Shown: one piece after another, positions 1 to 64,000 of the stretch
Layout of the letters: every line of letters begins with the position of its first letter
Position numbering within the stretch: the first letter of the stretch is position 1
From: Rufibacter psychrotolerans
GTDB taxonomy: Bacteria; Bacteroidota; Bacteroidia; Cytophagales; Hymenobacteraceae
Direction: 5' to 3'
DNA: 64,000 nucleotides
Assembly: GCF_016924645.1 (NCBI RefSeq)
Contig: NZ_JAFFJV010000002.1
Span: forward strand, 1-64,000
Position numbers and translations under genes: made by a program
The notes under the pieces: generated by a model
What the model was told of the DNA's origin: nothing
Seen by the model: only the letters and a program-made list of their open reading frames with translations
Database searches by the model: none

Positions 1-30
1 CCTGTTTTTCAAAAAACAGGCCGCAAACAG
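1..30. repeat. Intergenic palindrome, copy 1 (cut by window edge)
   Basis: This is the right part of the recurring intergenic palindrome: T-run, A-run, CAGG, then AAACAGG. The left outer arm would lie outside the window. It ends 18 bases past the stop codon of the minus-strand phosphodiesterase gene. Confidence 0.7.
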
Positions 31-48
31 GCGCTCCCTTTTAATGCT

Positions 49-1095
49 TTACTGCTTCTTGGCCGCCAGTTTCTGCAATAGAAGCTCTGGTTGATTGGTG
101 GTGATAAAGTCCACGTTACGCTCCAGTAGCCAGTCCATGTCCTCGGGTTTGTCAATGGTCCAGGTGTTTACAGTCAGGCCCAGACGGTGCGACTCTCCTA
201 TCCACTCGGGAAACTTCTTCAGGAAACTGAAATGATAGTCTGAGCCGTACAAACGGTCTTTGGCCAGCTCAGCGGGCGGTTTGTGCCCACCTAAAAAAGC
301 CACCCGCGCGTAAGGGTCCAGTTCCAGTACTTTCTGGAGAATATCATAGTCAAAGCTGATGTAGTCTACCCAGGCCTGGGCCTTATGCTGGCGCACCAGT
401 TCTACCACTTTCTGGGCTAGGGCCCTCCCCCGTTCTTTGCTGATCACCGAGGGCTTCATCTCCAGGATGAGCCTGGTTTTGTTTTGCCCGAGACCGGCTG
501 CCAGATAAGTCTGCAGCGTAGGCATGGCCTCCCCGTTTTTCAAGGTAAGCTGGGCAATACTAGAGGCGGGGCTTTTCTCCAGATGGATGCCTTTAAAGGT
601 AGGATTATGGTTCACAAACACCACCGAATCGGCGGATAGGTGCACGTCAAACTCGCTGGCGGCGCAACCCAGCCTAATGGCCTGCTGCAAGGCAGCCAGG
701 GAATTCTCTGGGGCTTTTGTATTCTTCCAGGCCCCGCGGTGAGCAACCACAGGATTTTTCAGAAACTCGTCCCTGACAATCCGGAACGTATCACGTTGGC
801 CTTCGCCCCACTCCAGCACCACGTCATGCCAGAAAGCATCTTTTTGGTTCGCGGCTTTCTTTTTGATGGCTAAGGAGTTGTCCTGGCCAAGGGTAAAAAG
901 CTTCTTGCTTTCCTTAGACAACTTCACCGTCGGCGTGCTTTCTTCCTGAACTACCCGCACCACTTTGCCCACCACCAATCGCTGCGGCGTGAAAGTGAAA
1001 TTGGTGAGCGTGATTCCAGACTGGGCACTGCCCGAAAGCGCCATCAAAATACTAGCACCAAAGGCTACCCAGAAAGTACGACAGGCAAGAAGCAT
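49..1095 (-). CDS. Glycerophosphodiester phosphodiesterase family protein, secreted
   Basis: The protein is predicted to hydrolyse glycerophosphodiesters to an alcohol and glycerol 3-phosphate outside the cytoplasm. From the ATG at 1095 it has 348 residues. A Sec signal (MLLACRTFW to about ALSGSAQS) is followed by a beta-rich segment of about 90 residues and then the GDPD barrel. HRGAW (residues 119-123), APEN, SEFDVH and NHNP match the catalytic blocks HRG, E/D and H of the family; the last block has H-N in place of the usual H-D. The reading frame stays open to an ATG at 1206, but that start would bury the signal peptide, so 1095 is preferred. It is the last visible gene of the GH20/SusCD run. 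Its link to the glycan is unclear; a phosphodiester-decorated substrate or lipid scavenging are both possible. Confidence 0.85.
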   Translation of the reverse strand: MLLACRTFWVAFGASILMALSGSAQSGITLTNFTFTPQRLVVGKVVRVVQEESTPTVKLSKESKKLFTLGQDNSLAIKKKAANQKDAFWHDVVLEWGEGQRDTFRIVRDEFLKNPVVAHRGAWKNTKAPENSLAALQQAIRLGCAASEFDVHLSADSVVFVNHNPTFKGIHLEKSPASSIAQLTLKNGEAMPTLQTYLAAGLGQNKTRLILEMKPSVISKERGRALAQKVVELVRQHKAQAWVDYISFDYDILQKVLELDPYARVAFLGGHKPPAELAKDRLYGSDYHFSFLKKFPEWIGESHRLGLTVNTWTIDKPEDMDWLLERNVDFITTNQPELLLQKLAAKKQ

Positions 1096-1208
1096 ATGAT
1101 TAGATTTCAGAACTGGTAAACAAGTAGAGGAAGCCAAGCTTCTGACTTCTAGGGAAATTCCTAAAAAGAGAACCAACGCAAGGCGAATACTGGTACTTCT
1201 ACGCATTT

Positions 1209-1250
1209 CCTGTTTCAGGCCTGTTTTTCAAAAAAGAGGCCTGAAACAGG
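1209..1250. repeat. Intergenic palindrome, copy 2
   Basis: The arms CCTGTTTCAGGCCT and AGGCCTGAAACAGG are a perfect 14-bp inverted repeat around a T-run/A-run centre. It starts 14 bases after the stop of the upstream SGNH gene. This is one of the best preserved copies. Confidence 0.85.
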
Positions 1251-1264
1251 AAGCTTTCTATTCG

Positions 1265-1936
1265 CTACTTTTTCAGGTGGGGTTGTATGATTTGGTCCCA
1301 GAGCGCGTAGCCGGCGGGGGTCATGTGCAGATTGTCTTTCAGGAAGAGCTCGGGCCGGGGCTTCCCATCGGGGCCCAGCATGGGGTTACTCACGTCCAAA
1401 AACTTCACGTTGCGGTGCCAGAAAGCGTAGCGTTTTATTTTTTTGTTGGCAGCTTCCATGGTGGGGTATTTGTCCCAGCGCGAGATGCTGGGCTTAATGG
1501 ACAGAAACACCAATTGGGCCTGAGGCAACTGGGTCTTCATCTTCGCCGCGAAAGCCTTGAACAACTCAAACGTAGCCTCAGCAGACTGCCCGCCCGCCAC
1601 GTCATTGTCGCCGGAATAGAGGAACACTTGCTTAGGCTGGTACTTGGCCACAATACGGTCAAAGTAATGGGTAGCATCTGGAATACCGGAGCCGCCAAAG
1701 CCGCGCATGATGATATTATAAGCCGGGAATGTCTTGGGCAAGGTTTTCCAGCCCACAATAGACGAGCTGCCCGTGAACACAATACCGCCGGGCGCGGGCA
1801 TGTGCAGGCTATCAGTGGCCTCAAACTTCTGAATTGCTTTCTCCCAGCGCGTAGGGTTAGCCGGGCTCTGCGCCCAGGCAGGCGATGAAAACAACAGGCT
1901 AACCAGCAGAGCAACAAAGGACAGGGAATGTTTCAT
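1265..1936 (-). CDS. SGNH/GDSL hydrolase, secreted (canonical block order)
   Basis: This is a secreted esterase or deacetylase-like enzyme of the SGNH fold, 223 residues long. A signal peptide (MKHSLSFVALL to AWAQ) precedes the fold. The conserved blocks appear in normal order: block I TGSSS with the nucleophile Ser near the N-terminus, block II RGFGGS, block III SGDND, and block V DNLHMTP carrying the Asp and His. The start at 1936 is chosen because it opens with the signal peptide; an in-frame ATG at 2014 does not. It sits between the permuted SGNH gene and the phosphodiesterase and is transcribed with them. Removal of O-acetyl or other ester groups from the glycan handled by the GH20 enzymes is a reasonable inference. 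The substrate cannot be read from the sequence. Confidence 0.85.
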   Translation of the reverse strand: MKHSLSFVALLVSLLFSSPAWAQSPANPTRWEKAIQKFEATDSLHMPAPGGIVFTGSSSIVGWKTLPKTFPAYNIIMRGFGGSGIPDATHYFDRIVAKYQPKQVFLYSGDNDVAGGQSAEATFELFKAFAAKMKTQLPQAQLVFLSIKPSISRWDKYPTMEAANKKIKRYAFWHRNVKFLDVSNPMLGPDGKPRPELFLKDNLHMTPAGYALWDQIIQPHLKK

Positions 1937-2020
1937 GGTATAATCAGTAAGCGGTAAAAAGTGATCAGATTTTAAAGAGCGGGGCCAGAGATAGAACTTT
2001 CCAACAGCGGCCATTCCAGG

Positions 2021-2062
2021 CCTACTTCAGGCCGGTTTTTGAAAAAAGAGGCCTGAAACAGG
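2021..2062. repeat. Intergenic palindrome, copy 3
   Basis: TTCAGGCC pairs with GGCCTGAA around a T-run/A-run centre, and the outermost left arm is diverged. It begins only 4 bases after the stop codon of the permuted SGNH gene. Confidence 0.8.
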
Positions 2063-2066
2063 AACT

Positions 2067-2789
2067 TCAGTTTTTCTTTTGCAATAGCCTTTGCAGCACG
2101 GCGGGGTACGTATCGCCGTGGGCGGTGCCGGCGCCGTCCATGTAACTGCCATAGGTCATGCTGTCCCCGAAACAGACAATCTTTTGGTTCTTTTTCAGCA
2201 GCCGTTTCTTTTTCAGGTAGCGGTACACTTCCTGGCCAATGCGCGCGTAGCCTTCCTTGGTGGGGTGGATGCCGTCTTCCTTGCCCATATTGGCCTGGTT
2301 GATAATGAGCGAATGCGCCTCGCGGCTAGGTGAGCCCCAGGCCTTGAATCGTTCATTGAGGTCAAGGAAAGGGAGGCGGTGCTCCGCGGCCAACGCCCGC
2401 ACAATGCCTCCCGCCGAGTCAAGCTTGGCATTCAGGTCCTCGGTGAACGCGCGGCGGTCATGCCGGCTGAGCACATAGCCCGTGTCTACGGGCGGCGGGG
2501 CCATCACCATTACCCGTATGTTCTGGGCCTTCAGCTGACCAAGGATTGCCTGATAGTTTTCCTGGAACTGGGCGTACGGCACCAGCTTTTGGGAGTTGAG
2601 CATGTCATTGGTGCCTACCATCAGAATCACCAGGTCTGGCTTTTCCGCCAGCACGTCTTTCTGCAGCCGCCTGAGCAAGTCATGGGTGTTGTTACCGCCT
2701 ATGCCCTTGTTCAGGACCACACGCTGACCAACCGTCAGCAGGGGACAAAGCCACAGGAACCAGAAGAAAAGGGAAAGTCCACGGACCAT
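2067..2789 (-). CDS. Circularly permuted SGNH/GDSL hydrolase, secreted
   Basis: This SGNH-type esterase has 240 residues and its conserved blocks are in permuted order. After a signal-like N-terminus (residues 1-21) it begins directly with block II, GIGGNN (29-34). Block III GTND (59-62) and block V DGIH (172-175) follow. Block I with the catalytic Ser, CFGDSMTYG (206-214), comes last, only about 30 residues from the C-terminus. Joining the C-terminal end LQRLLQKKN to the N-terminal RVVLNKGIGG would rebuild a normal SGNH domain. All catalytic residues are present, so the enzyme should be active if it folds. The gene lies 17 bases downstream of a GH20 gene and is probably cotranscribed with it. 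Its likely role is ester removal on the same glycan; this is inference. Confidence 0.88.
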   Translation of the reverse strand: MVRGLSLFFWFLWLCPLLTVGQRVVLNKGIGGNNTHDLLRRLQKDVLAEKPDLVILMVGTNDMLNSQKLVPYAQFQENYQAILGQLKAQNIRVMVMAPPPVDTGYVLSRHDRRAFTEDLNAKLDSAGGIVRALAAEHRLPFLDLNERFKAWGSPSREAHSLIINQANMGKEDGIHPTKEGYARIGQEVYRYLKKKRLLKKNQKIVCFGDSMTYGSYMDGAGTAHGDTYPAVLQRLLQKKN

Positions 2790-2806
2790 AGCGCTGGTTT
2801 TGATTT

Positions 2807-5356
2807 TTATTGATGTTGGATACTGACGGTGTTCCCGCCCCTACCAGCGGCGTTGAAAACCCGAAGTTTGAGGGTTCCTTTCTCCCGGATGGGCGCGGTG
2901 TACAACTTGCTTTTCAGGGTGGGCTCGGTTCCGTTAGTGGTATAATACACTCTAAAACCGGGCAGCTGTGAGTTGACATGCACGGCCCCATCTTTCACCG
3001 TAGCGCCCGCCGCCGGAATGCGGTAATGGAAGCCCCTGGCGTAGTGATCTAACCTGGGGAGTTCCCGTTTGGCAAGCGTGTGCACAAACTGGCTCCAGGC
3101 GGTGCGGTACAGGGCGCCTGCCTGGGTACTGTCTTTTTCCATAGCCCAGGCCGGCTCCTTGGCCCAAGCCCTCTCTGCGAAGGCCAGGATTCTGGGCGCC
3201 AGCAACGATTCTAATTGCTCTTTGCTCCTAACCGTTTCTGACCAGACCAGGGCCTGCAAGCCCACAATATTGGCCTTCCCGAAATCTGTAAGCCGTTCTT
3301 TGCCCTTGAAAACCGAGGGGTTCACGGGCTTGTCATCGCTGTTGCGGGCGTTGCGGTAGTAGTCAAACGGGATGAGGTTGAAGGGGGCGTCCAGGTCGCT
3401 GATACTTGCCCAATAAGTGCCGTGCTCGTCAAAGCCTTTCTGGTAGGCCATGTCCAGGTAGAAATTGGTAGCTGGGGCTAGTATGGTCTTGTACCCCGCA
3501 TTGGCCAAGCGGTACGCCAGGTCTTCGTTGCCCCAGCCCCACACGTTGTTCCAGACATAGGCATGGAAATTCTCGTTCGCGAAGGTAGGATTGGGCACGT
3601 AGCGCGTCTTGCCGTCAAGCTTGGTTTTGCGCATGGCCACTTCCTCCCACCCAGAAAGGTACAGGTTGCGCGCCTTCAGGATCTGGTTCACTTTGCCAAA
3701 GTAGTAATACCACACATCGTCCACGGACTTGATCTCGGGGTGTTTTTTCATGAGCGCGGCCACCGCCGGTGACTTTTCCCAGACCCCGGCCGGTACCTCA
3801 TCACCGCCCAGATGGATGGTTTGCAGCGGTGCGCCGGCTTCTTGGTACATCTCCCTGATCTCGTCTATTACTTTTTCAATAAAGGCGTAGGTTGATGGCA
3901 GCGCCACGTTCATCACGTTATCATTCCACTTTTGCACCGAGCGGTACGCGGAGGAATCATTCAGGTCGCGGAGCAGGTACTGCTGAGCCAGGTCTTTCTG
4001 ACCGGCTTTCATAAACCGCTCATAGCGCGCATCCATGGCTTTTACTGCCGCCCGCGCGTGGCCCGGCGTTTCCACCTCCGGAATAACCCGTATATGCCGG
4101 TCTTTGGCGTACTTCAACAGCTCAATAAAATCGGCCTTGGTGTAAAAACCTGTCCCCAACGGGCTGGAGGCATCTGGCCCCGACCCGTAGGAGGCAGGCA
4201 AAAACGTTTTGCTGTCCAGAGAGTGGGCTCTTTGGGCCCCTACCTGGGTGAGTTCAGGCAAAGACGGAATCTCCAGCCGCCAGCCTTCATCGTCGTTCAG
4301 GTGGAAGTGTAGCACGTTCAGTTTGTAGAGCGCCATCAGGTCCAGCACCTTTTTCACCTGGTCTTTGGGTTGGAAATTGCGGGCCACGTCTAGCATAAAG
4401 GCCCGGTAACTGAACCTTGGCGTATCTGACACCTCTACCGCAGCTATGGAAATTGACTTCTGCTTTTTAGCCCAGGCCTGGGGCGGCCACATGGTTTTCA
4501 GGGACTGGATGCCATAGAAAATACCGGCCGGCTCTGTGGCACTGATAGTAACGGCAGCGGGTGTTACCTGCAGCAGATACCCTCCCTGGCCCAGGCCTTC
4601 GGCTTTTTTCAGGATGATCCCCTTAGAGCCCGTTCCGGTTTTCAGGCTTGGTTTTTTCCCTAAGACCGTGCTTATCTCCTGAGCGAGGTGTTGGGCTTCC
4701 TGGGTAAAATCCTGCGCAGCATAAATAGTTACGTTGCCGGTAAGCAGAAATTTACCGGAGCTTTTCTGGTAGCTGACCGGGCTGGGGAAAACCGGTGCCA
4801 GGTCCTGTTCCTGTACCGGTTGAATCAATGCGTTTTTGGCGAAGATGTCCTGGGGCGTGATGTGGCCGTCAAGGTTCTCAGGGCTCAAAGGGTTGACGGT
4901 TACCAGCGGCAGCGCCACCCCTTGGTTGGGAGCGTGGTCCCAAACCAAATAGAAACCCGACGGCACATCTGAGCGCATCAGGGCCTTTCCGTTGGCCACG
5001 TATTCTATTTTAAGAGCAGCGCCCGGCGCTAAGGCGGTAAACCCAGTGGCTGGTGCCAACACGTTTAAATCGCCGTTCAGGAAGTTGATGGTCACGTTGC
5101 CTTTCACCTCAGAGGCCTGCCTCCCGGAGTTGAAGTAGATTTTCCAGCCGGTGGTGGGCAAGGGTTGCGCGGCCTGGTTGGTGATAGTAAGGGCAGCCAG
5201 AATCTGGTTTTTGCCTTGGTAATTGGTTTGCAGCACTTCCCAGGAAAGCGCCAGTTTACGCGCATCAAGTTGCTGAGCCCAGGTAGTGGTGGTAAAGAAG
5301 AAAACCAGCAGGAACACGCTGGCAATTCTGGTGACAAGGGGATGGGGAATTCTCAT
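2807..5356 (-). CDS. GH20 beta-N-acetylhexosaminidase, multidomain
   Basis: This is an exo-acting beta-N-acetylhexosaminidase of family GH20, predicted to release terminal GlcNAc or GalNAc by substrate-assisted catalysis. It has 849 residues from the ATG at 5356, which opens a Sec signal ending near TTTTWAQ. The domain order is a chitobiase-type N-terminal carbohydrate-binding-like domain (LSWEVLQTNY onwards), a GH20b domain, the catalytic barrel with HLGGDEVP near residues 515-522 (Asp-Glu pair), and a C-terminal chitobiase-like beta domain (VYYTTNGTEPT). That layout resembles periplasmic chitobiases. It lies downstream of the Gfo/Idh gene and upstream of two SGNH hydrolases. The longer frame to 5467 lacks a signal peptide at its start. 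Confidence 0.93.
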   Translation of the reverse strand: MRIPHPLVTRIASVFLLVFFFTTTTWAQQLDARKLALSWEVLQTNYQGKNQILAALTITNQAAQPLPTTGWKIYFNSGRQASEVKGNVTINFLNGDLNVLAPATGFTALAPGAALKIEYVANGKALMRSDVPSGFYLVWDHAPNQGVALPLVTVNPLSPENLDGHITPQDIFAKNALIQPVQEQDLAPVFPSPVSYQKSSGKFLLTGNVTIYAAQDFTQEAQHLAQEISTVLGKKPSLKTGTGSKGIILKKAEGLGQGGYLLQVTPAAVTISATEPAGIFYGIQSLKTMWPPQAWAKKQKSISIAAVEVSDTPRFSYRAFMLDVARNFQPKDQVKKVLDLMALYKLNVLHFHLNDDEGWRLEIPSLPELTQVGAQRAHSLDSKTFLPASYGSGPDASSPLGTGFYTKADFIELLKYAKDRHIRVIPEVETPGHARAAVKAMDARYERFMKAGQKDLAQQYLLRDLNDSSAYRSVQKWNDNVMNVALPSTYAFIEKVIDEIREMYQEAGAPLQTIHLGGDEVPAGVWEKSPAVAALMKKHPEIKSVDDVWYYYFGKVNQILKARNLYLSGWEEVAMRKTKLDGKTRYVPNPTFANENFHAYVWNNVWGWGNEDLAYRLANAGYKTILAPATNFYLDMAYQKGFDEHGTYWASISDLDAPFNLIPFDYYRNARNSDDKPVNPSVFKGKERLTDFGKANIVGLQALVWSETVRSKEQLESLLAPRILAFAERAWAKEPAWAMEKDSTQAGALYRTAWSQFVHTLAKRELPRLDHYARGFHYRIPAAGATVKDGAVHVNSQLPGFRVYYTTNGTEPTLKSKLYTAPIREKGTLKLRVFNAAGRGGNTVSIQHQ

Positions 5357-5420
5357 GAAAGCGGTCTTCAAAAGCAGCGGGCTGCTTTTCTTACTATTTA
5401 CTTTTTCTCTGGTGAACCAC

Positions 5421-5463
5421 CGGCTATTACAGGCCAGTTTTTGAAAAAACAGGCTGGAAACAG
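5421..5463. repeat. Intergenic palindrome, copy 4 (degenerate)
   Basis: The copy keeps the GGCC block, T-run, A-run, GGCTGGAAACAG pattern, but the inner arms do not pair fully. It starts 24 bases after the stop of the Gfo/Idh gene and precedes the GH20 start. Confidence 0.6.
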
Positions 5464-5487
5464 TCAATGCGGCTGTGTGGGCAATCT

Positions 5488-6507
5488 TTAGCTTCGGGCT
5501 CTTTCAAACATCTCGGCCAACGTGACCGGGCTACCGTTTTGTTTTTTACTTTCATCGGCGGCATCCATAAACGCGAGAATCTCCAGCGTCTCTTTTGGGG
5601 CTACAGGTGCCTTGCCGGTCTGGAAGAAGGTGACAATTTCCTTCAGCAGCGGGTTGTAGCCGGTGTATGGCCCCAACTGAATGATTCCTTTCTGGGTAAA
5701 ACATGTGCCGCCGAAGTCCTGCTTGCCAGTTCTCAGGCCCCTGAAGGTGCCAATGCGGCCGTCTTTCCAGGTGCCTATGACCACATCGGTCTCGGGGGTG
5801 TAATGGCGCACTACGCGCTCGCAGCCCGGCCCCATGACCGCAAAGAGGGTCTCTACCCCATGGATGCCGTACCAGTACAGATCTGGGTGTGTTTTCTCCA
5901 GGGTGGCCGGGCTGTAGGTCTCGGCGCCCGTCACCGCACCATGTTTGCCGCTCGCTACTTCCTGCACGTTGGCCATGAAGCGCAGCGATGAGGAGGAGAA
6001 AACGGGCGTACCATACTGCTCGGCGGCTTTATAGATTTCCTGGGCATCTGCCAGGGAAGCGGCAATGGGCTTGTCAATGAACAGCATTTTGCGGGCTTTG
6101 AGCACCGGCAGGGCCTGCTCCAGGTGCAGGCGGCCATCATTGGTTTCTAGGAGCACCACGTCTACCTGCTTCAGCAGCTTCTGGATAGAATCTACCACCG
6201 CCACCTCATATTTCTTTATTTCCTCTATGTACTGCGGAATGCGCTTGATACTCAGTTCCAATTCCTTGCTGCCGTACGGGTAGGCGGCCACCACGCGGTA
6301 ACCACCAAATTCTGGCCCGGCGTTGGGGGCATTGAGGACCTTGGTAAATGCCAGGCTGTGTGAGGAATCCAACCCGATGATGCCTACCCGTTTGCCTTTC
6401 TCCGGTTTGCCTACCTGGGCCCAAGTAGGTAACGCCGAAAGGCCCAACCCTAGCCCTAACCCGGCCAAGGTGATCGATTTCACGAAATCCCGACGGTTCG
6501 CCTGCAT
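5488..6507 (-). CDS. Gfo/Idh/MocA family oxidoreductase, Tat-exported
   Basis: This is an NAD(P)-dependent sugar or polyol oxidoreductase-like protein of 339 residues. It opens with a twin-arginine signal (NRRDFVKS, hydrophobic stretch, ALPTWAQ), so it should be exported folded with its cofactor. The Rossmann start reads GIIGLDSSHS (residues 42-51), and the catalytic-type block is IDKP near residue 144, where EKP is usual. The nucleotide-binding loop lacks the full GxGxxG pattern. It sits 8 bases from the GH20 gene upstream and belongs to the same operon. Related exported Gfo/Idh proteins act as sugar oxidoreductases or as glycosidases with bound NAD. Which applies here cannot be told. Confidence 0.87.
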   Translation of the reverse strand: MQANRRDFVKSITLAGLGLGLGLSALPTWAQVGKPEKGKRVGIIGLDSSHSLAFTKVLNAPNAGPEFGGYRVVAAYPYGSKELELSIKRIPQYIEEIKKYEVAVVDSIQKLLKQVDVVLLETNDGRLHLEQALPVLKARKMLFIDKPIAASLADAQEIYKAAEQYGTPVFSSSSLRFMANVQEVASGKHGAVTGAETYSPATLEKTHPDLYWYGIHGVETLFAVMGPGCERVVRHYTPETDVVIGTWKDGRIGTFRGLRTGKQDFGGTCFTQKGIIQLGPYTGYNPLLKEIVTFFQTGKAPVAPKETLEILAFMDAADESKKQNGSPVTLAEMFERARS

Positions 6508-6515
6508 AGTTAAAA

Positions 6516-8201
6516 TCAGTTAGGTTGTTTGGTTTCCGGGGCCGTGGGCAATTGCTCCAGATAATATTTAGCGTAGTTCACCTTCAGCTTGTCCAGGTGT
6601 TTCAGGTTCTGGCCCAGCCGCTGGATGAAATCTGCGTAGTTTTTCCGCTCCGGCGCGGCCCAGGCAATCTCCGCAAGGGCGCACAGGCGCGGGAAGGTCA
6701 TTTGTTCAGCGTGGGCGGCGGTGGGCACGTACTCAGTCCAGAGGTTGGCTTGCACACCCAGCACGCGTTTGGCAGCAGCGGCATCCAGGTCCTGGGGAAT
6801 GGGGTTGAAGGCGTATACTTTTTCCAGCGGCAGGAAATTCCCTATGGCCACGGGCTCCCGCTTGCGGCCTTCTTTGGTTTGGTAGTAATCAAAGTACAGA
6901 TGCGCGTTGGCCACCATGATCTCATCATTGCCGCCCCGCGCCGCCGCGCCCACTTGCCCCATGTGCCAGGACATGACCGTGGCGGTTTTGGAGACGCCGC
7001 CTTCCATGATCTCGTCCCAGCCAATAATAGAACGGCCTTTGGAAATCATAAAATCCTCCATCCGGCGCATGAAGTAGCTTTGCAGGCCGTTCTCGTCTTT
7101 GAGGTTATGTTCTTTGATGAGCGACTGCGCGTAGGCAGATTCCTTCCACCGGTCTTTGGGCACCTCGTCTCCGCCGATGTGGATGTACTTGCTCGGGAAA
7201 ATAGCGATGACCTCGGTGAGCACGTCTTCCAGAAATTGAAACGTGGCCGGGTTGGGGCAATAGACGTCTTTGTGTACGCCCCAGCTGGTAGACACCTGGT
7301 AGGTGGTGTCTTTGCAGCCCAGTTCTGGGTAAGCGGCCAGCACCGCCTGCGAATGGCCGGGCATGTCAATCTCGGGGATAATGGTGATGAACCGCTCCTG
7401 GGCGTAAGCCACCAGTTCCTTCAGTTGCTCCTGGGTATAGTAACCGCCGTGGGGTTTGCCGTCAAACAGAACCTGCTCGTCGCGGCGGTGGCCCACACGG
7501 GTCTCTTTGCGCCAGGCCGAAATCTCCTGCAGCTTGGGGTACTTTTTGATCTCCATGCGCCAGCCCTGGTCATCAGTTAAGTGCAGGTGGAACGTGTTGA
7601 CTTTGTAGAAAGCCAGCAGATCTACATAGCGCTTAAGAAAATCAAGGGGCTGGAAATGGCGGGCTACATCCAGCATGAATCCCCGGTACCCAAACTGCGG
7701 CGCATCTTCTATCTCTACGGCCGGCAAGGGTACTTTTTTACCGGTAGGGCTGGCCGGCAGCAGTTGCCGAATGGTCTGTACTCCCAAAAAAGCGCCGGGA
7801 GCGGTTTTAAACGCTAGGGTGATATTCTTATTGGTGATAGAAAGACGATACCCTTCCCGCTCTTGGATAGAAGCATCTACTATAAAAGCAATAGCATTCT
7901 TGCCCGGTGCAGAAGTCGCTTGCAAACTAAAGCCGGTGGTTTCCCTGAGTTGGGTTTTAAAGTTATCGGCTACTTTTTCTATCTCCGGCCCACCGCCTTT
8001 CACATACACCTTGGTATTGGGCGTAATGAAAAACGTACCGGGTTTCTCTGTCAGTTTAGCGGGCCGGGGAATGATGGGGTAGCGATGGGGCTGCTGGGCC
8101 TTCCCAGAAGAGGCGAAAAGCAGCAACCCAACCACCAGCAAAACAGAGATCCTTATAGATGGCGTGCGGGAAAAGAAACGAAAAGGGATTCTGTTTTGCA
8201 T
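6516..8201 (-). CDS. GH20 beta-N-acetylhexosaminidase
   Basis: This second GH20 exo-hexosaminidase has 561 residues from the ATG at 8201, giving a Sec signal (LLVVGLLLFASSGKAQQ). A GH20b domain (YPIIPRPAKLTEK onwards) precedes the catalytic barrel. HIGGDEVPKDRW near residue 340 carries the catalytic Asp-Glu pair, and HLTDDQGWR and PEIDMPGHS are further family motifs. It is shorter than the GH20 at 2807-5356 and lacks the chitobiase-type flanking domains, so the two probably differ in substrate or location. It follows the SusC/SusD genes but is separated from them by a terminator-like hairpin at 8352-8393. It may therefore be made at a different level or from its own promoter. Confidence 0.93.
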   Translation of the reverse strand: MQNRIPFRFFSRTPSIRISVLLVVGLLLFASSGKAQQPHRYPIIPRPAKLTEKPGTFFITPNTKVYVKGGGPEIEKVADNFKTQLRETTGFSLQATSAPGKNAIAFIVDASIQEREGYRLSITNKNITLAFKTAPGAFLGVQTIRQLLPASPTGKKVPLPAVEIEDAPQFGYRGFMLDVARHFQPLDFLKRYVDLLAFYKVNTFHLHLTDDQGWRMEIKKYPKLQEISAWRKETRVGHRRDEQVLFDGKPHGGYYTQEQLKELVAYAQERFITIIPEIDMPGHSQAVLAAYPELGCKDTTYQVSTSWGVHKDVYCPNPATFQFLEDVLTEVIAIFPSKYIHIGGDEVPKDRWKESAYAQSLIKEHNLKDENGLQSYFMRRMEDFMISKGRSIIGWDEIMEGGVSKTATVMSWHMGQVGAAARGGNDEIMVANAHLYFDYYQTKEGRKREPVAIGNFLPLEKVYAFNPIPQDLDAAAAKRVLGVQANLWTEYVPTAAHAEQMTFPRLCALAEIAWAAPERKNYADFIQRLGQNLKHLDKLKVNYAKYYLEQLPTAPETKQPN

Positions 8202-8260
8202 ATCATCAAAAAAATGGGAACCCAGAACGATAGGGCAACCTGTGTTACTACTTCTTAGTT

Positions 8261-8295
8261 GGAGCCTGTTTTCTAGAAAAGGGGCCGGAAACACC
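8261..8295. repeat. Intergenic palindrome, copy 5
   Basis: The core TTTTCTAGAAAA is a perfect palindrome flanked by AGCCTG and GGGCCGGAAAC. It lies about 60 bases upstream of the GH20 start and not just after a stop codon, unlike most copies. Confidence 0.65.
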
Positions 8296-8351
8296 TAAGC
8301 TGGCAACATGCGTTGGATAGTTACAAAACCCCTAAAAGCAGACCAACTATG

Positions 8352-8393
8352 AAAAAGCAGTACAACAGAGAGGTGTTTTTCTGTTGTACTGCT
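8352..8393 (-). terminator. Rho-independent terminator-like hairpin after susD
   Basis: Fourteen-base arms (8356-8369 and 8380-8393, AGCAGTACAACAGA with its complement) flank a 10-base loop. On the minus strand the hairpin is followed by five T residues. It lies 140 bases past the SusD stop and before the GH20 gene. It could end or attenuate the susCD transcript. Confidence 0.7.
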
Positions 8394-8450
8394 AAGATTG
8401 ATTGCTTTTACCTGAGGAACCCGGCCTGTCCTCACTCAAGGGAAGCCTTT

Positions 8451-8489
8451 CCTGTTTCAAGGCTGTTTTTTAAAAAAACAGCCTTGAAC
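8451..8489. repeat. Intergenic palindrome, copy 6
   Basis: TTCAAGGCTGTTTTTT pairs over 16 bases with its right arm. The variable block here is AAGGCTG/CAGCCTT, changed on both sides relative to other copies. It starts 44 bases after the SusD stop. Confidence 0.8.
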
Positions 8490-8533
8490 TAGAGCATCGC
8501 CCAGAATATTGTGTTACCGGCACGAGGCACTTT

Positions 8534-10297
8534 CTAGTAACCAGGGTTCTGCACCAGGTTAGGGTTCTTGTCTCTCTCTAACTGGCTTATAGGGAACAGG
8601 TAGTTGGGTTTCAGGAACACTAGTTTGCTATTGGCATGGTTGATTGGAAGTACCTCGTAGGTGTATTGGTTAGGTGCCAGACGCGTGACCTTCATCGCCT
8701 CCAGTTGCAACCCGTTGAGCTGGCTTTCCGCCACTTTCCAACGGCGCAAGTCCCAGAACCTATGCTCCTCAAAGGCCAACTCTACTCTCCTTTCATGCTG
8801 AATAGCAGCTCGCATTTCCTCTTTCGTCATTCCGGCTTTCAATCCATACAGACCATCATCTCCTGGAAGGATGCCGGCCCGCTTGCGGATCAGTTTGAGC
8901 TGATCATATGCCTTATCTCTCTCGTCCACCTCATTGCTCGCCTCGGCATAAGCCAGCAGAATCTCGGCGTACCTTATGATAGGCAGGCACCTTTCGGTGT
9001 GGCTTCCCCCATTCCAGGCCGTGTTCTCATCTTGCATCTTGCGCCAATAGTAGCCCGTATGGAAGGGTTTGGTGTGAAAACCATCTACAGGGGCGCCAAA
9101 ATAGGTGTATACCGGCGTCTTGGTATTGGTATTGCCATTGTGCCATATGGTTCCATTGAAGGCGATGGTATAATTGAAGCGCGGATCACGGTTGGCGAAT
9201 GGATTGGCCGGGTCATACCCTGAGCCTGGCTCGCTGGTTCTTTTCCCGTTGATCATCCCAAATTCCTTTGCCAGGTTGTGGGTAGGCAGGGAACGGGTGG
9301 CGGAATTCCGGCTCGGTGCAAAAAAATCAGCCTCCAAATCCCTGTTCAATGGTAAGTTGTACTGGAAGATATATTCACTGTTAACCCGTTTCAGGAATAC
9401 CCTGCTGAAGCTGTACCCCGGCGGGTTTGAGTCGGCGGCTGGGTCTTCGTACAAGGCGTACCGGTTCATGTTCATTATTTCCAGCGCGGCACTCTGGGCC
9501 AATCGCCAACGGTTAACGTCATAGTTCAGGTAACCGGCCACTGCAGTTCTTTCAGGGCTAGCGCTTAGTTCCAGTCCAATATTCCCCCCATTGAACAGCG
9601 GACTTGCGGCATAGAGCAATACCCGGGCCTTCAAAGCCAAAGCGGCTCCTTGGGTAGCACGACCAAAGTCATTGCCGGTATAGGAAGCGGGAAGAGCAGC
9701 GGCGGCGGCATTCAGCTCCTGAACGATGTAATCAACTGTTTCGGCGTAGGTGTTTCTTTTTTCCTCAAACATGTGTTCGGCGTCAATGATGATATCGCCC
9801 ATGATTTGCACCCCTCCAAAATATTTAATCAGAATAGAGTAATACCATGCTCTAAGGAACCTAGCTTCCGCTTTGAGTCTTTCCTTTTTTGCCACGGAGA
9901 GTGGAGCTCTATCAACATTGGCCAGAAAAACATTCAAATGCCTAATGTTCTTATAACTGGTCTCCCATTCAAATTTATAGGGGCTGTTGCTCATTGCCGA
10001 CAAGGTGCCGTCTACCATAGGATGGATGGCACCGTTGTTGGAGACTGCGCTGATCGCATCATCTGTCGCATCAGTAGTTCCGTTCCGGGTGCTGGAGTAC
10101 TTTCGGTATTCCCAGTTGAAAGCCACATCCCCGTATGCACTACTAAGAAAAGCAAATGTAAGCGTGCTGTCACTGAAGGTTCTTTCCCGGTTCAGGTCAG
10201 TGATTTCGGTCTTATCCAGCAGATCTTTGCCTACCTCACAGCTGACACCACCTGTCAGCAGAACCGCCATTGAAAAAAGTATTGTAATTTTTCTCAT
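8534..10297 (-). CDS. SusD/RagB family nutrient-binding outer membrane lipoprotein
   Basis: This is a surface glycan-binding lipoprotein of 587 residues that works with the SusC-type transporter encoded 7 bases upstream. From the ATG at 10297 the signal ends in TGGVSC, a lipobox with the acylated Cys. SusD hallmarks include the N-terminal TPR-like helices (AEARFLRAWYYSILIKYFGG), GRATQGAALALKARVLLY, RYAEILLAYAEASNE, and the C-terminal ELAFEEHRFWDLRRWK and FPISQLERDKNPNLVQNPGY. The longer frame reaching 10447 overlaps the SusC gene and has no signal, so it is rejected. It is the second SusD of a double SusC/D tandem. Two pairs in one locus may bind different parts or sizes of one glycan. Confidence 0.95.
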   Translation of the reverse strand: MRKITILFSMAVLLTGGVSCEVGKDLLDKTEITDLNRERTFSDSTLTFAFLSSAYGDVAFNWEYRKYSSTRNGTTDATDDAISAVSNNGAIHPMVDGTLSAMSNSPYKFEWETSYKNIRHLNVFLANVDRAPLSVAKKERLKAEARFLRAWYYSILIKYFGGVQIMGDIIIDAEHMFEEKRNTYAETVDYIVQELNAAAAALPASYTGNDFGRATQGAALALKARVLLYAASPLFNGGNIGLELSASPERTAVAGYLNYDVNRWRLAQSAALEIMNMNRYALYEDPAADSNPPGYSFSRVFLKRVNSEYIFQYNLPLNRDLEADFFAPSRNSATRSLPTHNLAKEFGMINGKRTSEPGSGYDPANPFANRDPRFNYTIAFNGTIWHNGNTNTKTPVYTYFGAPVDGFHTKPFHTGYYWRKMQDENTAWNGGSHTERCLPIIRYAEILLAYAEASNEVDERDKAYDQLKLIRKRAGILPGDDGLYGLKAGMTKEEMRAAIQHERRVELAFEEHRFWDLRRWKVAESQLNGLQLEAMKVTRLAPNQYTYEVLPINHANSKLVFLKPNYLFPISQLERDKNPNLVQNPGY

Positions 10298-10304
10298 CTC
10301 TATA

Positions 10305-13300
10305 TCAAAAAGTAAGGTGGAGGCCGAAGTTCCAGATTTTCTGCTGCGGGTACGTAGCAATCCCGGATCCGGAGGCGCTTTCGGGGTCCAGGTTGTAGAT
10401 GTTCTTGTCAACCAGCATCCAGGTAAACAGGTTAGAGCCGTTGGCATATACCCTGATTCCCTGCAAGTGCAACCTCGTCACAATATGGGAAGGCAAGGCA
10501 TAGGCGAACTCCGCGGTTCTTAACCGCAGATAGTCTCCGCGCCTGTTCCAGAAATCAGACACATAGGTATTGGGGTCATTCACGGTACCTATCCAGTTGG
10601 GGAGGATGCGCGGCAGGGAGGCATTGGGGTTCTCCGGGGTCCAGGTATCCAGGTGAATCTGCCGCAAATTGCTGACAAAAGGCACGATCTGGGTAGAGAT
10701 GGCCCGAAGGGTGAAATTGGTGGCCGCCTGGAAATTAGCCGACATGCTAAAGCCTTTGTACGCCACGCCAAGATTCAAACCATAGATTGTGTTGGGCAGG
10801 TTAGGGTAGTCTAGACGGGTCCTGTCCTTGGGGGTAATTACCCCGTCGCCGTCTAAATCCTTATACCTCAAATCCCCTGGTCCTACCGCTTTGCCGCTTG
10901 GCTTTGGACTGGAATCTATATTTTCTGCGGTATAGAACCCATCAGACACATACCCGAGCACTCTTCCTAAGTAACCTCCCGTCTGTGCTTGATACGCCAT
11001 CTCTGGAACAGCCTCATCAGCTTCCACAATAATGCTGCGGGCTACGGAAACGTTCGCATTCACAGAATAGCTGAACTCCCCAATATTATGCCGGTGGGTG
11101 ACATCCACCTCAAAGCCTCTGGTTTTGATACTGGCGTAATTGGCAATTGGAAAGGCCACCCCGGCATAGGCAGGAATGCTTTGCCTAACCCTAAGGATAT
11201 CATATCTATACCGCCGGAAGAAATCTGCCGAAGCCTTTAGTTTTCCGTTGAAGGCATCAATATCCAAACCTATGTTGCTTGACTGCTCCAATTCCCACCG
11301 CACGTTCAGGTTCTCCAGCTCTCCCTCCCTGACTCCTGAGGCATTGTTACCTGTACTACTGGCCACTTCCCCGAAGGAATAAACCCCGGCTACTTCATTG
11401 TACACTTGTTCAAAAATATACTTGTCGGTTTGAGGGTCTTTCCCCACCAACCCATGGGAAGCCCTGATCTTAAGCAGGCTGATGCCCCCAATTTTATCCT
11501 TGAAAAATGGCTCTTCGGCAATATTCCACCCAATGGAGGCTGCGGGGAACAAGGTGTACCGCTCCTGAGTCACAAATTTATCAGAGCCGTTGTAACCCGC
11601 ATTAACCTCTGCCAGGTACCTTCCTTTATAATCGTATCCTACACGGAAAGTATACCCCCTGAAGTTCTCCGGGAGTCCTGCCCCAGGAGTTCTGGTGTAC
11701 ATGTTTGAAAGAGCCAATGCATAAACATGGTGCGTTTGGTTGAAAGTCCGATCATAGCTAAGGTTGGCCTGAAAAGTAATTCTTCTGTTCATGGGACCTG
11801 TGCTATAGGCAAGCTTCATGATAGGCAATCTTTCGGTAGCAGGGTCAAACAAGGAATAACTTCCATCAGAGGAATTATAGACGAAAGAAGGAAAGGCGTC
11901 CCGCTCCATGTTCCTGGTAAAATTATTGGCCACGTTATACCCGAATACCGCCCGAGCGGAAAGCCCCTTGGTGATGGAAGCCAGGTCTTGCTTCACGGTT
12001 ACGTTGGTCCAGATGCCAGTTTCATAATTGCGGCGATAGCCCAAGTGGGTCATGCGACCTACCATGTTATAGGCCAAACGGGCCAACTCCCCGCTGTTAT
12101 TCCCTCCAAAGGATCCATCAGGGTTATAGACCGGGTATCCCATAGGCGGGAGCCGCATATAGTCATACAGTTCATAAAACGGGTTGTTAGCGGTTCCCCT
12201 CAACCACGGGTTGTTCTGCTCGCCGAAATAACCAGAAAGGTCCAACCCCAGTGACAGGTTCTTTGTGGCCTTTATATCAATGTTCGACCTGAAGTTGTAC
12301 CGCTGGTAATAATAATTTGAGTTGAAGTCAGACGCTTTGGTGCTGAAGTCCTTCATAATGCCATTCTGAAATAAATGACCTACTGAAACGAAGTACTTTG
12401 CTTTCTCAGTACCGCCTGAAATGTTGAGGTTGTTCCGTGTCTGGATGGAATAATCCCGTAGAATCGTCTCTGCCCAATTGACATCCGGATGGCCATAAGG
12501 GTCAGTACCGTTCTTGAAATGATCCAGGTCCTCCTGCGAATAACGAGCCGGTTTCCCGTCGTTCGCCAAGGCTTGGTTCCGGAGGGTGGCCACCTGGTAG
12601 GAATTCAGGAAATCAAAGGGAACAGTCGGGGACTGGAAGCCCGTCTCCGTACGGAAGCTTATCTGGGGCTTCCCTGCCTTGCCTCTTCTAGTGGTAATCA
12701 GCACTACCCCATCAGCCCCCTTTAGTCCATAGATAGCGGTCGTGGCGGCATCCTTCAAGATAGTGATGCTTTCAATCTGGTCGGCGTCCAATTCACTTAA
12801 GGCAAAGGGATACTCCATGTCATCCACAATCACCAAGGGATTCACGGTGCCGGTGTAGCTGTTGGCCCCGCGGATATTAAAGGTAGCGGCGTCACTGCCG
12901 GGCTGGCCTGAACGCTGCTGACTAGTAAAGCCTGGCAAACGGCCCATTAGAGTATTCTGCACACTGGCGGAAGGGTTCTGTCTGATTTCAGCACCGGAGA
13001 TTTGGGCCACGGCCCCCGTCACATTAGCCCTTTTCTGGGTTCCATACCCTACTACTACCACTTCCTCGAGGGCAGCGGCATCTTCCTTCAGTTCAATAGC
13101 AACGGAAGCCTTGGAGGCAAAACTCACTTCCTTGGTCAGGTACCCAATCATGCTCACCACTACTGTCTGGCTGTTTCCCTTCAACACAAGCTTAAACCTG
13201 CCCTCTATATCTGTCATCGCCCCATTGGTGGGCTGGCCCTTTTCTACGATAGATGCTCCCGGCAAAGGCCCTGTTTTATCTGATACAGTTCCGCTGATGG

Positions 13301-13370
13301 TTTTCCCTTGGCCCATTGCCAAAACCACGGCCAAGGCATAAAGCGTTAGTGAGAGTAAATACTTTTTCAT
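10305..13370 (-). CDS. SusC/RagA family TonB-dependent outer membrane transporter
   Basis: This TonB-dependent transporter of the SusC class has 1021 residues and imports oligosaccharides across the outer membrane with its SusD lid. It has a signal peptide (MKKYLLSLTLYALAVVLAMGQ), a carboxypeptidase-regulatory-like domain (ISGTVSDKTGPLPGASIV), and a TonB-box-like stretch before the plug (VVVGYGTQKRANVTGAV). The plug contains ADQIESITILKDAATTAIYG and GVVLITTRRG, followed by a long beta barrel ending in aromatic NFGLHLTF. The ATG at 13370 is preferred; 13385 is possible. It starts 19 bases after the stop of the first SusD and is followed 7 bases later by its own SusD. Confidence 0.95.
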   Translation of the reverse strand: MKKYLLSLTLYALAVVLAMGQGKTISGTVSDKTGPLPGASIVEKGQPTNGAMTDIEGRFKLVLKGNSQTVVVSMIGYLTKEVSFASKASVAIELKEDAAALEEVVVVGYGTQKRANVTGAVAQISGAEIRQNPSASVQNTLMGRLPGFTSQQRSGQPGSDAATFNIRGANSYTGTVNPLVIVDDMEYPFALSELDADQIESITILKDAATTAIYGLKGADGVVLITTRRGKAGKPQISFRTETGFQSPTVPFDFLNSYQVATLRNQALANDGKPARYSQEDLDHFKNGTDPYGHPDVNWAETILRDYSIQTRNNLNISGGTEKAKYFVSVGHLFQNGIMKDFSTKASDFNSNYYYQRYNFRSNIDIKATKNLSLGLDLSGYFGEQNNPWLRGTANNPFYELYDYMRLPPMGYPVYNPDGSFGGNNSGELARLAYNMVGRMTHLGYRRNYETGIWTNVTVKQDLASITKGLSARAVFGYNVANNFTRNMERDAFPSFVYNSSDGSYSLFDPATERLPIMKLAYSTGPMNRRITFQANLSYDRTFNQTHHVYALALSNMYTRTPGAGLPENFRGYTFRVGYDYKGRYLAEVNAGYNGSDKFVTQERYTLFPAASIGWNIAEEPFFKDKIGGISLLKIRASHGLVGKDPQTDKYIFEQVYNEVAGVYSFGEVASSTGNNASGVREGELENLNVRWELEQSSNIGLDIDAFNGKLKASADFFRRYRYDILRVRQSIPAYAGVAFPIANYASIKTRGFEVDVTHRHNIGEFSYSVNANVSVARSIIVEADEAVPEMAYQAQTGGYLGRVLGYVSDGFYTAENIDSSPKPSGKAVGPGDLRYKDLDGDGVITPKDRTRLDYPNLPNTIYGLNLGVAYKGFSMSANFQAATNFTLRAISTQIVPFVSNLRQIHLDTWTPENPNASLPRILPNWIGTVNDPNTYVSDFWNRRGDYLRLRTAEFAYALPSHIVTRLHLQGIRVYANGSNLFTWMLVDKNIYNLDPESASGSGIATYPQQKIWNFGLHLTF

Positions 13371-13389
13371 GTTTGCGCTTTTCATTTTT

Positions 13390-15084
13390 TTACCAGCCAG
13401 CATTCTGAACCAGATTTCGGTTTCTAAGGATCTCCGTGTTGGGTATTGGGTACATGTACATGCGTGGGTTATCAAACTTGATACTTCCAGCCGTAAATCT
13501 TTCGTAGGTGAAGCCCGCCCCATCTTGGGTTATTCGCATCCCGGAGAGATCTCTGTTGAACACCTCCTCCGCTATTTTCCACCTTCGGGCATCCCAGTAG
13601 CGTTGCTCCTCCAGGAAAAACTCCAGCCGCCGCTCCTGCCTGATGAACTCCCTGGCCTCCGCCTGAGACATAGAGGTGGGTATTCCATAATTATGGGGGT
13701 TCTGCTGGATGCCCGCCCGCTTTCTAATATCCTGGAGGACAGTGTACACTTCTGGCGTAGGACCGGAGTTTGCCTCATTGAGCGCTTCCGCATACATCAA
13801 TAACACATCGGCGTACCTGAAAATATTGAAATTGAGATGCTGCAGGCTATACTCTGAGGAGTTGTTGAAGTTAGCCATGAACTTCCGCGTATAATAGCCC
13901 GTCTTCGTCTGCACAATTCCTATGCGGTTGGGCTTATCCAACCCACCTTCAAAGGTCTGCACTGGCCGCCCTAACCAATTAAGGCCATTGTACAAAACAG
14001 CACGCTGTAAACGCGGATCACGGTTTGCGTAAGGGTTTCCGGGATCATAACTCGGGTCAGAAATAGGTTTTCCATTTAACAAGGGAAATGCATCTACCAA
14101 TTCTTGGGTGGGGCTTGTAAGGCCTTGGCCCTTAGTAGTGGAGGAGTTAAAGCCGATAGGCCCATTTTGCAAGGGAACATCCCTAGTTACGGGCCTTAAA
14201 TAAGAAAAAATCACTTCCTTGTTTCGTCTCTGGATAAAGAGGTTATTGTTGCTCTCAAGAGCATAAACTCCAAGGTCAATCACGTCCTTGGCCGCCTGAG
14301 CAGCCTTCACCCATCGGGAAGCGTCATACTCCAAATACCCCTGCAAGGCCGCTACTTCTTTGCTCGCACTGTTTAAGGCAATGTTCCCCCCGTTGTACAA
14401 GGGGCTTGCCGCATAGTTTAGCACTTTTGCTTTCAAGGTGAGCACAATCCCTTTGGAGATACGCCCGTATTCCGTTGCGGGAACAGGGTCGGGGCGGGCC
14501 ATGTCCTTGATGGCATCACACTCGCTCACAATGTAGTTGACACACTCTTCGAAGGTATTCCTTTTCAGGTCTATTTTATCAGAAACGTTGAATACCGTAT
14601 CCCCAACTAAGGGAATGCCCCCATACCTTTTGAGCAATTCAAAATAGAACATGGCTCTCAAAAACCGGGCATCAGCTTTCCAGTTTCTGCTCATTCCTTC
14701 CGGGACTGGCACAACATCAATTTTGGACAAGAAGATGTTGGCTTTTCGGATACCCAGGTAGTTATCATTCCAAGCTCCGTCCGGATTGGATACAATACTA
14801 TTCAACCTGCCTGTCCTCAGTATATCAATGGTGGGGTTCTCCCTAGAAGGAAGAGCATCATCCGTCGCGGCATCCAGCATATCTCCCCCTATCCGGTTAA
14901 ATCCGTTTGGAAGATGGGTATAAATATTATTTAGGAACTGGGAGGCCAATGTACCTTTAGGATCATTCGGATCGAAAATATAGTCTTCGGTATACTCCTC
15001 TAAAGGCTCAATTTCAGGGTCCTCAATACAACTGAAGGCAAATAATAAACCGAGCAAGAGCGCTATATGCAGAATCTTCTTCAT
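13390..15084 (-). CDS. SusD/RagB family nutrient-binding outer membrane lipoprotein
   Basis: This SusD-type lipoprotein has 564 residues, with a short signal ending in FAFSC at the acylated Cys. Family features include DARFLRAMFYFELLKRYGG, GRISKGIVLTLKAKVLNYAAS, FRYADVLLMYAEALNEAN, RRLEFFLEEQRYWDARRWK, and the C-terminal PIPNTEILRNRNLVQNAGW. It lies between the two SusC genes, 37 bases after the first SusC, and so pairs with it. It shares overall layout with the SusD at 8534-10297 but differs clearly in sequence, so the two pairs are not a recent duplication. Confidence 0.95.
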   Translation of the reverse strand: MKKILHIALLLGLLFAFSCIEDPEIEPLEEYTEDYIFDPNDPKGTLASQFLNNIYTHLPNGFNRIGGDMLDAATDDALPSRENPTIDILRTGRLNSIVSNPDGAWNDNYLGIRKANIFLSKIDVVPVPEGMSRNWKADARFLRAMFYFELLKRYGGIPLVGDTVFNVSDKIDLKRNTFEECVNYIVSECDAIKDMARPDPVPATEYGRISKGIVLTLKAKVLNYAASPLYNGGNIALNSASKEVAALQGYLEYDASRWVKAAQAAKDVIDLGVYALESNNNLFIQRRNKEVIFSYLRPVTRDVPLQNGPIGFNSSTTKGQGLTSPTQELVDAFPLLNGKPISDPSYDPGNPYANRDPRLQRAVLYNGLNWLGRPVQTFEGGLDKPNRIGIVQTKTGYYTRKFMANFNNSSEYSLQHLNFNIFRYADVLLMYAEALNEANSGPTPEVYTVLQDIRKRAGIQQNPHNYGIPTSMSQAEAREFIRQERRLEFFLEEQRYWDARRWKIAEEVFNRDLSGMRITQDGAGFTYERFTAGSIKFDNPRMYMYPIPNTEILRNRNLVQNAGW

Positions 15085-15121
15085 GTGCGTAAGAGATAAG
15101 GGAGGCTTTTTACCTTATTAT

Positions 15122-18121
15122 TTAAAATTTCACGTTTAAACCACCGGAAACAGTCCGGACCAGTGGATACCCCCCAGCTGATACTTCTGGATCCACCTCA
15201 TCAAATTCAGCCTTTGTCAACAGGTTGGTTCCATTGAAGAAAACTCGCACCGTGGCCAGTTTCACCTTTTGGGTCAATCCCGCGGGTAGGGTGTAACCAA
15301 TCTCAAGGTTCTTGAGCCTCCAATAGTCGCCGGACCTAAGCCAGTAAGAGGAACTTACATGATTGTTTATATTGGTACCAATTGAAAGCCGTGGATAGGT
15401 GGCATTGGCTGCATTCTCCGGGGTCCATCTATCCAAGTGATGCGCGAAGGATTGGGCTCTCCCGTTGTTCTGAAATTCCCAAACAGCTGAACCAGTGTAT
15501 AAGACTTGACGGTTCTCCACCCCTTGGAGCAAGGCATTTACATCAAAGCCTGCAAAACTCGCTCCCAAGGCTACTCCGTAATAGGCCAATGGCTTTTGGT
15601 GCCCTATCGCAGTTCTATCATAGCCATTGATGACCCCGTCCTGGTTCAAGTCTCTGTACTTGATATCCCCGGCCTGGGCTCGGGTATATCCCTCCACCAC
15701 AGGGCTGGTCCTTGCCTCCTCATCCGTCTGGAACAATCCTTCGGCCACATACCCGAAAGGCTGCCCGCCCGGCAGTCCGGTTTGCCGCAACCAAGGATAC
15801 TCTGGCTCCAGTTCATCAATGAAAACATTCACAGATTGCACGAAACTCACGTTAGGCTGTAAGAAGAAGTTTAGCCCTCCGATATTATCCTGATAAGTGA
15901 CTTGGAACTCTGTCCCAGTCCTGTCCAGTTTACCTAAATTGAGGCTTGGGTAAGTCCCGCCAAAAATGCCGGAGGCACTTCCGGAAGGAGTTCTTACCAG
16001 ATCAAAAAAGTTATGCTTGAAATACTCCGCTGTCAAGGCTACCCTCCCCCCAAACAGGGAGGCATCAACCCCTAAATTCAGCTTTCTTGCCTTTTCCCAG
16101 GTGATAAATGGATTGGCAGGTGTATTGTTTGCCCCTTGAGCAATGCCGTTCGCCCCGGTGGGCGTCTCTCCAATGTTGTATCCTGTTCCGGAAACATAAT
16201 ACTGGTTATAAGCAAAGTACCCAGCATTCACATTGCCGGTCATGCCATAGGAGCCACGCAGTTTAAGCTGATCTAACCAAGCGATGGGTTGCAGGAAATC
16301 CTCTTCTCCAATATTCCATCCTAAACCAAACGCAGGGAAAAAGCCGTATCGCCTACCTTTGGCAAAGCGCTCTACTCCATTGTACCCAAAGGCGAACTCA
16401 GCCAGATACCTTTCATTGAAATGATAGGAGGCTCTTCCCGCTAGCCCTCTGAAGTTCTCATCCAAGTTGTCCCCATTCTGGATGTTGTCATTGCTAGCAT
16501 TCAACAAAACACTGAGCCCATGGGCGCCAAATTTTCTATCCAGGCCAATCGCTAGCTCAGTATAAAGCATTTGGTAGCGGGAATTTACGGAACCCGCATT
16601 CTCCATGACGGAGGCAACTGGTCCACGGCGGGTATAGGATGTGTCACCGGCGGCATTCACAGCCATTTCAAACACTTCTGTTCTCTTTGACCGATTGATG
16701 TTTTCTAAGAGATAATTTTTATATGCGCCTGTTCCCCGAGCCCAAAGGCCTGGGATAATAAACCCTAAATCTGCTTTTAAAGCCAGGTCTGTCTTAAATT
16801 CCGTTTGATTATAGAGCCGGTACCCAGAATAAAGGGTTTGCCCCCAAGGGTTGTTGGTGTAGTTGTCCGTACCCGCCAAAGACCCATTCGGATTCAGCAC
16901 TGGATGGGCATTGTTTGGCGTAGACAGCATGGTGGAGAAAATGGACGGCACTGTGGCCCCGGGCTCATTCCCATTCTGTATTTGTGCTGCAAGGTTAAGG
17001 TTAGCCGTCAAAGCCTTGCTTAGGTCAACCCCTAAATTAGATCGGAAGCCATACCGCTTAAAGTCCGCATTGGTATTATACGTATTCAGGTCTGAGGTCT
17101 TAAACAGACCACCTTGATTCAGGTAATCCAGATTAACAAAGTACCTCGTGCGCTCGCCACCACCAGAAACTGCCACATCATACCTGCTAAAGGAAGATCG
17201 TTTTTTTAGTACGGCATCATACCAGTTCACATCAGGAAAAGAATAGGGATCTGATCGGTCTTGGTAAGAAGCTAACGCTTCCTGAGAGTAAGGGAGCGGC
17301 CCCGTGTTTCCATCGTTGCTAAAAGCTTCGTTATACAGGGTAGCATATGAATAGGCGTCTAGAGGCTTGGGTAGCCTAATGGGCTCCTGAACACCTACCA
17401 AAGTCCTAAAAGAGATACTCTGGCCCTTTCCTCCACCCTTTTTAGTGGTAATGTACATAACACCATTAGAGGACCTGTTTCCCAACATCACGGTTGAAAG
17501 GGCATCTTTCAGAAAAGTAATTGACTCTATTTGCTCTGGGTTGATAGCACCAAAGCTTTGCGGCGTTCCATCTACCATGACAAAGGGCGCTCCTCCTCGT
17601 AAGCTCAAGGACACATTGTCCCCTCCTGGCTCTCCCGAGGATTGGCTGCCGTACAAACCGGGAACCCTTCCCACCACTAATCCTGCTGTAGTTCTGGAAG
17701 CAGTCTTCTCTAGTTCTTCTCCGTAAATCTCACTTACGGCGGCGGTAGATAAGTGCCTTTTCTGAGGCGCTCCAAACAACGTCTGGTACGTGGTATCTGC
17801 TCCTAAAGGATTGTCAAGCAAAAAAACCTCCACTTCCTCTCCAGGTTTTGCCGATACCACCGCGGGCCCATATCCGGGAAGCGCAACACGCAACTTATCC
17901 CCCTCCTCTACCCTAAGGGCAAATCTGCCTTGTGCATCCGTTAAGACTACCACTTTCCCTTTCTGCGACATGACTTGGGCATTCTTCAGGGGGAGATGGT
18001 ACGCGGCGGATCTCACCTGACCAGATATGGCTTTGTCCTGCCCCCGCACCAATTCCGGGAAGATGGAAGACGCAACAAGGGCGGCAAGAACAACAGTACC
18101 CCGAAAGTAGATTTTTTTCAT
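15122..18121 (-). CDS. SusC/RagA family TonB-dependent outer membrane transporter
   Basis: This is the first gene of the locus, a 999-residue SusC-class transporter. A signal peptide (ending about SSIFPELVRGQ) leads into a carboxypeptidase-regulatory-like domain (ISGQVRSAAYHLPLKNAQV). A plug with PEQIESITFLKDALSTVMLG and GVMYITTKKG follows, then the barrel ending in GGLNVKF. The segment between the regulatory domain and plug is less regular than in the second SusC, and a typical VVVGYG TonB-box region is not clear. The 444-base AT-rich gap upstream should hold the promoter of the whole locus, including the 27-bp element at 18146-18172. Confidence 0.94.
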   Translation of the reverse strand: MKKIYFRGTVVLAALVASSIFPELVRGQDKAISGQVRSAAYHLPLKNAQVMSQKGKVVVLTDAQGRFALRVEEGDKLRVALPGYGPAVVSAKPGEEVEVFLLDNPLGADTTYQTLFGAPQKRHLSTAAVSEIYGEELEKTASRTTAGLVVGRVPGLYGSQSSGEPGGDNVSLSLRGGAPFVMVDGTPQSFGAINPEQIESITFLKDALSTVMLGNRSSNGVMYITTKKGGGKGQSISFRTLVGVQEPIRLPKPLDAYSYATLYNEAFSNDGNTGPLPYSQEALASYQDRSDPYSFPDVNWYDAVLKKRSSFSRYDVAVSGGGERTRYFVNLDYLNQGGLFKTSDLNTYNTNADFKRYGFRSNLGVDLSKALTANLNLAAQIQNGNEPGATVPSIFSTMLSTPNNAHPVLNPNGSLAGTDNYTNNPWGQTLYSGYRLYNQTEFKTDLALKADLGFIIPGLWARGTGAYKNYLLENINRSKRTEVFEMAVNAAGDTSYTRRGPVASVMENAGSVNSRYQMLYTELAIGLDRKFGAHGLSVLLNASNDNIQNGDNLDENFRGLAGRASYHFNERYLAEFAFGYNGVERFAKGRRYGFFPAFGLGWNIGEEDFLQPIAWLDQLKLRGSYGMTGNVNAGYFAYNQYYVSGTGYNIGETPTGANGIAQGANNTPANPFITWEKARKLNLGVDASLFGGRVALTAEYFKHNFFDLVRTPSGSASGIFGGTYPSLNLGKLDRTGTEFQVTYQDNIGGLNFFLQPNVSFVQSVNVFIDELEPEYPWLRQTGLPGGQPFGYVAEGLFQTDEEARTSPVVEGYTRAQAGDIKYRDLNQDGVINGYDRTAIGHQKPLAYYGVALGASFAGFDVNALLQGVENRQVLYTGSAVWEFQNNGRAQSFAHHLDRWTPENAANATYPRLSIGTNINNHVSSSYWLRSGDYWRLKNLEIGYTLPAGLTQKVKLATVRVFFNGTNLLTKAEFDEVDPEVSAGGYPLVRTVSGGLNVKF

Positions 18122-18565
18122 ATAAACAGGTAGTGTAGAAAAATGTAAAGCTTAATTAAAAAAGCATTTAAAATTATATAATCCCTGAAGCGGTTTTATT
18201 TAGAAATTAAATAATGTAACTCCACGTTAATAGCTTTAAATATATATGATATTTAAATAAAAACAAATAAAAATATAACTTATGAAAAAAAATAAAAAAG
18301 ATTAAGCGGTTTAAGTGTCATTTGTTGCGAACTCAGCAAGCAAGTGAGCGAAAGAAGGGCTAAATCATAGCTATACAGGTTCCCAAAGCAGCCTCCTCTA
18401 CTCTTATGGCGTAGAGGGTCTGCCTTGAGATGTTGCCTATTAGAAGAGAGTATTCCACTAACGGGGGAAGCTCCAAGGTAAAGGCGGTAAGAACAATTCA
18501 TGAAAGCGGGGAGTCCCTATCAGCGCTTAACGAAAACTGCCGAGACTACCTGAGGCCCCGGCCTT
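18122..18565. other. Upstream region of the sus locus
   Basis: A 444-base gap between the sus locus and the preceding redox gene. The first 180 bases next to the SusC start are very AT-rich and contain the 27-bp shared element. The remainder has no gene I can support; a short minus-strand frame at 18280-18501 has no recognisable features. A 7-bp hairpin (18395-18417) is weak. Confidence 0.55.
18146..18172 (-). promoter_or_regulatory. Shared 27-bp upstream element, copy A
   Basis: TAAAGCTTAATTAA, five bases, then CATTTAAA (plus-strand reading), 25 bases upstream of the SusC start. The same two blocks with the same five-base spacing occur at 43209-43235 upstream of the 713-residue gene; 23 of 27 positions agree. 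It may be a regulator site or promoter part; its nature is inferred. Confidence 0.45.
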
Positions 18566-20779
18566 CTATTGCAGCGCACCCAACTCCTTCATAGTCCAAA
18601 GTTCAGTCCTTCCTTTGGTTTCATCTCGCACTTTCTTCACTTGGGCGGGCGTAATCACCGAGGCTTTATTGCCAAAGTTGTTCCTAATATAACTGAGCAC
18701 AGCTGCCACGTTCTGGTCTTCATAGAACCCAAAACCAGGCATCACATCGGCGTACTCTTCTCCGTCAATCGGTCCTTTGAGGCCGTGCAGCAAGATCCTG
18801 ATTAAGCGGTCTGGTTTGCCTAGCACGTTTTTGGAGCCAGCCAAAGGCGGCGCGGGCATTTCTTTTCCGCCAATAGCGATTCCCTTGCCGTCCCCGCCGT
18901 GACAGGTACCGCACACGCTGTTGAAGGTAATGGCCCCCTGGGCCACCAGAAAGCGCTCGCTCTCTTTCATGGCCAGGGCTTTCTTCTCTGACTCGGCCAC
19001 GGCCTTGAGCACCGTCTCGTATTTTTTCTGGGAGGCGACCAGCACTTCTTGATTAGGGTAGGTTTTCAACAGGTGAACAAGCATCCCTTTGGCTTTCTCC
19101 GCAGAGTTGAACCGCAAGGACAGGGCCAGTTGGAACCGCACCTCGGCGTCTGGGTCATCCTTCAGGGCGTTCAGTTGGGTCAAAACGGCCTCGTTGGAAG
19201 AAATCATGTAGTTCTCACTCATCCAGACGGCCGTCTTCCTAACCCGTGGGTCTGGGTCTTTGAAGGCCTTGAACAACTCTTCCTCAGACAACCTGCCCAT
19301 CCCGTTCAAAGTCCAGAGGGCGTGCATTCTGGTGAGGTGGTTCGCGTGGGTAGTCAGGGCTCTGAGCGCAGGCACTGCTGAGGTATCTTTGCGCAGCACC
19401 AGCAGTTTCTGGGCGTTCTCGCGCCACCAGCCGTTAGGATGCTTTAAGTGCTCTGCCAGCTGCACCGAGGTTTCATGGAGCATGTTGGGCCGCTCTTTGG
19501 TGGGTTTGATGCCATCATACACAATCCGGTAGATGCGGCCCCGCCCAATGTTCTTGTCAAGGTTTTTCCGGAGGATCTGGTTGCCCAGGTAGGTGCCCGG
19601 CTTGGACCAGTTGCTTTCCTGGATGATGCCGCGGTGCATGTCCACAATGTACAGGTGACCGTCTGGGCCCGTGGCGCTGTTCACCGGGCGGAAGTTCATG
19701 TCCGTAGAGGCCAGAAATTCTTCTTGGTTGTAGGCATTGGTAAGCGTGATCTTCCCGTCTTGGTTGTGCACTTTGGCACGGCGCACCAAACGGCCCACCG
19801 GTTCGCAGATAATCAAGTCGCCCTGTAAATCCTGGGGCAGCTTGTCTCCCCGGAAGATGGTTTGGCCGCCACCACCGGTAAAGTGATTCAACGTGCTGTC
19901 GGGGCGCAGGCGGCGCTGGCCACCCTGCACGTCTGGCGTGGCCACAATAGGCCAAACCGCCTTGAACTCGGCGTCATACTGGTTACTGATGTCCAGGCGG
20001 CCATAAAATGGGTTCTGCTGAAAATTAAGGGCAGGCGTTTCGGCCCCAGCCGAGGAAAGGAACAAGCGACCATAGTTGTCATTAGCCAAGCCCCACTGCC
20101 CACCAGGGCGCTCTCCGTACAGCTCGGTCAAGAGCTTCCCGTCTTTGTACACGTACCGCCGGCTCTCCACCGACACGTAGATCTTGTTATCCAGGTTCCA
20201 GATAAGGCCACTGCGCTGGTGCTCCAGGTTGGCCTGGCTCACAGAATCATCCTGGAAAACCATTTCTCTCTCATCGGCCACGCCGTCTTGATCTGTGTCT
20301 CGGTAGCTATAAATGTGGTGGGTGTAGGTTTCGCTCACCAACAGGCGGTCATCCAGCGGCAGGATCATGCGGGGCAACACCAGGCTGTCTATATAAATCG
20401 TGGATTTGTCCATGACGCCGTCTCCATTGGTATCTTCCAGCCGTTTGATGGTGGAGTAGGGCTCATTCTGGTCGGTGCCTTTGATGTCTTGCATGTAGGT
20501 GCGCAGCTCGGCCACGTACATGCGGCCGTTCCCGTCCCAGGCAATGGCCACGGGCTCAATGACCATGGGTTCGCTGGCCACCAACTCGGCGCGGTAACCG
20601 GGCGGCAGGTAAATAGACTCCAAGCTTTGCTTTTTGGTCAGGAACTCGGGAGTAGGGTCCTGTTTAACGATTATTTTCCCCTTGGCGTCTCTGAGCACGG
20701 TAGCTTCGGGCATTTGGCAGGTGATGGCCAAAAACAGCAGCCCCAGCGCGCTCAACGAACTAATGTAACTCTTCTTCAT
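18566..20779 (-). CDS. PVC-type dehydrogenase-like protein with C-terminal cytochrome c
   Basis: This is a secreted or lipid-anchored redox protein of 737 residues. A signal with Cys in LAITC precedes an N-terminal propeller-like domain of the Pirellula/Verrucomicrobium type (LPPGYRAELVASEPMVIEPVAIAWDGNGRMYVAE). A HEAT-repeat-like middle (LRALTTHANHLTRMHALWTLNG; DPDPRVRKTAVW) leads to a C-terminal class I cytochrome c. CGTCH lies near residues 624-628, with a likely Met ligand in DVMPGFGF. Such proteins are thought to oxidise sugars or related compounds and pass electrons to cytochromes; the substrate is unknown. It is the last gene of the run starting with the small cytochrome c, TonB receptor and ThuA genes. 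Confidence 0.88.
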   Translation of the reverse strand: MKKSYISSLSALGLLFLAITCQMPEATVLRDAKGKIIVKQDPTPEFLTKKQSLESIYLPPGYRAELVASEPMVIEPVAIAWDGNGRMYVAELRTYMQDIKGTDQNEPYSTIKRLEDTNGDGVMDKSTIYIDSLVLPRMILPLDDRLLVSETYTHHIYSYRDTDQDGVADEREMVFQDDSVSQANLEHQRSGLIWNLDNKIYVSVESRRYVYKDGKLLTELYGERPGGQWGLANDNYGRLFLSSAGAETPALNFQQNPFYGRLDISNQYDAEFKAVWPIVATPDVQGGQRRLRPDSTLNHFTGGGGQTIFRGDKLPQDLQGDLIICEPVGRLVRRAKVHNQDGKITLTNAYNQEEFLASTDMNFRPVNSATGPDGHLYIVDMHRGIIQESNWSKPGTYLGNQILRKNLDKNIGRGRIYRIVYDGIKPTKERPNMLHETSVQLAEHLKHPNGWWRENAQKLLVLRKDTSAVPALRALTTHANHLTRMHALWTLNGMGRLSEEELFKAFKDPDPRVRKTAVWMSENYMISSNEAVLTQLNALKDDPDAEVRFQLALSLRFNSAEKAKGMLVHLLKTYPNQEVLVASQKKYETVLKAVAESEKKALAMKESERFLVAQGAITFNSVCGTCHGGDGKGIAIGGKEMPAPPLAGSKNVLGKPDRLIRILLHGLKGPIDGEEYADVMPGFGFYEDQNVAAVLSYIRNNFGNKASVITPAQVKKVRDETKGRTELWTMKELGALQ

Positions 20780-20893
20780 GCGTTAACTTCTTTATATTGG
20801 CGGAAGCTAAGCCTGTGCATCTTGCTTCCTGCGCCAGGAAGATCTGGCGTACTCATATTTCAGTGATGGGTTGGCTATCTCTGGCAAAGGCAT

Positions 20894-20940
20894 TTTCCCG
20901 TTTCTAGCCTCTTTTTTGAAAAACAGGCCGGAAACAGGAA
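20894..20940. repeat. Intergenic palindrome, copy 7
   Basis: GTTTCTAGCC on the left faces GGCCGGAAAC on the right around a T-run/A-run centre; pairing is imperfect. It starts 32 bases after the stop of the ThuA-like gene. Confidence 0.7.
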
Positions 20941-20972
20941 AACGGGTCACAGACTAGTCAACCGGAACGAGG

Positions 20973-21728
20973 TTATTTCTTTTTGCCCATGGCGTACTTA
21001 ATGCCACCCAGCAAGTGGTTTAGGAACAAGGGATCGGTATAGGATTGGTCGGTGTGACCCAGTTCGGTGTAGAAAGACCGACCACCGTCGAAGTCATGGT
21101 ACCAGGCCATGGGGTGGAAATCTCCGTTGGTGCCGCCTTTGTAGCTTTTCTCGTCAATGGTGATAAGCACGTTCAGGCCTTCCTTTATCCACTTAAAGTT
21201 GTACCACTCATCTTTCCTGCTCCATTGCGCCGGCAGGTGCTTGGTAGAAATATGGTTAGCGTCTACAATGTTGAGCGTGGCGGTTTGCCCATGCGGGTGG
21301 CCCCCGAAGTAGGCACCCACCAGGTTGCCGTACCACTCCCAGTCATACTCGCAGTCGGTGGCCGCATGGACCCCCACAAACCCGCCGCCTTTCTGGATAT
21401 ACCGCTCAAAGGCCTTTTCCTGCTCTGCGTTCAAGATGTCGCCGGTGGTGCTCAGGAAAACCACGGCAGCGTACTGTTTCAGATTTTGAGGGTTGATCTT
21501 GGTGGCATCGGTGGTGGTGTCTACCGCGAAGTTGTTCTCGGCGCCCAGCTTCAGAATGGCCTGGTTCCCTATCTTGATGGAGCCATGCCGGAACTTGGCC
21601 GTTTTGCTGAATACCAACACTTTGGGTGGTTTTGCCATTGCCTGGGCATTCTGGTTTATACACAGCAGCGCACCCAGACAAAGCAGCGTCCAGGCAAAGG
21701 TTCTTGTAAGGGCGGTAGAAATGGTCAT
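20973..21728 (-). CDS. ThuA-like domain protein, secreted
   Basis: This 251-residue protein with a Sec signal (ending near NQNAQAMA) carries a ThuA-like domain, a glutamine-amidotransferase-like fold. Typical stretches are KVLVFSKTAKFRHGSI, AAVVFLSTTGDILNAEQ, YIQKGGGFVGVHAATD, GAYFGGHPHGQ, and the C-terminal PMAWYHDFDGGRSFYTELGHT. ThuA was linked to trehalose or related disaccharide use in rhizobia, and homologues in Bacteroidota are often beside exported sugar oxidoreductases. No catalytic mechanism is established for the family. It lies 15 bases after the TonB receptor and before the PVC-type redox gene, consistent with one operon for uptake and oxidation of a sugar-like compound. Confidence 0.9.
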   Translation of the reverse strand: MTISTALTRTFAWTLLCLGALLCINQNAQAMAKPPKVLVFSKTAKFRHGSIKIGNQAILKLGAENNFAVDTTTDATKINPQNLKQYAAVVFLSTTGDILNAEQEKAFERYIQKGGGFVGVHAATDCEYDWEWYGNLVGAYFGGHPHGQTATLNIVDANHISTKHLPAQWSRKDEWYNFKWIKEGLNVLITIDEKSYKGGTNGDFHPMAWYHDFDGGRSFYTELGHTDQSYTDPLFLNHLLGGIKYAMGKKK

Positions 21729-21743
21729 AAGGGTTAGCGAGGC

Positions 21744-24119
21744 TTAAAAGTTAGCGCGTAATGACAGGCCGTAGGTTCTGGGGTCACCAAGGTGAGCGGC
21801 ACCAAAATCATAGGCATAGTCCAGGTAATGCTGATCAGAGAGGTTGTTACCCCACAGGAAGGCCTCAAACCTAGGTGTGGCTACCCCCACGCGGGCATTA
21901 AATTTGTGGTAAGGGTTTTGCCTGATTTGGTTGGCCAGGTCAAAATACTGCTCGCCAAGGTGGTTCCACTCCCCACGTAGGCCCACTTTAGCGTTAGTCA
22001 AACCCGGCATGGGCAGCCAGTACTGCAGCGCCAGCAAGGAGGTAATGTTGGGCGTGTAGATCTGCCGGTTACCGCTCAGATTCACTTCAGACCCGTTGGA
22101 AGCCACGTCCAGGGTTTTGTAGGTAGCCGAGGTGTATCCAAAACTGTACATGACGTCCAAACCTTTCAAGGCCTTGATGAATACCTCTGCTTCGGCGCCT
22201 TTGCTTTCCAGTTTCCCGGCGTTTTTAGTTACCGTGATGGCGTCTGGCAACACCAGGGTTGGCACCTGGGCATTGTTCACCCACACATAAAAAGCGGCCA
22301 GGTTCACCCGCACGCGGTTGTCCAGAAACGTATTCTTCAGACCCACCTCAAAGTTGTTACTGAACTCGGGTTTGTAAGCGAAAAGCGGGGGCTGCGAGGG
22401 GTCCGACGACAACTGGCTGAGCCCACCCGCCCGAAAACCTTTGCTGTAGGAAACAAAAGCACTTTGATTTATAGAAGGCTTGAACACCAGCCCCAGTTTG
22501 GGCGAGAAAGCTTTGAAGGATGCAGAGGCCGCCATCTCTTCTTGCGTAAGAATCAGTTCTTCCCCTTCACCGGGGCGGAATTCTCCTTTCACGCGCTGCC
22601 GTTTCTTTTCATAGTCATAACGCGCGCCCAGCACCACATCAAACGCCGTACCCAGCGTGTAGGTGGCTTGCCCGAACAAGGCTGCGCCGTGGCTTCTCAA
22701 CGTATTGGTGGCAATGCTCTGGGTGTTGGCCGGAGCCCCCATCAGCCCCGCATCTTCCCCAAAGAAAGTGCCTTGCTTTACCGGATTATACTGCCAAAAC
22801 CCGTAGGCCCCGGCTACCCACTGCAGTTTAGAAGAAGACAAAGCCGGCGTGGAAAACCTGAACTCCTGGATGCCCACTTTCACGTTGTTCCAGCGGTCAC
22901 CGTAGTTATTGAAAATGGAGACAGCATCAACGGGTGAGAAATCCCCATCCAGGGGCTGGTTGTAAAACCGATGGTTGTTCTGGTAAGAGGTCTGGGACGT
23001 GAAATTGACCTTATCGCCGAAGTAGTCCACCACCAATGACCCGTTAAAGGTATTGTCTTTCATGGTGGCTGTGCTGTTCTGGCTCAGTTCAAACGGGTTA
23101 GACAAGGCCTCTTCTACGCTGGATTCCAACGGAAACGCCCCCTCATTGCTGACCACGTTCTTCTTGGCGTTCAGCCGGAAAGACAACCTGGAGCTGGGCT
23201 TGTACACCAAAGACACGTTTCCGACCCAGGTCTGCTGATCGTCAAAAGAGGTATTGGTGAAAGTGTTCTGATAATAGCCCTCCCGGGTATGGAACAGGCT
23301 GGAAACGCCCAGAAATAACTTGTCTTGTACCAGCGGCGTGCTTATTCCCAGGCTGTAGCGTTGCAGGTTATAATTCCCCACGTTCACCTCGGCAAAGCCG
23401 CGGGTGGTATTGTCTGGTTGGCGGGTAATGATGTTGATGACCCCGCCCATGGAATTACGGCCGTACAGCGTGCCCTGCGGGCCGCGCAGCACCTCAATCC
23501 GTTCAATATCATGCAGCTGCGCGATATAGGTATCCAGGTTAAACTGGTTCACGCCATCAATGTACGTGGCCACGGTGGGGTCGTAGGACGTGGTGGCAAT
23601 GCCCCGGATAGAGGTGACGTTGCGGTTGTCGCCGGAGTGGCCGCTAAATAAGTTAGGGATAATGCCCGTCAGGTCGCGGGTGTTCCAGATCCTGGCTTCC
23701 TGAATTTGCCGGGCAGACAGCGTACTGATGCTCAAGGCCGTCTCCTGGGGGTCTTCCTCCTGCTTCTGGGCACTGATGACCACGGCCTCCAGTTGGTGCA
23801 GGGTGGCAGGCAACTGAAAATGCAGCACGGCATCTGCCTTTACCGTCATTTTTCGGTTCACCGCCGCGTGCCCCAGGGCGCTTACAAAGAACTGGTACTC
23901 GCCCGCCGGCACGTTCTCCAGAACAAAACTGCCGTTGGCCTGGGTAACGGTCTGGATATTGGTGTTCAGCAGCCGGATGCTCGCGCCCCCTATAGGAGCC
24001 GCCTGCAGGTCGGTTACTTCCCCTTCAAGGGTAATCAAAGACTGAGCCGCCGCCATGAAGGGCAAAGAAAACAGCAGACCCATTAAAAGCACTGGTACTC
24101 GTAAAAATTTAAAGATCAT
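21744..24119 (-). CDS. TonB-dependent receptor with carboxypeptidase-regulatory-like domain
   Basis: This outer membrane TonB-dependent receptor has 791 residues and is not of the SusC class. After the signal (FSLPFMAAAQS) comes a regulatory-like domain (LEGEVTDLQAAPIGGASIRL). The plug carries IRGIATTSYDPTVATYIDGV, IERIEVLRGPQGTLYGRNS and GGVINIITRQPD. The barrel ends in DPRTYGLSLRANF. These features resemble siderophore, vitamin or small-substrate receptors more than oligosaccharide receptors. It starts directly at the stop of the small cytochrome c gene (no spacer) and is followed 15 bases later by ThuA. The substrate is unknown; the redox neighbours argue against a plain iron receptor. Confidence 0.92.
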   Translation of the reverse strand: MIFKFLRVPVLLMGLLFSLPFMAAAQSLITLEGEVTDLQAAPIGGASIRLLNTNIQTVTQANGSFVLENVPAGEYQFFVSALGHAAVNRKMTVKADAVLHFQLPATLHQLEAVVISAQKQEEDPQETALSISTLSARQIQEARIWNTRDLTGIIPNLFSGHSGDNRNVTSIRGIATTSYDPTVATYIDGVNQFNLDTYIAQLHDIERIEVLRGPQGTLYGRNSMGGVINIITRQPDNTTRGFAEVNVGNYNLQRYSLGISTPLVQDKLFLGVSSLFHTREGYYQNTFTNTSFDDQQTWVGNVSLVYKPSSRLSFRLNAKKNVVSNEGAFPLESSVEEALSNPFELSQNSTATMKDNTFNGSLVVDYFGDKVNFTSQTSYQNNHRFYNQPLDGDFSPVDAVSIFNNYGDRWNNVKVGIQEFRFSTPALSSSKLQWVAGAYGFWQYNPVKQGTFFGEDAGLMGAPANTQSIATNTLRSHGAALFGQATYTLGTAFDVVLGARYDYEKKRQRVKGEFRPGEGEELILTQEEMAASASFKAFSPKLGLVFKPSINQSAFVSYSKGFRAGGLSQLSSDPSQPPLFAYKPEFSNNFEVGLKNTFLDNRVRVNLAAFYVWVNNAQVPTLVLPDAITVTKNAGKLESKGAEAEVFIKALKGLDVMYSFGYTSATYKTLDVASNGSEVNLSGNRQIYTPNITSLLALQYWLPMPGLTNAKVGLRGEWNHLGEQYFDLANQIRQNPYHKFNARVGVATPRFEAFLWGNNLSDQHYLDYAYDFGAAHLGDPRTYGLSLRANF

Positions 24120-24539
24120 CTACTTCAAAGACAAGATGTATTTGGTCATTTTCTTGGCATCTGCCTCAGACAAGGCGGTATGGGGAGCCATGGGGATTTG
24201 CCCCCAGGTACCGCTTCCACCTTTGATGATTTTCTGCGCCAACCTTGCGTAGTTGGCCTCGGTGGCTGGGTACTTGGTAGCTACGTCTTTGTAAGATGGC
24301 CCCAATGACTTGGCATCTATTTTATGGCAGGCCATACAATCTGACTTGGCAATCAGCTGCTTACCGGCCTCCAGTTCTGCGGCAGTGGGCTTGGTAGTAT
24401 TGGGTTTGGCGGCGGCCTTTTTAACCGGCTGTTTATTGCCTTGCGCCAGAGCGGTATTGCCAAATTCAGGGTTTGCCACGCTGTACCCAGCCACCAGGAA
24501 CAAGCACACCAAGCTGGCACTAAGAGTCTTTCTTACCAT
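24120..24539 (-). CDS. Small periplasmic class I cytochrome c
   Basis: This is a c-type cytochrome of 139 residues. A signal peptide (LVCLFLVAGYSVANPEFGNTALAQ) is followed by a Lys/Ala/Thr-rich linker and a heme domain with CMACH. The likely Met ligand is in QIPMAPH and the C-terminal helix is MTKYILSLK, as in c551/c552-type proteins. The start at 24539 gives the signal peptide; an upstream ATG at 24578 adds only a non-signal extension. It probably accepts electrons from the fused dehydrogenases in this block and passes them to the terminal oxidase. That role is inferred from position and size. Confidence 0.9.
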   Translation of the reverse strand: MVRKTLSASLVCLFLVAGYSVANPEFGNTALAQGNKQPVKKAAAKPNTTKPTAAELEAGKQLIAKSDCMACHKIDAKSLGPSYKDVATKYPATEANYARLAQKIIKGGSGTWGQIPMAPHTALSEADAKKMTKYILSLK

Positions 24540-24605
24540 TTCTAAGGGAGATTTCAGGGTGAATAAATCAAAAAACAAATGGTTGCAGATTGAAAACCGA
24601 TGGAT

Positions 24606-26597
24606 TTAAGGACGGTATCTCCAGAGCACATGCTCGTCCCGGGTATACAGACGACCTTGTTTGTCCATGGCCAGTAACCCAACCCCAGATTTTAGCAAGG
24701 TCTCCTTCATGGTTTTGGGGTCTATCCTGTAAAAGTTCCCATTAAATGTGGCGTATAAATACCCACTAGGATGAAAAACCAGGAAGGCATTGCGCCAGAT
24801 ATGGGTGGGCGTTCCGGCAATGTTGTAGTACTTGTGTGTAGTTACTACTTTCTTTTGAACCGGGTCAAACACAAACAGCGTACCATCTGCCATTCCCCAA
24901 ATATTACCGTCGGGCCCATTTACCAGGGCGGTAATGGCCCAGGCACCTGGCACCGGCACGGCCTCAAATGTCTTGATGTTGGCACTCGCATCCCAACCAA
25001 ACAGCTTTGCCTCTCCTGCCACTGGGCTAACCCCCAACCCTCCTGATATGGTAGTCCCTCCAATTACCAGCCCGCCTACATTCACTAAGCTGATTATTGA
25101 TTGGTTGTTTACAACATCTACATAGCTTTTTAATTGATTAGTATTCGCGGTATATTCCACCAAGGCACCTCCTAACTTACCGTAACCAGGTACCGTACCA
25201 AAATAGAGTTTTCCGGCACCCTCCACACTCACTCCGGCAAAGGGCCGGTCTTGACCCTCTATCCTACCAAGCGATTTTGGGTTGCCACTGTTGGAGTTCC
25301 AGGGGCGTTTAGTATCATAAACATAGAACTGCGCACCAGAATAGATCCCAAAATAGATGTTATCCCCTTGCACAGTCATCCCCTCAGCCTGACCCAACCC
25401 ACTGTATTGGGTCACCTTATCGTTGGTGGGGTCATAGGCAGCATTCCCCCCCGCTAGATAACCGCTAGACCAGATGCGTCCATCTGGACCGGTTACAATA
25501 GTTTGGATGTCATATGGCTGGGGAGGCACTTCAAATTTTACTGTTGTGATATTGCCTGATGCAGGATTATACCACCTCACCTGAGAATACTTTGTCAAGA
25601 TGTGCAGCGTGCCATCTTTGCCCCATCGCATGTCTTTAGCTTCATAACAATCAGCAATGAAAGTTGGAGCTTGCCCAGGCTTGCTTAAATCATGGGAGTA
25701 TAGCTTATTATTGGCCGTGTAATAGGTAAGGTTGGTTGTAGGCGATTTCACAACCGATTGAGCGTCTATTGTCTCCAACGTTTGCTCTACCAGCCCGGTG
25801 CTTAAGTTATATACCAAAGTCTTGCGCTGGTTAGGGCTGGTCACCCATGCTAACAACCTGTCGCCATCAGCGTAGCCGGCGGCCAACCCCATGTAATAGA
25901 CAAACTCCTGGTCAAAGTACTGGGAAGGCAGGATCTGCTTCTTTGCTTTTGTGGCCAAGTTTAGCTCCACCAAACGGGCATGCGCTCCTACTCCAATCAA
26001 CAGTTTGTTTGTTGGTGCATGGTATACCAAACTACGGGCATAACTCTCCCCAGAAACAACTGCTCCATTGGCCACATCTGTGAAGCCGGTTGAGGGATGG
26101 TAACGAAACACTTTCCCCCCAGGGTAAGTACCGCCAAACACTTCCCCGTCTTTACCCGCCACCAGATCAGAAATAGTTGTCTGGCCAGAGAGGACCAAAC
26201 CCAAATCTTCTACCGTTTGACTCCCAGGCCTTGTGCGGTATAGATGCGCATTATTGCCGCCAATGTATAACCAATGATCCGTTGAAGCCGTCATGGCCGT
26301 AGAACCATTAGCACCTACCAGTTCTAGATCGGCCACCACTCTTCTGGCTTTCATGTCATAGCCAACCAAGTGCCCCGGCTTGCCTGATACAACAGTATAA
26401 GCAAACTCATTTCCATTGGCATCTTGAACAAAATCGCTCGCTTGAAGGGTAGTAGCCGTCAGTTGGGCGCCTACGTTAGTAAAGATTCCCTCCCTTATCT
26501 CCTCTTTTTCTTCTTCCTCTTTTAAGGAATCTTCTTTACAAGAGATGCTACCTAGAGAAAGCAGACCGTATAGCAGCAGCAGATGGTACTTCTTCAT
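24606..26597 (-). CDS. Beta-propeller lipoprotein of unknown function, paralogue 1
   Basis: This 663-residue lipoprotein has a signal ending SLGSISC, then a charged EEEEKEEIRE stretch and a repeat-rich propeller. Repeating units include KVFRYHPSTGFTDV, GPDGRIWSSGYLAGG, PGYGKLGGALVEY and NGPDGNIWGMADG, which resemble blades of gluconolactonase or streptogramin-lyase-like propellers. It is about the same length as, and clearly paralogous to, the proteins at 26949-28928 and 29097-31079. Its DNA looks more AT-rich than theirs. It has its own 351-base upstream gap with an AT-rich palindrome, so it may be transcribed separately. No catalytic residue can be assigned; binding or lactone/ester chemistry are both open. 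Confidence 0.8.
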   Translation of the reverse strand: MKKYHLLLLYGLLSLGSISCKEDSLKEEEEKEEIREGIFTNVGAQLTATTLQASDFVQDANGNEFAYTVVSGKPGHLVGYDMKARRVVADLELVGANGSTAMTASTDHWLYIGGNNAHLYRTRPGSQTVEDLGLVLSGQTTISDLVAGKDGEVFGGTYPGGKVFRYHPSTGFTDVANGAVVSGESYARSLVYHAPTNKLLIGVGAHARLVELNLATKAKKQILPSQYFDQEFVYYMGLAAGYADGDRLLAWVTSPNQRKTLVYNLSTGLVEQTLETIDAQSVVKSPTTNLTYYTANNKLYSHDLSKPGQAPTFIADCYEAKDMRWGKDGTLHILTKYSQVRWYNPASGNITTVKFEVPPQPYDIQTIVTGPDGRIWSSGYLAGGNAAYDPTNDKVTQYSGLGQAEGMTVQGDNIYFGIYSGAQFYVYDTKRPWNSNSGNPKSLGRIEGQDRPFAGVSVEGAGKLYFGTVPGYGKLGGALVEYTANTNQLKSYVDVVNNQSIISLVNVGGLVIGGTTISGGLGVSPVAGEAKLFGWDASANIKTFEAVPVPGAWAITALVNGPDGNIWGMADGTLFVFDPVQKKVVTTHKYYNIAGTPTHIWRNAFLVFHPSGYLYATFNGNFYRIDPKTMKETLLKSGVGLLAMDKQGRLYTRDEHVLWRYRP

Positions 26598-26662
26598 AAC
26601 AAAGCAATTTATTTTAATATTTGCCATGAATTTAATAAAACGATTTAATAAATGAGGTAGTT

Positions 26663-26692
26663 AGTTAAATATATTTTAAAATATTATTAACT
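26663..26692. promoter_or_regulatory. AT-rich 30-bp palindrome, possible operator
   Basis: Outer blocks AGTTAA and TTAACT and the core ATATTTTAAAATAT share one symmetry axis; 13 of 15 positions in the arms pair. It lies 66-95 bases upstream of the lipoprotein start. An operator is possible, but base composition makes chance palindromes more likely here. Confidence 0.35.
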
Positions 26693-26873
26693 CATGCATC
26701 CCAAGTTCTCATGGAGTTTGTAAGCTGTTTTTATCAGTTATCACATTAATATGTACTACTAATCCTACCTATTTAGAAATAGACATAAAGGGCTTGTTTT
26801 GTCCGTACAACTGCCATTGAACTGCTGCTTGACAAAGAGGAGGAGCTTCCCTTAAAAACCAGGCAATAAAAAA

Positions 26874-26920
26874 CTCCCTGTTTTCAGCCCGATTTGGAAA
26901 AAGAGGCTGAAAACAGGGAG
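26874..26920. repeat. Intergenic palindrome, copy 8
   Basis: CTCCCTGTTTTCAGCC and its exact complement give 16-bp perfect arms. It starts 28 bases after the stop of propeller paralogue 2. Confidence 0.85.
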
Positions 26921-26948
26921 CATGTCAGAAGATTAAGCTACCGTAAGG

Positions 26949-28928
26949 TTATGGCCTATAACTCCACAGATTTTCGGAGTCTCTGGTATAGAGAACACCG
27001 TTCTTGTCCATGGCTAACAGCCCCACCCCTTTTTTAAGCACGGTAATCTCCATAGTGGCAGGATCCAGGCGGAAGAATTCACCGTTCGCGGCACCATAAA
27101 CCTGGCCCGATGGATGGAACTCCAGAAAACCCAGGCGCCAAATGTGGGTGGGATTCTCACTGATTTGAAACAGTTTTTTGGTTTTCTCCACCTTTTGAGT
27201 CTTAGGATCAAAGGCGAAGATGATACCATCGGCGAATCCCCAGATTTTCCCATCCAGACCGTTAACCAGGCACGTAATGGCCAGGGTACCGGGCACCGGC
27301 GAGAATTCAGCTATTTTTTCCTTCTTCACTGGGTCCCAGGCAAAAACTTTCCCTTCTTTTTGGGTGGGTTTTGCACCAAGCCCTCCAAAGATGGTGGTTC
27401 CGCCCCACACCAATCCGTTGTGATACACCAAACTGGCCACGGCCTGGTCCGGCACCACGTTGGCAAAGGGCTGTAGTTTATCTGTGGCTACGTCATACTC
27501 AATCAGCGCACCGCCCAACTTGCCGTACCCAGGAATAGTCCCGAAGTACAACTTGTTCTTATCTGCCAGGCCAGTGGCGGCGAAGGGGCGGTCCTGTTCC
27601 TCCACATTGCCAATGAGCCGCGGATTGTCTTTGCTGGCGTTCCAGGGTTTGGCGGCGTCATAGTGGTAGATTCTGGCCTTGGGGTAGATCCCGAAATAGA
27701 TGTTGTTGCCAAACGCAAGCATGCCCTCGGCTTGGCCCATGCCCTGGTACCTGGTAGACTTCTGCGTCTTGGGGTCAAAGGCGGCGTTTCCGCCCAGCAA
27801 AAATCCACTGGACCAGATACGGCCGTCGGGGCCGGTAATCAGGGTTTGGATGCCGTAGGGCTGCGGTGCCACTTCAATTTTCTCCGTGGTGATGTCACCG
27901 GTCCTGGGGTCGTATTTCTTGATTTCGCCGTAGCGGTTGATCACGTGCAGCTTGCCGTCTTTGGCCCAGCGCATGTGCTTGGCTTCGGCGCAGGGCGCGA
28001 TGGCCACGGGTTTCTCCCCTACTTTGGTGAGGTTGTGCCGGTAAAGCGTGTTGCTGGCTGTATAGTACACGTCATCTGTGGTGTTGGATTTAATAAGCGT
28101 GTTGGCATCCAGCGACGGGATTACCTGCTCAATCTTGTCCGTTCTCAGGTTATACACCAGCGTCTCGCGGTCTTTGGCATCGGTCACCCAGCCCAGCATT
28201 CTGTCACCGCCCGCTACGCCTTCGGCGATGCCTAGGTAATACACAAACTCCCGCCCGAAATACTTTTCTGGCAGCAGCTCTTTCTTGGTGCCCGCCTTGG
28301 GGTCCACCTCTATTAAATGCGCATGGGAGCCCACACCGGCGTACAACTTGCCCGTGGAATGCTGATACGCCATGCTGCGCACATAGCTCTCCCCTGCCAC
28401 AATCTGTCCGGCCACGTCGGTGAAACCGTCTTTGGGATGATAGCGGAAAATCTTGCCGGTAGGGTAGGTTCCCCCGAAGATTTCGCCGTCCTTGCCGGGC
28501 GTCAGGTTCAGTACCTCGGCGGTGCCCGGAAGGGCCACGCCCAAGTCTTCCATTTCCTGGCTACCGGGGCGGGTGCGGTACAAATGCCCGTTAGACGCAC
28601 CAATATAGAGCCAATTGTCTGTGGAAGGCACCATGTCAATTGCGCCCTCGGCGGTCTTTATTTCCAGGTCTACCACCACCTGCTTGGTTTGCATGTTGTA
28701 GCCGGTCAAATGGCCTGGTTTGCCGCGCACGATGGAGTAAGCGAATTCGGTTCCGTCCGGAGCCTGCACAAAGGAACTAGCCTGCAGATTGGCCGAGGTC
28801 AGCTGCACGCCGTGGTTGGTGAACGTGCCCATTTTAGGCGCGGCCTTCTGCGCAGTCTCCTGCACCGACGTTGTCTTGCAGGAAACCAAGAGAAAAGCTA
28901 TACCTAGGCTGTAAAGTAACTTTTTCAT
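26949..28928 (-). CDS. Beta-propeller lipoprotein of unknown function, paralogue 2
   Basis: This 659-residue lipoprotein has a signal ending FLLVSC. The propeller body repeats the same blade phrases as its neighbours: IFRYHPKDGFTDV, GPDGRIWSSGFLLGG, PGYGKLGGALIEY, NGLDGKIWGFADG, and the C-terminal LLAMDKNGVLYTRD. It is closest in layout to paralogue 1, with both acylated and ending in a W-x-YRP tail. The gene lies between paralogues 1 and 3, all on the same strand. Being lipid-anchored, it may face the periplasm or the surface. The function is unknown; a calcium- or substrate-binding propeller acting before the aldolase and dehydrogenase of this block is one inference. Confidence 0.82.
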   Translation of the reverse strand: MKKLLYSLGIAFLLVSCKTTSVQETAQKAAPKMGTFTNHGVQLTSANLQASSFVQAPDGTEFAYSIVRGKPGHLTGYNMQTKQVVVDLEIKTAEGAIDMVPSTDNWLYIGASNGHLYRTRPGSQEMEDLGVALPGTAEVLNLTPGKDGEIFGGTYPTGKIFRYHPKDGFTDVAGQIVAGESYVRSMAYQHSTGKLYAGVGSHAHLIEVDPKAGTKKELLPEKYFGREFVYYLGIAEGVAGGDRMLGWVTDAKDRETLVYNLRTDKIEQVIPSLDANTLIKSNTTDDVYYTASNTLYRHNLTKVGEKPVAIAPCAEAKHMRWAKDGKLHVINRYGEIKKYDPRTGDITTEKIEVAPQPYGIQTLITGPDGRIWSSGFLLGGNAAFDPKTQKSTRYQGMGQAEGMLAFGNNIYFGIYPKARIYHYDAAKPWNASKDNPRLIGNVEEQDRPFAATGLADKNKLYFGTIPGYGKLGGALIEYDVATDKLQPFANVVPDQAVASLVYHNGLVWGGTTIFGGLGAKPTQKEGKVFAWDPVKKEKIAEFSPVPGTLAITCLVNGLDGKIWGFADGIIFAFDPKTQKVEKTKKLFQISENPTHIWRLGFLEFHPSGQVYGAANGEFFRLDPATMEITVLKKGVGLLAMDKNGVLYTRDSENLWSYRP

Positions 28929-29026
28929 CTAAAAGGATTTATTCAATTGGAGGTAAGAAATGGGGGCGTTTCGGCCTCCTCAGAACTCTGGTAAAGAGAA
29001 GCGCAGGTGGGCTCCAAGCAAAGGGA

Positions 29027-29072
29027 TTTCTGTTTTCGGCCCACTTTAAGAAAAGCAGGCTGAAAACAGAAA
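29027..29072. repeat. Intergenic palindrome, copy 9
   Basis: TTTCTGTTTTCGGCC pairs with GGCTGAAAACAGAAA apart from one G/T-type mismatch. It starts 24 bases after the stop of propeller paralogue 3. Confidence 0.85.
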
Positions 29073-29096
29073 AGTTACTAAACCGTGCTTTTGCAA

Positions 29097-31079
29097 CTAT
29101 TCTACCACAGTTGCTGGATCATAGCGCCATAAATCTAGCATCCGCCGGAAGTAAAGCCTGCCTTTCTGGTCCATGGCTAGCAAGCTAACGTTATCTTCAA
29201 TGGTAGTGACCTTCATGTTGGCCGGGTCAACGCTGTAAAGCTTGCCATTCACCGCCACGTACACCAGCCCGTTGGGGTGCACCTGCAGAAACGCGTTCCG
29301 CCAGATGTGCGTGGGATTGCTGTTCATGGTGAAGAACTTATGCTTGGAAACAACTTCCCGCTTGGTAGGGTCAAACACAATCAAGTCTCCGTCAGCAAAG
29401 CCCCAGATGTTTCCACCCGGCACTTGAGCCAGACCGGTCACGGACATGGCGCCCGGCACCGGAATCAACTCAAATACTTTCTTTTTCTGCACTGGGTCCC
29501 AGCCAAAGATCTTGGCTTCTTTTTGGGTAGGCACGCCACCCAGACCGCCATAAATGGAGGTTCCGCCTAGCACAACTTCTCCGGCCTGCACCAGGCTGAT
29601 GATGGATTGATCTGGAATAAGCCCCTCAAAAGTTTCCAGCTTGTCAGCGGCTACGTCATAGTCTACCAGCGCGCCACCCAGAATGCCGTAGCCCGGCACG
29701 GTGCCGAACAACACCTTGTTCTGTTTCTCCAGCCCCAGCACAGCAAACGGACGGTCCTGGCCTTTTATCTGGCCCAGGAATTTTGGGTTCCCTTGCTTTG
29801 TATCCCAAGGCTTTTTGGTGTCATGGGCGTAGAGCCGGGCTTTGGCGTAAATACCGAAGTAGATGCTGGAGCCTAAGTTGGCCATGCCTTCGGTTTGGTC
29901 CAGGCCGGGGTACTGCACGTTCTCTCCCGTTTCTGGGTTGTAAGTCGCGTGCCCGCCTGCCAGATAACCGCCGGTCCAAATGAGCCCATCTGGCCCAACT
30001 CCAATGGATTGGATATCAATGGGCTGCCCGGGCACCTCCAACTTTTCAGTAATATGCTTTCCGGTTTTAGGATTGTAGACATGGAAATGCTTGCTGCCCG
30101 TAAGCAGATAGAGTTGGCCGTCTTTGCCCCAGCGGATGGTTTTGGTTTCGCCGCCCAGGTGAGCCAATTCTTTGGGCTGCGGCTTCTTGGCAGCGTAATC
30201 CAACACAAAAAGTTTACCTCCGGCAGTATAATATACATGAGAGCCTTTGGGTGCCTTGATCACCGATTTGACATCAAGGGTAGGCATGTACTCCTCAAAC
30301 TTTTTGGTCTTGATGTTGTAGATGGCCGTTACCCGCTCTGTAGGTCCGGTGAGCCAACCGAACACGCGGTCGCCACCTTTGAGGCCGTTCACCAGGTTGA
30401 TGTGGTAAATGGCTTCCTGGTCACGGTCTTTGTCGGCTAACAACTGCTTCTTGGCTCCGGTTTTAGGGTCAAGCTCCACCAAGGCAGAATGCGAGGCAAT
30501 GCCGGCGTAAATCTTGCCGGTGGCTTTGTGGTAGGTAACGCTTCTGACATAATTCTCGTCTTTCACCAACGCCCCCTGACCCACGTCTTTGAAACCATCT
30601 TTGGGATGGTAGCGGAAAACCCGTGCACCGGGGTAGGTCCCCCCGAAGATTTCACCGTCTTTACCCGCCACTAAATCCCAGATTACTTTCTCGCCGGGCA
30701 GTACCTTCCCCAGACTGGTTACAGAATCGGTGCCGGGCATGTGTTTGAAGAGAACTCCGTTAGCCGCCGCTATATAAACAACGCCATCTGTGGAAACTTC
30801 CACATCCCAAGAGCCATCTGTGCCTTCCAGTTCCACGTCCAGCACTTGCTTGGTGGGGTGCAGGCGAAATCCAATCAGGTGCGCCGGCCTACCTCTCACT
30901 ACGGTATAGGCGTAACTGTTCCCGGCGGCATCTTCGGCAAAGACACTTCCCTGAATCAGGGAAGCGAACACCTGTGGGCCTAAATTAGTGAATTTACCGC
31001 TGGCCGTTTGGGCACTGATTTTAGAAAAACAGGCCAGAAACAGGAGCAGCAGGAAACTTGGTTTCAGAGAACGCATCAT
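29097..31079 (-). CDS. Beta-propeller secreted protein of unknown function, paralogue 3
   Basis: This is the third paralogue, 660 residues. Its N-terminus looks like a Sec signal cleaved near KISAQ rather than a standard lipoprotein signal (the Cys in FLACF lacks a good lipobox), so it is probably soluble in the periplasm. Blade phrases match the other two: VFRYHPKDGFKDV, GPDGLIWTGGYLAGG, PGYGILGGALVDY, GNIWGFADGDLIVFDP. The C-terminal tail differs (LWRYDPATVVE). Its ATG overlaps the stop codon of the aldolase gene (ATGA), a sign of translational coupling. This ties the propeller family to the aldolase/dehydrogenase pathway. Confidence 0.82.
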   Translation of the reverse strand: MMRSLKPSFLLLLFLACFSKISAQTASGKFTNLGPQVFASLIQGSVFAEDAAGNSYAYTVVRGRPAHLIGFRLHPTKQVLDVELEGTDGSWDVEVSTDGVVYIAAANGVLFKHMPGTDSVTSLGKVLPGEKVIWDLVAGKDGEIFGGTYPGARVFRYHPKDGFKDVGQGALVKDENYVRSVTYHKATGKIYAGIASHSALVELDPKTGAKKQLLADKDRDQEAIYHINLVNGLKGGDRVFGWLTGPTERVTAIYNIKTKKFEEYMPTLDVKSVIKAPKGSHVYYTAGGKLFVLDYAAKKPQPKELAHLGGETKTIRWGKDGQLYLLTGSKHFHVYNPKTGKHITEKLEVPGQPIDIQSIGVGPDGLIWTGGYLAGGHATYNPETGENVQYPGLDQTEGMANLGSSIYFGIYAKARLYAHDTKKPWDTKQGNPKFLGQIKGQDRPFAVLGLEKQNKVLFGTVPGYGILGGALVDYDVAADKLETFEGLIPDQSIISLVQAGEVVLGGTSIYGGLGGVPTQKEAKIFGWDPVQKKKVFELIPVPGAMSVTGLAQVPGGNIWGFADGDLIVFDPTKREVVSKHKFFTMNSNPTHIWRNAFLQVHPNGLVYVAVNGKLYSVDPANMKVTTIEDNVSLLAMDQKGRLYFRRMLDLWRYDPATVVE

Positions 31080-32149
31080 AGGCTTAGGGCATTTTCGGTG
31101 GCCAAGAACTCATTTACAAACGCATCGTCGTTCAGGTGCGGATACATTTGATAGACGCGGTCAATCTCCTCCATCTGCCCCTCAGATAATTCTTCCTGCG
31201 GATTGAGGCACCAACGGCCTTCCAGCAGGCCCTGACGGCGCAGCACCTCGTGGATGCCCGGGATACAGCCATGGAAGGCGTGCGCCGGGTCAAAGAGGGC
31301 GGCGTTCACATCGGTCACCTCAATGCCTTTGGTCAAAAGAGCATCAGCTCCCTCACCGGTTTTATTCAGGCGGTATTCCTTTATTTCCTCCAATAGCTCC
31401 ACCGCTTTCTGGGTCCAGACGGCCCAGTGGCCAAGCAGGCCGCCCACAAACTCCTTCTCCACTGTCTGTCCGTTGATGCTGAAGCGGTAGGTGGTCATCA
31501 GGTCTGGGATGATGTTGTCGTCGTTACCGGTGTACATGGCAATCTGGTCCCGGCGAGAGGAGTGGCACACGGCCCGCATCACGTCCAGGGTCTGGTAGCG
31601 GTTGAACGAGGCGACCTTAATAGCCATCACGTTCTCTATCTCGGCGAACTGTAACCAGAAATCGTAGCTGAAGATGCGCCCGCCCACTGAGGGTTGCAGG
31701 TAAAACCCGAACACCGGCATGATTTGGGCCACGGCCCGCACGCGGTCCAGGATCTGCGCCTCGGTCCAACCCTGCAGGCCGCCCATGCTCAGCAAGCCAA
31801 TGTCGTAGCCGTGCTTCAGGGCAATCCGGGCTTCGTTCTCTGCCTGGGCGGTGGGCCCGCAGATTCCGGCCACTTTGATGAACGGGCGGTCCAGGCCGGC
31901 CTTGGCCACCTCCTCGGCGGCCAGCCGCAGCACGGTCTCATACAAGTTCACCTCCGGGTCACGTATTTCAAATTGAGTAGAGTGAACGCCCACAGCCACG
32001 CCTCCGGCTCCACTGGCCATATAGTAGCGGGTGAGCTGGCGCTGCATGTGTTCGTCTAAGGCACGGTCGGCGTTTAAAGCTAATGGGTGCGCAGGAATAA
32101 CGGTGCCCTGGTGCAGAAACTCTTGGAGGTTGTTAGGTAGTTGTTTCAT
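31076..32149 (-). CDS. DapA-like (dihydrodipicolinate synthase/NAL superfamily) aldolase
   Basis: This cytoplasmic class I aldolase-fold protein has 357 residues. The Schiff-base Lys is probably the K in MAIKVASFNRY. The region that reads GTTGE in DapA reads GVHSTQFEI here, so it is not a lysine-biosynthesis DapA and does not match sialic acid lyase either. It is also longer than the usual roughly 300 residues. Its ATG overlaps the stop of the dehydrogenase-like gene (TAATG) and its own stop overlaps the start of propeller paralogue 3. Cleavage or formation of a 2-keto acid is the family chemistry; the substrate is unknown. Confidence 0.85.
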   Translation of the reverse strand: MKQLPNNLQEFLHQGTVIPAHPLALNADRALDEHMQRQLTRYYMASGAGGVAVGVHSTQFEIRDPEVNLYETVLRLAAEEVAKAGLDRPFIKVAGICGPTAQAENEARIALKHGYDIGLLSMGGLQGWTEAQILDRVRAVAQIMPVFGFYLQPSVGGRIFSYDFWLQFAEIENVMAIKVASFNRYQTLDVMRAVCHSSRRDQIAMYTGNDDNIIPDLMTTYRFSINGQTVEKEFVGGLLGHWAVWTQKAVELLEEIKEYRLNKTGEGADALLTKGIEVTDVNAALFDPAHAFHGCIPGIHEVLRRQGLLEGRWCLNPQEELSEGQMEEIDRVYQMYPHLNDDAFVNEFLATENALSL

Positions 32150-33165
32150 TAGAATTTGCCTTCTCTTTCCTGAAAATGGGTTGCTTTGCCAAAGGTGTCG
32201 CCGCCTTCCTGTATCCAGAGCGCGGTGATGTCCAATATCTCCCGGATGGTCACCTTGGGGTAGCCGAACAGGCGGTGGGCCTCTGAGGCGTTGCTGAGCA
32301 ACGCGGTGGGTTGCACTTCATGGATGAACCTGGGCTCCTTCCCGAACATGTTACCGAACTGCTCCGCCACCCACTGAACTGACAAGGTCTCTGGGCCAGT
32401 CACGTTTAACAGCTTGGCCGGTGACTCACAGTGCAGCAGCGAACGGATTGCGATTTCATTCGCGTCGCCCTGCCAGATCACGTTCACGTTGCCGGTTCTT
32501 AAGTCAATCTCGCGGCCTTCGTTCACGGCTTTGGCAATCTCCAGCAGCACACCGTAGCGGAAATCAACGGCGTAATTCAGGCGGTAGATAAGGGTAGGCG
32601 TGTTGTTCTTCTGGGAGAAGTACTGGAAAATACGCTCCCGACCCAGGCAGGACTGCCCGTACTCCCCTACCGGCGCAGCCGGATACTCCTCGGACAGGCC
32701 GCCCGAGGTGACCGGCACAAACGGATACACGTTGCCCGTGGAGAAGGCCACTATGTTAGACTCGCGGTAGCGCTCGGCCACTCGGCCTGGCAGGTACGCG
32801 TTCATGGCCCAGGTGAAAGCCTCTTTGCCCGTGGTCCCAAACTTGTTGCCGGCCAGGTAGAGGATGTTCTCCGCATCGGGCAGGTTCTGCAAATCGGTCT
32901 CGTTCAATAAATCAGCGGCAATGGTCTCAATGCCATAGGATTCAATTTCATCACGGGTGCTTTTGTCTGAGAACCTGGAAACGCCTATGATTCTCTTGTT
33001 AAGCCCGGCGGCCTCCACGGCCTGCTTGGCCAGTTTGCCCATGCTGGGGCCCATCTTGCCGCCAATGCCCAGCAGCATGATGTCGCCCTTGATTTTTGCA
33101 ATGTCCTGCAGCAGGTCAGGGGAGGGTTTCAGCAGTTCCTGCTCCAAGGTTTGTAAGTCTTTCAT
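32149..33165 (-). CDS. NAD-dependent epimerase/dehydratase-like (SDR) protein with altered active site
   Basis: This Rossmann-fold protein of the extended SDR class has 338 residues. The nucleotide loop is LGIGGKMGP near residue 35, and the Ser of the triad is in FSTGNVYPF. The catalytic YxxxK is changed: EYGQSCLGRERIF near residue 168 has Cys (TGC codon) where Lys is expected. Either the enzyme uses another general base or this subfamily has a different role. The stop codon overlaps the DapA-like start, so the two products probably act on the same compound. The N-terminal 27 residues before the Rossmann strand are unusual for the family. Confidence 0.82.
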   Translation of the reverse strand: MKDLQTLEQELLKPSPDLLQDIAKIKGDIMLLGIGGKMGPSMGKLAKQAVEAAGLNKRIIGVSRFSDKSTRDEIESYGIETIAADLLNETDLQNLPDAENILYLAGNKFGTTGKEAFTWAMNAYLPGRVAERYRESNIVAFSTGNVYPFVPVTSGGLSEEYPAAPVGEYGQSCLGRERIFQYFSQKNNTPTLIYRLNYAVDFRYGVLLEIAKAVNEGREIDLRTGNVNVIWQGDANEIAIRSLLHCESPAKLLNVTGPETLSVQWVAEQFGNMFGKEPRFIHEVQPTALLSNASEAHRLFGYPKVTIREILDITALWIQEGGDTFGKATHFQEREGKF

Positions 33166-33210
33166 TCCTGAATGTTATGTAAAGGGTGTTCAGATGCTTT
33201 TAAATTCTGG

Positions 33211-33254
33211 CCCTGTTTTTGGGCCTCTTTTCTGGAAACGAGGCCCAAAACGGG
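33211..33254. repeat. Intergenic palindrome, copy 10
   Basis: TTTTGGGCCTC pairs exactly with GAGGCCCAAAA. The variable block is changed on both arms compared with copy 2 (CAGGCCT/AGGCCTG). It starts 6 bases after the transporter stop. Confidence 0.85.
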
Positions 33255-33260
33255 AACCGC

Positions 33261-34511
33261 CTAGCCAAATAGTTCTATGGCGTTGCTGATGGCCAACCCT
33301 ATAATCAGCAAAAGCCCCAGCGCCCCGAAAATCTTGGAGACCAGGTTATTCTTCAGGTTGCCCATCACAGAGGCTTTGTTGGCAATGAAATACATGGCCA
33401 CGCCAATGAATGGCACCAGGAAGATGGTAACGCTCTGTGCGAAGACAATCAGCTCTAGCGGCAACTTGCCAAACAGGATGGCAATCACGGCCCCAGCCAC
33501 CATGACCAAGGCAATCAGGTATTTCACGACGTTGTTGCTCAGGTTGCTGCCAAAACCCAGGGCATCGCCCAGCAGGGTGCCGCCTACGGAGGCATTGCCC
33601 ACCAAAGAGGAGAAAGAAGCCCCAAACAAGCCAATCAGAAACAGCGAAGAGGCATAATTACCGAAGAGCGGCTCCAGGGCCTTCGCCATCTCTGAGGCGC
33701 TGGTCACTTTCAAGCCCTGCGGGTTTAAGACGGCCGCCGCGCAGATTAACACCACGGCGCTCATAATGCCCAGAATCAGAATTCCGGTCACGGAACTGTT
33801 GTTGGAGTAAGTCTCTGGGGCGGCATCTGCGGGCTGTAATTTCCTGCGTTCCTGCACCAGATAGGCTTGGTAAAAAGCTCCTACTATAGAAAAGCACGAC
33901 GCCGTGAAAGCAATGACTAAACCAATGGAACCATCTGGCAAAGAAGGCACAAAGCCTTTTGCCACCCCTGCCACATCTGGGTCAGCCATGAACAGCGTGG
34001 TCACAAAAGAGAACAGCATGATGGCCACCAGGGCAATCATCAGTTTCTCCAGGATTTTGTAGAAAGACCTGAAAAACAGGAGCCCTATTCCCACCACGTT
34101 GAACACAATCACCCACAGCGCGGGCTTGGTGCCAGTGGCCTCAGCAATGGCAATGCCTACGCCAATAGAGTTACCTGCCTGGAACGAGGTAGTCACCAGA
34201 AAGACCCCCACGCCAATAATTATGGCTACCGCTCCGCCCCACTGCTGCCGTATCAAGGCCAGCAACGAGACCTTGCTGGCAGTGCCTATGCGGGCGCCCA
34301 TGTTGGTGAAAATAACCATGAAGAAAATAGCCACGGCCACCACCCACATAAGGGAGTAGCCGTAATCTGCTCCCATCTTGGAGGTGATGGTCATTTTGCT
34401 GGGCCCAAAGACCAGCGCGGCCGTGATAATGCCTGGCCCCAAGGAATACAGCCACCTTTTGAGGGTAGTCTCCTTTTTGATTTGCGTTGGTTCAATAACT
34501 GGTGCGCTCAT
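33261..34511 (-). CDS. Nramp-fold transporter lacking the metal-binding motifs
   Basis: This integral membrane protein of 416 residues has about 11 hydrophobic segments and clear overall resemblance to Nramp/MntH (LGPGIITAAL; GADYGYSLMWVVAVA). In TM1 the DPGN motif that holds the metal-binding Asp and Asn reads GPSK (residues 36-39). In TM6 the MPH motif is absent; the region reads SIVGAFYQAYLVQ. Metal transport of the usual kind is therefore unlikely. It lies 2 bases from the sugar dehydrogenase gene and upstream of the SDR and aldolase genes, so import of an organic product is a plausible inference. Nramp-related proteins with altered selectivity (for example Mg transporters) are known. Confidence 0.85.
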   Translation of the reverse strand: MSAPVIEPTQIKKETTLKRWLYSLGPGIITAALVFGPSKMTITSKMGADYGYSLMWVVAVAIFFMVIFTNMGARIGTASKVSLLALIRQQWGGAVAIIIGVGVFLVTTSFQAGNSIGVGIAIAEATGTKPALWVIVFNVVGIGLLFFRSFYKILEKLMIALVAIMLFSFVTTLFMADPDVAGVAKGFVPSLPDGSIGLVIAFTASCFSIVGAFYQAYLVQERRKLQPADAAPETYSNNSSVTGILILGIMSAVVLICAAAVLNPQGLKVTSASEMAKALEPLFGNYASSLFLIGLFGASFSSLVGNASVGGTLLGDALGFGSNLSNNVVKYLIALVMVAGAVIAILFGKLPLELIVFAQSVTIFLVPFIGVAMYFIANKASVMGNLKNNLVSKIFGALGLLLIIGLAISNAIELFG

Positions 34512-34513
34512 CT

Positions 34514-36046
34514 TTATCGGTTGGATTTGATTTCATTCTCACTTATCCCTGATGCTCCGTTCCCCCAGCTGCTTCGCACGTAGGTGGCAATGCTGGCAAT
34601 CTCGGCGTCTGTCAGGAAACCGAAGGAAGGCATGGCTTGGTCATATCGCTGGCCTTTCACCGTGATAGGGCCAGAGAGCCCCTTCAGGATAATCTTAGCC
34701 AACTGATTCTTGTCGCCGGTCACCTGCTCGGCGCCCTGCAAGGGTGGGAACGTGCCCGGCACGCCCTGCCCGTCTTCTTTGTGGCATGCCGCGCAATGCT
34801 GCGTAAACAAGGCTGAGCCGCTCACCGCATCCTGTTGCTGGGGCTTCGGTTTGCGCACATAGCCAATGGGGCGTTTCTCTGTCTTGATTTTGCCGATGCG
34901 CAGGATGCGGTCATCCCTTTCCACCGGGAAACCCGGCGAGGGGTTCCAGTCACGGTTGCTGGTGGAGACGTAGATGTCGCCGGTGGGTGAGACGCAGATG
35001 TCGCGCAGCCTGCCGTACTGGTTTTCTAGGTGAACTTCCTCTGAGGTCACAATAGTACCGTCATGGCTCAGGGTCAGTACCCGCAGGCTCTTGCCCTTGA
35101 GCGTGCTTAGTAAAATGGAGTTGGTCCACTCTGGAATAGAATCTGAGGCATAGAAGTCTATCCCCGCCGGGGCGATGGTGGGCGTCCAGGACCGGAGCGG
35201 CTGGGTGCGCTGGTGCCGGGCCGCGATGGCTTTCTCCACTGGGGTATCATGCCGGCCCTCAATCTCAGGCCAGCCGTAATTTTGCAGCGGCTTGATGATG
35301 TTCACCTCGTCTTCCAGGGCCTCGCCGTGCTCTGAGGTATAGACCATGCCAGAGGGAGCAACGGCCAGCCCCTGCATGTTCCGGAAGCCCCAGGCCACCA
35401 CGTAGCTGTTAGGAATGGGATTGTCCTTGGGGATGGAGCCGTCTATGTTCAGCCGCAGGATCTTCCCGTTCAACACCGTGGAATCCTGCGCGTAGCCTTT
35501 CTTCTGCACATCGCCGGTGGCCCAGAGTAGCTTGCCGTCGGGCGTGAAGGCCATCCTTGAGCCGTTGTGTGAGGTACCGCCGTCTATCTGCAAAAGCAAC
35601 TTGGCATTGGCGAGCGTGTCTTTCTGGAAGGTGTAGCGCACCAACCTGGAGACAATCACACTGTCCGGCCCCACTTTGGTGGTGTAGTTGACGAAGACGT
35701 ATGGGTGCTGCTCCAGGTCTGGGTGCAGGGCCATGCCCAGCAGGCCCGAAGTACGCTTGCGCCATACCTCTTTAATGTTTAGGAGCACCTTCTTCTCCCC
35801 GGTGGTCACGTTGATACGGCTCACGGTGCCGCTCTGCTCGGTTACCCACAGGTGGCCGTCTGAACCCCAAACAATATCCCAAGGCACGTTCAGGCCCTCG
35901 GCCACCACGCTCACGCCCAGAATGGTGGAGTCCAACTCTAGGGTAGTCTCCACCGGATAATGTTTTGGCGCAACCGCATTGTTTCCGGCCCCGCACCCAA
36001 CCAGGAAAAAAGCGAATAAAAGGAAGCAGCCCGTACTTAATTTCAT
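34514..36046 (-). CDS. PQQ-type glucose/sorbosone dehydrogenase-like lipoprotein fused to cytochrome c
   Basis: This 510-residue redox lipoprotein has a signal ending FFLVGC. A six-bladed soluble-glucose-dehydrogenase-like propeller follows (GLNVPWDIVWGSDGHLWVTEQ; LLGMALHPDLE; VVAWGFRNMQGLAVAP; YTSEHGEALEDEVNII). The C-terminal cytochrome c has CAACH near residue 418 and a likely Met ligand in QAMPSFGF. Family members oxidise sugars with PQQ; here the electron would pass to the fused heme and then to a soluble cytochrome. PQQ biosynthesis genes are not in the window. It is followed 2 bases later by the Nramp-like transporter. Its cytochrome tail resembles that of the PVC-type protein at 18566-20779. 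Confidence 0.9.
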   Translation of the reverse strand: MKLSTGCFLLFAFFLVGCGAGNNAVAPKHYPVETTLELDSTILGVSVVAEGLNVPWDIVWGSDGHLWVTEQSGTVSRINVTTGEKKVLLNIKEVWRKRTSGLLGMALHPDLEQHPYVFVNYTTKVGPDSVIVSRLVRYTFQKDTLANAKLLLQIDGGTSHNGSRMAFTPDGKLLWATGDVQKKGYAQDSTVLNGKILRLNIDGSIPKDNPIPNSYVVAWGFRNMQGLAVAPSGMVYTSEHGEALEDEVNIIKPLQNYGWPEIEGRHDTPVEKAIAARHQRTQPLRSWTPTIAPAGIDFYASDSIPEWTNSILLSTLKGKSLRVLTLSHDGTIVTSEEVHLENQYGRLRDICVSPTGDIYVSTSNRDWNPSPGFPVERDDRILRIGKIKTEKRPIGYVRKPKPQQQDAVSGSALFTQHCAACHKEDGQGVPGTFPPLQGAEQVTGDKNQLAKIILKGLSGPITVKGQRYDQAMPSFGFLTDAEIASIATYVRSSWGNGASGISENEIKSNR

Positions 36047-36613
36047 AAAGTGTGTTAAGATTTTCTAGCTTTTCTGCCTGGGCAGAGGGATTGCAGTTCT
36101 AGTGCCTCGTCTGTTTTCGACCTCATTTTAAGAATGGAGCCCTAAAACGGACAAGTGCAGGTTGTCTTGCCGGAACGCATGGGTTGGATAATGGGCCAAA
36201 TGTCTTTGGACGTCATGAACATCAAAACCATTCGGCCCTCTTATGCCTTGCAAAGAATATGACTGCGCCTGCTTGGGAGAGTCTGGGAGAAGATACCTTA
36301 AGCTGATTCCTTATGCAGAGTCAACTATCTTGGTGTCATTCTCCCTTTCTTTCATTGCTATTGTTGTCTGTTGCTACACTTGTCTTGACATTGCCCGCTC
36401 CCCTTCAAAGAAGGCCTCAGGAATGGTCGCACAAAAACTTTCAGTCAAGGCAAATTGACTGTTTGCCACCTGTCTTTGGTTACCCAACCTTTCCCTAGAG
36501 GAAGATTCTTTAATGAACAAAGGGCAGGGAAAACAGCTGTTTTGGGAGAGGCTGGAAGAGTAAGCGCCAACTGCTCCGGCAAAGTGCTATCGGCCTTGAC
36601 CATTCATAGCTTC
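36047..36613. other. Long gap upstream of the sugar dehydrogenase
   Basis: A 567-base gap that holds palindrome copy 11 and otherwise no gene I can support. Short plus-strand frames (36243-36458, 36313-36498) show no start context or family resemblance. It probably separates two transcripts within the redox block. Confidence 0.55.
36109..36152. repeat. Intergenic palindrome, copy 11 (degenerate)
   Basis: GTCTGTTTT on the left faces AAAACGGAC on the right; the inner block is poorly paired. It lies 63 bases upstream of the dehydrogenase start and more than 450 bases from the previous stop. Confidence 0.6.
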
Positions 36614-38341
36614 CTATGCTTCCTTAGGCCACTCCGTTTCAATACCCTGCGACTTAATAAAAGTCTGGAATTCTGCCAGCAGCGCTTTGTTTTCGCGCAC
36701 GGCGCGGGGTTTCACGTTTTTGGCCGAGGCAAACTTCACCAGCATACCCACTGACTCGCCTATGTTCCATTCCACGGGGTGCAGGCGGTAGCAGCCGTTG
36801 GTAATGTGCGTGGTACCTATGTTCTTGTTGGCCGGCAACAGGTTATCCATCCGCACCGGCAACAGCGCGCCCAATGGAATCTGGAACCGCAGCGAACCAA
36901 AGTCCACGTAGTTGACTTTATCTGAGGTTGGGTGAAGGTCAATGCGGTAATAGCCCACCCCCACGCTGTCATAGAAATAGGCCGCCTGGCCACGCTCTCC
37001 TTTCTTAGCCACTTTGGCTCTCTGCTCCTCGCCTACATGCTCCTCCAGCACTGTGAAGACAGCTTTGATTCTGCGGCTTTCGCGTACGTACGGGTATTTG
37101 GCCAGGCCATCCTCGGTACCCATGATGTCTTTGCGCAGGCGCAGTCCGGGCCATCCTTTGCCACCGTCTGGGCGTGGGGCCTCAGTCTGCAGCCAGTACA
37201 GCAAAGAAAGGCTCAATTGCTTGGCACCGTCAACGTGCTTGTTGAATTCCTCTTCTGAAGCACCTACCAAATCACCCAGCATGTAGTCATTCTGCGGCCA
37301 GTTCACAATAGTGATGTCACCGGCATAAGCGCCAGGCGCAAAATTGTCTTTGCTGATAATGCGGCGGTATTTCATCAGGTTCAGCAAATCACCGGTGGGA
37401 GTGCTCTCTGGGTGAAAGCCCAAGGCCTTTGGCTGCAGGGTGTAGGGGCTGGAGTAATGCAATGCCAACAATTTACCGGGCCAAGACGGAGTTAATTCCG
37501 GCACGTGGTTCATCCAGAAATCATAGTCGCGCGGTTTTTCAATCACGTGGTTGCCGCCGGGCACGTAGTCCATGGCAAAGCAGGCGGTAAAGGCTTGGTT
37601 CCCTTTGGGGTTGCCTTTGGCGGGGGCATGCAGTTCATTGGTATCTTTCTTGCTCTCTGTACCGGTGACAAACTCGGTGCCGGTAAGGGGCAACAAGTCA
37701 CCCAACTCCGTGGCGTCTACAAAGTAGGGGGCTACCAGCGTTTTAGTTTTACCGGAGCGCAGATCTTTGGCAGTAAGGGCGTTTACCTTTGAACCGGTTA
37801 CGTCTGCGGCGGTCACACGGTGCTCCAGCAGCAGCGCCAGTTTGCCGGCACTCAGGTAAGGAGCCAGCATCTCGTTCATCACGGCTAGGGCCACACGGGG
37901 TTCATGGCATAATTTAGACACCACGCCATCACCGGGGTTTAACAGGGGGCGTTTGCGGGCCTCGCCGGTCAAGGGGTAGGTGCGCTTGTAATACTCACGC
38001 ACGGCAGTTCTGAAATCACGGTACAGTTTGGTGCCGCCGTGAGTTTCAATCCATTCGTGCTCATCGGGTGGTACGCCCTGGCTGGTGAGTTGTCCGCCTA
38101 TCCAATCGGTTTCCTCCGTCAAGATAACGGTCTGGCCGTTGCGCAAAGAGGCCATGGCCGCCGCAAAACCACCCAGGCCCGCCCCAGCAATGACCACATC
38201 GGCGGTCAGTTGCTGGTTACCGTTGGGTTGGGTCACTTTCTTTACTTCGGCCAGGGCCGAGGTGGGTAACCCAGTCAAAGAAGCCGTGGCCAGCGCACCG
38301 CCGCTAAGGCTCAGGAGCCCAATAAAATTTCTGCGTTTCAT
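36614..38341 (-). CDS. FAD-dependent oxidoreductase, Tat-exported
   Basis: This flavoprotein has 575 residues and a twin-arginine signal (KRRNFIGLLSLSGG to PTSALA). The FAD-binding loop is VIAGAGLGGFAA (residues 50-61), followed by the conserved EETDWIGGQLTSQGV. It belongs to the FAD_oxidored class, members of which are often found in glycan loci without known chemistry. Export by Tat agrees with a bound flavin and a periplasmic role beside the cytochrome-linked enzymes. It follows the MFS transporter gene by 58 bases. The C-terminal RLHPVEWNIGESVGMLV is typical of the family. Confidence 0.88.
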   Translation of the reverse strand: MKRRNFIGLLSLSGGALATASLTGLPTSALAEVKKVTQPNGNQQLTADVVIAGAGLGGFAAAMASLRNGQTVILTEETDWIGGQLTSQGVPPDEHEWIETHGGTKLYRDFRTAVREYYKRTYPLTGEARKRPLLNPGDGVVSKLCHEPRVALAVMNEMLAPYLSAGKLALLLEHRVTAADVTGSKVNALTAKDLRSGKTKTLVAPYFVDATELGDLLPLTGTEFVTGTESKKDTNELHAPAKGNPKGNQAFTACFAMDYVPGGNHVIEKPRDYDFWMNHVPELTPSWPGKLLALHYSSPYTLQPKALGFHPESTPTGDLLNLMKYRRIISKDNFAPGAYAGDITIVNWPQNDYMLGDLVGASEEEFNKHVDGAKQLSLSLLYWLQTEAPRPDGGKGWPGLRLRKDIMGTEDGLAKYPYVRESRRIKAVFTVLEEHVGEEQRAKVAKKGERGQAAYFYDSVGVGYYRIDLHPTSDKVNYVDFGSLRFQIPLGALLPVRMDNLLPANKNIGTTHITNGCYRLHPVEWNIGESVGMLVKFASAKNVKPRAVRENKALLAEFQTFIKSQGIETEWPKEA

Positions 38342-38399
38342 AGTATATTTTTTCCTCCCGCGGGGGAGTCATCGTCACAAACAAATCGGCACTTCCCGG

Positions 38400-39650
38400 C
38401 TACACCACACTTTTGCGGGCGCGGTAACCGTTCACGCCGTAGAACAGAATGTACACGTAGCACACCAGCGGCAGCATAAAGGAAATCAGCCAGGAATAAT
38501 GGTCAATCAAAACGCCCTGCGAGTAGGAGATGATGGCCCCGCCCGCAATGGCCGTAGACAAAATGCCAGAAGCCTTGGTGGTGTACTTACCAAGGCCTTC
38601 CACGGAAAGCGAGAAGATGATGGCGAACATGATGGAGTTGCACAAGCCCACGGCAATCATGGTCCAGACAGCCAGGTTACCCGAAGACAGCACCGACACC
38701 AGGATCAGCACAATGGCCGCCAAGGAACTAATGGTCAGCACGGTATTAGCTCTAACAGTTTTCAACACCACTGACCCCAGCAGACGGCCTACCAACATGC
38801 TGCCCCAGTAAAAGGCCACGTAGGTATTGGCTTGCTCCTCGGCTACGGCTAAGGTATCGGCAATGTAATTGGTCAGGAACGTGCCTATGGCCACCTCGGC
38901 GCCTACGTAGAAAAACAGGGCCCACACCCCAAACTTGAGGTTGCGGAACGAGAAAATACCGACGTTCCCGGTTTCTGGGGCAATGGCCTGCTGTGCGGTT
39001 TTAATGGACGGCAGCTTGAGGCGTGACACTACCAAGGCAATTACAATCAACAGCAGCGCAATGCCCATGTATGGGTACTTGACAGCATCACTGGAGGCAC
39101 CGGCGTCCTGCAGCCGTGACAAGATGAAATGCGCGCCAAACAGTGGAGCCACTGTGGTCCCAATGGAACCCACGCCCTGGATCAAGGTCAACCGGGAAGA
39201 AGCTGTCTTGGCCGGACCCAACGCCGTGATGTACGGGTTAGCCGCCACCTGCAACAGCACTATGCCAATGGCCACCACAAACAGCGCGGCCAGAAACACA
39301 TAATATTGGTGCATGACCGCCGCCGGGAAGAACAGCAAAGCCCCAAAGGCCGCCACTGAAAAGCCCAGCACCATGCCTTTTTTATAGCCTACCAGCTCCA
39401 CCACCTTGCCCGCCGGAATGGACATGATGCCATAGGTCAGGAAGAAATAGAACTGCACCAATGACGACTGTGAATACGTGAGCGTGAAACCCTGCTTGAA
39501 GAAAGGCACCAGCGTGTCATTGAGGCAAGTGATGAACCCCATCATGAAATAGAGCACCGCCAGCGAGACCAGCGCCGAGGTATAGGTAGACCTCTTGGTG
39601 CCGGGCAGTTCTTCTTCTACGGCAATGGGTTGGGCGGGTAAAACGGCCAT
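38400..39650 (-). CDS. FucP-like sugar MFS transporter
   Basis: This inner membrane proton-coupled sugar symporter of the FucP-type MFS has 416 residues and 12 predicted helices. Family stretches are FMMGFITCLNDTLVPFFK in helix 1, VLLQVAANPYITALGP, and SRLTLIQGVGSIGTTVAP. It starts 3 bases after the AGE epimerase stop, so the two are surely cotranscribed. Together they suggest import followed by 2-epimerisation of a hexose or N-acyl hexosamine. Its closest relative in the window is the transporter at 57358-58812, which is 68 residues longer. Confidence 0.92.
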   Translation of the reverse strand: MAVLPAQPIAVEEELPGTKRSTYTSALVSLAVLYFMMGFITCLNDTLVPFFKQGFTLTYSQSSLVQFYFFLTYGIMSIPAGKVVELVGYKKGMVLGFSVAAFGALLFFPAAVMHQYYVFLAALFVVAIGIVLLQVAANPYITALGPAKTASSRLTLIQGVGSIGTTVAPLFGAHFILSRLQDAGASSDAVKYPYMGIALLLIVIALVVSRLKLPSIKTAQQAIAPETGNVGIFSFRNLKFGVWALFFYVGAEVAIGTFLTNYIADTLAVAEEQANTYVAFYWGSMLVGRLLGSVVLKTVRANTVLTISSLAAIVLILVSVLSSGNLAVWTMIAVGLCNSIMFAIIFSLSVEGLGKYTTKASGILSTAIAGGAIISYSQGVLIDHYSWLISFMLPLVCYVYILFYGVNGYRARKSVV

Positions 39651-39653
39651 AAA

Positions 39654-40859
39654 CTATGCTTCTTGTAAGGCTTCTACTTTTTTCTTTTCTACAATGGCCT
39701 CCAGCGTTTTCCAGCACTGGAACAAGCCGCGCGGCACATGGAAACAGCCTTTCCATTTACCGCCTTTGAGGGTCAGCAGCGGCTTGCCCTCACGGTTGAG
39801 ATAGCCAAACCATTCGCCGTGTTCTGGGTCTGGGAAATGGGCCCAGGTGTAGGCGTGCACTTTCTCGTACCAGTCCCAGCACCGCTGATCGCCGGTGTAC
39901 AGGTAGCCCTTGAGCAGGGTAATCATGGTCTCCACGTGTACCCACCAGAGCTTTTGATCCCACTCCAGCTGTTGCGGCGGGTTGCCTTTCACATCTAGGA
40001 AATAGAAGATACCGCCGTGTTCCTGGTCCCAACTGTACTCCAGGGTTTGCAAGGAGATGTCAATGGTTTTCTGGATAAGCGCCTGGTCTGAGGAACGTTT
40101 GGCCAGGTCCATGATGAACCACATGGACTCCAGGCCGTGTCCCGGATTGGTGATTCTTCCCTCAAAGGAATCCACGAAGTTACCATCTGGGTCAACATTC
40201 TCCAGAATCAATCCCAGATCTGGCTGGTAAAAAATATCCATCACGGCATGGATGGCATTCTGAATGGTCTCCTCCACCAGTTCGGGCTTGAGCAGATGCT
40301 GCACCTCCATGACCAAGTTGGACAGAATCATGGGCAAGGAGAAGCTTTGCATGGGCCGTGTGCCGGGAAAGAGCTTGTCATATTTCCCTTTGGGGTTATC
40401 TTGGCGGCGTAGGATGTTATGGAAGGTAGCCACGGCTATCTCTCCGTACTCCTTGTTGCCGGTGGCCTGGTACAACTGGCCAAAACCCATGGTGGCGAAA
40501 CAGTCTGAAAAGATGTTGTATGGTTGCACCAGGGGCTTGCCTTCGCGGCTGAGGGAGAAGTACCAGTTGCCCTCACTGTCCCGGCCGTAGGCTTTCAAGA
40601 ACTCGGCGCCCTGTATGGCAAGGTCCAGCCACTCCTGGCGCCTCTCCACCCGGTTGTACAGCATGGAGAAACACCAAACCTGCCGGCACTGCAACCACAC
40701 AAACTTATCTGTATCATACACATTTCCTTCTCTGTCAAGGCAGGTGAAATAGCCCCCAAACTCCGGGTCTGGGGAGTTCTTCATCCAGAAAGGCACCACA
40801 TCTTCCAGCAGGTTGTCTTTGTACAGATTGGCGTAACTGCGTAATTTTTCTAATTCCAT
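39654..40859 (-). CDS. AGE family epimerase/isomerase
   Basis: This cytoplasmic (alpha/alpha)6-barrel sugar 2-epimerase of the N-acylglucosamine 2-epimerase class has 401 residues. Recognisable stretches are FWMKNSPDPEFGGYFTCLDR, KFVWLQCRQVWCFSMLY, FSDCFATMGFGQLY, NPGHGLESMWFIMDLAKR and KLWWVHVETMITLLKGY. The family includes GlcNAc/ManNAc 2-epimerase, cellobiose 2-epimerase and mannose isomerase; sequence reading alone cannot choose. In a window with two GH20 enzymes the ManNAc/GlcNAc activity is attractive. It is followed by the MFS transporter and preceded by palindrome copy 12 and the 713-residue protein. Confidence 0.9.
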   Translation of the reverse strand: MELEKLRSYANLYKDNLLEDVVPFWMKNSPDPEFGGYFTCLDREGNVYDTDKFVWLQCRQVWCFSMLYNRVERRQEWLDLAIQGAEFLKAYGRDSEGNWYFSLSREGKPLVQPYNIFSDCFATMGFGQLYQATGNKEYGEIAVATFHNILRRQDNPKGKYDKLFPGTRPMQSFSLPMILSNLVMEVQHLLKPELVEETIQNAIHAVMDIFYQPDLGLILENVDPDGNFVDSFEGRITNPGHGLESMWFIMDLAKRSSDQALIQKTIDISLQTLEYSWDQEHGGIFYFLDVKGNPPQQLEWDQKLWWVHVETMITLLKGYLYTGDQRCWDWYEKVHAYTWAHFPDPEHGEWFGYLNREGKPLLTLKGGKWKGCFHVPRGLFQCWKTLEAIVEKKKVEALQEA

Positions 40860-40912
40860 CTATCTAATGCTAAGTGTTCTTTTGTTCAAGGGGAATTTCA
40901 AAGGCAATAAGA

Positions 40913-40955
40913 TTCCTGTTTTGGGGCCCATTTCTAAAATTGAGGCCCAAAACAA
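40913..40955. repeat. Intergenic palindrome, copy 12
   Basis: GTTTTGGGGCC faces GGCCCAAAAC with one extra G. It starts 37 bases after the stop of the 713-residue gene. A stray half element (TTAAAAAAACAGG) lies at 40978-40990. Confidence 0.75.
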
Positions 40956-40992
40956 ACCCGGCATAGCGGGCAGTTCTTAAAAAAACAGGTAG

Positions 40993-43134
40993 TTATTCTT
41001 TCTGCTCAAACATGAGCGCCGTGGTGGATTTCATGTGCTGCTTCACGCCGGAATTCTTGGTCAAATCCCAGAAACTCTGCTGCTGGGCGGTTAATACCTG
41101 GGTGGCCACAATCCAGCTTTGGGTCCAACCCGTCAAGGTGTTCCAGGCCCCCCAGCCAGCGTCTGCGTTAGAGGCCCAGTACTCCCAGCGGTCATACTCA
41201 AAGCCCCTGAACCAGGCACCGTCCAGGTCTTTGTGCTTGTCACTTTTCACCTGGATTCTGGTAAGGAAATCTGAGAGCTTACCCACCGCCTGCTTGTATT
41301 TGGGATTCCCCGTGGCGTGGGCCGCCTCGTTCAGGGCGAAGAATGCAAAATTGCTGGTATAGAGCATGTCAGCGATAGGGTCACCGTTCTCATAGATGAG
41401 GGGTGCCTCGTGCAGACCGTACTCGGCGTTGGTTTTGGTACGCCCAAAGCGGCCCTTGTCACCGGCTCCTAACTCTTCCCGAATGGCGCCGCTCTCCACC
41501 TGGTTTTCCAGAATCTTGCCTACCATGAGATCAAGCCACTGGCGGTGCTCCGGGGTGTCTTCTATGCGCACCAGCCAGGCCAGCGGCAAAATCATGCGGG
41601 CGCGTTCCTGCTGAATGCCGTTGGTCCAAACCCATTTGTCTGGGTAAGCTTGCATCATCATTCTTATCCCGTTCTTGGTTTTCTCCAGAAGCGGCTTGTA
41701 GCCAGTCTGGTTGTACAGCCAGAGGTAAGTGGCCCAGGTCCAGGACTCAAAGTGCGGGGCATAGTGCGTGATGTCCCGTTCCCAGTAGTGTTTCCAGCCC
41801 AGTTTCTGTAAATCGGCTTCTTCTTGCCGCTCCCCCCTGAAACCCAGACTGCCGGTGGTTCTGAAGTTGGCCATGATGGCCTCTACAATTTCCTTGTCCC
41901 ACTTATTGGTGCCCATGTAGGCCGAGGCACCCAGCATACCCAGCAAGGCGCGGGCATTGTCATCACCGTAATACACACCGGGGTGGGTCACTGCCCAGCC
42001 GATTAGTCCATAGGTGGGGCTCTTTACATCGTTTCGGCTTTCAGCGCGCAGATTGGAGTTATTAAATACATAGTCAATGATTTTGGTGGCCCGGTCATTG
42101 TATTTAGGCGAGCCGGTCAATTTGCTGGCAGCTGCCAAGGCAAAGCCTGCTTCGCCCTGCACGTCTGCCCTGATCCAGTAGCGGTACTGTTGGGAACCAT
42201 TGTGGTAAATTTTGGAGGCATGTCCCTCCAACAGCCCCAAGGTACCGTCCCCGTTGGGCAGCTTCTGGTCTACGGCGGGGCCGAAGGGCTTCTCGCCGTC
42301 ACCCTGGTACTTGAGCCACATGTCTTTCCAACTGGGGTGGATGTAGAAGCGGGCGTTGTAGAACCAGTCAACGCCTTTCTCCACGCTCTTCACCTTGGCA
42401 TTAGCGGGAAGCGCCTCTGTTCTGGAGTACATAGGCGTCACATAAGACGGCCACTGGGTGAACTTGAATGAGGGCTGCCCCGTCATTTGGCCATAAATAT
42501 GACTCCAAACAGCTTTCCAGGCGGCGTTGGGTCCATAGCGGCCCGTGGCAAAGTTGGTAAGTTTGGTGGTGGCCACCCATAGATTCTCTTTCTGGAACAA
42601 CAGCGGATGCTTTTCTACATCATCAATCCCATATTCGGCTTTGTCCAGCCCTACTACTTTGGCCAGAATCAGCAAGGGGTTATCTACCTTGGCAGGCAAC
42701 ACGTAGCTATCATTCATGCCCAGAATGCTTAAGGGTTTCAACCCTTGGCCGAATACTTCTGAAGTAACTACGCCTCGTTCCAATTCCGCATGGAGCGGCT
42801 CGCTAGCAATAGACACTCCTGGTATTTCGGCCGCATATTCTATATAGATCCGCACCCCCTTCTTTTTTGCTTTTTGCAACAGAGCCGTTTCTATATGTGT
42901 TTTTGAAGCAGGATAACCATCCGCTACAATAAATATCGCGTCGCCCTTCTTCGCCGCCCCGATTGCCTTTAAGGGAGAAGACACCTTCTGCACCGGTATC
43001 CCTTCTTGCACCAGCAGCACATACAAGTCATTCTCCGGGCTACCCACAAAGAAAACCGCTGGTTTAGGGCTTACTGCCGCCTGGGTCAGCAGGGATATGC
43101 AACAAAGCAGCAGAAGAATCAATCTTGCTTTCAT
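40993..43134 (-). CDS. Secreted two-domain protein of unknown function, (alpha/alpha)6-barrel type
   Basis: This 713-residue protein has a Sec signal (LLLLCCISLLTQA). The N-terminal third resembles a glutamine-amidotransferase-like flavodoxin fold (PAVFFVGSPENDLYVLL; GDAIFIVADGYP; GVRIYIEYAAEIPG). The rest looks like a six-hairpin glycosidase fold, with helical pairs such as YRYWIRADVQGEAGFALAAA, HYAPHFESWTWATYLWLY and DGAWFRGFEYDRWEYWASNA. I do not recognise a numbered GH family and cannot assign catalytic acids. It is the first gene of the MFS/AGE/FAD-oxidoreductase run and has the 27-bp shared element 75 bases upstream. A role in trimming the imported glycan is an inference. Confidence 0.7.
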   Translation of the reverse strand: MKARLILLLLCCISLLTQAAVSPKPAVFFVGSPENDLYVLLVQEGIPVQKVSSPLKAIGAAKKGDAIFIVADGYPASKTHIETALLQKAKKKGVRIYIEYAAEIPGVSIASEPLHAELERGVVTSEVFGQGLKPLSILGMNDSYVLPAKVDNPLLILAKVVGLDKAEYGIDDVEKHPLLFQKENLWVATTKLTNFATGRYGPNAAWKAVWSHIYGQMTGQPSFKFTQWPSYVTPMYSRTEALPANAKVKSVEKGVDWFYNARFYIHPSWKDMWLKYQGDGEKPFGPAVDQKLPNGDGTLGLLEGHASKIYHNGSQQYRYWIRADVQGEAGFALAAASKLTGSPKYNDRATKIIDYVFNNSNLRAESRNDVKSPTYGLIGWAVTHPGVYYGDDNARALLGMLGASAYMGTNKWDKEIVEAIMANFRTTGSLGFRGERQEEADLQKLGWKHYWERDITHYAPHFESWTWATYLWLYNQTGYKPLLEKTKNGIRMMMQAYPDKWVWTNGIQQERARMILPLAWLVRIEDTPEHRQWLDLMVGKILENQVESGAIREELGAGDKGRFGRTKTNAEYGLHEAPLIYENGDPIADMLYTSNFAFFALNEAAHATGNPKYKQAVGKLSDFLTRIQVKSDKHKDLDGAWFRGFEYDRWEYWASNADAGWGAWNTLTGWTQSWIVATQVLTAQQQSFWDLTKNSGVKQHMKSTTALMFEQKE

Positions 43135-43208
43135 CTCTTATTTATTTTGGATGAAAATAATAATTATATTTATAAACTACAAAAAACTTAATATATGTTT
43201 TTCAAATT

Positions 43209-43235
43209 TAAAGCTTAATTAATATTCCATTTAAA
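43209..43235 (-). promoter_or_regulatory. Shared 27-bp upstream element, copy B
   Basis: TAAAGCTTAATTAA, five bases, then CATTTAAA (plus-strand reading), 75 bases upstream of the 713-residue gene. It matches the element in front of the first SusC gene in both blocks and spacing. Confidence 0.45.
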
Positions 43236-43330
43236 CATCGTTGCTTTAGTTTCATAAAAACCATATTTAGATACGCGATTCTTTGCCTATCCAGCGGGTG
43301 TGCATTCTTCCTGAAGCAAACCACCCAGAC

Positions 43331-43364
43331 AAAAAAAAATCCCAGGCACTGCACCTGGGATTTT
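43331..43364 (-). terminator. Rho-independent terminator
   Basis: AATCCCAGG and CCTGGGATT form a 9-bp stem with a 7-base loop, followed on the minus strand by nine T residues. It lies 33 bases past the stop of the T9SS-tailed gene and ends its transcript before the next operon promoter. Confidence 0.9.
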
Positions 43365-43397
43365 CAATGAGTAGAATATCTTTTTTTTGCAATGTGG

Positions 43398-44897
43398 CTA
43401 TTTGGCAATCTTAAGGCTACGCACCTCTTTACCAGTCACTACTGACACAATGTACACCCCATTGATAAGGTGGAAAGGACGAAGTTGGAGCAGGTTCTCG
43501 CCTTTGGCTAATTTCACCTCTTGCTGGAACAATACACGTCCCGTCATGTCTCTTACCAGCACAAGCGCATTATTGCTAGCAACCTCTGATGGTACAGAAA
43601 GCTGCATACGGTTATTTTCAGGCAGGTAAACCGAGAAGGAGCTCTTCTCAGTCTCTTTGGAAGCGCTAGTCAAACTGAACGGGGTTGGGGCAAGGGCAAT
43701 TCCCCGGAAGTTAACTGTACTTCCATCTGTAGCCTCGTTGAATTTATATTGAAGAGACGCATACAATATTGTCTTCACCAGCCTTGAGGTATTAAAGTCA
43801 ACAGGATCATCTCCTTCATTATGCACGGTATAAGCATCATTCGCCATCATGGAGTAGATAGGGTCATTGATTCTGACAATCGTCGGCTTTCCGGCAGCAG
43901 GGGCAGTATTTACGAAGATCTGCGCGTCTTGACCAGACAATCTGGCAGTTATGCCTTTTCCATCCTTTAGCTTTGCGTGAGAAAATGAACCTAAATCCTG
44001 CCAAGCGAAAACACCATCCACACCTTCATAGCTATACTTACGAATGACACTATTCGTGTTGGCTGCGGGGATCTCAATCACGTACAGCAAGTCAGGAGCC
44101 TTGTCACCATCACGGTCTAACAGAACGAACTGGTTAGGCATGGTTAGGTTAGGCAAGGGCAGGGCATTAAATGCGGCTACCGGGTTCATGTCCTCTGTGG
44201 GAGTGGGCAGTTCTGTGCCCAAGGTTCCAATTACCCCGGCCAGGTTGCTGGAAGCTCCGGAAGTATGCTCAGCAAAGTACAACTTGTCGTTGAAGATGCT
44301 TAAGGCGAAGCCAGAATTTGTTCCTCCTACCAAAGGAGGGGTGGCCAAGTTAGCGTCTGCCACGCCTGCATTAAAGCCGAACGGAACATATCTCACCTGA
44401 CCTGCACCACCTGTAGTATAGAAGCCGGTACCATCTTTAGTGACTACGTTCCGCCCTGTGTTCCCGATACTTACGGTAGGAATAGACGTAGAGGTATTCA
44501 CCTCACCATTGCCAGAAATTCGGGCGATTACTTTTGGATAGCTGGCATAAGCAGTGCCATTACGCGGCCCATCCAACCCAATAACTGTCAGGTAACGGCC
44601 ATCCGCAGATAAGCTGATCAGGTCTCCTCTCAACTGCCCCATCAATCCTCCCATGAACCGGCGATTATCTCCATTGGGGACAGTAGGAAGGGGAATTGAT
44701 CTTACTAACTCCCCTGAAGGGGTGAATTCATCAATAAAGGCGGGCAACAGACCGGCTTTGTTGGTGGATTCATCTCCAAAACGGTATATCACCAAGTTGC
44801 CAGGAGTAAAAGCCACGGTACCATTGGAGACCGAAGGCTGTGCCGCAGCAAACAGACTACTTAAACAGAGAGAGAGGAAGAGTAACTTTTTTTTCAT
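43398..44897 (-). CDS. Propeller-like secreted protein with T9SS C-terminal sorting domain
   Basis: This 499-residue protein has a Sec signal (LLFLSLCLSSLFAAAQ). A repeat-rich body follows (NLVIYRFGDESTN; ISLSADGRYLTVIGLDGPRN; VLLDRDGDKAPDLLYVIEI), similar to a beta-propeller. The C-terminus is a type IX secretion sorting tail: PSEVASNNALVLVRDMTGRVL, LRPFHLINGVYIVSVVTG and a final LKIAK. It should be secreted or attached to the cell surface. It stands alone between a strong terminator and a 404-base AT-rich gap that includes AAGCGCTT (44934-44941), a LacI-type-looking core 37 bases before the start. The body family may be DUF4623-like, but I am not certain. The role is unknown. Confidence 0.82.
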   Translation of the reverse strand: MKKKLLFLSLCLSSLFAAAQPSVSNGTVAFTPGNLVIYRFGDESTNKAGLLPAFIDEFTPSGELVRSIPLPTVPNGDNRRFMGGLMGQLRGDLISLSADGRYLTVIGLDGPRNGTAYASYPKVIARISGNGEVNTSTSIPTVSIGNTGRNVVTKDGTGFYTTGGAGQVRYVPFGFNAGVADANLATPPLVGGTNSGFALSIFNDKLYFAEHTSGASSNLAGVIGTLGTELPTPTEDMNPVAAFNALPLPNLTMPNQFVLLDRDGDKAPDLLYVIEIPAANTNSVIRKYSYEGVDGVFAWQDLGSFSHAKLKDGKGITARLSGQDAQIFVNTAPAAGKPTIVRINDPIYSMMANDAYTVHNEGDDPVDFNTSRLVKTILYASLQYKFNEATDGSTVNFRGIALAPTPFSLTSASKETEKSSFSVYLPENNRMQLSVPSEVASNNALVLVRDMTGRVLFQQEVKLAKGENLLQLRPFHLINGVYIVSVVTGKEVRSLKIAK

Positions 44898-45301
44898 AAT
44901 GTTTGACCAGTATAGTTTGGAAAGTGTATAAACAAGCGCTTATTACTAATACAAATACCTTTATTGCCTAAATATATTAATTTATTTAATAAACGGTAGC
45001 GTATATCATAAAATCTATAAATTTTATTTTTTTCGCCTTCCTGTTACAGCGAATGCATTAACCATCAGGCGCAGCAAAAGGGGGCTTCTCACACCTTCCC
45101 TTTTCTTCTCCAGCACCTTAGCACGCTATACCGAGAAAAGTACCGCCAATTACATAGCAAAACCAGAACAAGGAGATTCAATGATACAGCAAGTGCGCTC
45201 CGAATAGAATCCTCGTCGGCAGAACCAAATCAGTGCCCCCTAATGCGAGAAAGCCCCTGGTGAACCAGGGGCTTTCTCGCTTATCTGTCAGAGTTCCATG
45301 C
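44898..45301. other. Gap upstream of the T9SS protein
   Basis: A 404-base non-coding gap, AT-rich for the first 130 bases by the gene start. AACAAGCGCTTATT (44931-44944) is a near-palindrome with a CG centre and could be an operator. The 16-bp hairpin at 45245-45280 is listed separately. No gene is visible. Confidence 0.5.
45245..45280 (-). terminator. Strong hairpin after the amidohydrolase gene
   Basis: GCGAGAAAGCCCCTGG and its exact complement form a perfect 16-bp stem with a TGAA loop, 21 bases past the stop of the M20 gene. There is no long T-run beyond the stem on the minus strand, so termination is likely but not typical. Confidence 0.75.
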
Positions 45302-46516
45302 TTATCCGTTTCCCAAAAGCTTGTACGCTGCATATGCCATCAACCCAGTACTCACCTTTAGGGCATCTTCATCCAGATCAAAAGTGGGCGTATGCAGGGA
45401 GGAAGTGATCCCCCTCTGTTGGTTTCCCACCCCTAAAAGGTAAAAGCAGGCATCGGAAGCATGGGAGAAGTAGGCAAAATCTTCTGCCGCCATCCAAATA
45501 TCCGTTTCTACTACTCTCTCTTCTCCTAGATATTCTTCAGCTATATCCCGAAATGACGCCGTAAGTTTTTCCTCATTGACCAAAAATGGGTAGCCATCCA
45601 CCACTTTGGATTCGCAGGTAGCCCCCAGGCTTTCCGCTATCCCTTCAGCCATCTTCTTCAGCCGCTCCAGAGCTTCTCTACGCCACCCCTCATCCATTGT
45701 CCGGAAAGTACCTTCCATGTGCACCTCGTCTGGAGTGATGTTAGGGGCTCCATTTGCAATTATTTTCCCAATAGTAAGCACCGTTGGGAATTTTGGGTTA
45801 GCCACCCTACTTACAATTTGCTGTAAAGCCAGAACAATATGCGATGCGATCACCACCGGATCCGTATTTTGGTGTGGCTGTGCCCCATGGCCTCCTTTTC
45901 CCTTAATGGTCAGGTAAAGTTCATCATTGGAGGCCATGAACATTCCAGGGCGCACGCCTACATACCCCGCCGGGAGGGATGGCATTACATGCTGACCTAA
46001 AACCACCTGCGGCCTAGGACTGTCAAGGGCCCCTTCCTTTATCATTTGGTGCGCTCCCCCAGGAAGCTTTTCTTCTGCTGGCTGAAAAATTAACTTAACG
46101 GTGCCCCCAAACTCTTGCCTAAGCTCCAGCAGAATCTTTGCTACCCCTAGAAGGGAAGCAGTGTGGGCATCATGCCCGCAGGCATGCATCACCCCTTCAA
46201 CCTTTGATTTATAGAGGTGGTTGTTGGCCTCCTGGATAGGAAGGGCATCCATATCTGCCCGAAGAGCTATGACCCGGCTGGAGGGTCTTTCTCCTTTGAG
46301 AATAGCCACTACACCTGTATTGGCCATGGCAACCCATTCCACTCCTAATGCACTCAAAGCATCTTTGATGTACCTAGCGGTATTGTATTCTTGAAAGGAA
46401 AGCTCAGGATGAGCATGCAGAAAACGGCGATGGCCTACTACCTCTAGATAGATACTTTCGGCCAACTCCTTAATTTTATCTTTCAAACCAATCTTATTAA
46501 CACTTATTAAAAACAA
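45302..46516 (-). CDS. M20 family amidohydrolase/metallopeptidase
   Basis: This cytoplasmic zinc-dependent amidohydrolase has 404 residues, of the hippurate hydrolase/N-acyl amino acid amidohydrolase type. Metal and catalytic motifs are in order: HRRFLHAHPELSFQE, MHACGHDAHTAS, FQPAEEKLPGGA with the catalytic Glu, and EDFAYFSH near the C-terminus. A dimerisation lid lies between them (KGKGGHGAQPHQNTDP). No signal peptide is present. It has its own terminator hairpin and is divergent from arsC. Deacylation of N-acetylated amino acids or peptides is the family role; a link to the GlcNAc locus is possible but not shown. Confidence 0.93.
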   Translation of the reverse strand: MFLISVNKIGLKDKIKELAESIYLEVVGHRRFLHAHPELSFQEYNTARYIKDALSALGVEWVAMANTGVVAILKGERPSSRVIALRADMDALPIQEANNHLYKSKVEGVMHACGHDAHTASLLGVAKILLELRQEFGGTVKLIFQPAEEKLPGGAHQMIKEGALDSPRPQVVLGQHVMPSLPAGYVGVRPGMFMASNDELYLTIKGKGGHGAQPHQNTDPVVIASHIVLALQQIVSRVANPKFPTVLTIGKIIANGAPNITPDEVHMEGTFRTMDEGWRREALERLKKMAEGIAESLGATCESKVVDGYPFLVNEEKLTASFRDIAEEYLGEERVVETDIWMAAEDFAYFSHASDACFYLLGVGNQQRGITSSLHTPTFDLDEDALKVSTGLMAYAAYKLLGNG

Positions 46517-46905
46517 ATCATCAAAGAGGCAAACTAAGTAAATTTATTTACATAGCAAGCAGTTAAAAAGAAAGGCATTTAATTATAGAATTCTCAGAAC
46601 ACATGCTTCTTCCCCGTAAACAGCAGAGAGCTATCTTTGCTCCATCCTTATCTCATTCTGAGCCTGGTTCTAATAAGCCCTAGCCAAACGCCTTTTCCTA
46701 GGGCACCAAGGGAAATAAAATCAACTATCAATGCAGGTTTAACAGATTTCAGATCAAGGTCCTCCATTGAAGATGCTCTTAGCAAGAACATAACCGCAAG
46801 CTGACAGGAAAAAACTTTTATTTCATTCAACCATCAATACATAAGTTGTTACGTTACCTTCATTCCACTTAATCTTACGCTTTCTACTCCAACCGCCCCT
46901 ACCCC
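46517..46905. other. Divergent gap between amidohydrolase and arsC
   Basis: A 389-base gap that must hold both promoters. GTAAAT and ATTTAC (46538-46551) form a small inverted repeat 22 bases from the amidohydrolase start. I see no clear ArsR site and no gene; a 60-residue minus-strand frame at 46648-46830 is not convincing. Confidence 0.5.
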
Positions 46906-47325
46906 ATGAAAAACATACTCGTTCTCTGCACCGGAAACTCTTGCCGCAGCCAACTGGCCGAGGGTTACTTACGCCACTTCGCCAATGGAAAAGCCAACGT
47001 CTACAGCGCTGGCATTGAAACCCACGGGGTGAACCCCAGGGCCGTAGCAACCATGGCGGCAGACGGGATTGACATTTCCGGCCATACCTCTAACCACGTG
47101 GAGGAGTACCGTGGCATTGCGTTTGATTACGTGATTACTGTGTGTGACCATGCCCAGGAGAACTGCCCCTTCTTCCCAACCAACGCGGCGCGCATCCACC
47201 ACAACTTCCCGGACCCGGCCAAAGCTGTTGGCACGGAGGAAGAAATCACGGCCGCTTTTCAGCAGGTGCGGGACCAGATCAGGCAGTTCAGCCAGCGGTT
47301 CGTGGCCGAGCACCTGGGAAAGTAG
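46906..47325 (+). CDS. arsC: Arsenate reductase, low-molecular-weight phosphatase type
   Basis: This arsenate reductase of the thioredoxin-coupled LMW-PTP class has 139 residues and reduces arsenate to arsenite in the cytoplasm. The P-loop CTGNSCR starts at Cys8. The two further redox cysteines are Cys80 and Cys87 in TVCDHAQENCPFFP, with the seven-residue spacing known from the Staphylococcus enzyme. It is the first gene of a two-gene operon with an ACR3 pump 144 bases downstream, separated by palindrome copy 13. No arsR regulator is present on either side. Confidence 0.96.
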   Translation: MKNILVLCTGNSCRSQLAEGYLRHFANGKANVYSAGIETHGVNPRAVATMAADGIDISGHTSNHVEEYRGIAFDYVITVCDHAQENCPFFPTNAARIHHNFPDPAKAVGTEEEITAAFQQVRDQIRQFSQRFVAEHLGK

Positions 47326-47369
47326 AGGCCTGGGTTGCTTTGCCTCCGGAAGTTTCAAATTCCCCTTTG

Positions 47370-47412
47370 TTCTGTTTCTGGCCTGTTTTACTTGAAACAG
47401 GCCAGAAACAGG
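47370..47412. repeat. Intergenic palindrome, copy 13
   Basis: CTGTTTCTGGCCTGTTT and its exact complement form 17-bp perfect arms with a short loop, the longest stem in the family. It starts 44 bases after the arsC stop, here on the plus strand. Confidence 0.88.
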
Positions 47413-47469
47413 TTTTCGCTCAACAAACGGCCGGGGTAAGTTCCTGGGCCGTTAAACCTTAGTACCCAA

Positions 47470-48564
47470 ATGAGTCAATGTACTATAGAAAAACGAAAGA
47501 GGCTGTCCACGCTGGACCGGTTTCTTACCGTGTGGATTTTCGTGGCCATGGGAGCGGGAGTGCTGCTGGGCTATCTTTTTCCCGGTACCGAGGCCTTCAT
47601 CAATTCCTTTCAAAGCGGCACCGTGAACGTGCCCATTGCCCTTGGGTTAATTTTGATGATGTACCCGCCCCTGGCGAAAGTAAAATACGAGCAGCTTGGT
47701 CGGGTTTTCGGGAACGTGAAGGTGATTACCCTTTCCCTGGTGCTCAACTGGATCATTGGCCCCGTCCTTATGTTTTTGCTGGCCATTATCTTTCTGCGGG
47801 AGTACCCCGAGTACATGGTGGGCATTATCCTGATTGGGCTGGCCCGCTGCATTGCCATGGTGCTGGTCTGGAACGAACTGGCCGAAGGAGACCGCGAGTA
47901 CGCCGCCGGGCTGGTTGCGTTCAACAGCATCTTCCAGGTGCTGTTCTACAGCGTGTTTGCGTTTATTTTCATCACGGTGCTGCCCCCGTGGTTTGGGCTG
48001 GAGGGCAAGGTGGTCAACATCAGCATGGGCACCATTGCCCAGAGCGTGCTCATTTACCTGGGCGTGCCGTTCCTGCTGGGCTTTATGTCAAGGTTCATCC
48101 TGCGCAGAATAAAAGGCGATGTCTGGTACACGCAAACGTTTCTCCCGGCCATTAGCCCCATCACGCTCATCTCGTTACTGTTCACCATCATGGTGATGTT
48201 CAGTCTGAAAGGAAACCTGATGGTGCAGATTCCGCTGGATGTACTACGCATTGCTGTGCCGCTGGTCATTTACTTTGTGGTGATGTTTGTGGCCAGTATT
48301 TACCTGGGCAAGGCCTTAGGCGCCAATTACGCGCAGAATGCCTCGGTGGCGTTTACGGCTACGGGCAACAATTTTGAACTGGCCATTGCGGTAGCCATTG
48401 GGGTGTTTGGGCTTAACTCAGGGCAGGCGTTTGCCGGCGTGGTAGGCCCGCTCATAGAAGTTCCGGCCTTGATTGCCTTGGTAAACCTGGCGTATTGGTT
48501 CCGGAGAAAATACTACGGCCCTGCCCCTGTGCCAACAGCGGCACCAGAAGTTGAAAGACCCTAG
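47470..48564 (+). CDS. arsB: ACR3 family arsenite efflux transporter
   Basis: This inner membrane arsenite exporter of the ACR3 family has 364 residues and about 10 helices. Hallmarks are the conserved Cys127 in [16 protein letters not shown] and the Glu near residue 303 in [17 protein letters not shown]. Opening helix [19 protein letters not shown] is also typical. Together with arsC it gives arsenate/arsenite resistance. A hairpin terminator lies about 95 bases downstream. Confidence 0.96.
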
Positions 48565-48950
48565 CCTGGCGCTCTTACCAAAGGGGCACCAGTGGCCGGT
48601 CTCCAGAGCCATTCTTCCAACCGGTGCCGGCCTAACCCGCTTTCCTTACCTGCCCTTGAAAAGCCTGTCGAATTGGATAGGCTTTTCTATTTAACTTTCC
48701 TCCTCATCCTACCCACAACCTTCCTGTCTCTTTTCGGCTATAAGGTCTGTTGCGCTCCTCCCGCCTTGGCGTATTTGGGACCCGAAGGAACCGGCTGGCA
48801 GCTTTGGCGTAAACCCACGCATAAGGTTTGGGGCAGGCGTACTGCCGCAGCCTCGGAGCGCGCAACCCACCTTTAAAGCTAAGTGTAGTCCTCCCCTTCC
48901 GGCTTTCGGCGGCAGCCAGGGTCAGGGAGCGTCGTTCAACCGCAACCCCC
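48565..48950. other. Gap between arsB and the glycosidase-like gene
   Basis: A 386-base gap with the terminator at 48658-48694, then about 240 GC-rich bases up to the next ATG. The GC-rich part has open frames on both strands (for example minus 48704-48952) without family resemblance. It may be a repeat-derived or decayed sequence; I cannot identify it. Confidence 0.5.
48658..48694 (+). terminator. Rho-independent terminator-like hairpin after arsB
   Basis: GAAAAGCCTGTC and GATAGGCTTTTC form a 12-bp stem (one G-U pair) with a 6-base loop, followed by TATTTAACTTT. It probably ends the ars transcript. Confidence 0.8.
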
Positions 48951-51212
48951 ATGTCTGTGACACATAATGCCCCCCTCTACCAATCCGGCCAGTACGCCCT
49001 CTACCCAGACCGGGTAGTGCAGGGCCCGTTTGAGGCGAAAGCCTTGTCTGCCATAGAAATAACCTCTAACTACCAGAGCATGGTCCGCGATTTTCCGGGC
49101 CTGGCGCAAGACAGTGCCCCCCTGGATCTGGCGCTAGCCCCACCTCAGGCCGAAGCTGACGGCGCCTCTACCTGGCAACTGAGCAAGGATACCGCCGCTT
49201 TCCCGCAGTACCGCTCAGAGTATCCCCTGGTGGAGGCCCTGTATACCCTTTCACTTGAGGAAATGAGAAATGCGGTGGAGCCGGACGGCACTTTTAGAAC
49301 CGGAAAAGAGTGGGCCGGCGTCTGGACCCGCGACATCAGCTACAGCATCCTCCTGTCAATGGCGGCGTTGCAGCCCCAGGTCTCCCGCAACAGCCTCCTG
49401 CGCAAGGTGAAGAACGGCCGCATTGTGCAGGACACCGGCACGGGCGGGGCCTACCCGGTTTCCTCAGACCGCACCGTGTGGGCCGTGGCCGCCTGGGAGC
49501 TGTACAAGGTGACCGGCGACCAGGCGTGGCTCAAGGAAGCTTACCAGATCATCAGAAACACCCTGGAAGACGACCTGCAGAACGTGTACGACCCCAACAC
49601 CGGCCTTTTCCGGGGCGAGTCTTCCTTCCTGGATTGGCGGGAACAGACCTATCCCGCCTGGATGCAACCCGCCGACATCTACGCCTCGGAAAGCCTGGGC
49701 ACCAACGCGGTGTTTTACCGGGCCTGCCAGGTCCTGGCAGAGATGGCTACGCTGCTGCACCACGAGCAAACCGCCGCCAAATACACGGCCATTGCCGAAC
49801 AGGTAAAGCAGGGCATCAACCACCACCTGTGGCAGGAAGACAAAGGCTACTACGGCCAATACCTGTACGGCCGCCACCACCTGAGCCTTTCGCCCAAGGC
49901 CGAGGCGCTGGGCGAGGCCCTGTGCGTGCTGTTCGGCGTAGCCGATCTGGAACAACAAAAGCAGGTTGTGGCCAACACGCCCGTGACCCCGTTCGGCATT
50001 CCTTGTATCTATCCGCAGATTCCCGCCATTCCGCCCTACCACAACAACGGCATCTGGCCCTTTGTGCAGGCCTACTGGTCGCTGGCAGCCGCCAAGGCCC
50101 GGAACGAGGTCGCCCTGGTGGAGAGCATGAGCGCCATTTACCGGCCCGCGGCCTTGTTTTTAACCAACAAGGAAAACATGGTGGCCACCAGCGGCGATCC
50201 TGCCGGCACCCAGATCAACTCCAGCAACATGCTCTGGAGCCTGTCCGGGACCCTGGCCATGACCTACAAGGTGATTTTCGGGATGGACTTTCAACCCACA
50301 GGTTTGGTGTTTACACCCGTAGTGCCGCAGGCCTTCGGCGGCAAGCACCACCTCACCAACTTCCGGTACCGCAACGCGGTGCTGGACATTGAACTGGAAG
50401 GCTACGGCGACCAGATCCAATCCATCACGCTAGACAACCAGCCCTTGCCCAGCGCCGAGATACCAGCTACCCTTGCCGGGCACCATACCGTGAAAATCAG
50501 GTTGGCCAATACCTCCTTGGCAGAAAGCAAGGTGCACCGGGTACCGGTGGCGTTCGCCCCGGCGGCCCCCACGGTCACCTACGCCAACGGGGTTCTGACC
50601 TGGGAACCGGTGGAAGGCGCCCGGCAGTACTGGGTGCTGAAAAACGGCCAGAAATTGGAAAACACCCCCAAAACAGAACTCAGGGTGCAGGCCCCTGGCT
50701 TTGCCGAGTACCAGGTGATTGCCGTGGACGCAAACGGATGGGAGTCCTTCGCCTCAGAACCCTTTGAAGTGGCGCCCGCTCCCTGGCAGCAAGTAGTTTC
50801 GGTCAGGCACTCCGCAGCCGGGGCCAGCCTCCCTGCCGAAGAGAATCCTGCGCACGGGTTTGTGGAGATCAGCAAGAGCGCGAACCCTGTGCTCACGTTC
50901 AAGGTAGCCGTGCCTGAGTCTGGCGTGTACGCCATAGACTTCAGGTATGCCAACGGCGAAGGGCCCATCAACACCGGGAACAAGTGCGCCCTCCGTACCC
51001 TCAGGCTAGGCAGTCGTTTCCTGGGCGCCATTGTGTTTCCGCAGCGCGGGGCAAACGAGTGGTCTGACTGGGGGTTCACCAACGCGGTGCCGGTACAGTT
51101 GGAGCAAGGCCAGCATGAACTGACGCTGGCCCTGGAACCGGCCAACGAAAACATGAACGGCGAGGTAAACCGCGCCCTGCTGGACTACCTGCGCCTGATC
51201 AGGATTGCGTAA
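48951..51212 (+). CDS. Six-hairpin glycosidase-like protein with C-terminal beta domains
   Basis: This 753-residue protein has a (alpha/alpha)6-barrel similar to glycogen-debranching/GH63-like (MGH1-type) enzymes. WAGVWTRDISYSILLSM carries the likely general acid Asp. Further barrel stretches are RTVWAVAAWELYKVTGD, SSFLDWREQTYPAWM, YHNNGIWPFVQAYW and QINSSNMLWSLSGTLAM. The C-terminal part has an FN3-like segment (VTYANGVLTWEPVEGARQYWVL) and a CBM-like beta sandwich (VYAIDFRYANGEGPIN). The sequence starts abruptly at SVTHNAPLYQSGQYALYPD, and no signal peptide is encoded just upstream in frame, which is odd for such a layout. The exact GH family and substrate are not recognised. Confidence 0.78.
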   Translation: MSVTHNAPLYQSGQYALYPDRVVQGPFEAKALSAIEITSNYQSMVRDFPGLAQDSAPLDLALAPPQAEADGASTWQLSKDTAAFPQYRSEYPLVEALYTLSLEEMRNAVEPDGTFRTGKEWAGVWTRDISYSILLSMAALQPQVSRNSLLRKVKNGRIVQDTGTGGAYPVSSDRTVWAVAAWELYKVTGDQAWLKEAYQIIRNTLEDDLQNVYDPNTGLFRGESSFLDWREQTYPAWMQPADIYASESLGTNAVFYRACQVLAEMATLLHHEQTAAKYTAIAEQVKQGINHHLWQEDKGYYGQYLYGRHHLSLSPKAEALGEALCVLFGVADLEQQKQVVANTPVTPFGIPCIYPQIPAIPPYHNNGIWPFVQAYWSLAAAKARNEVALVESMSAIYRPAALFLTNKENMVATSGDPAGTQINSSNMLWSLSGTLAMTYKVIFGMDFQPTGLVFTPVVPQAFGGKHHLTNFRYRNAVLDIELEGYGDQIQSITLDNQPLPSAEIPATLAGHHTVKIRLANTSLAESKVHRVPVAFAPAAPTVTYANGVLTWEPVEGARQYWVLKNGQKLENTPKTELRVQAPGFAEYQVIAVDANGWESFASEPFEVAPAPWQQVVSVRHSAAGASLPAEENPAHGFVEISKSANPVLTFKVAVPESGVYAIDFRYANGEGPINTGNKCALRTLRLGSRFLGAIVFPQRGANEWSDWGFTNAVPVQLEQGQHELTLALEPANENMNGEVNRALLDYLRLIRIA

Positions 51213-51322
51213 CTGCTCAATACTACCGAAGTTTGATCGCTACACAGGCTCTTGCCGGATGTTCTCTAAGGGTGGCGCTGCGGCCTGGGGGCATCTCACC
51301 ACTTACTCAACACAGAGCAACC

Positions 51323-51364
51323 CGCGGTTTTAGGGCCGTTTTGCCTGAGAAGGGCCAGAAACCC
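51323..51364. repeat. Intergenic palindrome, copy 14 (degenerate)
   Basis: GGTTTTAGGGCC on the left and GGGCCAGAAACC on the right keep the pattern but pair imperfectly. It starts 110 bases after the glycosidase-like stop. Confidence 0.6.
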
Positions 51365-51611
51365 CTGTACCCTTTCACGGTTGCCTTGATCTTTGCGGCA
51401 AGCTTCTGCCGCTTTTTCCCGGCGCTTACTCCACTTCTCCGGGCCTTGGCACCACTTGGCCATACAAGCCCTGAAATGGCCCCGTAGAACCTTCTCGCAT
51501 TCTATAAGCGGGGTTCACTCTATGAGGTGCTCCTGAGAATCGTCTTCTGATCTTGTGTGCACCTGGCGGATGGCGGTCCTTGCCACGTTTGGTCCAAAGC
51601 TCTGCCTGCCC

Positions 51612-51654
51612 GGGTGTTTTCAACCACTTTTTCCTGAAACAGGCTTAAAACAGG
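51612..51654. repeat. Intergenic palindrome, copy 15 (degenerate)
   Basis: Only the right half (AGGCTTAAAACAGG) is well kept; the left half is GTGTTTTCAACC. It lies 180 bases upstream of the GHL10 start. Confidence 0.55.
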
Positions 51655-51833
51655 TATCCTCTGCTTTTCTACACCTGTCGTGGTAGGCACCTTAGTACCC
51701 GTTAACCTTTCGACTTTCCATTGGACTAGGTAATCAGTTAACTTTATATTTTTACAAAAGCTTGCGATAGTTCATCAAAATATTTAATATTCAAACAGTT
51801 AAAGCTTTCTTGTTCACCTCTAACGTACCCCCT

Positions 51834-54806
51834 ATGAGAAAAAACTTACGTAGCTTACTTCTCCTTCTTTGCATTCCCTTTGCCCTCCTGGCCCAGGCTC
51901 CCAAGCGGGAGTTCAGGGGTGCCTGGATTGCCACGTACGCCAGCATAGACTGGCCCAACCGCAACCAGACTCCGGCCCAGCAGCAGGCTGCCCTGATCTC
52001 CATCCTCAACCACCACCAGGCCACCGGCATCAACGCCATCTTCCTGCAGGTAAGGAGCCAGAGCGATGCCCTGTACCAAAGTGCACTTGAGCCTATTTCC
52101 TCTGACCTGACCGGCGTACAGGGCCGCAACCCGGGCTGGGACCCGCTGCAGTTCGCCCTGGAGGAGTGCCGCAAGCGGGGCATGGAGCTGCACGCCTGGA
52201 TCAATCCGTACCGGGCCATCGCCAACGTAAACCAGCTTCCCACCTTTGCCCAAAACCACGTGGCCCGGCAGCATCCTGAGTGGCTGATTGCCTCGGGCAA
52301 CCTGCGCACGCTGGACCCCGGCTTACCGCAGGTCCGCAACCACATCATGACCGTGATTGCCGACATTGTGCAGCGTTATGACGTAGACGGCATCCACTTT
52401 GACGACTACTTCTACCCCAACGCGGTCTTCAACGATGACGCCACTTTCAACGCCCACTCGCGCGGCTTCACTGACCGGGCCGACTGGCGCCGCGACAACG
52501 TGAACCTGCTGATCAAGCGCGTGAACGACACCATCAACCACCTCAAGCCCTGGGTGAAGTTTGGGGTCTCGCCATCGGGCATTTACCGCAACAGCACTAA
52601 TCCGGCCTTGGGTACCAATACCAGCGGCCTGCAGCACTACGTGTCGCTGTACGCCGACTCGCGCAAGTGGCTGCAGGAAGGCTGGGTAGATTACCTGGCT
52701 CCCCAGGTGTACTGGTTCATTGGCCAGGGCGGCGCCAATTACAGCGTGATTGTGCCCTGGTGGAACAACAACGCCTACGGACGCCATATCTACATCGGCT
52801 TGGCTGGTTACAAAGTGAATGACCCGGCCATGGGCACCAGTTGGGCCAATCCTTCGCAGATTCCCAACCAGGTGCGGCTGAACCGCTCGCTGCCCAACGT
52901 GCTGGGGCAGGCCATTTACAACACCAACAGCTTGCGCAGCACTACCAAACTGGGGTTCAGAGACTCGCTGCGCACCAACTTCTACGCCAAGCCCGCCCTG
53001 CAGCCCAGCATGCCCTGGCGCGACAACACCCCGCCGGCCGCCCCGGCAGGCTTAGTGGCCACCAAAGAGGAGGCCGGTACGGTGTCCCTCACCTGGAGCA
53101 AAGCCCCCGAGACCGCCTCTGAGCTGGACAAAGTGACCCGCTATGTGGTGTACCGCTCAGAAAGCCCGGTGATAGACATCACCAACACCGACCACCTGCT
53201 CGCCATTACCACCACCGCCACCAACTCTTTCACCGACCAGGTTCCTGATCCGGCAAAAACCTACTTCTACACCGTTACGGCCGTAGACCGGCTGCACAAT
53301 GAAAGCGCCCCGTCTAACGTAACCGACTACACCGCGCCGATGCTGGCCTGCGTTGGCAACCAAACCCTGGCCCTTACAGCATCCTGCCAGGCCCAGGTGC
53401 CGGATTACCGCAGCCTGGTCACGGTGACCGATGATGTTTCCAGCGGCGAGGCCCTCACCATCACCCAGAGTCCGGCCGCGGGCACGGTGGTTACCGGAAC
53501 CGGTGAATTCACCCTTACCATCACCGCTACCGATGCCTCCGGCAAAAGCGCTTCCTGCTCGTTCCTGGTGCAGAAGCAGGACGTAACCGCCCCGGCCTTC
53601 CTGCTGGCGGTTGCCCAGAATGTCTCGCTGCAAACCAGCTGCGAGGTGGTGGTGCCTGACTTTATCACCGGCCTAACCGGCACCGATGCCTGCGGACCGG
53701 TAACCTTCACGCAGTCGCCCGAGGCTGGTGCTATCCTGGCCTCCGGACACGGCCAGAAACACGTGGTCACCGTTACCGCCAAAGATGAGGCCGGCAATAC
53801 CACCGAGAGAACCGTTACCCTCAACGCCCTGGACACAACCGCCCCGGTATTGGCGGTGAAGAACATTACCCGTACCCTGCGCGGCGGAACGGTAACCGTG
53901 GCGGCGTCTGACCTGAACGATGGCTCGTATGACAACTGCGCCCTTGACCTGGCGAGCTTTGCCCTCTCGCAGAGCACCTTCACCTGCGCTGACCTGGGCG
54001 AGAACACCGTTACCTTCACCGCCCTGGACGCGGCCGGCAACGAAGCCTCGGTGACGGCTACTGTGACCATTCTGGGCGCCATTCCGGCCCCGGCCATTGG
54101 GGTAAGCAGGGCAGACCAGACCTACACCGGTTTGCCTGAGAACACCATCGCGTTAGGCTACGGGGCCCAAAGCCTGATCCTTACGCCTACCAACAGCACC
54201 TCGGCGCCAGGAAACACCACCTTTACCTGGGCCCCGGCCCCCGGCTTGCAGGCCTCTGAAAACGGCACCGCGGTGTTCACGCCAACAGCGGCCGGCACCT
54301 ACACCTTCACCGTTTCGGCTGTCAATGAGTTTGGCTGCGTGGAAACGGCGCAGGTAACGGTAGCGGTGATAGACGTGCGCTGCGGCAACAAAGGCGACAA
54401 GGTGCTGGTTTGCCATGCCACCGGCAGTTCCAGCAACCCTGCTACCCAGGTATGCGTGGCTCCGGCTGCAGTGGCTGCCCAGCTGGCCAACGGAGGTTCG
54501 CTGGGTACCTGCGCCCCAGGTCTTGCCAGCGCCAGTGCAGCGGTTGCGCCGGTGCTTACGGCCTTCCCTAACCCGTTTGCGGACCAGCTTACCGTGGCTT
54601 TCACCCTGCCGACTCCTGAGCAGAAAGTAAGCTTGGAACTGTATGACCTGTACGGCCAGAAAGTAGCCCAGGTGTACGAAGGCCCCGCCGAGGCCAGCCA
54701 GACCTACAGCTTCAGCCTGGAGACCGCTACCCTAGGCGGCAAGTTCTTCTACGTGCGCCTGGTAACGCCCACCCAGACCCACACCTTCAAGATCAGCCGC
54801 CAGTAA
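51834..54806 (+). CDS. GHL10/DUF187 (YngK-like) glycoside hydrolase-like protein with T9SS tail
   Basis: This 990-residue protein has a Sec signal (LLLLLCIPFALLAQ). A GHL10 barrel spans about residues 25-385: REFRGAWIATYASIDWPNR, FLQVRSQSDALYQS, GMELHAWINPYRA, GIHFDDYFYP near residue 188, GVSPSGIYRN and VDYLAPQVYW. An FN3 domain follows, then several HYR/Ig-like domains and a Cys-rich segment (RCGNKGDKVLVCHATG). The T9SS tail is FPNPFADQLTV to FKISRQ. The ATG at 51834 opens the signal; 51810 does not. GHL10 relatives act on peptidoglycan or polysaccharide glycans, but activity is known for few. A strong terminator follows. Confidence 0.9.
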   Translation: MRKNLRSLLLLLCIPFALLAQAPKREFRGAWIATYASIDWPNRNQTPAQQQAALISILNHHQATGINAIFLQVRSQSDALYQSALEPISSDLTGVQGRNPGWDPLQFALEECRKRGMELHAWINPYRAIANVNQLPTFAQNHVARQHPEWLIASGNLRTLDPGLPQVRNHIMTVIADIVQRYDVDGIHFDDYFYPNAVFNDDATFNAHSRGFTDRADWRRDNVNLLIKRVNDTINHLKPWVKFGVSPSGIYRNSTNPALGTNTSGLQHYVSLYADSRKWLQEGWVDYLAPQVYWFIGQGGANYSVIVPWWNNNAYGRHIYIGLAGYKVNDPAMGTSWANPSQIPNQVRLNRSLPNVLGQAIYNTNSLRSTTKLGFRDSLRTNFYAKPALQPSMPWRDNTPPAAPAGLVATKEEAGTVSLTWSKAPETASELDKVTRYVVYRSESPVIDITNTDHLLAITTTATNSFTDQVPDPAKTYFYTVTAVDRLHNESAPSNVTDYTAPMLACVGNQTLALTASCQAQVPDYRSLVTVTDDVSSGEALTITQSPAAGTVVTGTGEFTLTITATDASGKSASCSFLVQKQDVTAPAFLLAVAQNVSLQTSCEVVVPDFITGLTGTDACGPVTFTQSPEAGAILASGHGQKHVVTVTAKDEAGNTTERTVTLNALDTTAPVLAVKNITRTLRGGTVTVAASDLNDGSYDNCALDLASFALSQSTFTCADLGENTVTFTALDAAGNEASVTATVTILGAIPAPAIGVSRADQTYTGLPENTIALGYGAQSLILTPTNSTSAPGNTTFTWAPAPGLQASENGTAVFTPTAAGTYTFTVSAVNEFGCVETAQVTVAVIDVRCGNKGDKVLVCHATGSSSNPATQVCVAPAAVAAQLANGGSLGTCAPGLASASAAVAPVLTAFPNPFADQLTVAFTLPTPEQKVSLELYDLYGQKVAQVYEGPAEASQTYSFSLETATLGGKFFYVRLVTPTQTHTFKISRQ

Positions 54807-54828
54807 CCCGGGTTGAACCATAAACAGG

Positions 54829-54863
54829 AAAGCGCCTGCTGAGCTTCAGCAGGCGCTTTTTTT
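54829..54863 (+). terminator. Rho-independent terminator
   Basis: AAAGCGCCTGCTGA and its complement form a 14-bp stem with a 3-base loop ending in seven T residues, 22 bases after the GHL10 stop. Confidence 0.93.
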
Positions 54864-54886
54864 GTCTGGGTATGGAAAAGGACCGG

Positions 54887-54930
54887 TCCTGTTTTAGCCC
54901 TATTTCCCGCAAAAAAGCCCTGAAACAAGG
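54887..54930. repeat. Intergenic palindrome, copy 16 (variant)
   Basis: The outer GTTTTAG/CTGAAAC arms face each other, but the inner block is AGCCCT on both sides in the same orientation, so the inner stem cannot form. It lies between two convergent genes. Confidence 0.6.
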
Positions 54931-54989
54931 CCTTTATGTTCTAGAAAAAGCACATGAAGCACAAGCCCGGCGCCTCCGGCTATCCAAGG

Positions 54990-55502
54990 CTAGGCTTCGT
55001 CGGCGCTGGGGCCGTAGCTGCCGGGAATGGGGATGTTGAGCAACCGCAGGAACACGCCCAGTTGCGCCCGGTGGTGAATGATCTGGCTCAGGGTCATGCG
55101 CAACACGTCGTACTTAGAGCTGGTCACGTATATGGTGTCGCCGTTCCGCAGCGTCCACATTTCGTCCAGTTGGTCATCAGCGCCTTCGGCGAAGTGCTTT
55201 CTGGCGTCTTCCAGCATCCGTTCAAAGTAGTCCAGGACTTCCTGGGTGGTGTTCAGCACTTCGGGTTGGTACGGGTTCACCGCAAAATCAAGTTCACTGG
55301 TGGTCAGGGTCATGCCCACCCAAGACGGCAGCTCAGCGATGTGCGTGGCCAGCTGGCGCATGGTCATGCTTCTCTCATGGGGTTGCCAATCAAACTTATC
55401 CGTAGGGATGCGGGACAGCATTTTGCGGGTGGTCACGGCTTCCTGCTCCAGTTCTTTGGCGAGTAAATCCAGGATGATGGTGGTGGTTTGAATCTCTGAC
55501 AT
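54990..55502 (-). CDS. DinB family protein
   Basis: This 170-residue four-helix-bundle protein of the DinB/YfiT superfamily has likely metal-ligand histidines in QLATHIAELPSW and SQIIHHRAQLGVFLR. DinB-like proteins include thiol S-transferases and stress-linked proteins; most have no known role. No signal peptide is present. It is convergent with the GHL10 gene and stands alone, with palindrome copies on either side. Confidence 0.9.
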   Translation of the reverse strand: MSEIQTTTIILDLLAKELEQEAVTTRKMLSRIPTDKFDWQPHERSMTMRQLATHIAELPSWVGMTLTTSELDFAVNPYQPEVLNTTQEVLDYFERMLEDARKHFAEGADDQLDEMWTLRNGDTIYVTSSKYDVLRMTLSQIIHHRAQLGVFLRLLNIPIPGSYGPSADEA

Positions 55503-55629
55503 AGCGTTAGTGGTTAAGTGATGCTACAAAGGAATCACCCCCCACTGACAGCCCTATGGCAGTCTACTTTTAAAAATCAGAAAAAATTTTCAGCCCTTGA
55601 CCTTAGGGGCGAAAAGTCGCTCAACCACT

Positions 55630-55668
55630 CTGCTTTTCGGGTGTTTTGAGGAAAACAGGCCAGAAACA
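55630..55668. repeat. Intergenic palindrome, copy 17 (degenerate)
   Basis: TTTTCGGGTGTTTT and AAAACAGGCCAGAAA keep the family pattern with several mismatches. It lies 130 bases upstream of the DinB start. Confidence 0.6.
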
Positions 55669-55682
55669 TATCGCTTCTTCCT

Positions 55683-55918
55683 CGGTCTGTCCCCTGACTG
55701 ACCGAAATGGCGAATTGGAGACCAGCCCCCCTCGGGTTGGCCTGTCAGGGGACAGGCCAAGGGAACGGACCTGAGTTCACCTGCCAGTTGCAGGAAAACC
55801 GGCGTTTAGCTTGTTGGTGATAACACCAACAAGGGCGATGTAACACTTACGCTCACGCAGGTAAAGCGAATTGCGAGCAAGTGATAACACCAACGAGGGC
55901 GATGAGGGCTTCGGCCCT
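55683..55918. repeat. Cluster of hairpins and a 24-base direct repeat
   Basis: The stretch contains CGGTC/GACCG (55683-55704), a perfect 10-bp hairpin TTGGCCTGTC/GACAGGCCAA (55737-55760), GTTGGTG/CACCAAC (55813-55830), and AGGGC-TTCG-GCCCT with a UUCG-type loop (55905-55918). The block GTGATAACACCAAC plus RAGGGCGATG occurs at 55817-55840 and 55881-55904 with one difference. It may be an interspersed repeat or encode a structured RNA. Confidence 0.55.
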
Positions 55919-55938
55919 GATTGCTGAAAAGGGTGCCT

Positions 55939-55983
55939 GGAGCTTTAGCCCTAGTTTCTGAAAAAAGCCCTTAAAACAGTTTT
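55939..55983. repeat. Intergenic palindrome, copy 18 (variant)
   Basis: Like copy 16, it carries AGCCCT in the same orientation in both halves (TTTAGCCCTAG and AAAGCCCTTAAAAC). It starts 16 bases after the WYL regulator stop. Confidence 0.6.
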
Positions 55984-55999
55984 ATAGGGCAGGTTTTCA

Positions 56000-56689
56000 T
56001 TAATACGCCACTGGCAACTGCTTCATGTACTCGCTTACGGGCATGTGGTCGGGCTTGAGGAAGGGGAGCTCGGTGTTTTTGAGGGTGAGGATGCGGGAGA
56101 CCCTGAAGTCGCGGTAGTCTTGCCGGTGGTGGCACCACCCGATGAGGTGCCAGCTGAACGCGTAGAAAATCAGCCCAATGGGTTCTACCCGCCGCTTGCT
56201 CACTTCCGCCTTGTTGTTTTTGTACCCAATTTCCAGGATGCACTTGTTGGAAATAGCCTGCTGAATAACCGCCAGGTACTCATAGTCATTGTTGAGGCAG
56301 GCGGGCAACTGCAGTTTGATGTGGTGGTGCAGGAAATCCAGTTGTTCTTTCTGGGTGGTGCGCAGCACGGCTTTCACCTTGTTCAGCGCCGAGGCGTAGT
56401 GCGTGTGGATGGACTTATCGGTGAACCCGAACACCATGGCCTCCATCAGGAGCAGCGCGTTGGCTTCCTCAGAGGTGAACGAGACCGGCGGCAGGAAATA
56501 GCCCTGCACCACAAAATAGCCCTTGTGCGGCTCAAAGCCCACCGGTACGCCCTGTTCGCCCAGCGCCTTGATATCGCGGTACACGGTGCGCACGCTAATG
56601 GCAAATGCCTCGGCAATCTTCTCTGCGGTCACGTACTTTTTAGACTGCAGCAGGGTCAGAATCCCGAAAAGCCTGTCTACCCGGTTCAT
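56000..56689 (-). CDS. YafY-type transcriptional regulator, HTH and WYL domains
   Basis: This DNA-binding regulator has 229 residues. The N-terminal winged helix (RLFGILTLLQSKKYVTAEKI and ISVRTVYRDIKALGEQG) is followed by a WYL domain. The WYL core reads WHLIGWCHHRQDYRDFRVSRI, with His for the usual Tyr. The linker helix region (EEANALLLMEAMVF) is typical. WYL domains sense ligands such as nucleic acid or small molecules. The DUF1801 gene lies 77 bases upstream on the same strand and may be its partner; target genes are unknown. Confidence 0.93.
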   Translation of the reverse strand: MNRVDRLFGILTLLQSKKYVTAEKIAEAFAISVRTVYRDIKALGEQGVPVGFEPHKGYFVVQGYFLPPVSFTSEEANALLLMEAMVFGFTDKSIHTHYASALNKVKAVLRTTQKEQLDFLHHHIKLQLPACLNNDYEYLAVIQQAISNKCILEIGYKNNKAEVSKRRVEPIGLIFYAFSWHLIGWCHHRQDYRDFRVSRILTLKNTELPFLKPDHMPVSEYMKQLPVAY

Positions 56690-56714
56690 AGGCGCATCTG
56701 TTAAAGAGAATAAA

Positions 56715-56757
56715 GGTTGTTTCTGGGCAGTTTCAAAGAATATAGGCCCAAAACCAA
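56715..56757. repeat. Intergenic palindrome, copy 19
   Basis: GGTTGTTTCTGGGC faces GGCCCAAAACC with imperfect pairing. It starts 9 bases after the DUF1801 stop and precedes the WYL regulator. Confidence 0.65.
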
Positions 56758-56766
56758 AGGTACCGC

Positions 56767-57210
56767 TTAGGCTTTACGGCGCAGCCGGGCTCTCTCCCTT
56801 TTTTGGGCAAACAACCGGTCATCCACTTCGCCCGCCTCATAAAGCAGCGCTTTGATGTGATCAAACTCCAGGTCTTCCATGCGAAAGAAGGTTTTGGTGA
56901 ACACCTGCTTGCGCTGACCTTTCTCCAGGTAATTGGCCCCGTCCTGCAGCAGGTTTCCGTTGCAAAAGCCCAACTGCACCCCTTTGGGCGGCACGTTCCC
57001 CCAGGGAATGGAGGCGGGCCAGATAAAGCAGATCCGCGTGTGCCCCGCGTAGAAAGGCACGTTGTAGGAGAGCTTCTCGGTGCACTGGGGCAAACATTCC
57101 AGCACCATCTGGCGCAATTGCGCCACCAGGGTTCGTTCCTGCCGCGGCAAAAACGCCAGTAGCTCCTCTATGAGGTCAAATTTCTGAATCTGTTCTGGTT
57201 CCATGCCCAC
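56767..57210 (-). CDS. DUF1801 domain protein
   Basis: This small cytoplasmic protein of 147 residues belongs to the DUF1801/YdhG-like family. Typical stretches are LVAQLRQMVLECLPQCTEKLSYNVPFY, ICFIWPASIPWGN, VQLGFCNGNLLQD and the basic C-terminus KRERARLRRKA. The family has no known reaction. It lies just upstream of the WYL regulator and is probably cotranscribed with it. ATG at 57204 is an alternative start two codons later. Confidence 0.85.
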   Translation of the reverse strand: MGMEPEQIQKFDLIEELLAFLPRQERTLVAQLRQMVLECLPQCTEKLSYNVPFYAGHTRICFIWPASIPWGNVPPKGVQLGFCNGNLLQDGANYLEKGQRKQVFTKTFFRMEDLEFDHIKALLYEAGEVDDRLFAQKRERARLRRKA

Positions 57211-57290
57211 CGCCCTCGCTGGTAAAACGGTCCATTAAGGTCCGGATGAAGATAGCCAAAGCAAATGAATTCCTGCCCAGGCGGGCCGGC

Positions 57291-57332
57291 AAAAAAATAA
57301 CGCCTCTCCAAGGCTACCCTTGGAAAGGCGTT
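57291..57332 (-). terminator. Rho-independent terminator after the sugar transporter
   Basis: AACGCCTCTCCAAGG faces CCTTGGAAAGGCGTT, a 15-bp stem with one mismatch and a 4-base loop. On the minus strand it is followed by TTATTTTTTT. It lies 26 bases past the transporter stop. Confidence 0.9.
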
Positions 57333-57357
57333 TCAAGGAGGTTTTCCGGAATCTGGC

Positions 57358-58812
57358 CTAAAAAGAATCCTTCCGCAGCGGTCTGGCCGCCCTTACCCGG
57401 TACCCCGCAAAACCGTAGTACATGATGTAGACGTAGCACAGCAGGGGCACCAGGAACGACAGCTGCACGTTGCCGGTCACATCGGCCAGCAGGCCCTGCA
57501 GCGGCGGCACCACGGCCCCGCCCACAATGGCCATGACCAGGAGCGACGACCCCTGGCTGGTATGCACGCCCAGGCCCTTGATGGCCAGGTCAAAGATGGT
57601 GGGGAACATGATGGAGTTGAACAGCCCAACGGCAATCACGGCCCACATGGCCACGCTTCCCTGCCCAAACGTGCCCACCAGCAGCAGCCCAATCACGGCT
57701 GCGGCGTAGAGGCCCACCGTTCGGTTGGGGATAAACCGGCCCAGCAGCAGCACCCCGAAGTTCACGGCTATCAACCCCAGGATAATGAGGGCCTGGTCCA
57801 GGTCATACAGGGCGTACACCACCCCGAAGGTCACCGCCGCAATCACCGCCATCACCCCCAATTTGAGCGAGCTTTTCTGCAGCTGTGCCAGCGCCACCGC
57901 CCCAAAGAACCGCCCGATCATGGCCCCACCCCAGTAAAACGACAGATAGTGCTTGGCCTCCGACTCGCCCAAGCCGGCAATCTGCGGAAGTTTGAGGTAG
58001 TTGATAATCATGCTGCCCACGGCCACCTCGCCGCCCACGTACATGAAAATACAGACAATGCCCAGCACCAGATGCCGGTGCTGCAAGGCCCCCGACCCCG
58101 CCCCGGCCGTAAGCGAATCTGCTCCGGTGAGGCGCGGCAAACGGGCCAGTTTAATGATGGCGGCAATGGCCAGCAAGGTAACGGCCAGGCCGATGTAGGG
58201 CATCTTCACCGAGTCGGCGTTGGCGAAGTCATGGCTTACCTGGTCAAAGATCAGGTAACCGCCCACGATGGGCGCAATGGTAGTCCCGAAGGAATTGAGC
58301 GCCTGCGTGAGGTTCATGCGGCTGGAGGAAGACTCGGGCGGACCCAGGATGGCCACGTACGGATTGGCCGTGATCTGCAGCACCGTAATGCCCGAGGCCA
58401 GCACAAACAGCGCCCCCAGGAACAGGCCGTAACTGTGCAGATTGGCGGCGGGCAAAAACAGCAGGCACCCAAGGGCCGTCACCACCAGCCCCACCATGAT
58501 GCCGTTCTTATAACCAATCCTGAGGATAGGATCGCCTTTGGTGACCGACACGACGAAATAGAGAAAAGAGACAATGAAGTACGCCCCAAAAAAGGCCGTC
58601 TGGATGAGCATTGCCTGCCAGTTCTGCAGGGTAAAGACCTGCTGCAGCTTGGGAATCAGGATGTCGTTGAGGCAGGTGATAAAGCCCCACATGAAAAACA
58701 GCATGGTTACCACCAGCAGCGGCCCCACGTAGCTGTTTGCGGAAGCGGCCATCTGCCCCGCGGGGACCGGAGCCGTTTCAATGCTGTTTTTAGAAATTCC
58801 TGCCATAATCAA
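57358..58812 (-). CDS. FucP-like sugar MFS transporter
   Basis: This inner membrane sugar symporter has 484 residues and 12 helices. Key stretches are FMWGFITCLNDILIPKLQ, GITVLQITANPYVAILGPPESSSSR, MNLTQALNSFGTTIAPIVGGYL and the C-terminal CYVYIMYYGFAGYRV. Next to a GH9 enzyme it most likely imports glucose, cellobiose-derived or related sugars; specificity is not readable. ATG at 58806 is an alternative start. It lies 219 bases after the AraC-type gene, separated by palindrome copy 20, and has its own terminator. Confidence 0.93.
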   Translation of the reverse strand: MIMAGISKNSIETAPVPAGQMAASANSYVGPLLVVTMLFFMWGFITCLNDILIPKLQQVFTLQNWQAMLIQTAFFGAYFIVSFLYFVVSVTKGDPILRIGYKNGIMVGLVVTALGCLLFLPAANLHSYGLFLGALFVLASGITVLQITANPYVAILGPPESSSSRMNLTQALNSFGTTIAPIVGGYLIFDQVSHDFANADSVKMPYIGLAVTLLAIAAIIKLARLPRLTGADSLTAGAGSGALQHRHLVLGIVCIFMYVGGEVAVGSMIINYLKLPQIAGLGESEAKHYLSFYWGGAMIGRFFGAVALAQLQKSSLKLGVMAVIAAVTFGVVYALYDLDQALIILGLIAVNFGVLLLGRFIPNRTVGLYAAAVIGLLLVGTFGQGSVAMWAVIAVGLFNSIMFPTIFDLAIKGLGVHTSQGSSLLVMAIVGGAVVPPLQGLLADVTGNVQLSFLVPLLCYVYIMYYGFAGYRVRAARPLRKDSF

Positions 58813-58930
58813 GATGTGGTTGGTAAACGAAAAAGCAGCCCCTTCTTACCCGCGCGAAAACCGCAAAAGCCACCGTACCGGCAAGGGAAAAGGGAATTGC
58901 CCTTTCAGGGATAAACTCAAACGCGCCACC

Positions 58931-58972
58931 TTGTTGTAGGGCCCTTTTCAAGAAAACAGCCTTAAAACACCG
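58931..58972. repeat. Intergenic palindrome, copy 20 (degenerate)
   Basis: TGTAGGGCCCTTTT faces AAAACAGCCTTAAAAC; the left half has an intact GGGCCC palindrome and the right half AGCC. It starts 59 bases after the AraC-type stop. Confidence 0.6.
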
Positions 58973-59031
58973 GTTTCTCCAGCCTTTCGCCTGAACCAGA
59001 ACTTGGTGGGCACCTTCGGCAAAGCCGGAGC

Positions 59032-59433
59032 CTAGTTCTTGCCTACTGCGCCCAGGCCATACCGTTGCCGGAACTCCTGGGGCGTGCACGCGTGGATGCG
59101 CCGGAAAATGCGGTTAAAGTAAGACGGCTGGTTGAACCCGCAGGCACTGGCTATCTCGGCAATGGGCCGCGTGGTATGCACCAGCAGACGGGCAGCGTGC
59201 CCCAACCGGATGGCGTGCAGGTTCTCCACGAAGGTTTTGCCGGTGCGCTGTTTCAGAAAACGGCAGAAAGACACTTCGGGCATGTCTACCAACTCAGCCA
59301 CCTGCGCCAGCCGTACGTCTTCCTGGTAATACGCCTGCAGGTACTGGAGCACCTTTTCTACCCGCTGGTGCGGCTGCTGGTACGCACGCCGGGTCAGGAG
59401 TTCTGTTTGCATAAGGGCTTCTGTGAGCATCAT
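59032..59433 (-). CDS. AraC-type DNA-binding domain protein without sensor domain
   Basis: This 133-residue protein consists almost wholly of an AraC-type double helix-turn-helix: RVEKVLQYLQAYYQEDVRLAQVAELVDMPEVSFCRFLK, then ARLLVHTTRPIAEIASACGF and NQPSYFNRIFRRIHACTPQEFRQRY. A full-length AraC/cupin regulator would have about 150 more N-terminal residues; here only about 25 precede the domain. Its ATG overlaps the GH9 stop (ATGA), so it is translated by coupling with the enzyme. It may be an N-terminally shortened regulator that still binds DNA, perhaps constitutively. ATG codons at Met2 and Met8 are alternatives. Confidence 0.87.
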   Translation of the reverse strand: MMLTEALMQTELLTRRAYQQPHQRVEKVLQYLQAYYQEDVRLAQVAELVDMPEVSFCRFLKQRTGKTFVENLHAIRLGHAARLLVHTTRPIAEIASACGFNQPSYFNRIFRRIHACTPQEFRQRYGLGAVGKN

Positions 59434-61226
59434 TTTTTCAGGTTTGCGGCAAAACCGGCCTTTTGTTGCAGGGCCTCCAGGGCGCCGGCCAGGTACACCA
59501 GCGGGGCATTCCAGTTAATGGCAATCTCGTTGGAGGCGTAGGAGCAGTCCACGTCCAGGTACATTTCATCCGGTGAGGTGGCGGTGTAGCCCTCGCACTT
59601 GTCCTGTTTGTTGGCCTGCCCGTTGGTGCCCCCGGAAAGCAGCCCCGGCACCGGCTCCTTAACGCCATCGGCCATGGAAGGGCGGTGGTGCGGGTTCAGG
59701 GTGGCTTTGTCGCCGTAACCGGTCACGAAGGAATAGCCCACCGCATTGCGGCCCAGCAGGTAATCCAGGTTGGAGAGGGCGGCCTGCAGGTATTTCTTGT
59801 CATTGGTAAGCTGGTAGGCCTGGATCAGGGCTATGCCCTGGTTGGCGGCCACGGAACTGCTGCCCCAGATATAGTCCTGCGCCACCCGGCCCATCACGGT
59901 CTTATAGGCGCCCTGGCTGGCGCCAGCTACCATCCCATCGGCCATCTGCAGCAACCGTTTCCTGATCTCGGGCAGATCTTGCAGGGCAACGGCCCCGGCC
60001 TTGTCTTTGTGCCGCAGCAGCGTGTAATACCCCAGCAACCGCACCTGAGGCCACGAGGGCAGCGGCATTTTAGGGTCGGGCAGCATGGTCACGGCCTTGT
60101 AGTAGCTGTCTTGCTTGGTGGTGGTGTACAGTTCGGCCGCGGCCCAGATAAACTCATCGGTGAAATCACAGTCGCCGTAGGCCCCGGTGCTCACGTCTGG
60201 GTCAAAGCTCTTGTTGAGAGCGTCCTGCTCATAGGCTACCTTGGGGTTTTTCCGGGCCCAGTCCCAGGCCCGCACCGCGGCGGTGAGGCAAGAATCGGCC
60301 AGGCCCGGAAACTCTTTGGAGAAGCCTCTGTACACCCGGCTGGCCTGGGCCATGACGGCGGCAAAGTCCAGCGCGGCGGCCGTTCCTTTCTGCACCACGT
60401 AGCGGGGACCGGTGGCCTGGTGGGGCATGATGATGCCGTCAAAGGCCGGATTGGTCAGTTTGTGGTACACGCCGCCGTCATGCGGGTCCTGCATGGTCAG
60501 CATCCACCGCAGGTTCCAGAGCGACTCATCCAACAGGTCTGGGACGGTATTGTTGCTTTCAGGAATGTTCAGGTTCTGGGCCCGGAAGAACCCGGGAAAA
60601 TCTTCGTACGCCGAGAGCAGCGTGCCCATGGTGATGCCGCTGTTCACAATGTACTTGTTGTAGTCACCGGCATCATACCAGCCTTTGGAAGACGAGATCA
60701 CGGTACCCGCCGGGCGCTGGGCGGTAGCCGCCGACGGATGCACCAGCACTTTATCGTCTGGGTGCCCGGCGGGCCGGTGCCACTTGCCCGCGTACTGCTC
60801 GGGTAAGTCGGTGGCCGTGCGCTGAAAATAGAAGCCTTTGACAGAAGCCGCCGCCAACTCTTTGTGCACGTCTGGCTTGATCTCGAACGCGTAGGACTGC
60901 CCCACCCCGGGAATTTCCAGCACGTAGGTGCCGGGCGTGTTGAAACTGCTGAAATCGGCTACGCGGGTGGGCCGCTTAGACAGTTCGGCCGGCTTGCTCT
61001 CAGACAGCTGCCCGGTGTGCACCGTTTTGGCTTGGTCGGCGGTTTTCAGCAGAAACTTACCGCCTTGGTGCTCGCCCACTACCACCGCTATTTTGGCGGC
61101 GTTTGGGTAAAAACCCAGCTGATTCAGCCGGATGGCTTCTTGTCCCCGGACCGGCGATTGGGCCTGGGCACAGGAAAAGGTCAGGCAAAGGAACGCGCCC
61201 GTGAGCGTTTTGCAGAAAGTACGCAT
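59430..61226 (-). CDS. GH9 endoglucanase-like glycoside hydrolase
   Basis: This secreted GH9 enzyme has 598 residues. A signal peptide (TLTGAFLCLTFSCAQAQ) precedes a CelD-type N-terminal Ig-like domain (AIRLNQLGFYPNAAKIAVVV), and then the (alpha/alpha)6 catalytic domain. The catalytic Asp pair is in GWYDAGDYNKYI near residue 184, the His in NPHHRPS, and the catalytic Glu in SYASNEIAINWNAP near residue 568. GH9 enzymes cleave beta-1,4-glucans or related linkages; some with this layout are exo-acting beta-glucosaminidases. ATG at 61226 gives the signal; the frame to 61430 does not. The HTCS gene upstream is a likely regulator. Confidence 0.94.
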   Translation of the reverse strand: MRTFCKTLTGAFLCLTFSCAQAQSPVRGQEAIRLNQLGFYPNAAKIAVVVGEHQGGKFLLKTADQAKTVHTGQLSESKPAELSKRPTRVADFSSFNTPGTYVLEIPGVGQSYAFEIKPDVHKELAAASVKGFYFQRTATDLPEQYAGKWHRPAGHPDDKVLVHPSAATAQRPAGTVISSSKGWYDAGDYNKYIVNSGITMGTLLSAYEDFPGFFRAQNLNIPESNNTVPDLLDESLWNLRWMLTMQDPHDGGVYHKLTNPAFDGIIMPHQATGPRYVVQKGTAAALDFAAVMAQASRVYRGFSKEFPGLADSCLTAAVRAWDWARKNPKVAYEQDALNKSFDPDVSTGAYGDCDFTDEFIWAAAELYTTTKQDSYYKAVTMLPDPKMPLPSWPQVRLLGYYTLLRHKDKAGAVALQDLPEIRKRLLQMADGMVAGASQGAYKTVMGRVAQDYIWGSSSVAANQGIALIQAYQLTNDKKYLQAALSNLDYLLGRNAVGYSFVTGYGDKATLNPHHRPSMADGVKEPVPGLLSGGTNGQANKQDKCEGYTATSPDEMYLDVDCSYASNEIAINWNAPLVYLAGALEALQQKAGFAANLKK

Positions 61227-61474
61227 GGAGAAGAACTGCTTCAGGGTTATGGAACAACATAGGGGCGTTGGCCACGGCGGCAACCAGAACGGCCTGTAAA
61301 ACCCCAGACCACTGCCACCCGCCGCGGGCGTTTGCATTGCCCCCTTCGTACCTGCTAAATTAACAGGTACCCGCGGCTCAGCAGGATACCAAATGTTTCC
61401 AATGTATTCCCCTGATGTTAACCCAGGCACCAGGCCCGCACCCCTACCCCACTGCGCGAGGCCCAGCCACCTGC

Positions 61475-64000
61475 TTACACCGGCGCTTCTTTTTCCCGCA
61501 GGCGCTCGGCGTACTGCGAGGGCAGGATGTTGTATTCCTCCTTGAAGTACTTGGTGAAGTACTTGCGGTTGTTGAACCCTACCTTATAGGCAACCTCGGC
61601 CACGGTGAGCTGGCTCTTTTCCAGGTACTGGGCGGCGTGCTGCAGCCTGATCTTCCGGATAAACTCCACCGGCGACTGCCCCGTGATGGCCACCATCTTC
61701 TTGTACAGGTGTACCCTGCTCACGCCCAACTCGCGGCTCATTTCCTCCACCGAAAGGTCGGGGTTGGACAGGTTGTCTTCCACCAGTTGGATGGCCTTCC
61801 GGATGAGTTTGTCGTCTAAGGACACAATCTCGTTTTCGCTGGCCTGCACGCTTATCTTCTTCTCAAATACTTTCTGCAGGAGTTCGCGCTGCGCGATCAG
61901 GTTCCGGATGCGGGTGAGCAGCAAGTCAAAGTTGAAGGGTTTGGTGAGGTAATCATTGGCCCCCACGTTGAGCCCCTTCAGCTTTTTCTCATCAGAGGCG
62001 TGGGCCGTGAGCAGCACAAACGGAATCTGCGAGGTCCGGGCATCGGCCTTGATCTTCTTGCAGAACTCCATCCCGTCTACTTCCGGCATCATGAGGTCGC
62101 TCACAATCAGGTCGGGCAGGTGGGCCAGGGCCTTCTGCCAGCCCTCTTTGCCGTCCCGCGCCTCCAGGATGTTAAAATGCGGGCTTAGGCTGTCTTTCAG
62201 GTAAAACCTGAAATCTTCGTTGTCTTCGGTGATCAGCACCACGGGTTTGCCCTGGGCGAAGGCAGCAGCGGCAGCTTTGGGGGCGGCAACCGGCTCCTCA
62301 CTGGTCTGCTCTTCCAACTCCGCCTCTCTCTCTGCCGGGGCTGGCTGGGGGCTAAGTTCTTTCACGGGCAGCGTGACCGTGAAGCAACTGCCCGCGCCGG
62401 GCGCACTGTCTACCGTAATCATGCCGCCGTGCAGGTTGACAAACTCCTGCACCAGCGCCAGCCCAATGCCGCTGCCCTGGTTTATCAGGTGGCTGGGCAC
62501 CTGGTCCCGGAAAAACCGCTCAAAGATCTTCTGGTGGTGCTCGCGGGCAATGCCAATGCCGGTGTCTTTTACTTTTATCTCCAGAATCTTAATGCCCTCA
62601 GAAGAAGAGTCGTTGGGGTGGCAGTTGAGTTCTACCGCTATGCGGCCCTGCTCAGGCGTGAACTTAAACGCGTTGGAAAGCAGGTTGAACAGGATCTTCT
62701 CCAGCTTGTCTTTGTCAAAGGAGATGACCAACTCCTGCACGCTGGCGGTAAACGAGAGCGGGATGTTCTTCTTGTCTGACAAGTCCACGAAGGAATTCAC
62801 GGTGTCCTGCACAAACGCCACCACGTTGCCCTCTGCCGGAGTCAGCCGCACATCGTTCACGTCCATCTTCTTAAAGTCAAGCAGCTGGTTGACCATGTTC
62901 AGCAGGCGCCGGGCGTTCTTATTGATCATCTGCAGTTGCTGCTGCAGCTCAGGGTCTGGCTGGGTTTTCAGGAGCTTTTCAAGGGGGGCCAGAATAAGGG
63001 TTAAGGGCGTGCGGAACTCATGGCTCACGTTTGTAAAGAACTTGATCTTCATCAGGTCCAGGTCATGCAACTGGCGCGCCTCGCGCCGCTCCTGCTCCAG
63101 CCTGAATTTGGCGGCGGTCTTGCGCAACTCCACCCTGCGCACCACCACCAGGGCCACAATGGCCGCCACGGCGTACAGCACAAAGGCCAGCGGCGTCTGC
63201 CAGAACGGAGCCAGCACCGTGATCTTCAGGCTGGCGCCAGTCTGGGTCCACACGCCGTCATTGTTGGAGGCCAGCACCTGAAACGTGTACTCGCCGGGGT
63301 CCAGGTTGGTGTAGGTGACTTTGCGGTTGCTGGCGTCTGCGGTGCGCCATTCCTTGTCAAAGCCCTCCAGCTTGTAGCGGTACCGGTTTTTCTCCGGATG
63401 AATGAAGTTGAGCGCCGCAAACCCAATGGAGAACACGTTCTCATCGTGCTCTAGGGTCAGGTGCTCTGTTTCAGAGATAGACTTCGTCAGGATGATTCTC
63501 TCCTGAAAAGGCTTGTTGGCCTCCAGGCTCTGGTTGAACAGCTGAAAATCTGTGAACACCACGCGCGGGGCCCGGCTGTTCTTCTCAATGGCGCCGGGCC
63601 GGAACAGGTTGAACCCGTTGGCCCCGCCAAAGATGAGCTCGCCCTGGCGCGTGCGCAGCGCCGCGTTCTCGTTGAAGGCTTTCCCCTGCAGGCCGTCCAG
63701 CTCATCATAGTTCCGGAAATCAAAGCGGTAGCCGCCGCCCTGCTCCTGCCGGATGATCAGGTGCGAGATGCCGTTGCGGGTACTGATCCAGAGGTTGCCG
63801 CGTTGGTCTTCCAGAATGGTGGTGATGGTGTTGTTGGGCAGCCCGTTCCTGGTGGTGAAGTGGGTAAAGGTGTTCTCCTTCTCGTTGTACAGGTCCAGCC
63901 CCTCGGTGGTGCCTATCCATAGGTTGTTGCGCCGGTCCCGGTGCAGGAAGGTAATGCTGTTGCTGATCAGGCTTTGGGGGTTTTTGGGGTCATGGAAGAA
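61475..64000 (-). CDS. Hybrid two-component sensor/regulator (HTCS), partial at the right edge
   Basis: This one-component-like hybrid regulator senses glycan fragments in the periplasm and controls a nearby locus. The frame is open from 61475 to the window edge (841 residues seen, N-terminus missing). Visible order: Reg_prop-type propeller blades (NLWIGTTEG; NLWISTRNG), a Y_Y_Y domain (YTFQVLASNNDG), a transmembrane helix (FVLYAVAAIVALVVVRRV), histidine kinase with HEFRTPLTL, NLLSNAFKF, DTGIGIA and GSGIGLAL, a receiver with DLMMP, and an AraC-type output domain (GVSRVHLYKKM; VGFNNRKYFTKYFKE). GTG at 63562 is an internal codon, not the start. It is 248 bases upstream of the GH9 gene. Confidence 0.95.
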   Translation of the reverse strand, partial: FFHDPKNPQSLISNSITFLHRDRRNNLWIGTTEGLDLYNEKENTFTHFTTRNGLPNNTITTILEDQRGNLWISTRNGISHLIIRQEQGGGYRFDFRNYDELDGLQGKAFNENAALRTRQGELIFGGANGFNLFRPGAIEKNSRAPRVVFTDFQLFNQSLEANKPFQERIILTKSISETEHLTLEHDENVFSIGFAALNFIHPEKNRYRYKLEGFDKEWRTADASNRKVTYTNLDPGEYTFQVLASNNDGVWTQTGASLKITVLAPFWQTPLAFVLYAVAAIVALVVVRRVELRKTAAKFRLEQERREARQLHDLDLMKIKFFTNVSHEFRTPLTLILAPLEKLLKTQPDPELQQQLQMINKNARRLLNMVNQLLDFKKMDVNDVRLTPAEGNVVAFVQDTVNSFVDLSDKKNIPLSFTASVQELVISFDKDKLEKILFNLLSNAFKFTPEQGRIAVELNCHPNDSSSEGIKILEIKVKDTGIGIAREHHQKIFERFFRDQVPSHLINQGSGIGLALVQEFVNLHGGMITVDSAPGAGSCFTVTLPVKELSPQPAPAEREAELEEQTSEEPVAAPKAAAAAFAQGKPVVLITEDNEDFRFYLKDSLSPHFNILEARDGKEGWQKALAHLPDLIVSDLMMPEVDGMEFCKKIKADARTSQIPFVLLTAHASDEKKLKGLNVGANDYLTKPFNFDLLLTRIRNLIAQRELLQKVFEKKISVQASENEIVSLDDKLIRKAIQLVEDNLSNPDLSVEEMSRELGVSRVHLYKKMVAITGQSPVEFIRKIRLQHAAQYLEKSQLTVAEVAYKVGFNNRKYFTKYFKEEYNILPSQYAERLREKEAPV

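Follow-up and report, generated by a model that had tools for sequence, protein, structure and literature searches.

In many bacteria of soil and water, the genes for a glucose/sorbosone dehydrogenase-type protein fused to cytochrome c (GSDH), an Nramp-related predicted transporter, an SDR, and a DapA-like lyase are repeatedly found as a set, and the grouping of this core block is no accident. In the window analyzed here, a 64,000-nucleotide stretch of a Rufibacter psychrotolerans contig, these genes lie on the reverse strand, as do all others described below: GSDH at 34514–36046 (PF07995), the Nramp-related gene at 33261–34511 (PF01566, 238 bits), the epimerase-type SDR at 32149–33165 (PF01370, 24.8 bits against a cut-off of 20.9), and the DapA-like gene at 31076–32149, followed by the gene of a propeller-type protein at 29097–31079 with a signal peptide judged by eye. 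The SDR stop and DapA start overlap by one base, within TAATG at 32149, and the DapA stop and propeller start by four, sharing ATGA at 31079–31076. Each gene type named in the initial annotation is present, and both start/stop overlaps were confirmed.

That annotation had proposed searching for the SDR–DapA–propeller–Nramp neighborhood elsewhere, and the search was positive across genera, with tight spacing. Among the 80 best loci from an aldolase scan (17 named genera and three further lineages, each locus reaching only ~10 kb past DapA), the SDR was the direct upstream neighbor of the DapA-like gene in 79, with a gap of ≤30 bases in 78 of these. The Nramp-related gene was near the aldolase in 66/80 loci, GSDH, the recurrent first gene of the core, in 62/80, and a propeller relative directly followed DapA in 30/80. 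GSDH and the Nramp-related gene were ≤30 bases apart in 57/62 loci, a count that omits three loci with GSDH downstream of DapA. Within the family, the DapA-like gene was present in 11 of 200 genomes (12 copies), and the full-length Nramp-related gene (E < 1e-170) was confined to the same 11, with all 12 copies located 1.1 kb, or one gene, from DapA. The Nramp-related gene was detected in 4 of 395 genomes of a phylum sample (1e-60), ~1.1 kb from DapA in all four, and a locus from another family of the order, found via PF01566 alone, likewise had its copy beside SDR and DapA (L137). Based on these counts, the GSDH–Nramp-related–SDR–DapA-like (–propeller) unit very probably works as one.

Beyond Bacteroidota, the SDR–aldolase pair is found in Bacillota, Actinomycetota, Alphaproteobacteria, and Planctomycetota; in Nitratireductor it is adjoined by TctABC and a gene annotated as mandelate racemase, neighbors that fit a sugar acid as substrate. 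The pair ranges from Bacteroidota to Streptomyces and alphaproteobacteria, and 11 annotated plasmid regions name it by family only, so it may represent a catabolic step that genome annotation has overlooked.

Proposed route and substrate

Two SusC/SusD pairs (SusD at 8534–10447 with a SusC-type receptor at 10305–13523, and SusD at 13390–15084 with a SusC-like receptor at 15122–18121) lie on one strand with two GH20 hexosaminidase genes (2807–5467 and 6516–8294), the composition of a polysaccharide utilization locus. On the other side of the core are a gluP-type MFS sugar transporter (38400–39650; 288 bits vs 203), an N-acyl-D-glucosamine 2-epimerase (39654–40859; 708 bits vs 600), and a 713-aa protein with no Pfam match (40993–43134) that is kept in a collinear Pelobium locus. 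We read the locus as one of the polysaccharide-utilization type that has an oxidative branch, and propose the following scheme at about even confidence. Extracytoplasmic hydrolases, represented in the window by the two GH20 hexosaminidases, would free an aldose; GSDH, putatively a PQQ-type aldose dehydrogenase (by PF07995 family match only), would use its own heme to oxidize C1 of this aldose in the periplasm, giving a lactone or an aldonic acid, perhaps assisted by a flavoprotein and cytochromes; the Nramp-related protein, its metal-binding residues lost, would import the acid; and the SDR would make or reshape a 2-keto acid, which the DapA-like enzyme would cleave, via a Schiff base, into an aldehyde and a C3 keto acid, either pyruvate or hydroxypyruvate. 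The leading candidate for the aldose in the window, proposed tentatively, is an N-acetylhexosamine, and other lineages may use a different one.

Neighboring genes in several lineages, namely GH20 and N-acylglucosamine 2-epimerase, point to amino sugars. GH20 occurs in 10 Pedobacter loci (by Pfam in one and by blast in the others), and GH20 domains are also present in locus L118 and in Spirosoma L027; the gene immediately behind DapA in L118 belongs to the glucosamine-6-phosphate isomerase/6-phosphogluconolactonase family (59 bits vs 27). In other loci, GH88 relatives (8/80) and BNR_4 family genes (25/80), among them one with a match to ulvan lyase PL25 (2e-8), point to uronic acids.

The latter genes would also suit a rather unlikely alternative, in which the substrate is a galactonate-like acid or an acid from uronic polysaccharide, a galactonate-type dehydratase yields a 2-keto-3-deoxy acid, and the DapA-like protein is a non-phosphorylating aldolase of a De Ley–Doudoroff type route lacking the kinase. 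Consistent with it, and with the sugar-acid step of the main scheme, Sphingobacterium L171 encodes a gluconolactonase (PF08450, 119 bits vs 26.3) and a galactonate dehydratase (NCBIfam PRK14017, 333 vs 311), and blast relatives of both were found 10–25 kb from DapA in all six extended Sphingobacterium/Niabella loci, of 11 such loci. In Pedobacter L062, a galactonate dehydratase (340 vs 311) is joined to Nramp–SDR–DapA–GSDH, and its close relatives in L068 and L071 bring the directly joined cases to three. However, a search of the window genome, which is 99.84% complete, gave no galactonate-type dehydratase relative at E ≤ 1e-40, such a gene is found in only 4 of the 11 DapA-bearing genomes of the family and away from the block, and the window has GH20 and the 2-epimerase instead. 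The oxidation and cleavage through a 2-keto acid suggested by the initial annotation, taken as a course from aldose through sugar acid to 2-keto acid, fits the gluconolactonase and galactonate-dehydratase partners of some loci.

Four enzyme types of the non-phosphorylating De Ley–Doudoroff and Entner–Doudoroff pathways (aldose dehydrogenase, lactonase, aldonate dehydratase, class I aldolase) co-occur in some of the loci; the lack of a galactonate-type dehydratase at the above threshold sets the window genome apart from these pathways, and we know of no place in these pathways for an Nramp-related carrier or a Lys-less SDR. The 3-keto-glycoside pathway of Bacteroidota involves a GMC enzyme with gluconate_2-dh3 and a 3-keto-disaccharide hydrolase, which are present in a few loci; neither was found among the window genes scanned. 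The ong cluster of Pseudoalteromonas serves the oxidized chitin monomer GlcNAc1A (PMC9537276, PMC12017989). As it is described there, this cluster resembles the scheme proposed here in acting on an amino-sugar aldonic acid, in its GH20 hexosaminidase and TonB receptors, in a dedicated inner-membrane carrier (SSS family; carriers of this sort accompany some DapA loci too), and in the lack of phosphorylation until the compound is a keto acid. In the same description, however, an LPMO makes the acid, OngB (a subtype V amidohydrolase) and OngC carry out deacetylation and deamination, and KdgK phosphorylates; the window has GSDH, the Nramp-related protein, the SDR, and the DapA-like lyase in those places, and no OngB, OngC, or KdgK types were found among the window genes scanned (up to 51.2 kb).

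The Nramp-related protein

The protein belongs to the same family as the Nramp/SLC11 metal transporters, aligning with the solved MntH (8e6n) over 390 residues (2.5e-26), and differs from them in its replaced TM1 and TM6 metal-site motifs and its linkage to carbohydrate genes. Canonical DPGN (TM1) and MPH (TM6) are absent, with FGPSK and CFSIV instead: in the alignment, FGPSK lies opposite MDPGN of MntH, and Ser opposite the Met in the TM6 motif of MntH, so the metal-site Asp, Asn, and Met are replaced by Gly, Lys, and Ser, which bears out the earlier description of an altered Nramp. Of 67 members, 66 retain GPSK, and L133–L135, in the same alignment as the window protein, keep DPGN/MPH. These features match Nramp-related proteins as defined in PMC12873925, that is, Nramp family members without the metal motifs. 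It is possible, if doubtful at present, that an Nramp-fold protein has turned from metal carrier to importer of an organic sugar acid, feeding an undescribed pathway in which an SDR lacking the Lys and a diverged lyase of the DapA type, a pair shared across phyla, degrade an (N-acetylamino-)aldonic acid without phosphorylation.

Alternatively, the protein might carry a metal such as Mg2+ for the pathway enzymes, as NRMT does, while the organic substrate uses another carrier; we give this a low probability. The account in PMC12873925 includes an Nramp-related protein that carries Mg2+ (NRMT) and a group holding a hypothesized Mn2+ importer, and calls those outside two groups entirely uncharacterized. 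Other carriers are indeed near some loci: another polytopic protein lies ≤7 genes away in 32/78 Nramp-bearing stretches (by a crude membrane-segment count), SSF and MFS relatives occur in 5 and 12 of the 80 loci, respectively, and the extended Sphingobacterium loci also carry an SSF symporter. Therefore, the Nramp-related protein need not be the sole importer. Metal transport is made less likely by the replaced metal-site residues, the near-invariant GPSK, and the presence of the full-length gene only beside the DapA-like gene in the sampled genomes. Among plasmid loci without Nramp, 11 of 13 have an organic-solute importer in the cluster (there is none in L101 and L106); no clear replacement was found in the four Nramp-less Bacteroidota loci of the 80, one of them a 3.5-kb contig, or in G368/L126. 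Since this group of Nramp-related proteins has a fixed set of partners in different genera, its substrate can be tested directly.

The SDR, DapA-like, and propeller proteins

The SDR was noted initially as altered, and its YxxxK motif is so throughout: the Tyr is kept and the Lys absent in 80/80 sequences compared (YAQSCLGRER in 64, YGQSCLGRER in 13, and YAQSTLGRER in 3), and the Lys is also absent in the 19 rows of a cross-phylum alignment. Tyr169, Arg176, and most of the glycine-rich loop (GxGGKMG) are conserved in the latter, which suggests an active nucleotide-binding enzyme.

The DapA-like protein of the window had no Pfam match at 0.001, and a relative fell below the cut-off for dihydrodipicolinate synthase (DHDPS; 19.7 vs 22.1). 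The family profile matched N-acetylneuraminate lyase (NAL; 5e-9), DHDPS (7e-8), and L-2-keto-3-deoxyarabonate dehydratase (8e-4) in the PDB. Likeness to the DapA/NAL superfamily lies in this profile match and in the Schiff-base Lys of the barrel (Lys178 in the window), which is present in 31/31 rows and lines up with its counterparts in NAL and DHDPS. GxxGE is the pyruvate-binding motif of the superfamily; it is not kept here, with VH[ST]TQF in its place in both the 31-row alignment and the NAL/DHDPS profile alignment, and a C-terminal extension is a further difference. Tyr150, a candidate for the catalytic Tyr of the superfamily, is found in 29 of 31 sequences, its place relative to NAL being uncertain by one residue; its loss in the other two counts against the proposed scheme. 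An SDR without dehydrogenase activity, serving as an epimerase-like or structural partner to a DapA-like dehydratase or hydratase, would suit the missing Lys, the arabonate dehydratase match, and the non-universal Tyr150, but is improbable given the conserved SDR residues and loop.

Two further propeller-type proteins (26949–28928 and 24606–26627) are paralogs of the first, 46 and 49% identical to it. Their family profile matches PDB entries named Cake (8e-18), which we take to be designed propellers, and a propeller fold is likely for all three.

Borders of the block

A single block at 18566–38341 was initially drawn, of which the core is conserved and one flank was seldom seen again. This flank comprises a PVC-type protein with DUF7133, HEAT repeats, and cytochrome c (18566–20779; NCBIfam TIGR02604, 161 bits vs a cut-off of 122), ThuA (20973–21728; PF06283, 271 bits), and a TonB-dependent receptor with no adjoining SusD gene (21744–24119), which reappeared beside the core in Pelobium alone (1/80 loci); the PVC gene could be missed elsewhere because the loci extend only about 10 kb past DapA. 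Pelobium and L048 have a relative of the small cytochrome c (24120–24578) close to DapA, and Pelobium, like two Pontibacter loci, carries another propeller gene farther downstream. This patchy recurrence is what coincidental neighbors with unrelated roles would give, a reading that the counts of co-occurrence and spacing contradict for the core and that is highly improbable overall. In the list of open reading frames, the small cytochrome c has a TTG start, with an internal ATG 13 codons in.

At the other border, a Tat-type FAD oxidoreductase (36614–38341; PF12831), whose N-terminus MKRRNFIG was judged by eye to be a twin-arginine signal, also precedes GSDH in Pontibacter and Pelobium. The borders differ from those first drawn, with recurrent partners also at 2–8 and 45–46 kb: GH20, a Gfo/Idh oxidoreductase of a recurrent partner family (5488–6507), a GDSL esterase (2067–2789), and an M20 hydrolase (45302–46516). 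M20 relatives are near DapA in 10/80 loci from seven genera, a weak link for a common family. The GDSL esterase matches those near DapA in four Pontibacter-type loci at 58–59%, and the GH20 at 2807–5467 matches those following the propeller in the 10 Pedobacter loci at 47–55%.

Conservation of the core gene set

The core of the genes studied here forms a catabolic unit that is real, conserved and so far without an assigned function. The genes assigned to the system all occupy the minus strand, from 2.0 to 46.5 kb of the window, and family searches bore out each of the gene types named in the initial annotation. The core comprises a glucose/sorbosone dehydrogenase-type gene fused to cytochrome c (GSDH, 34514–36046), an Nramp-related gene (33261–34511), an SDR gene (32149–33165), a DapA-like gene (31076–32149) and propeller 1 (29097–31079). 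Both start/stop overlaps described earlier are present, one base between the SDR and DapA-like genes and four bases between the DapA-like gene and propeller 1. Spacing elsewhere is 2 bases between GSDH and the Nramp-related gene, 95 bases from there to the SDR gene, 168 bases between propeller 1 and its paralogue propeller 2, and 321 bases between propellers 2 and 3, with the flavoprotein gene (36614–38341) 567 bases from GSDH. The Bacteroidota promoter pattern had 0 matches in the window, with approximately one expected by chance. Just past the locus, on the opposite (plus) strand, lie a bile-acid-symporter-family gene (47470–48564) and another (48828–51212) that matches six-hairpin glycosidases. 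A 499-residue protein encoded at 43398–44897 (minus strand) has no Pfam match, begins with a signal-like stretch and has a C-terminus resembling, by eye, a sorting domain.

A single scan with the DapA-like protein yielded 176 relatives, the best 80 of which were taken as loci, with flanks of approximately 10 kb or less. They span 17 named genera and three further lineages, and Pedobacter, Sphingobacterium and Algoriphagus supply most of them; Bacteroidota and Fodinibius account for 70 loci, Paenibacillus and Cohnella for 10. Gene labels in the locus counts are best blast hits, Pfam and NCBIfam having been run on single representatives, and ORFs are longest open frames, so that negative intergenic gaps stem partly from overlong starts. 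Among these best 80 of 176 relatives, the SDR gene was directly upstream of the DapA-like gene in 79, at a distance of 30 bases or less in 78 of the 79. Within six genes, we found the Nramp-related gene in 66/80 loci (15 lineages), GSDH in 62/80 (14 lineages), SusC and SusD in 43/80 each, a propeller in 30/80 (8 lineages), the BNR_4 family in 25/80 (5 lineages) and one Gfo/Idh family in 21/80 (10 lineages). In Pelobium manganitolerans every gene from the one for the 713-residue protein through the PVC-type DUF7133-HEAT-cytochrome c gene (18566–20779 in the window) recurs in the order seen in the window. The proposal that positions 18566–38341 constitute a single redox-and-uptake block thus holds for GSDH-Nramp-SDR-DapA-propeller and less so for the outer genes, since across the 80 loci and their flanks of about 10 kb the PVC-type gene, ThuA and the TonB receptor recur in Pelobium only, and a relative of the cytochrome in two loci. 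The sole locus without a called SDR beside DapA belongs to Larkinella rosea, where an overlong DapA frame (9482–11065) may conceal one.

Altered active sites and the pairing of Nramp-related and DapA-like genes

The DapA-like family has the Schiff-base Lys in 31/31 sequences and Tyr150 in 29/31, with an altered pyruvate-binding GxxGE motif. Ala or Ser takes the Tyr150 position in loci of Rhodococcus (L105) and Glaciihabitans (L111), with the Lys kept. In the SDR, Tyr169, Arg176 and most of the glycine-rich loop are conserved, and the Lys of YxxxK is absent from every sequence compared. An alignment of 390 residues (2.5e-26) pairs the Nramp-related protein with a solved MntH; at the metal site it has Gly, Lys and Ser where MntH has Asp, Asn and Met. 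A 2026 preprint (PMC12873925) describes Nramp-related proteins as entirely uncharacterised, two groups excepted.

Co-occurrence of the Nramp-related and DapA-like genes was tested from both sides. The DapA-like gene was found in 11 of 200 genomes of the window's family and an Nramp match at 1e-20 in 12 of 200; at 1e-170 or better, the Nramp set was reduced to 11 genomes, identical to the 11 with the DapA-like gene. These carry 12 full-length Nramp-related copies, each approximately 1.1 kb from DapA. Not counted among them are the match in the twelfth genome, G086, at 24% identity, and a broken fragment of 133 residues in genome G039. Across the phylum, the DapA-like gene was detected in 6/395 genomes at 1e-40, in one of them at just 36% identity. 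The Nramp-related gene was detected in 4/395 at 1e-60, each time beside DapA; the remaining two DapA genomes had no Nramp-related gene at 1e-60. A search of 29 relatives for the Nramp family revealed one further copy with the GPSK motif, from another family of the same order, in a stretch that carries Nramp-SDR-DapA. In a tree that included the 26 PF01566 loci of this search except L138 (the window itself) and two that gave no frame (L147, L152), this copy and the DapA-linked Nramp sequences form one group (support 0.977). Metal uptake, the first reading of the Nramp-related gene, was put down because the metal residues are lost and the link to DapA is strict, and is retained as a rival.

One phylum genome holds a distant DapA relative (L130, G213:C3; 36% identity), with no SDR, Nramp or GSDH relative labelled within the surrounding 19 kb. 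A second Nramp-family gene (69–84 bits; L155 and relatives) occurs in 13/16 sampled genomes of the window's genus, and at the TM1 position the copies with the frame read have SAVGPGFLT or SAVGLGFLT.

A candidate sugar-acid route and its possible glycan source

In a scheme whose chances, taken as a whole, we judge to be evenly balanced, GSDH would oxidise an aldose, the Nramp-related protein would import the resulting acid, and the SDR and DapA-like lyase, with no phosphorylation, would convert it; oxidation at C2 is a guess, as are the products of the pathway. In the Sphingobacterium athyrii locus, genes for gluconolactonase, aminotransferase, galactonate dehydratase and an SDR follow at 10–25 kb from DapA, in addition to ceramidase-like, SSF, M20 and Gfo/Idh genes, among which M20 is weakly linked to the system because such genes are common. 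All six loci that were extended, of 11 with that arrangement, carry genes related to its dehydratase, lactonase and SSF genes, and in three Pedobacter loci the aminotransferase/dehydratase/SSF set is joined straight to Nramp-SDR-DapA-GSDH. That these relatives recur and adjoin the core supports the view that the system handles a sugar acid. A simple galactonate route is weakened, as the window's genome has no galactonate dehydratase relative at 1e-40 and, within the family, such a gene occurs in only 4 of the 11 genomes with DapA. The SSF and MFS genes close to some loci speak against import by the Nramp-related protein alone, as does a crude count by which another polytopic protein lies within seven genes in 32 of 78 Nramp-bearing stretches. 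The same count weakens the idea of a clean replacement of the transporter gene.

Beyond the block first delineated, the window contains a GH20 gene (2807–5467, minus strand) that is 47–55% identical to the post-propeller GH20 of 10 Pedobacter loci, a second GH20, two SusC/SusD pairs, a GDSL gene resembling that of Pontibacter, and a Gfo/Idh gene (5488–6507, minus strand) with matches in 33 of 115 stretches compared, some from one genome. The epimerase at 39654–40859 scores above the curated threshold for N-acyl-D-glucosamine 2-epimerase (708 against 600). Judged from these border genes and the epimerase, the version in the window looks suited to glycans that contain N-acetylhexosamine. Sialic acid, considered because of the 2-epimerase and the DapA-NAL relation, was set aside as the substrate, since in the profile search NAL led DHDPS only slightly. 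Elsewhere, loci have GH88 relatives (8 of the best 80 of 176) or BNR_4, one member of which matches PL25 ulvan lyase at 2e-8, and the glycan therefore seems to differ between lineages. A tentative hepII label rested on a fragment; at full length, that gene gave only a heparinase II C-terminal match below cut-off (22.3 against 26.1).

Nearest in logic is the ong cluster of Pseudoalteromonas, which imports and degrades C1-oxidised N-acetylglucosamine (PMC9537276, PMC12017989). GH20 and TonB receptors are shared and the SSS carrier is common in kind, whereas none of the cytoplasmic enzyme types given there is among the window genes scanned. Judged by titles and abstracts, we found no published description of the present gene set.

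The SDR-DapA pair beyond Bacteroidota

The DapA-like gene was detected in 20 plasmid records, from Paenibacillus, Mesobacillus, Aquisphaera, Streptomyces, Nitratireductor, Tistrella, Rhodococcus, Sulfitobacter and others, and in 3/348 Bacillota genomes, the centre genome counted in. Thirteen plasmid regions were compared, two of them without usable annotation. An SDR-type gene adjoins DapA or is one gene off in all 11 annotated regions; for the two others, blast detected such a gene in Microvirga, and ORF calls gave none in Nonomuraea. Propeller relatives lie close to the pair in Mesobacillus (matching at 37%), Paenibacillus (28%) and Streptomyces (31%). The importer in 11 of the 13 regions is a sugar or other ABC system, TctABC or an MFS protein; an NMT1 label for the ABC systems of three alphaproteobacteria (L103, L104, L108) was a guess, the records giving only ABC transporter. 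Serine dehydratase genes are close to the pair in 5/10 Bacillota loci and Prescottella, and hydroxyacid dehydrogenase genes in two Streptomyces and Glaciihabitans; such neighbours would fit a C3 product, e.g., hydroxypyruvate. In the same three alphaproteobacteria, a two-domain GNAT acetyltransferase gene lies between the SDR and DapA genes, and relatives of it likewise occur in two other loci (L101 and L126).
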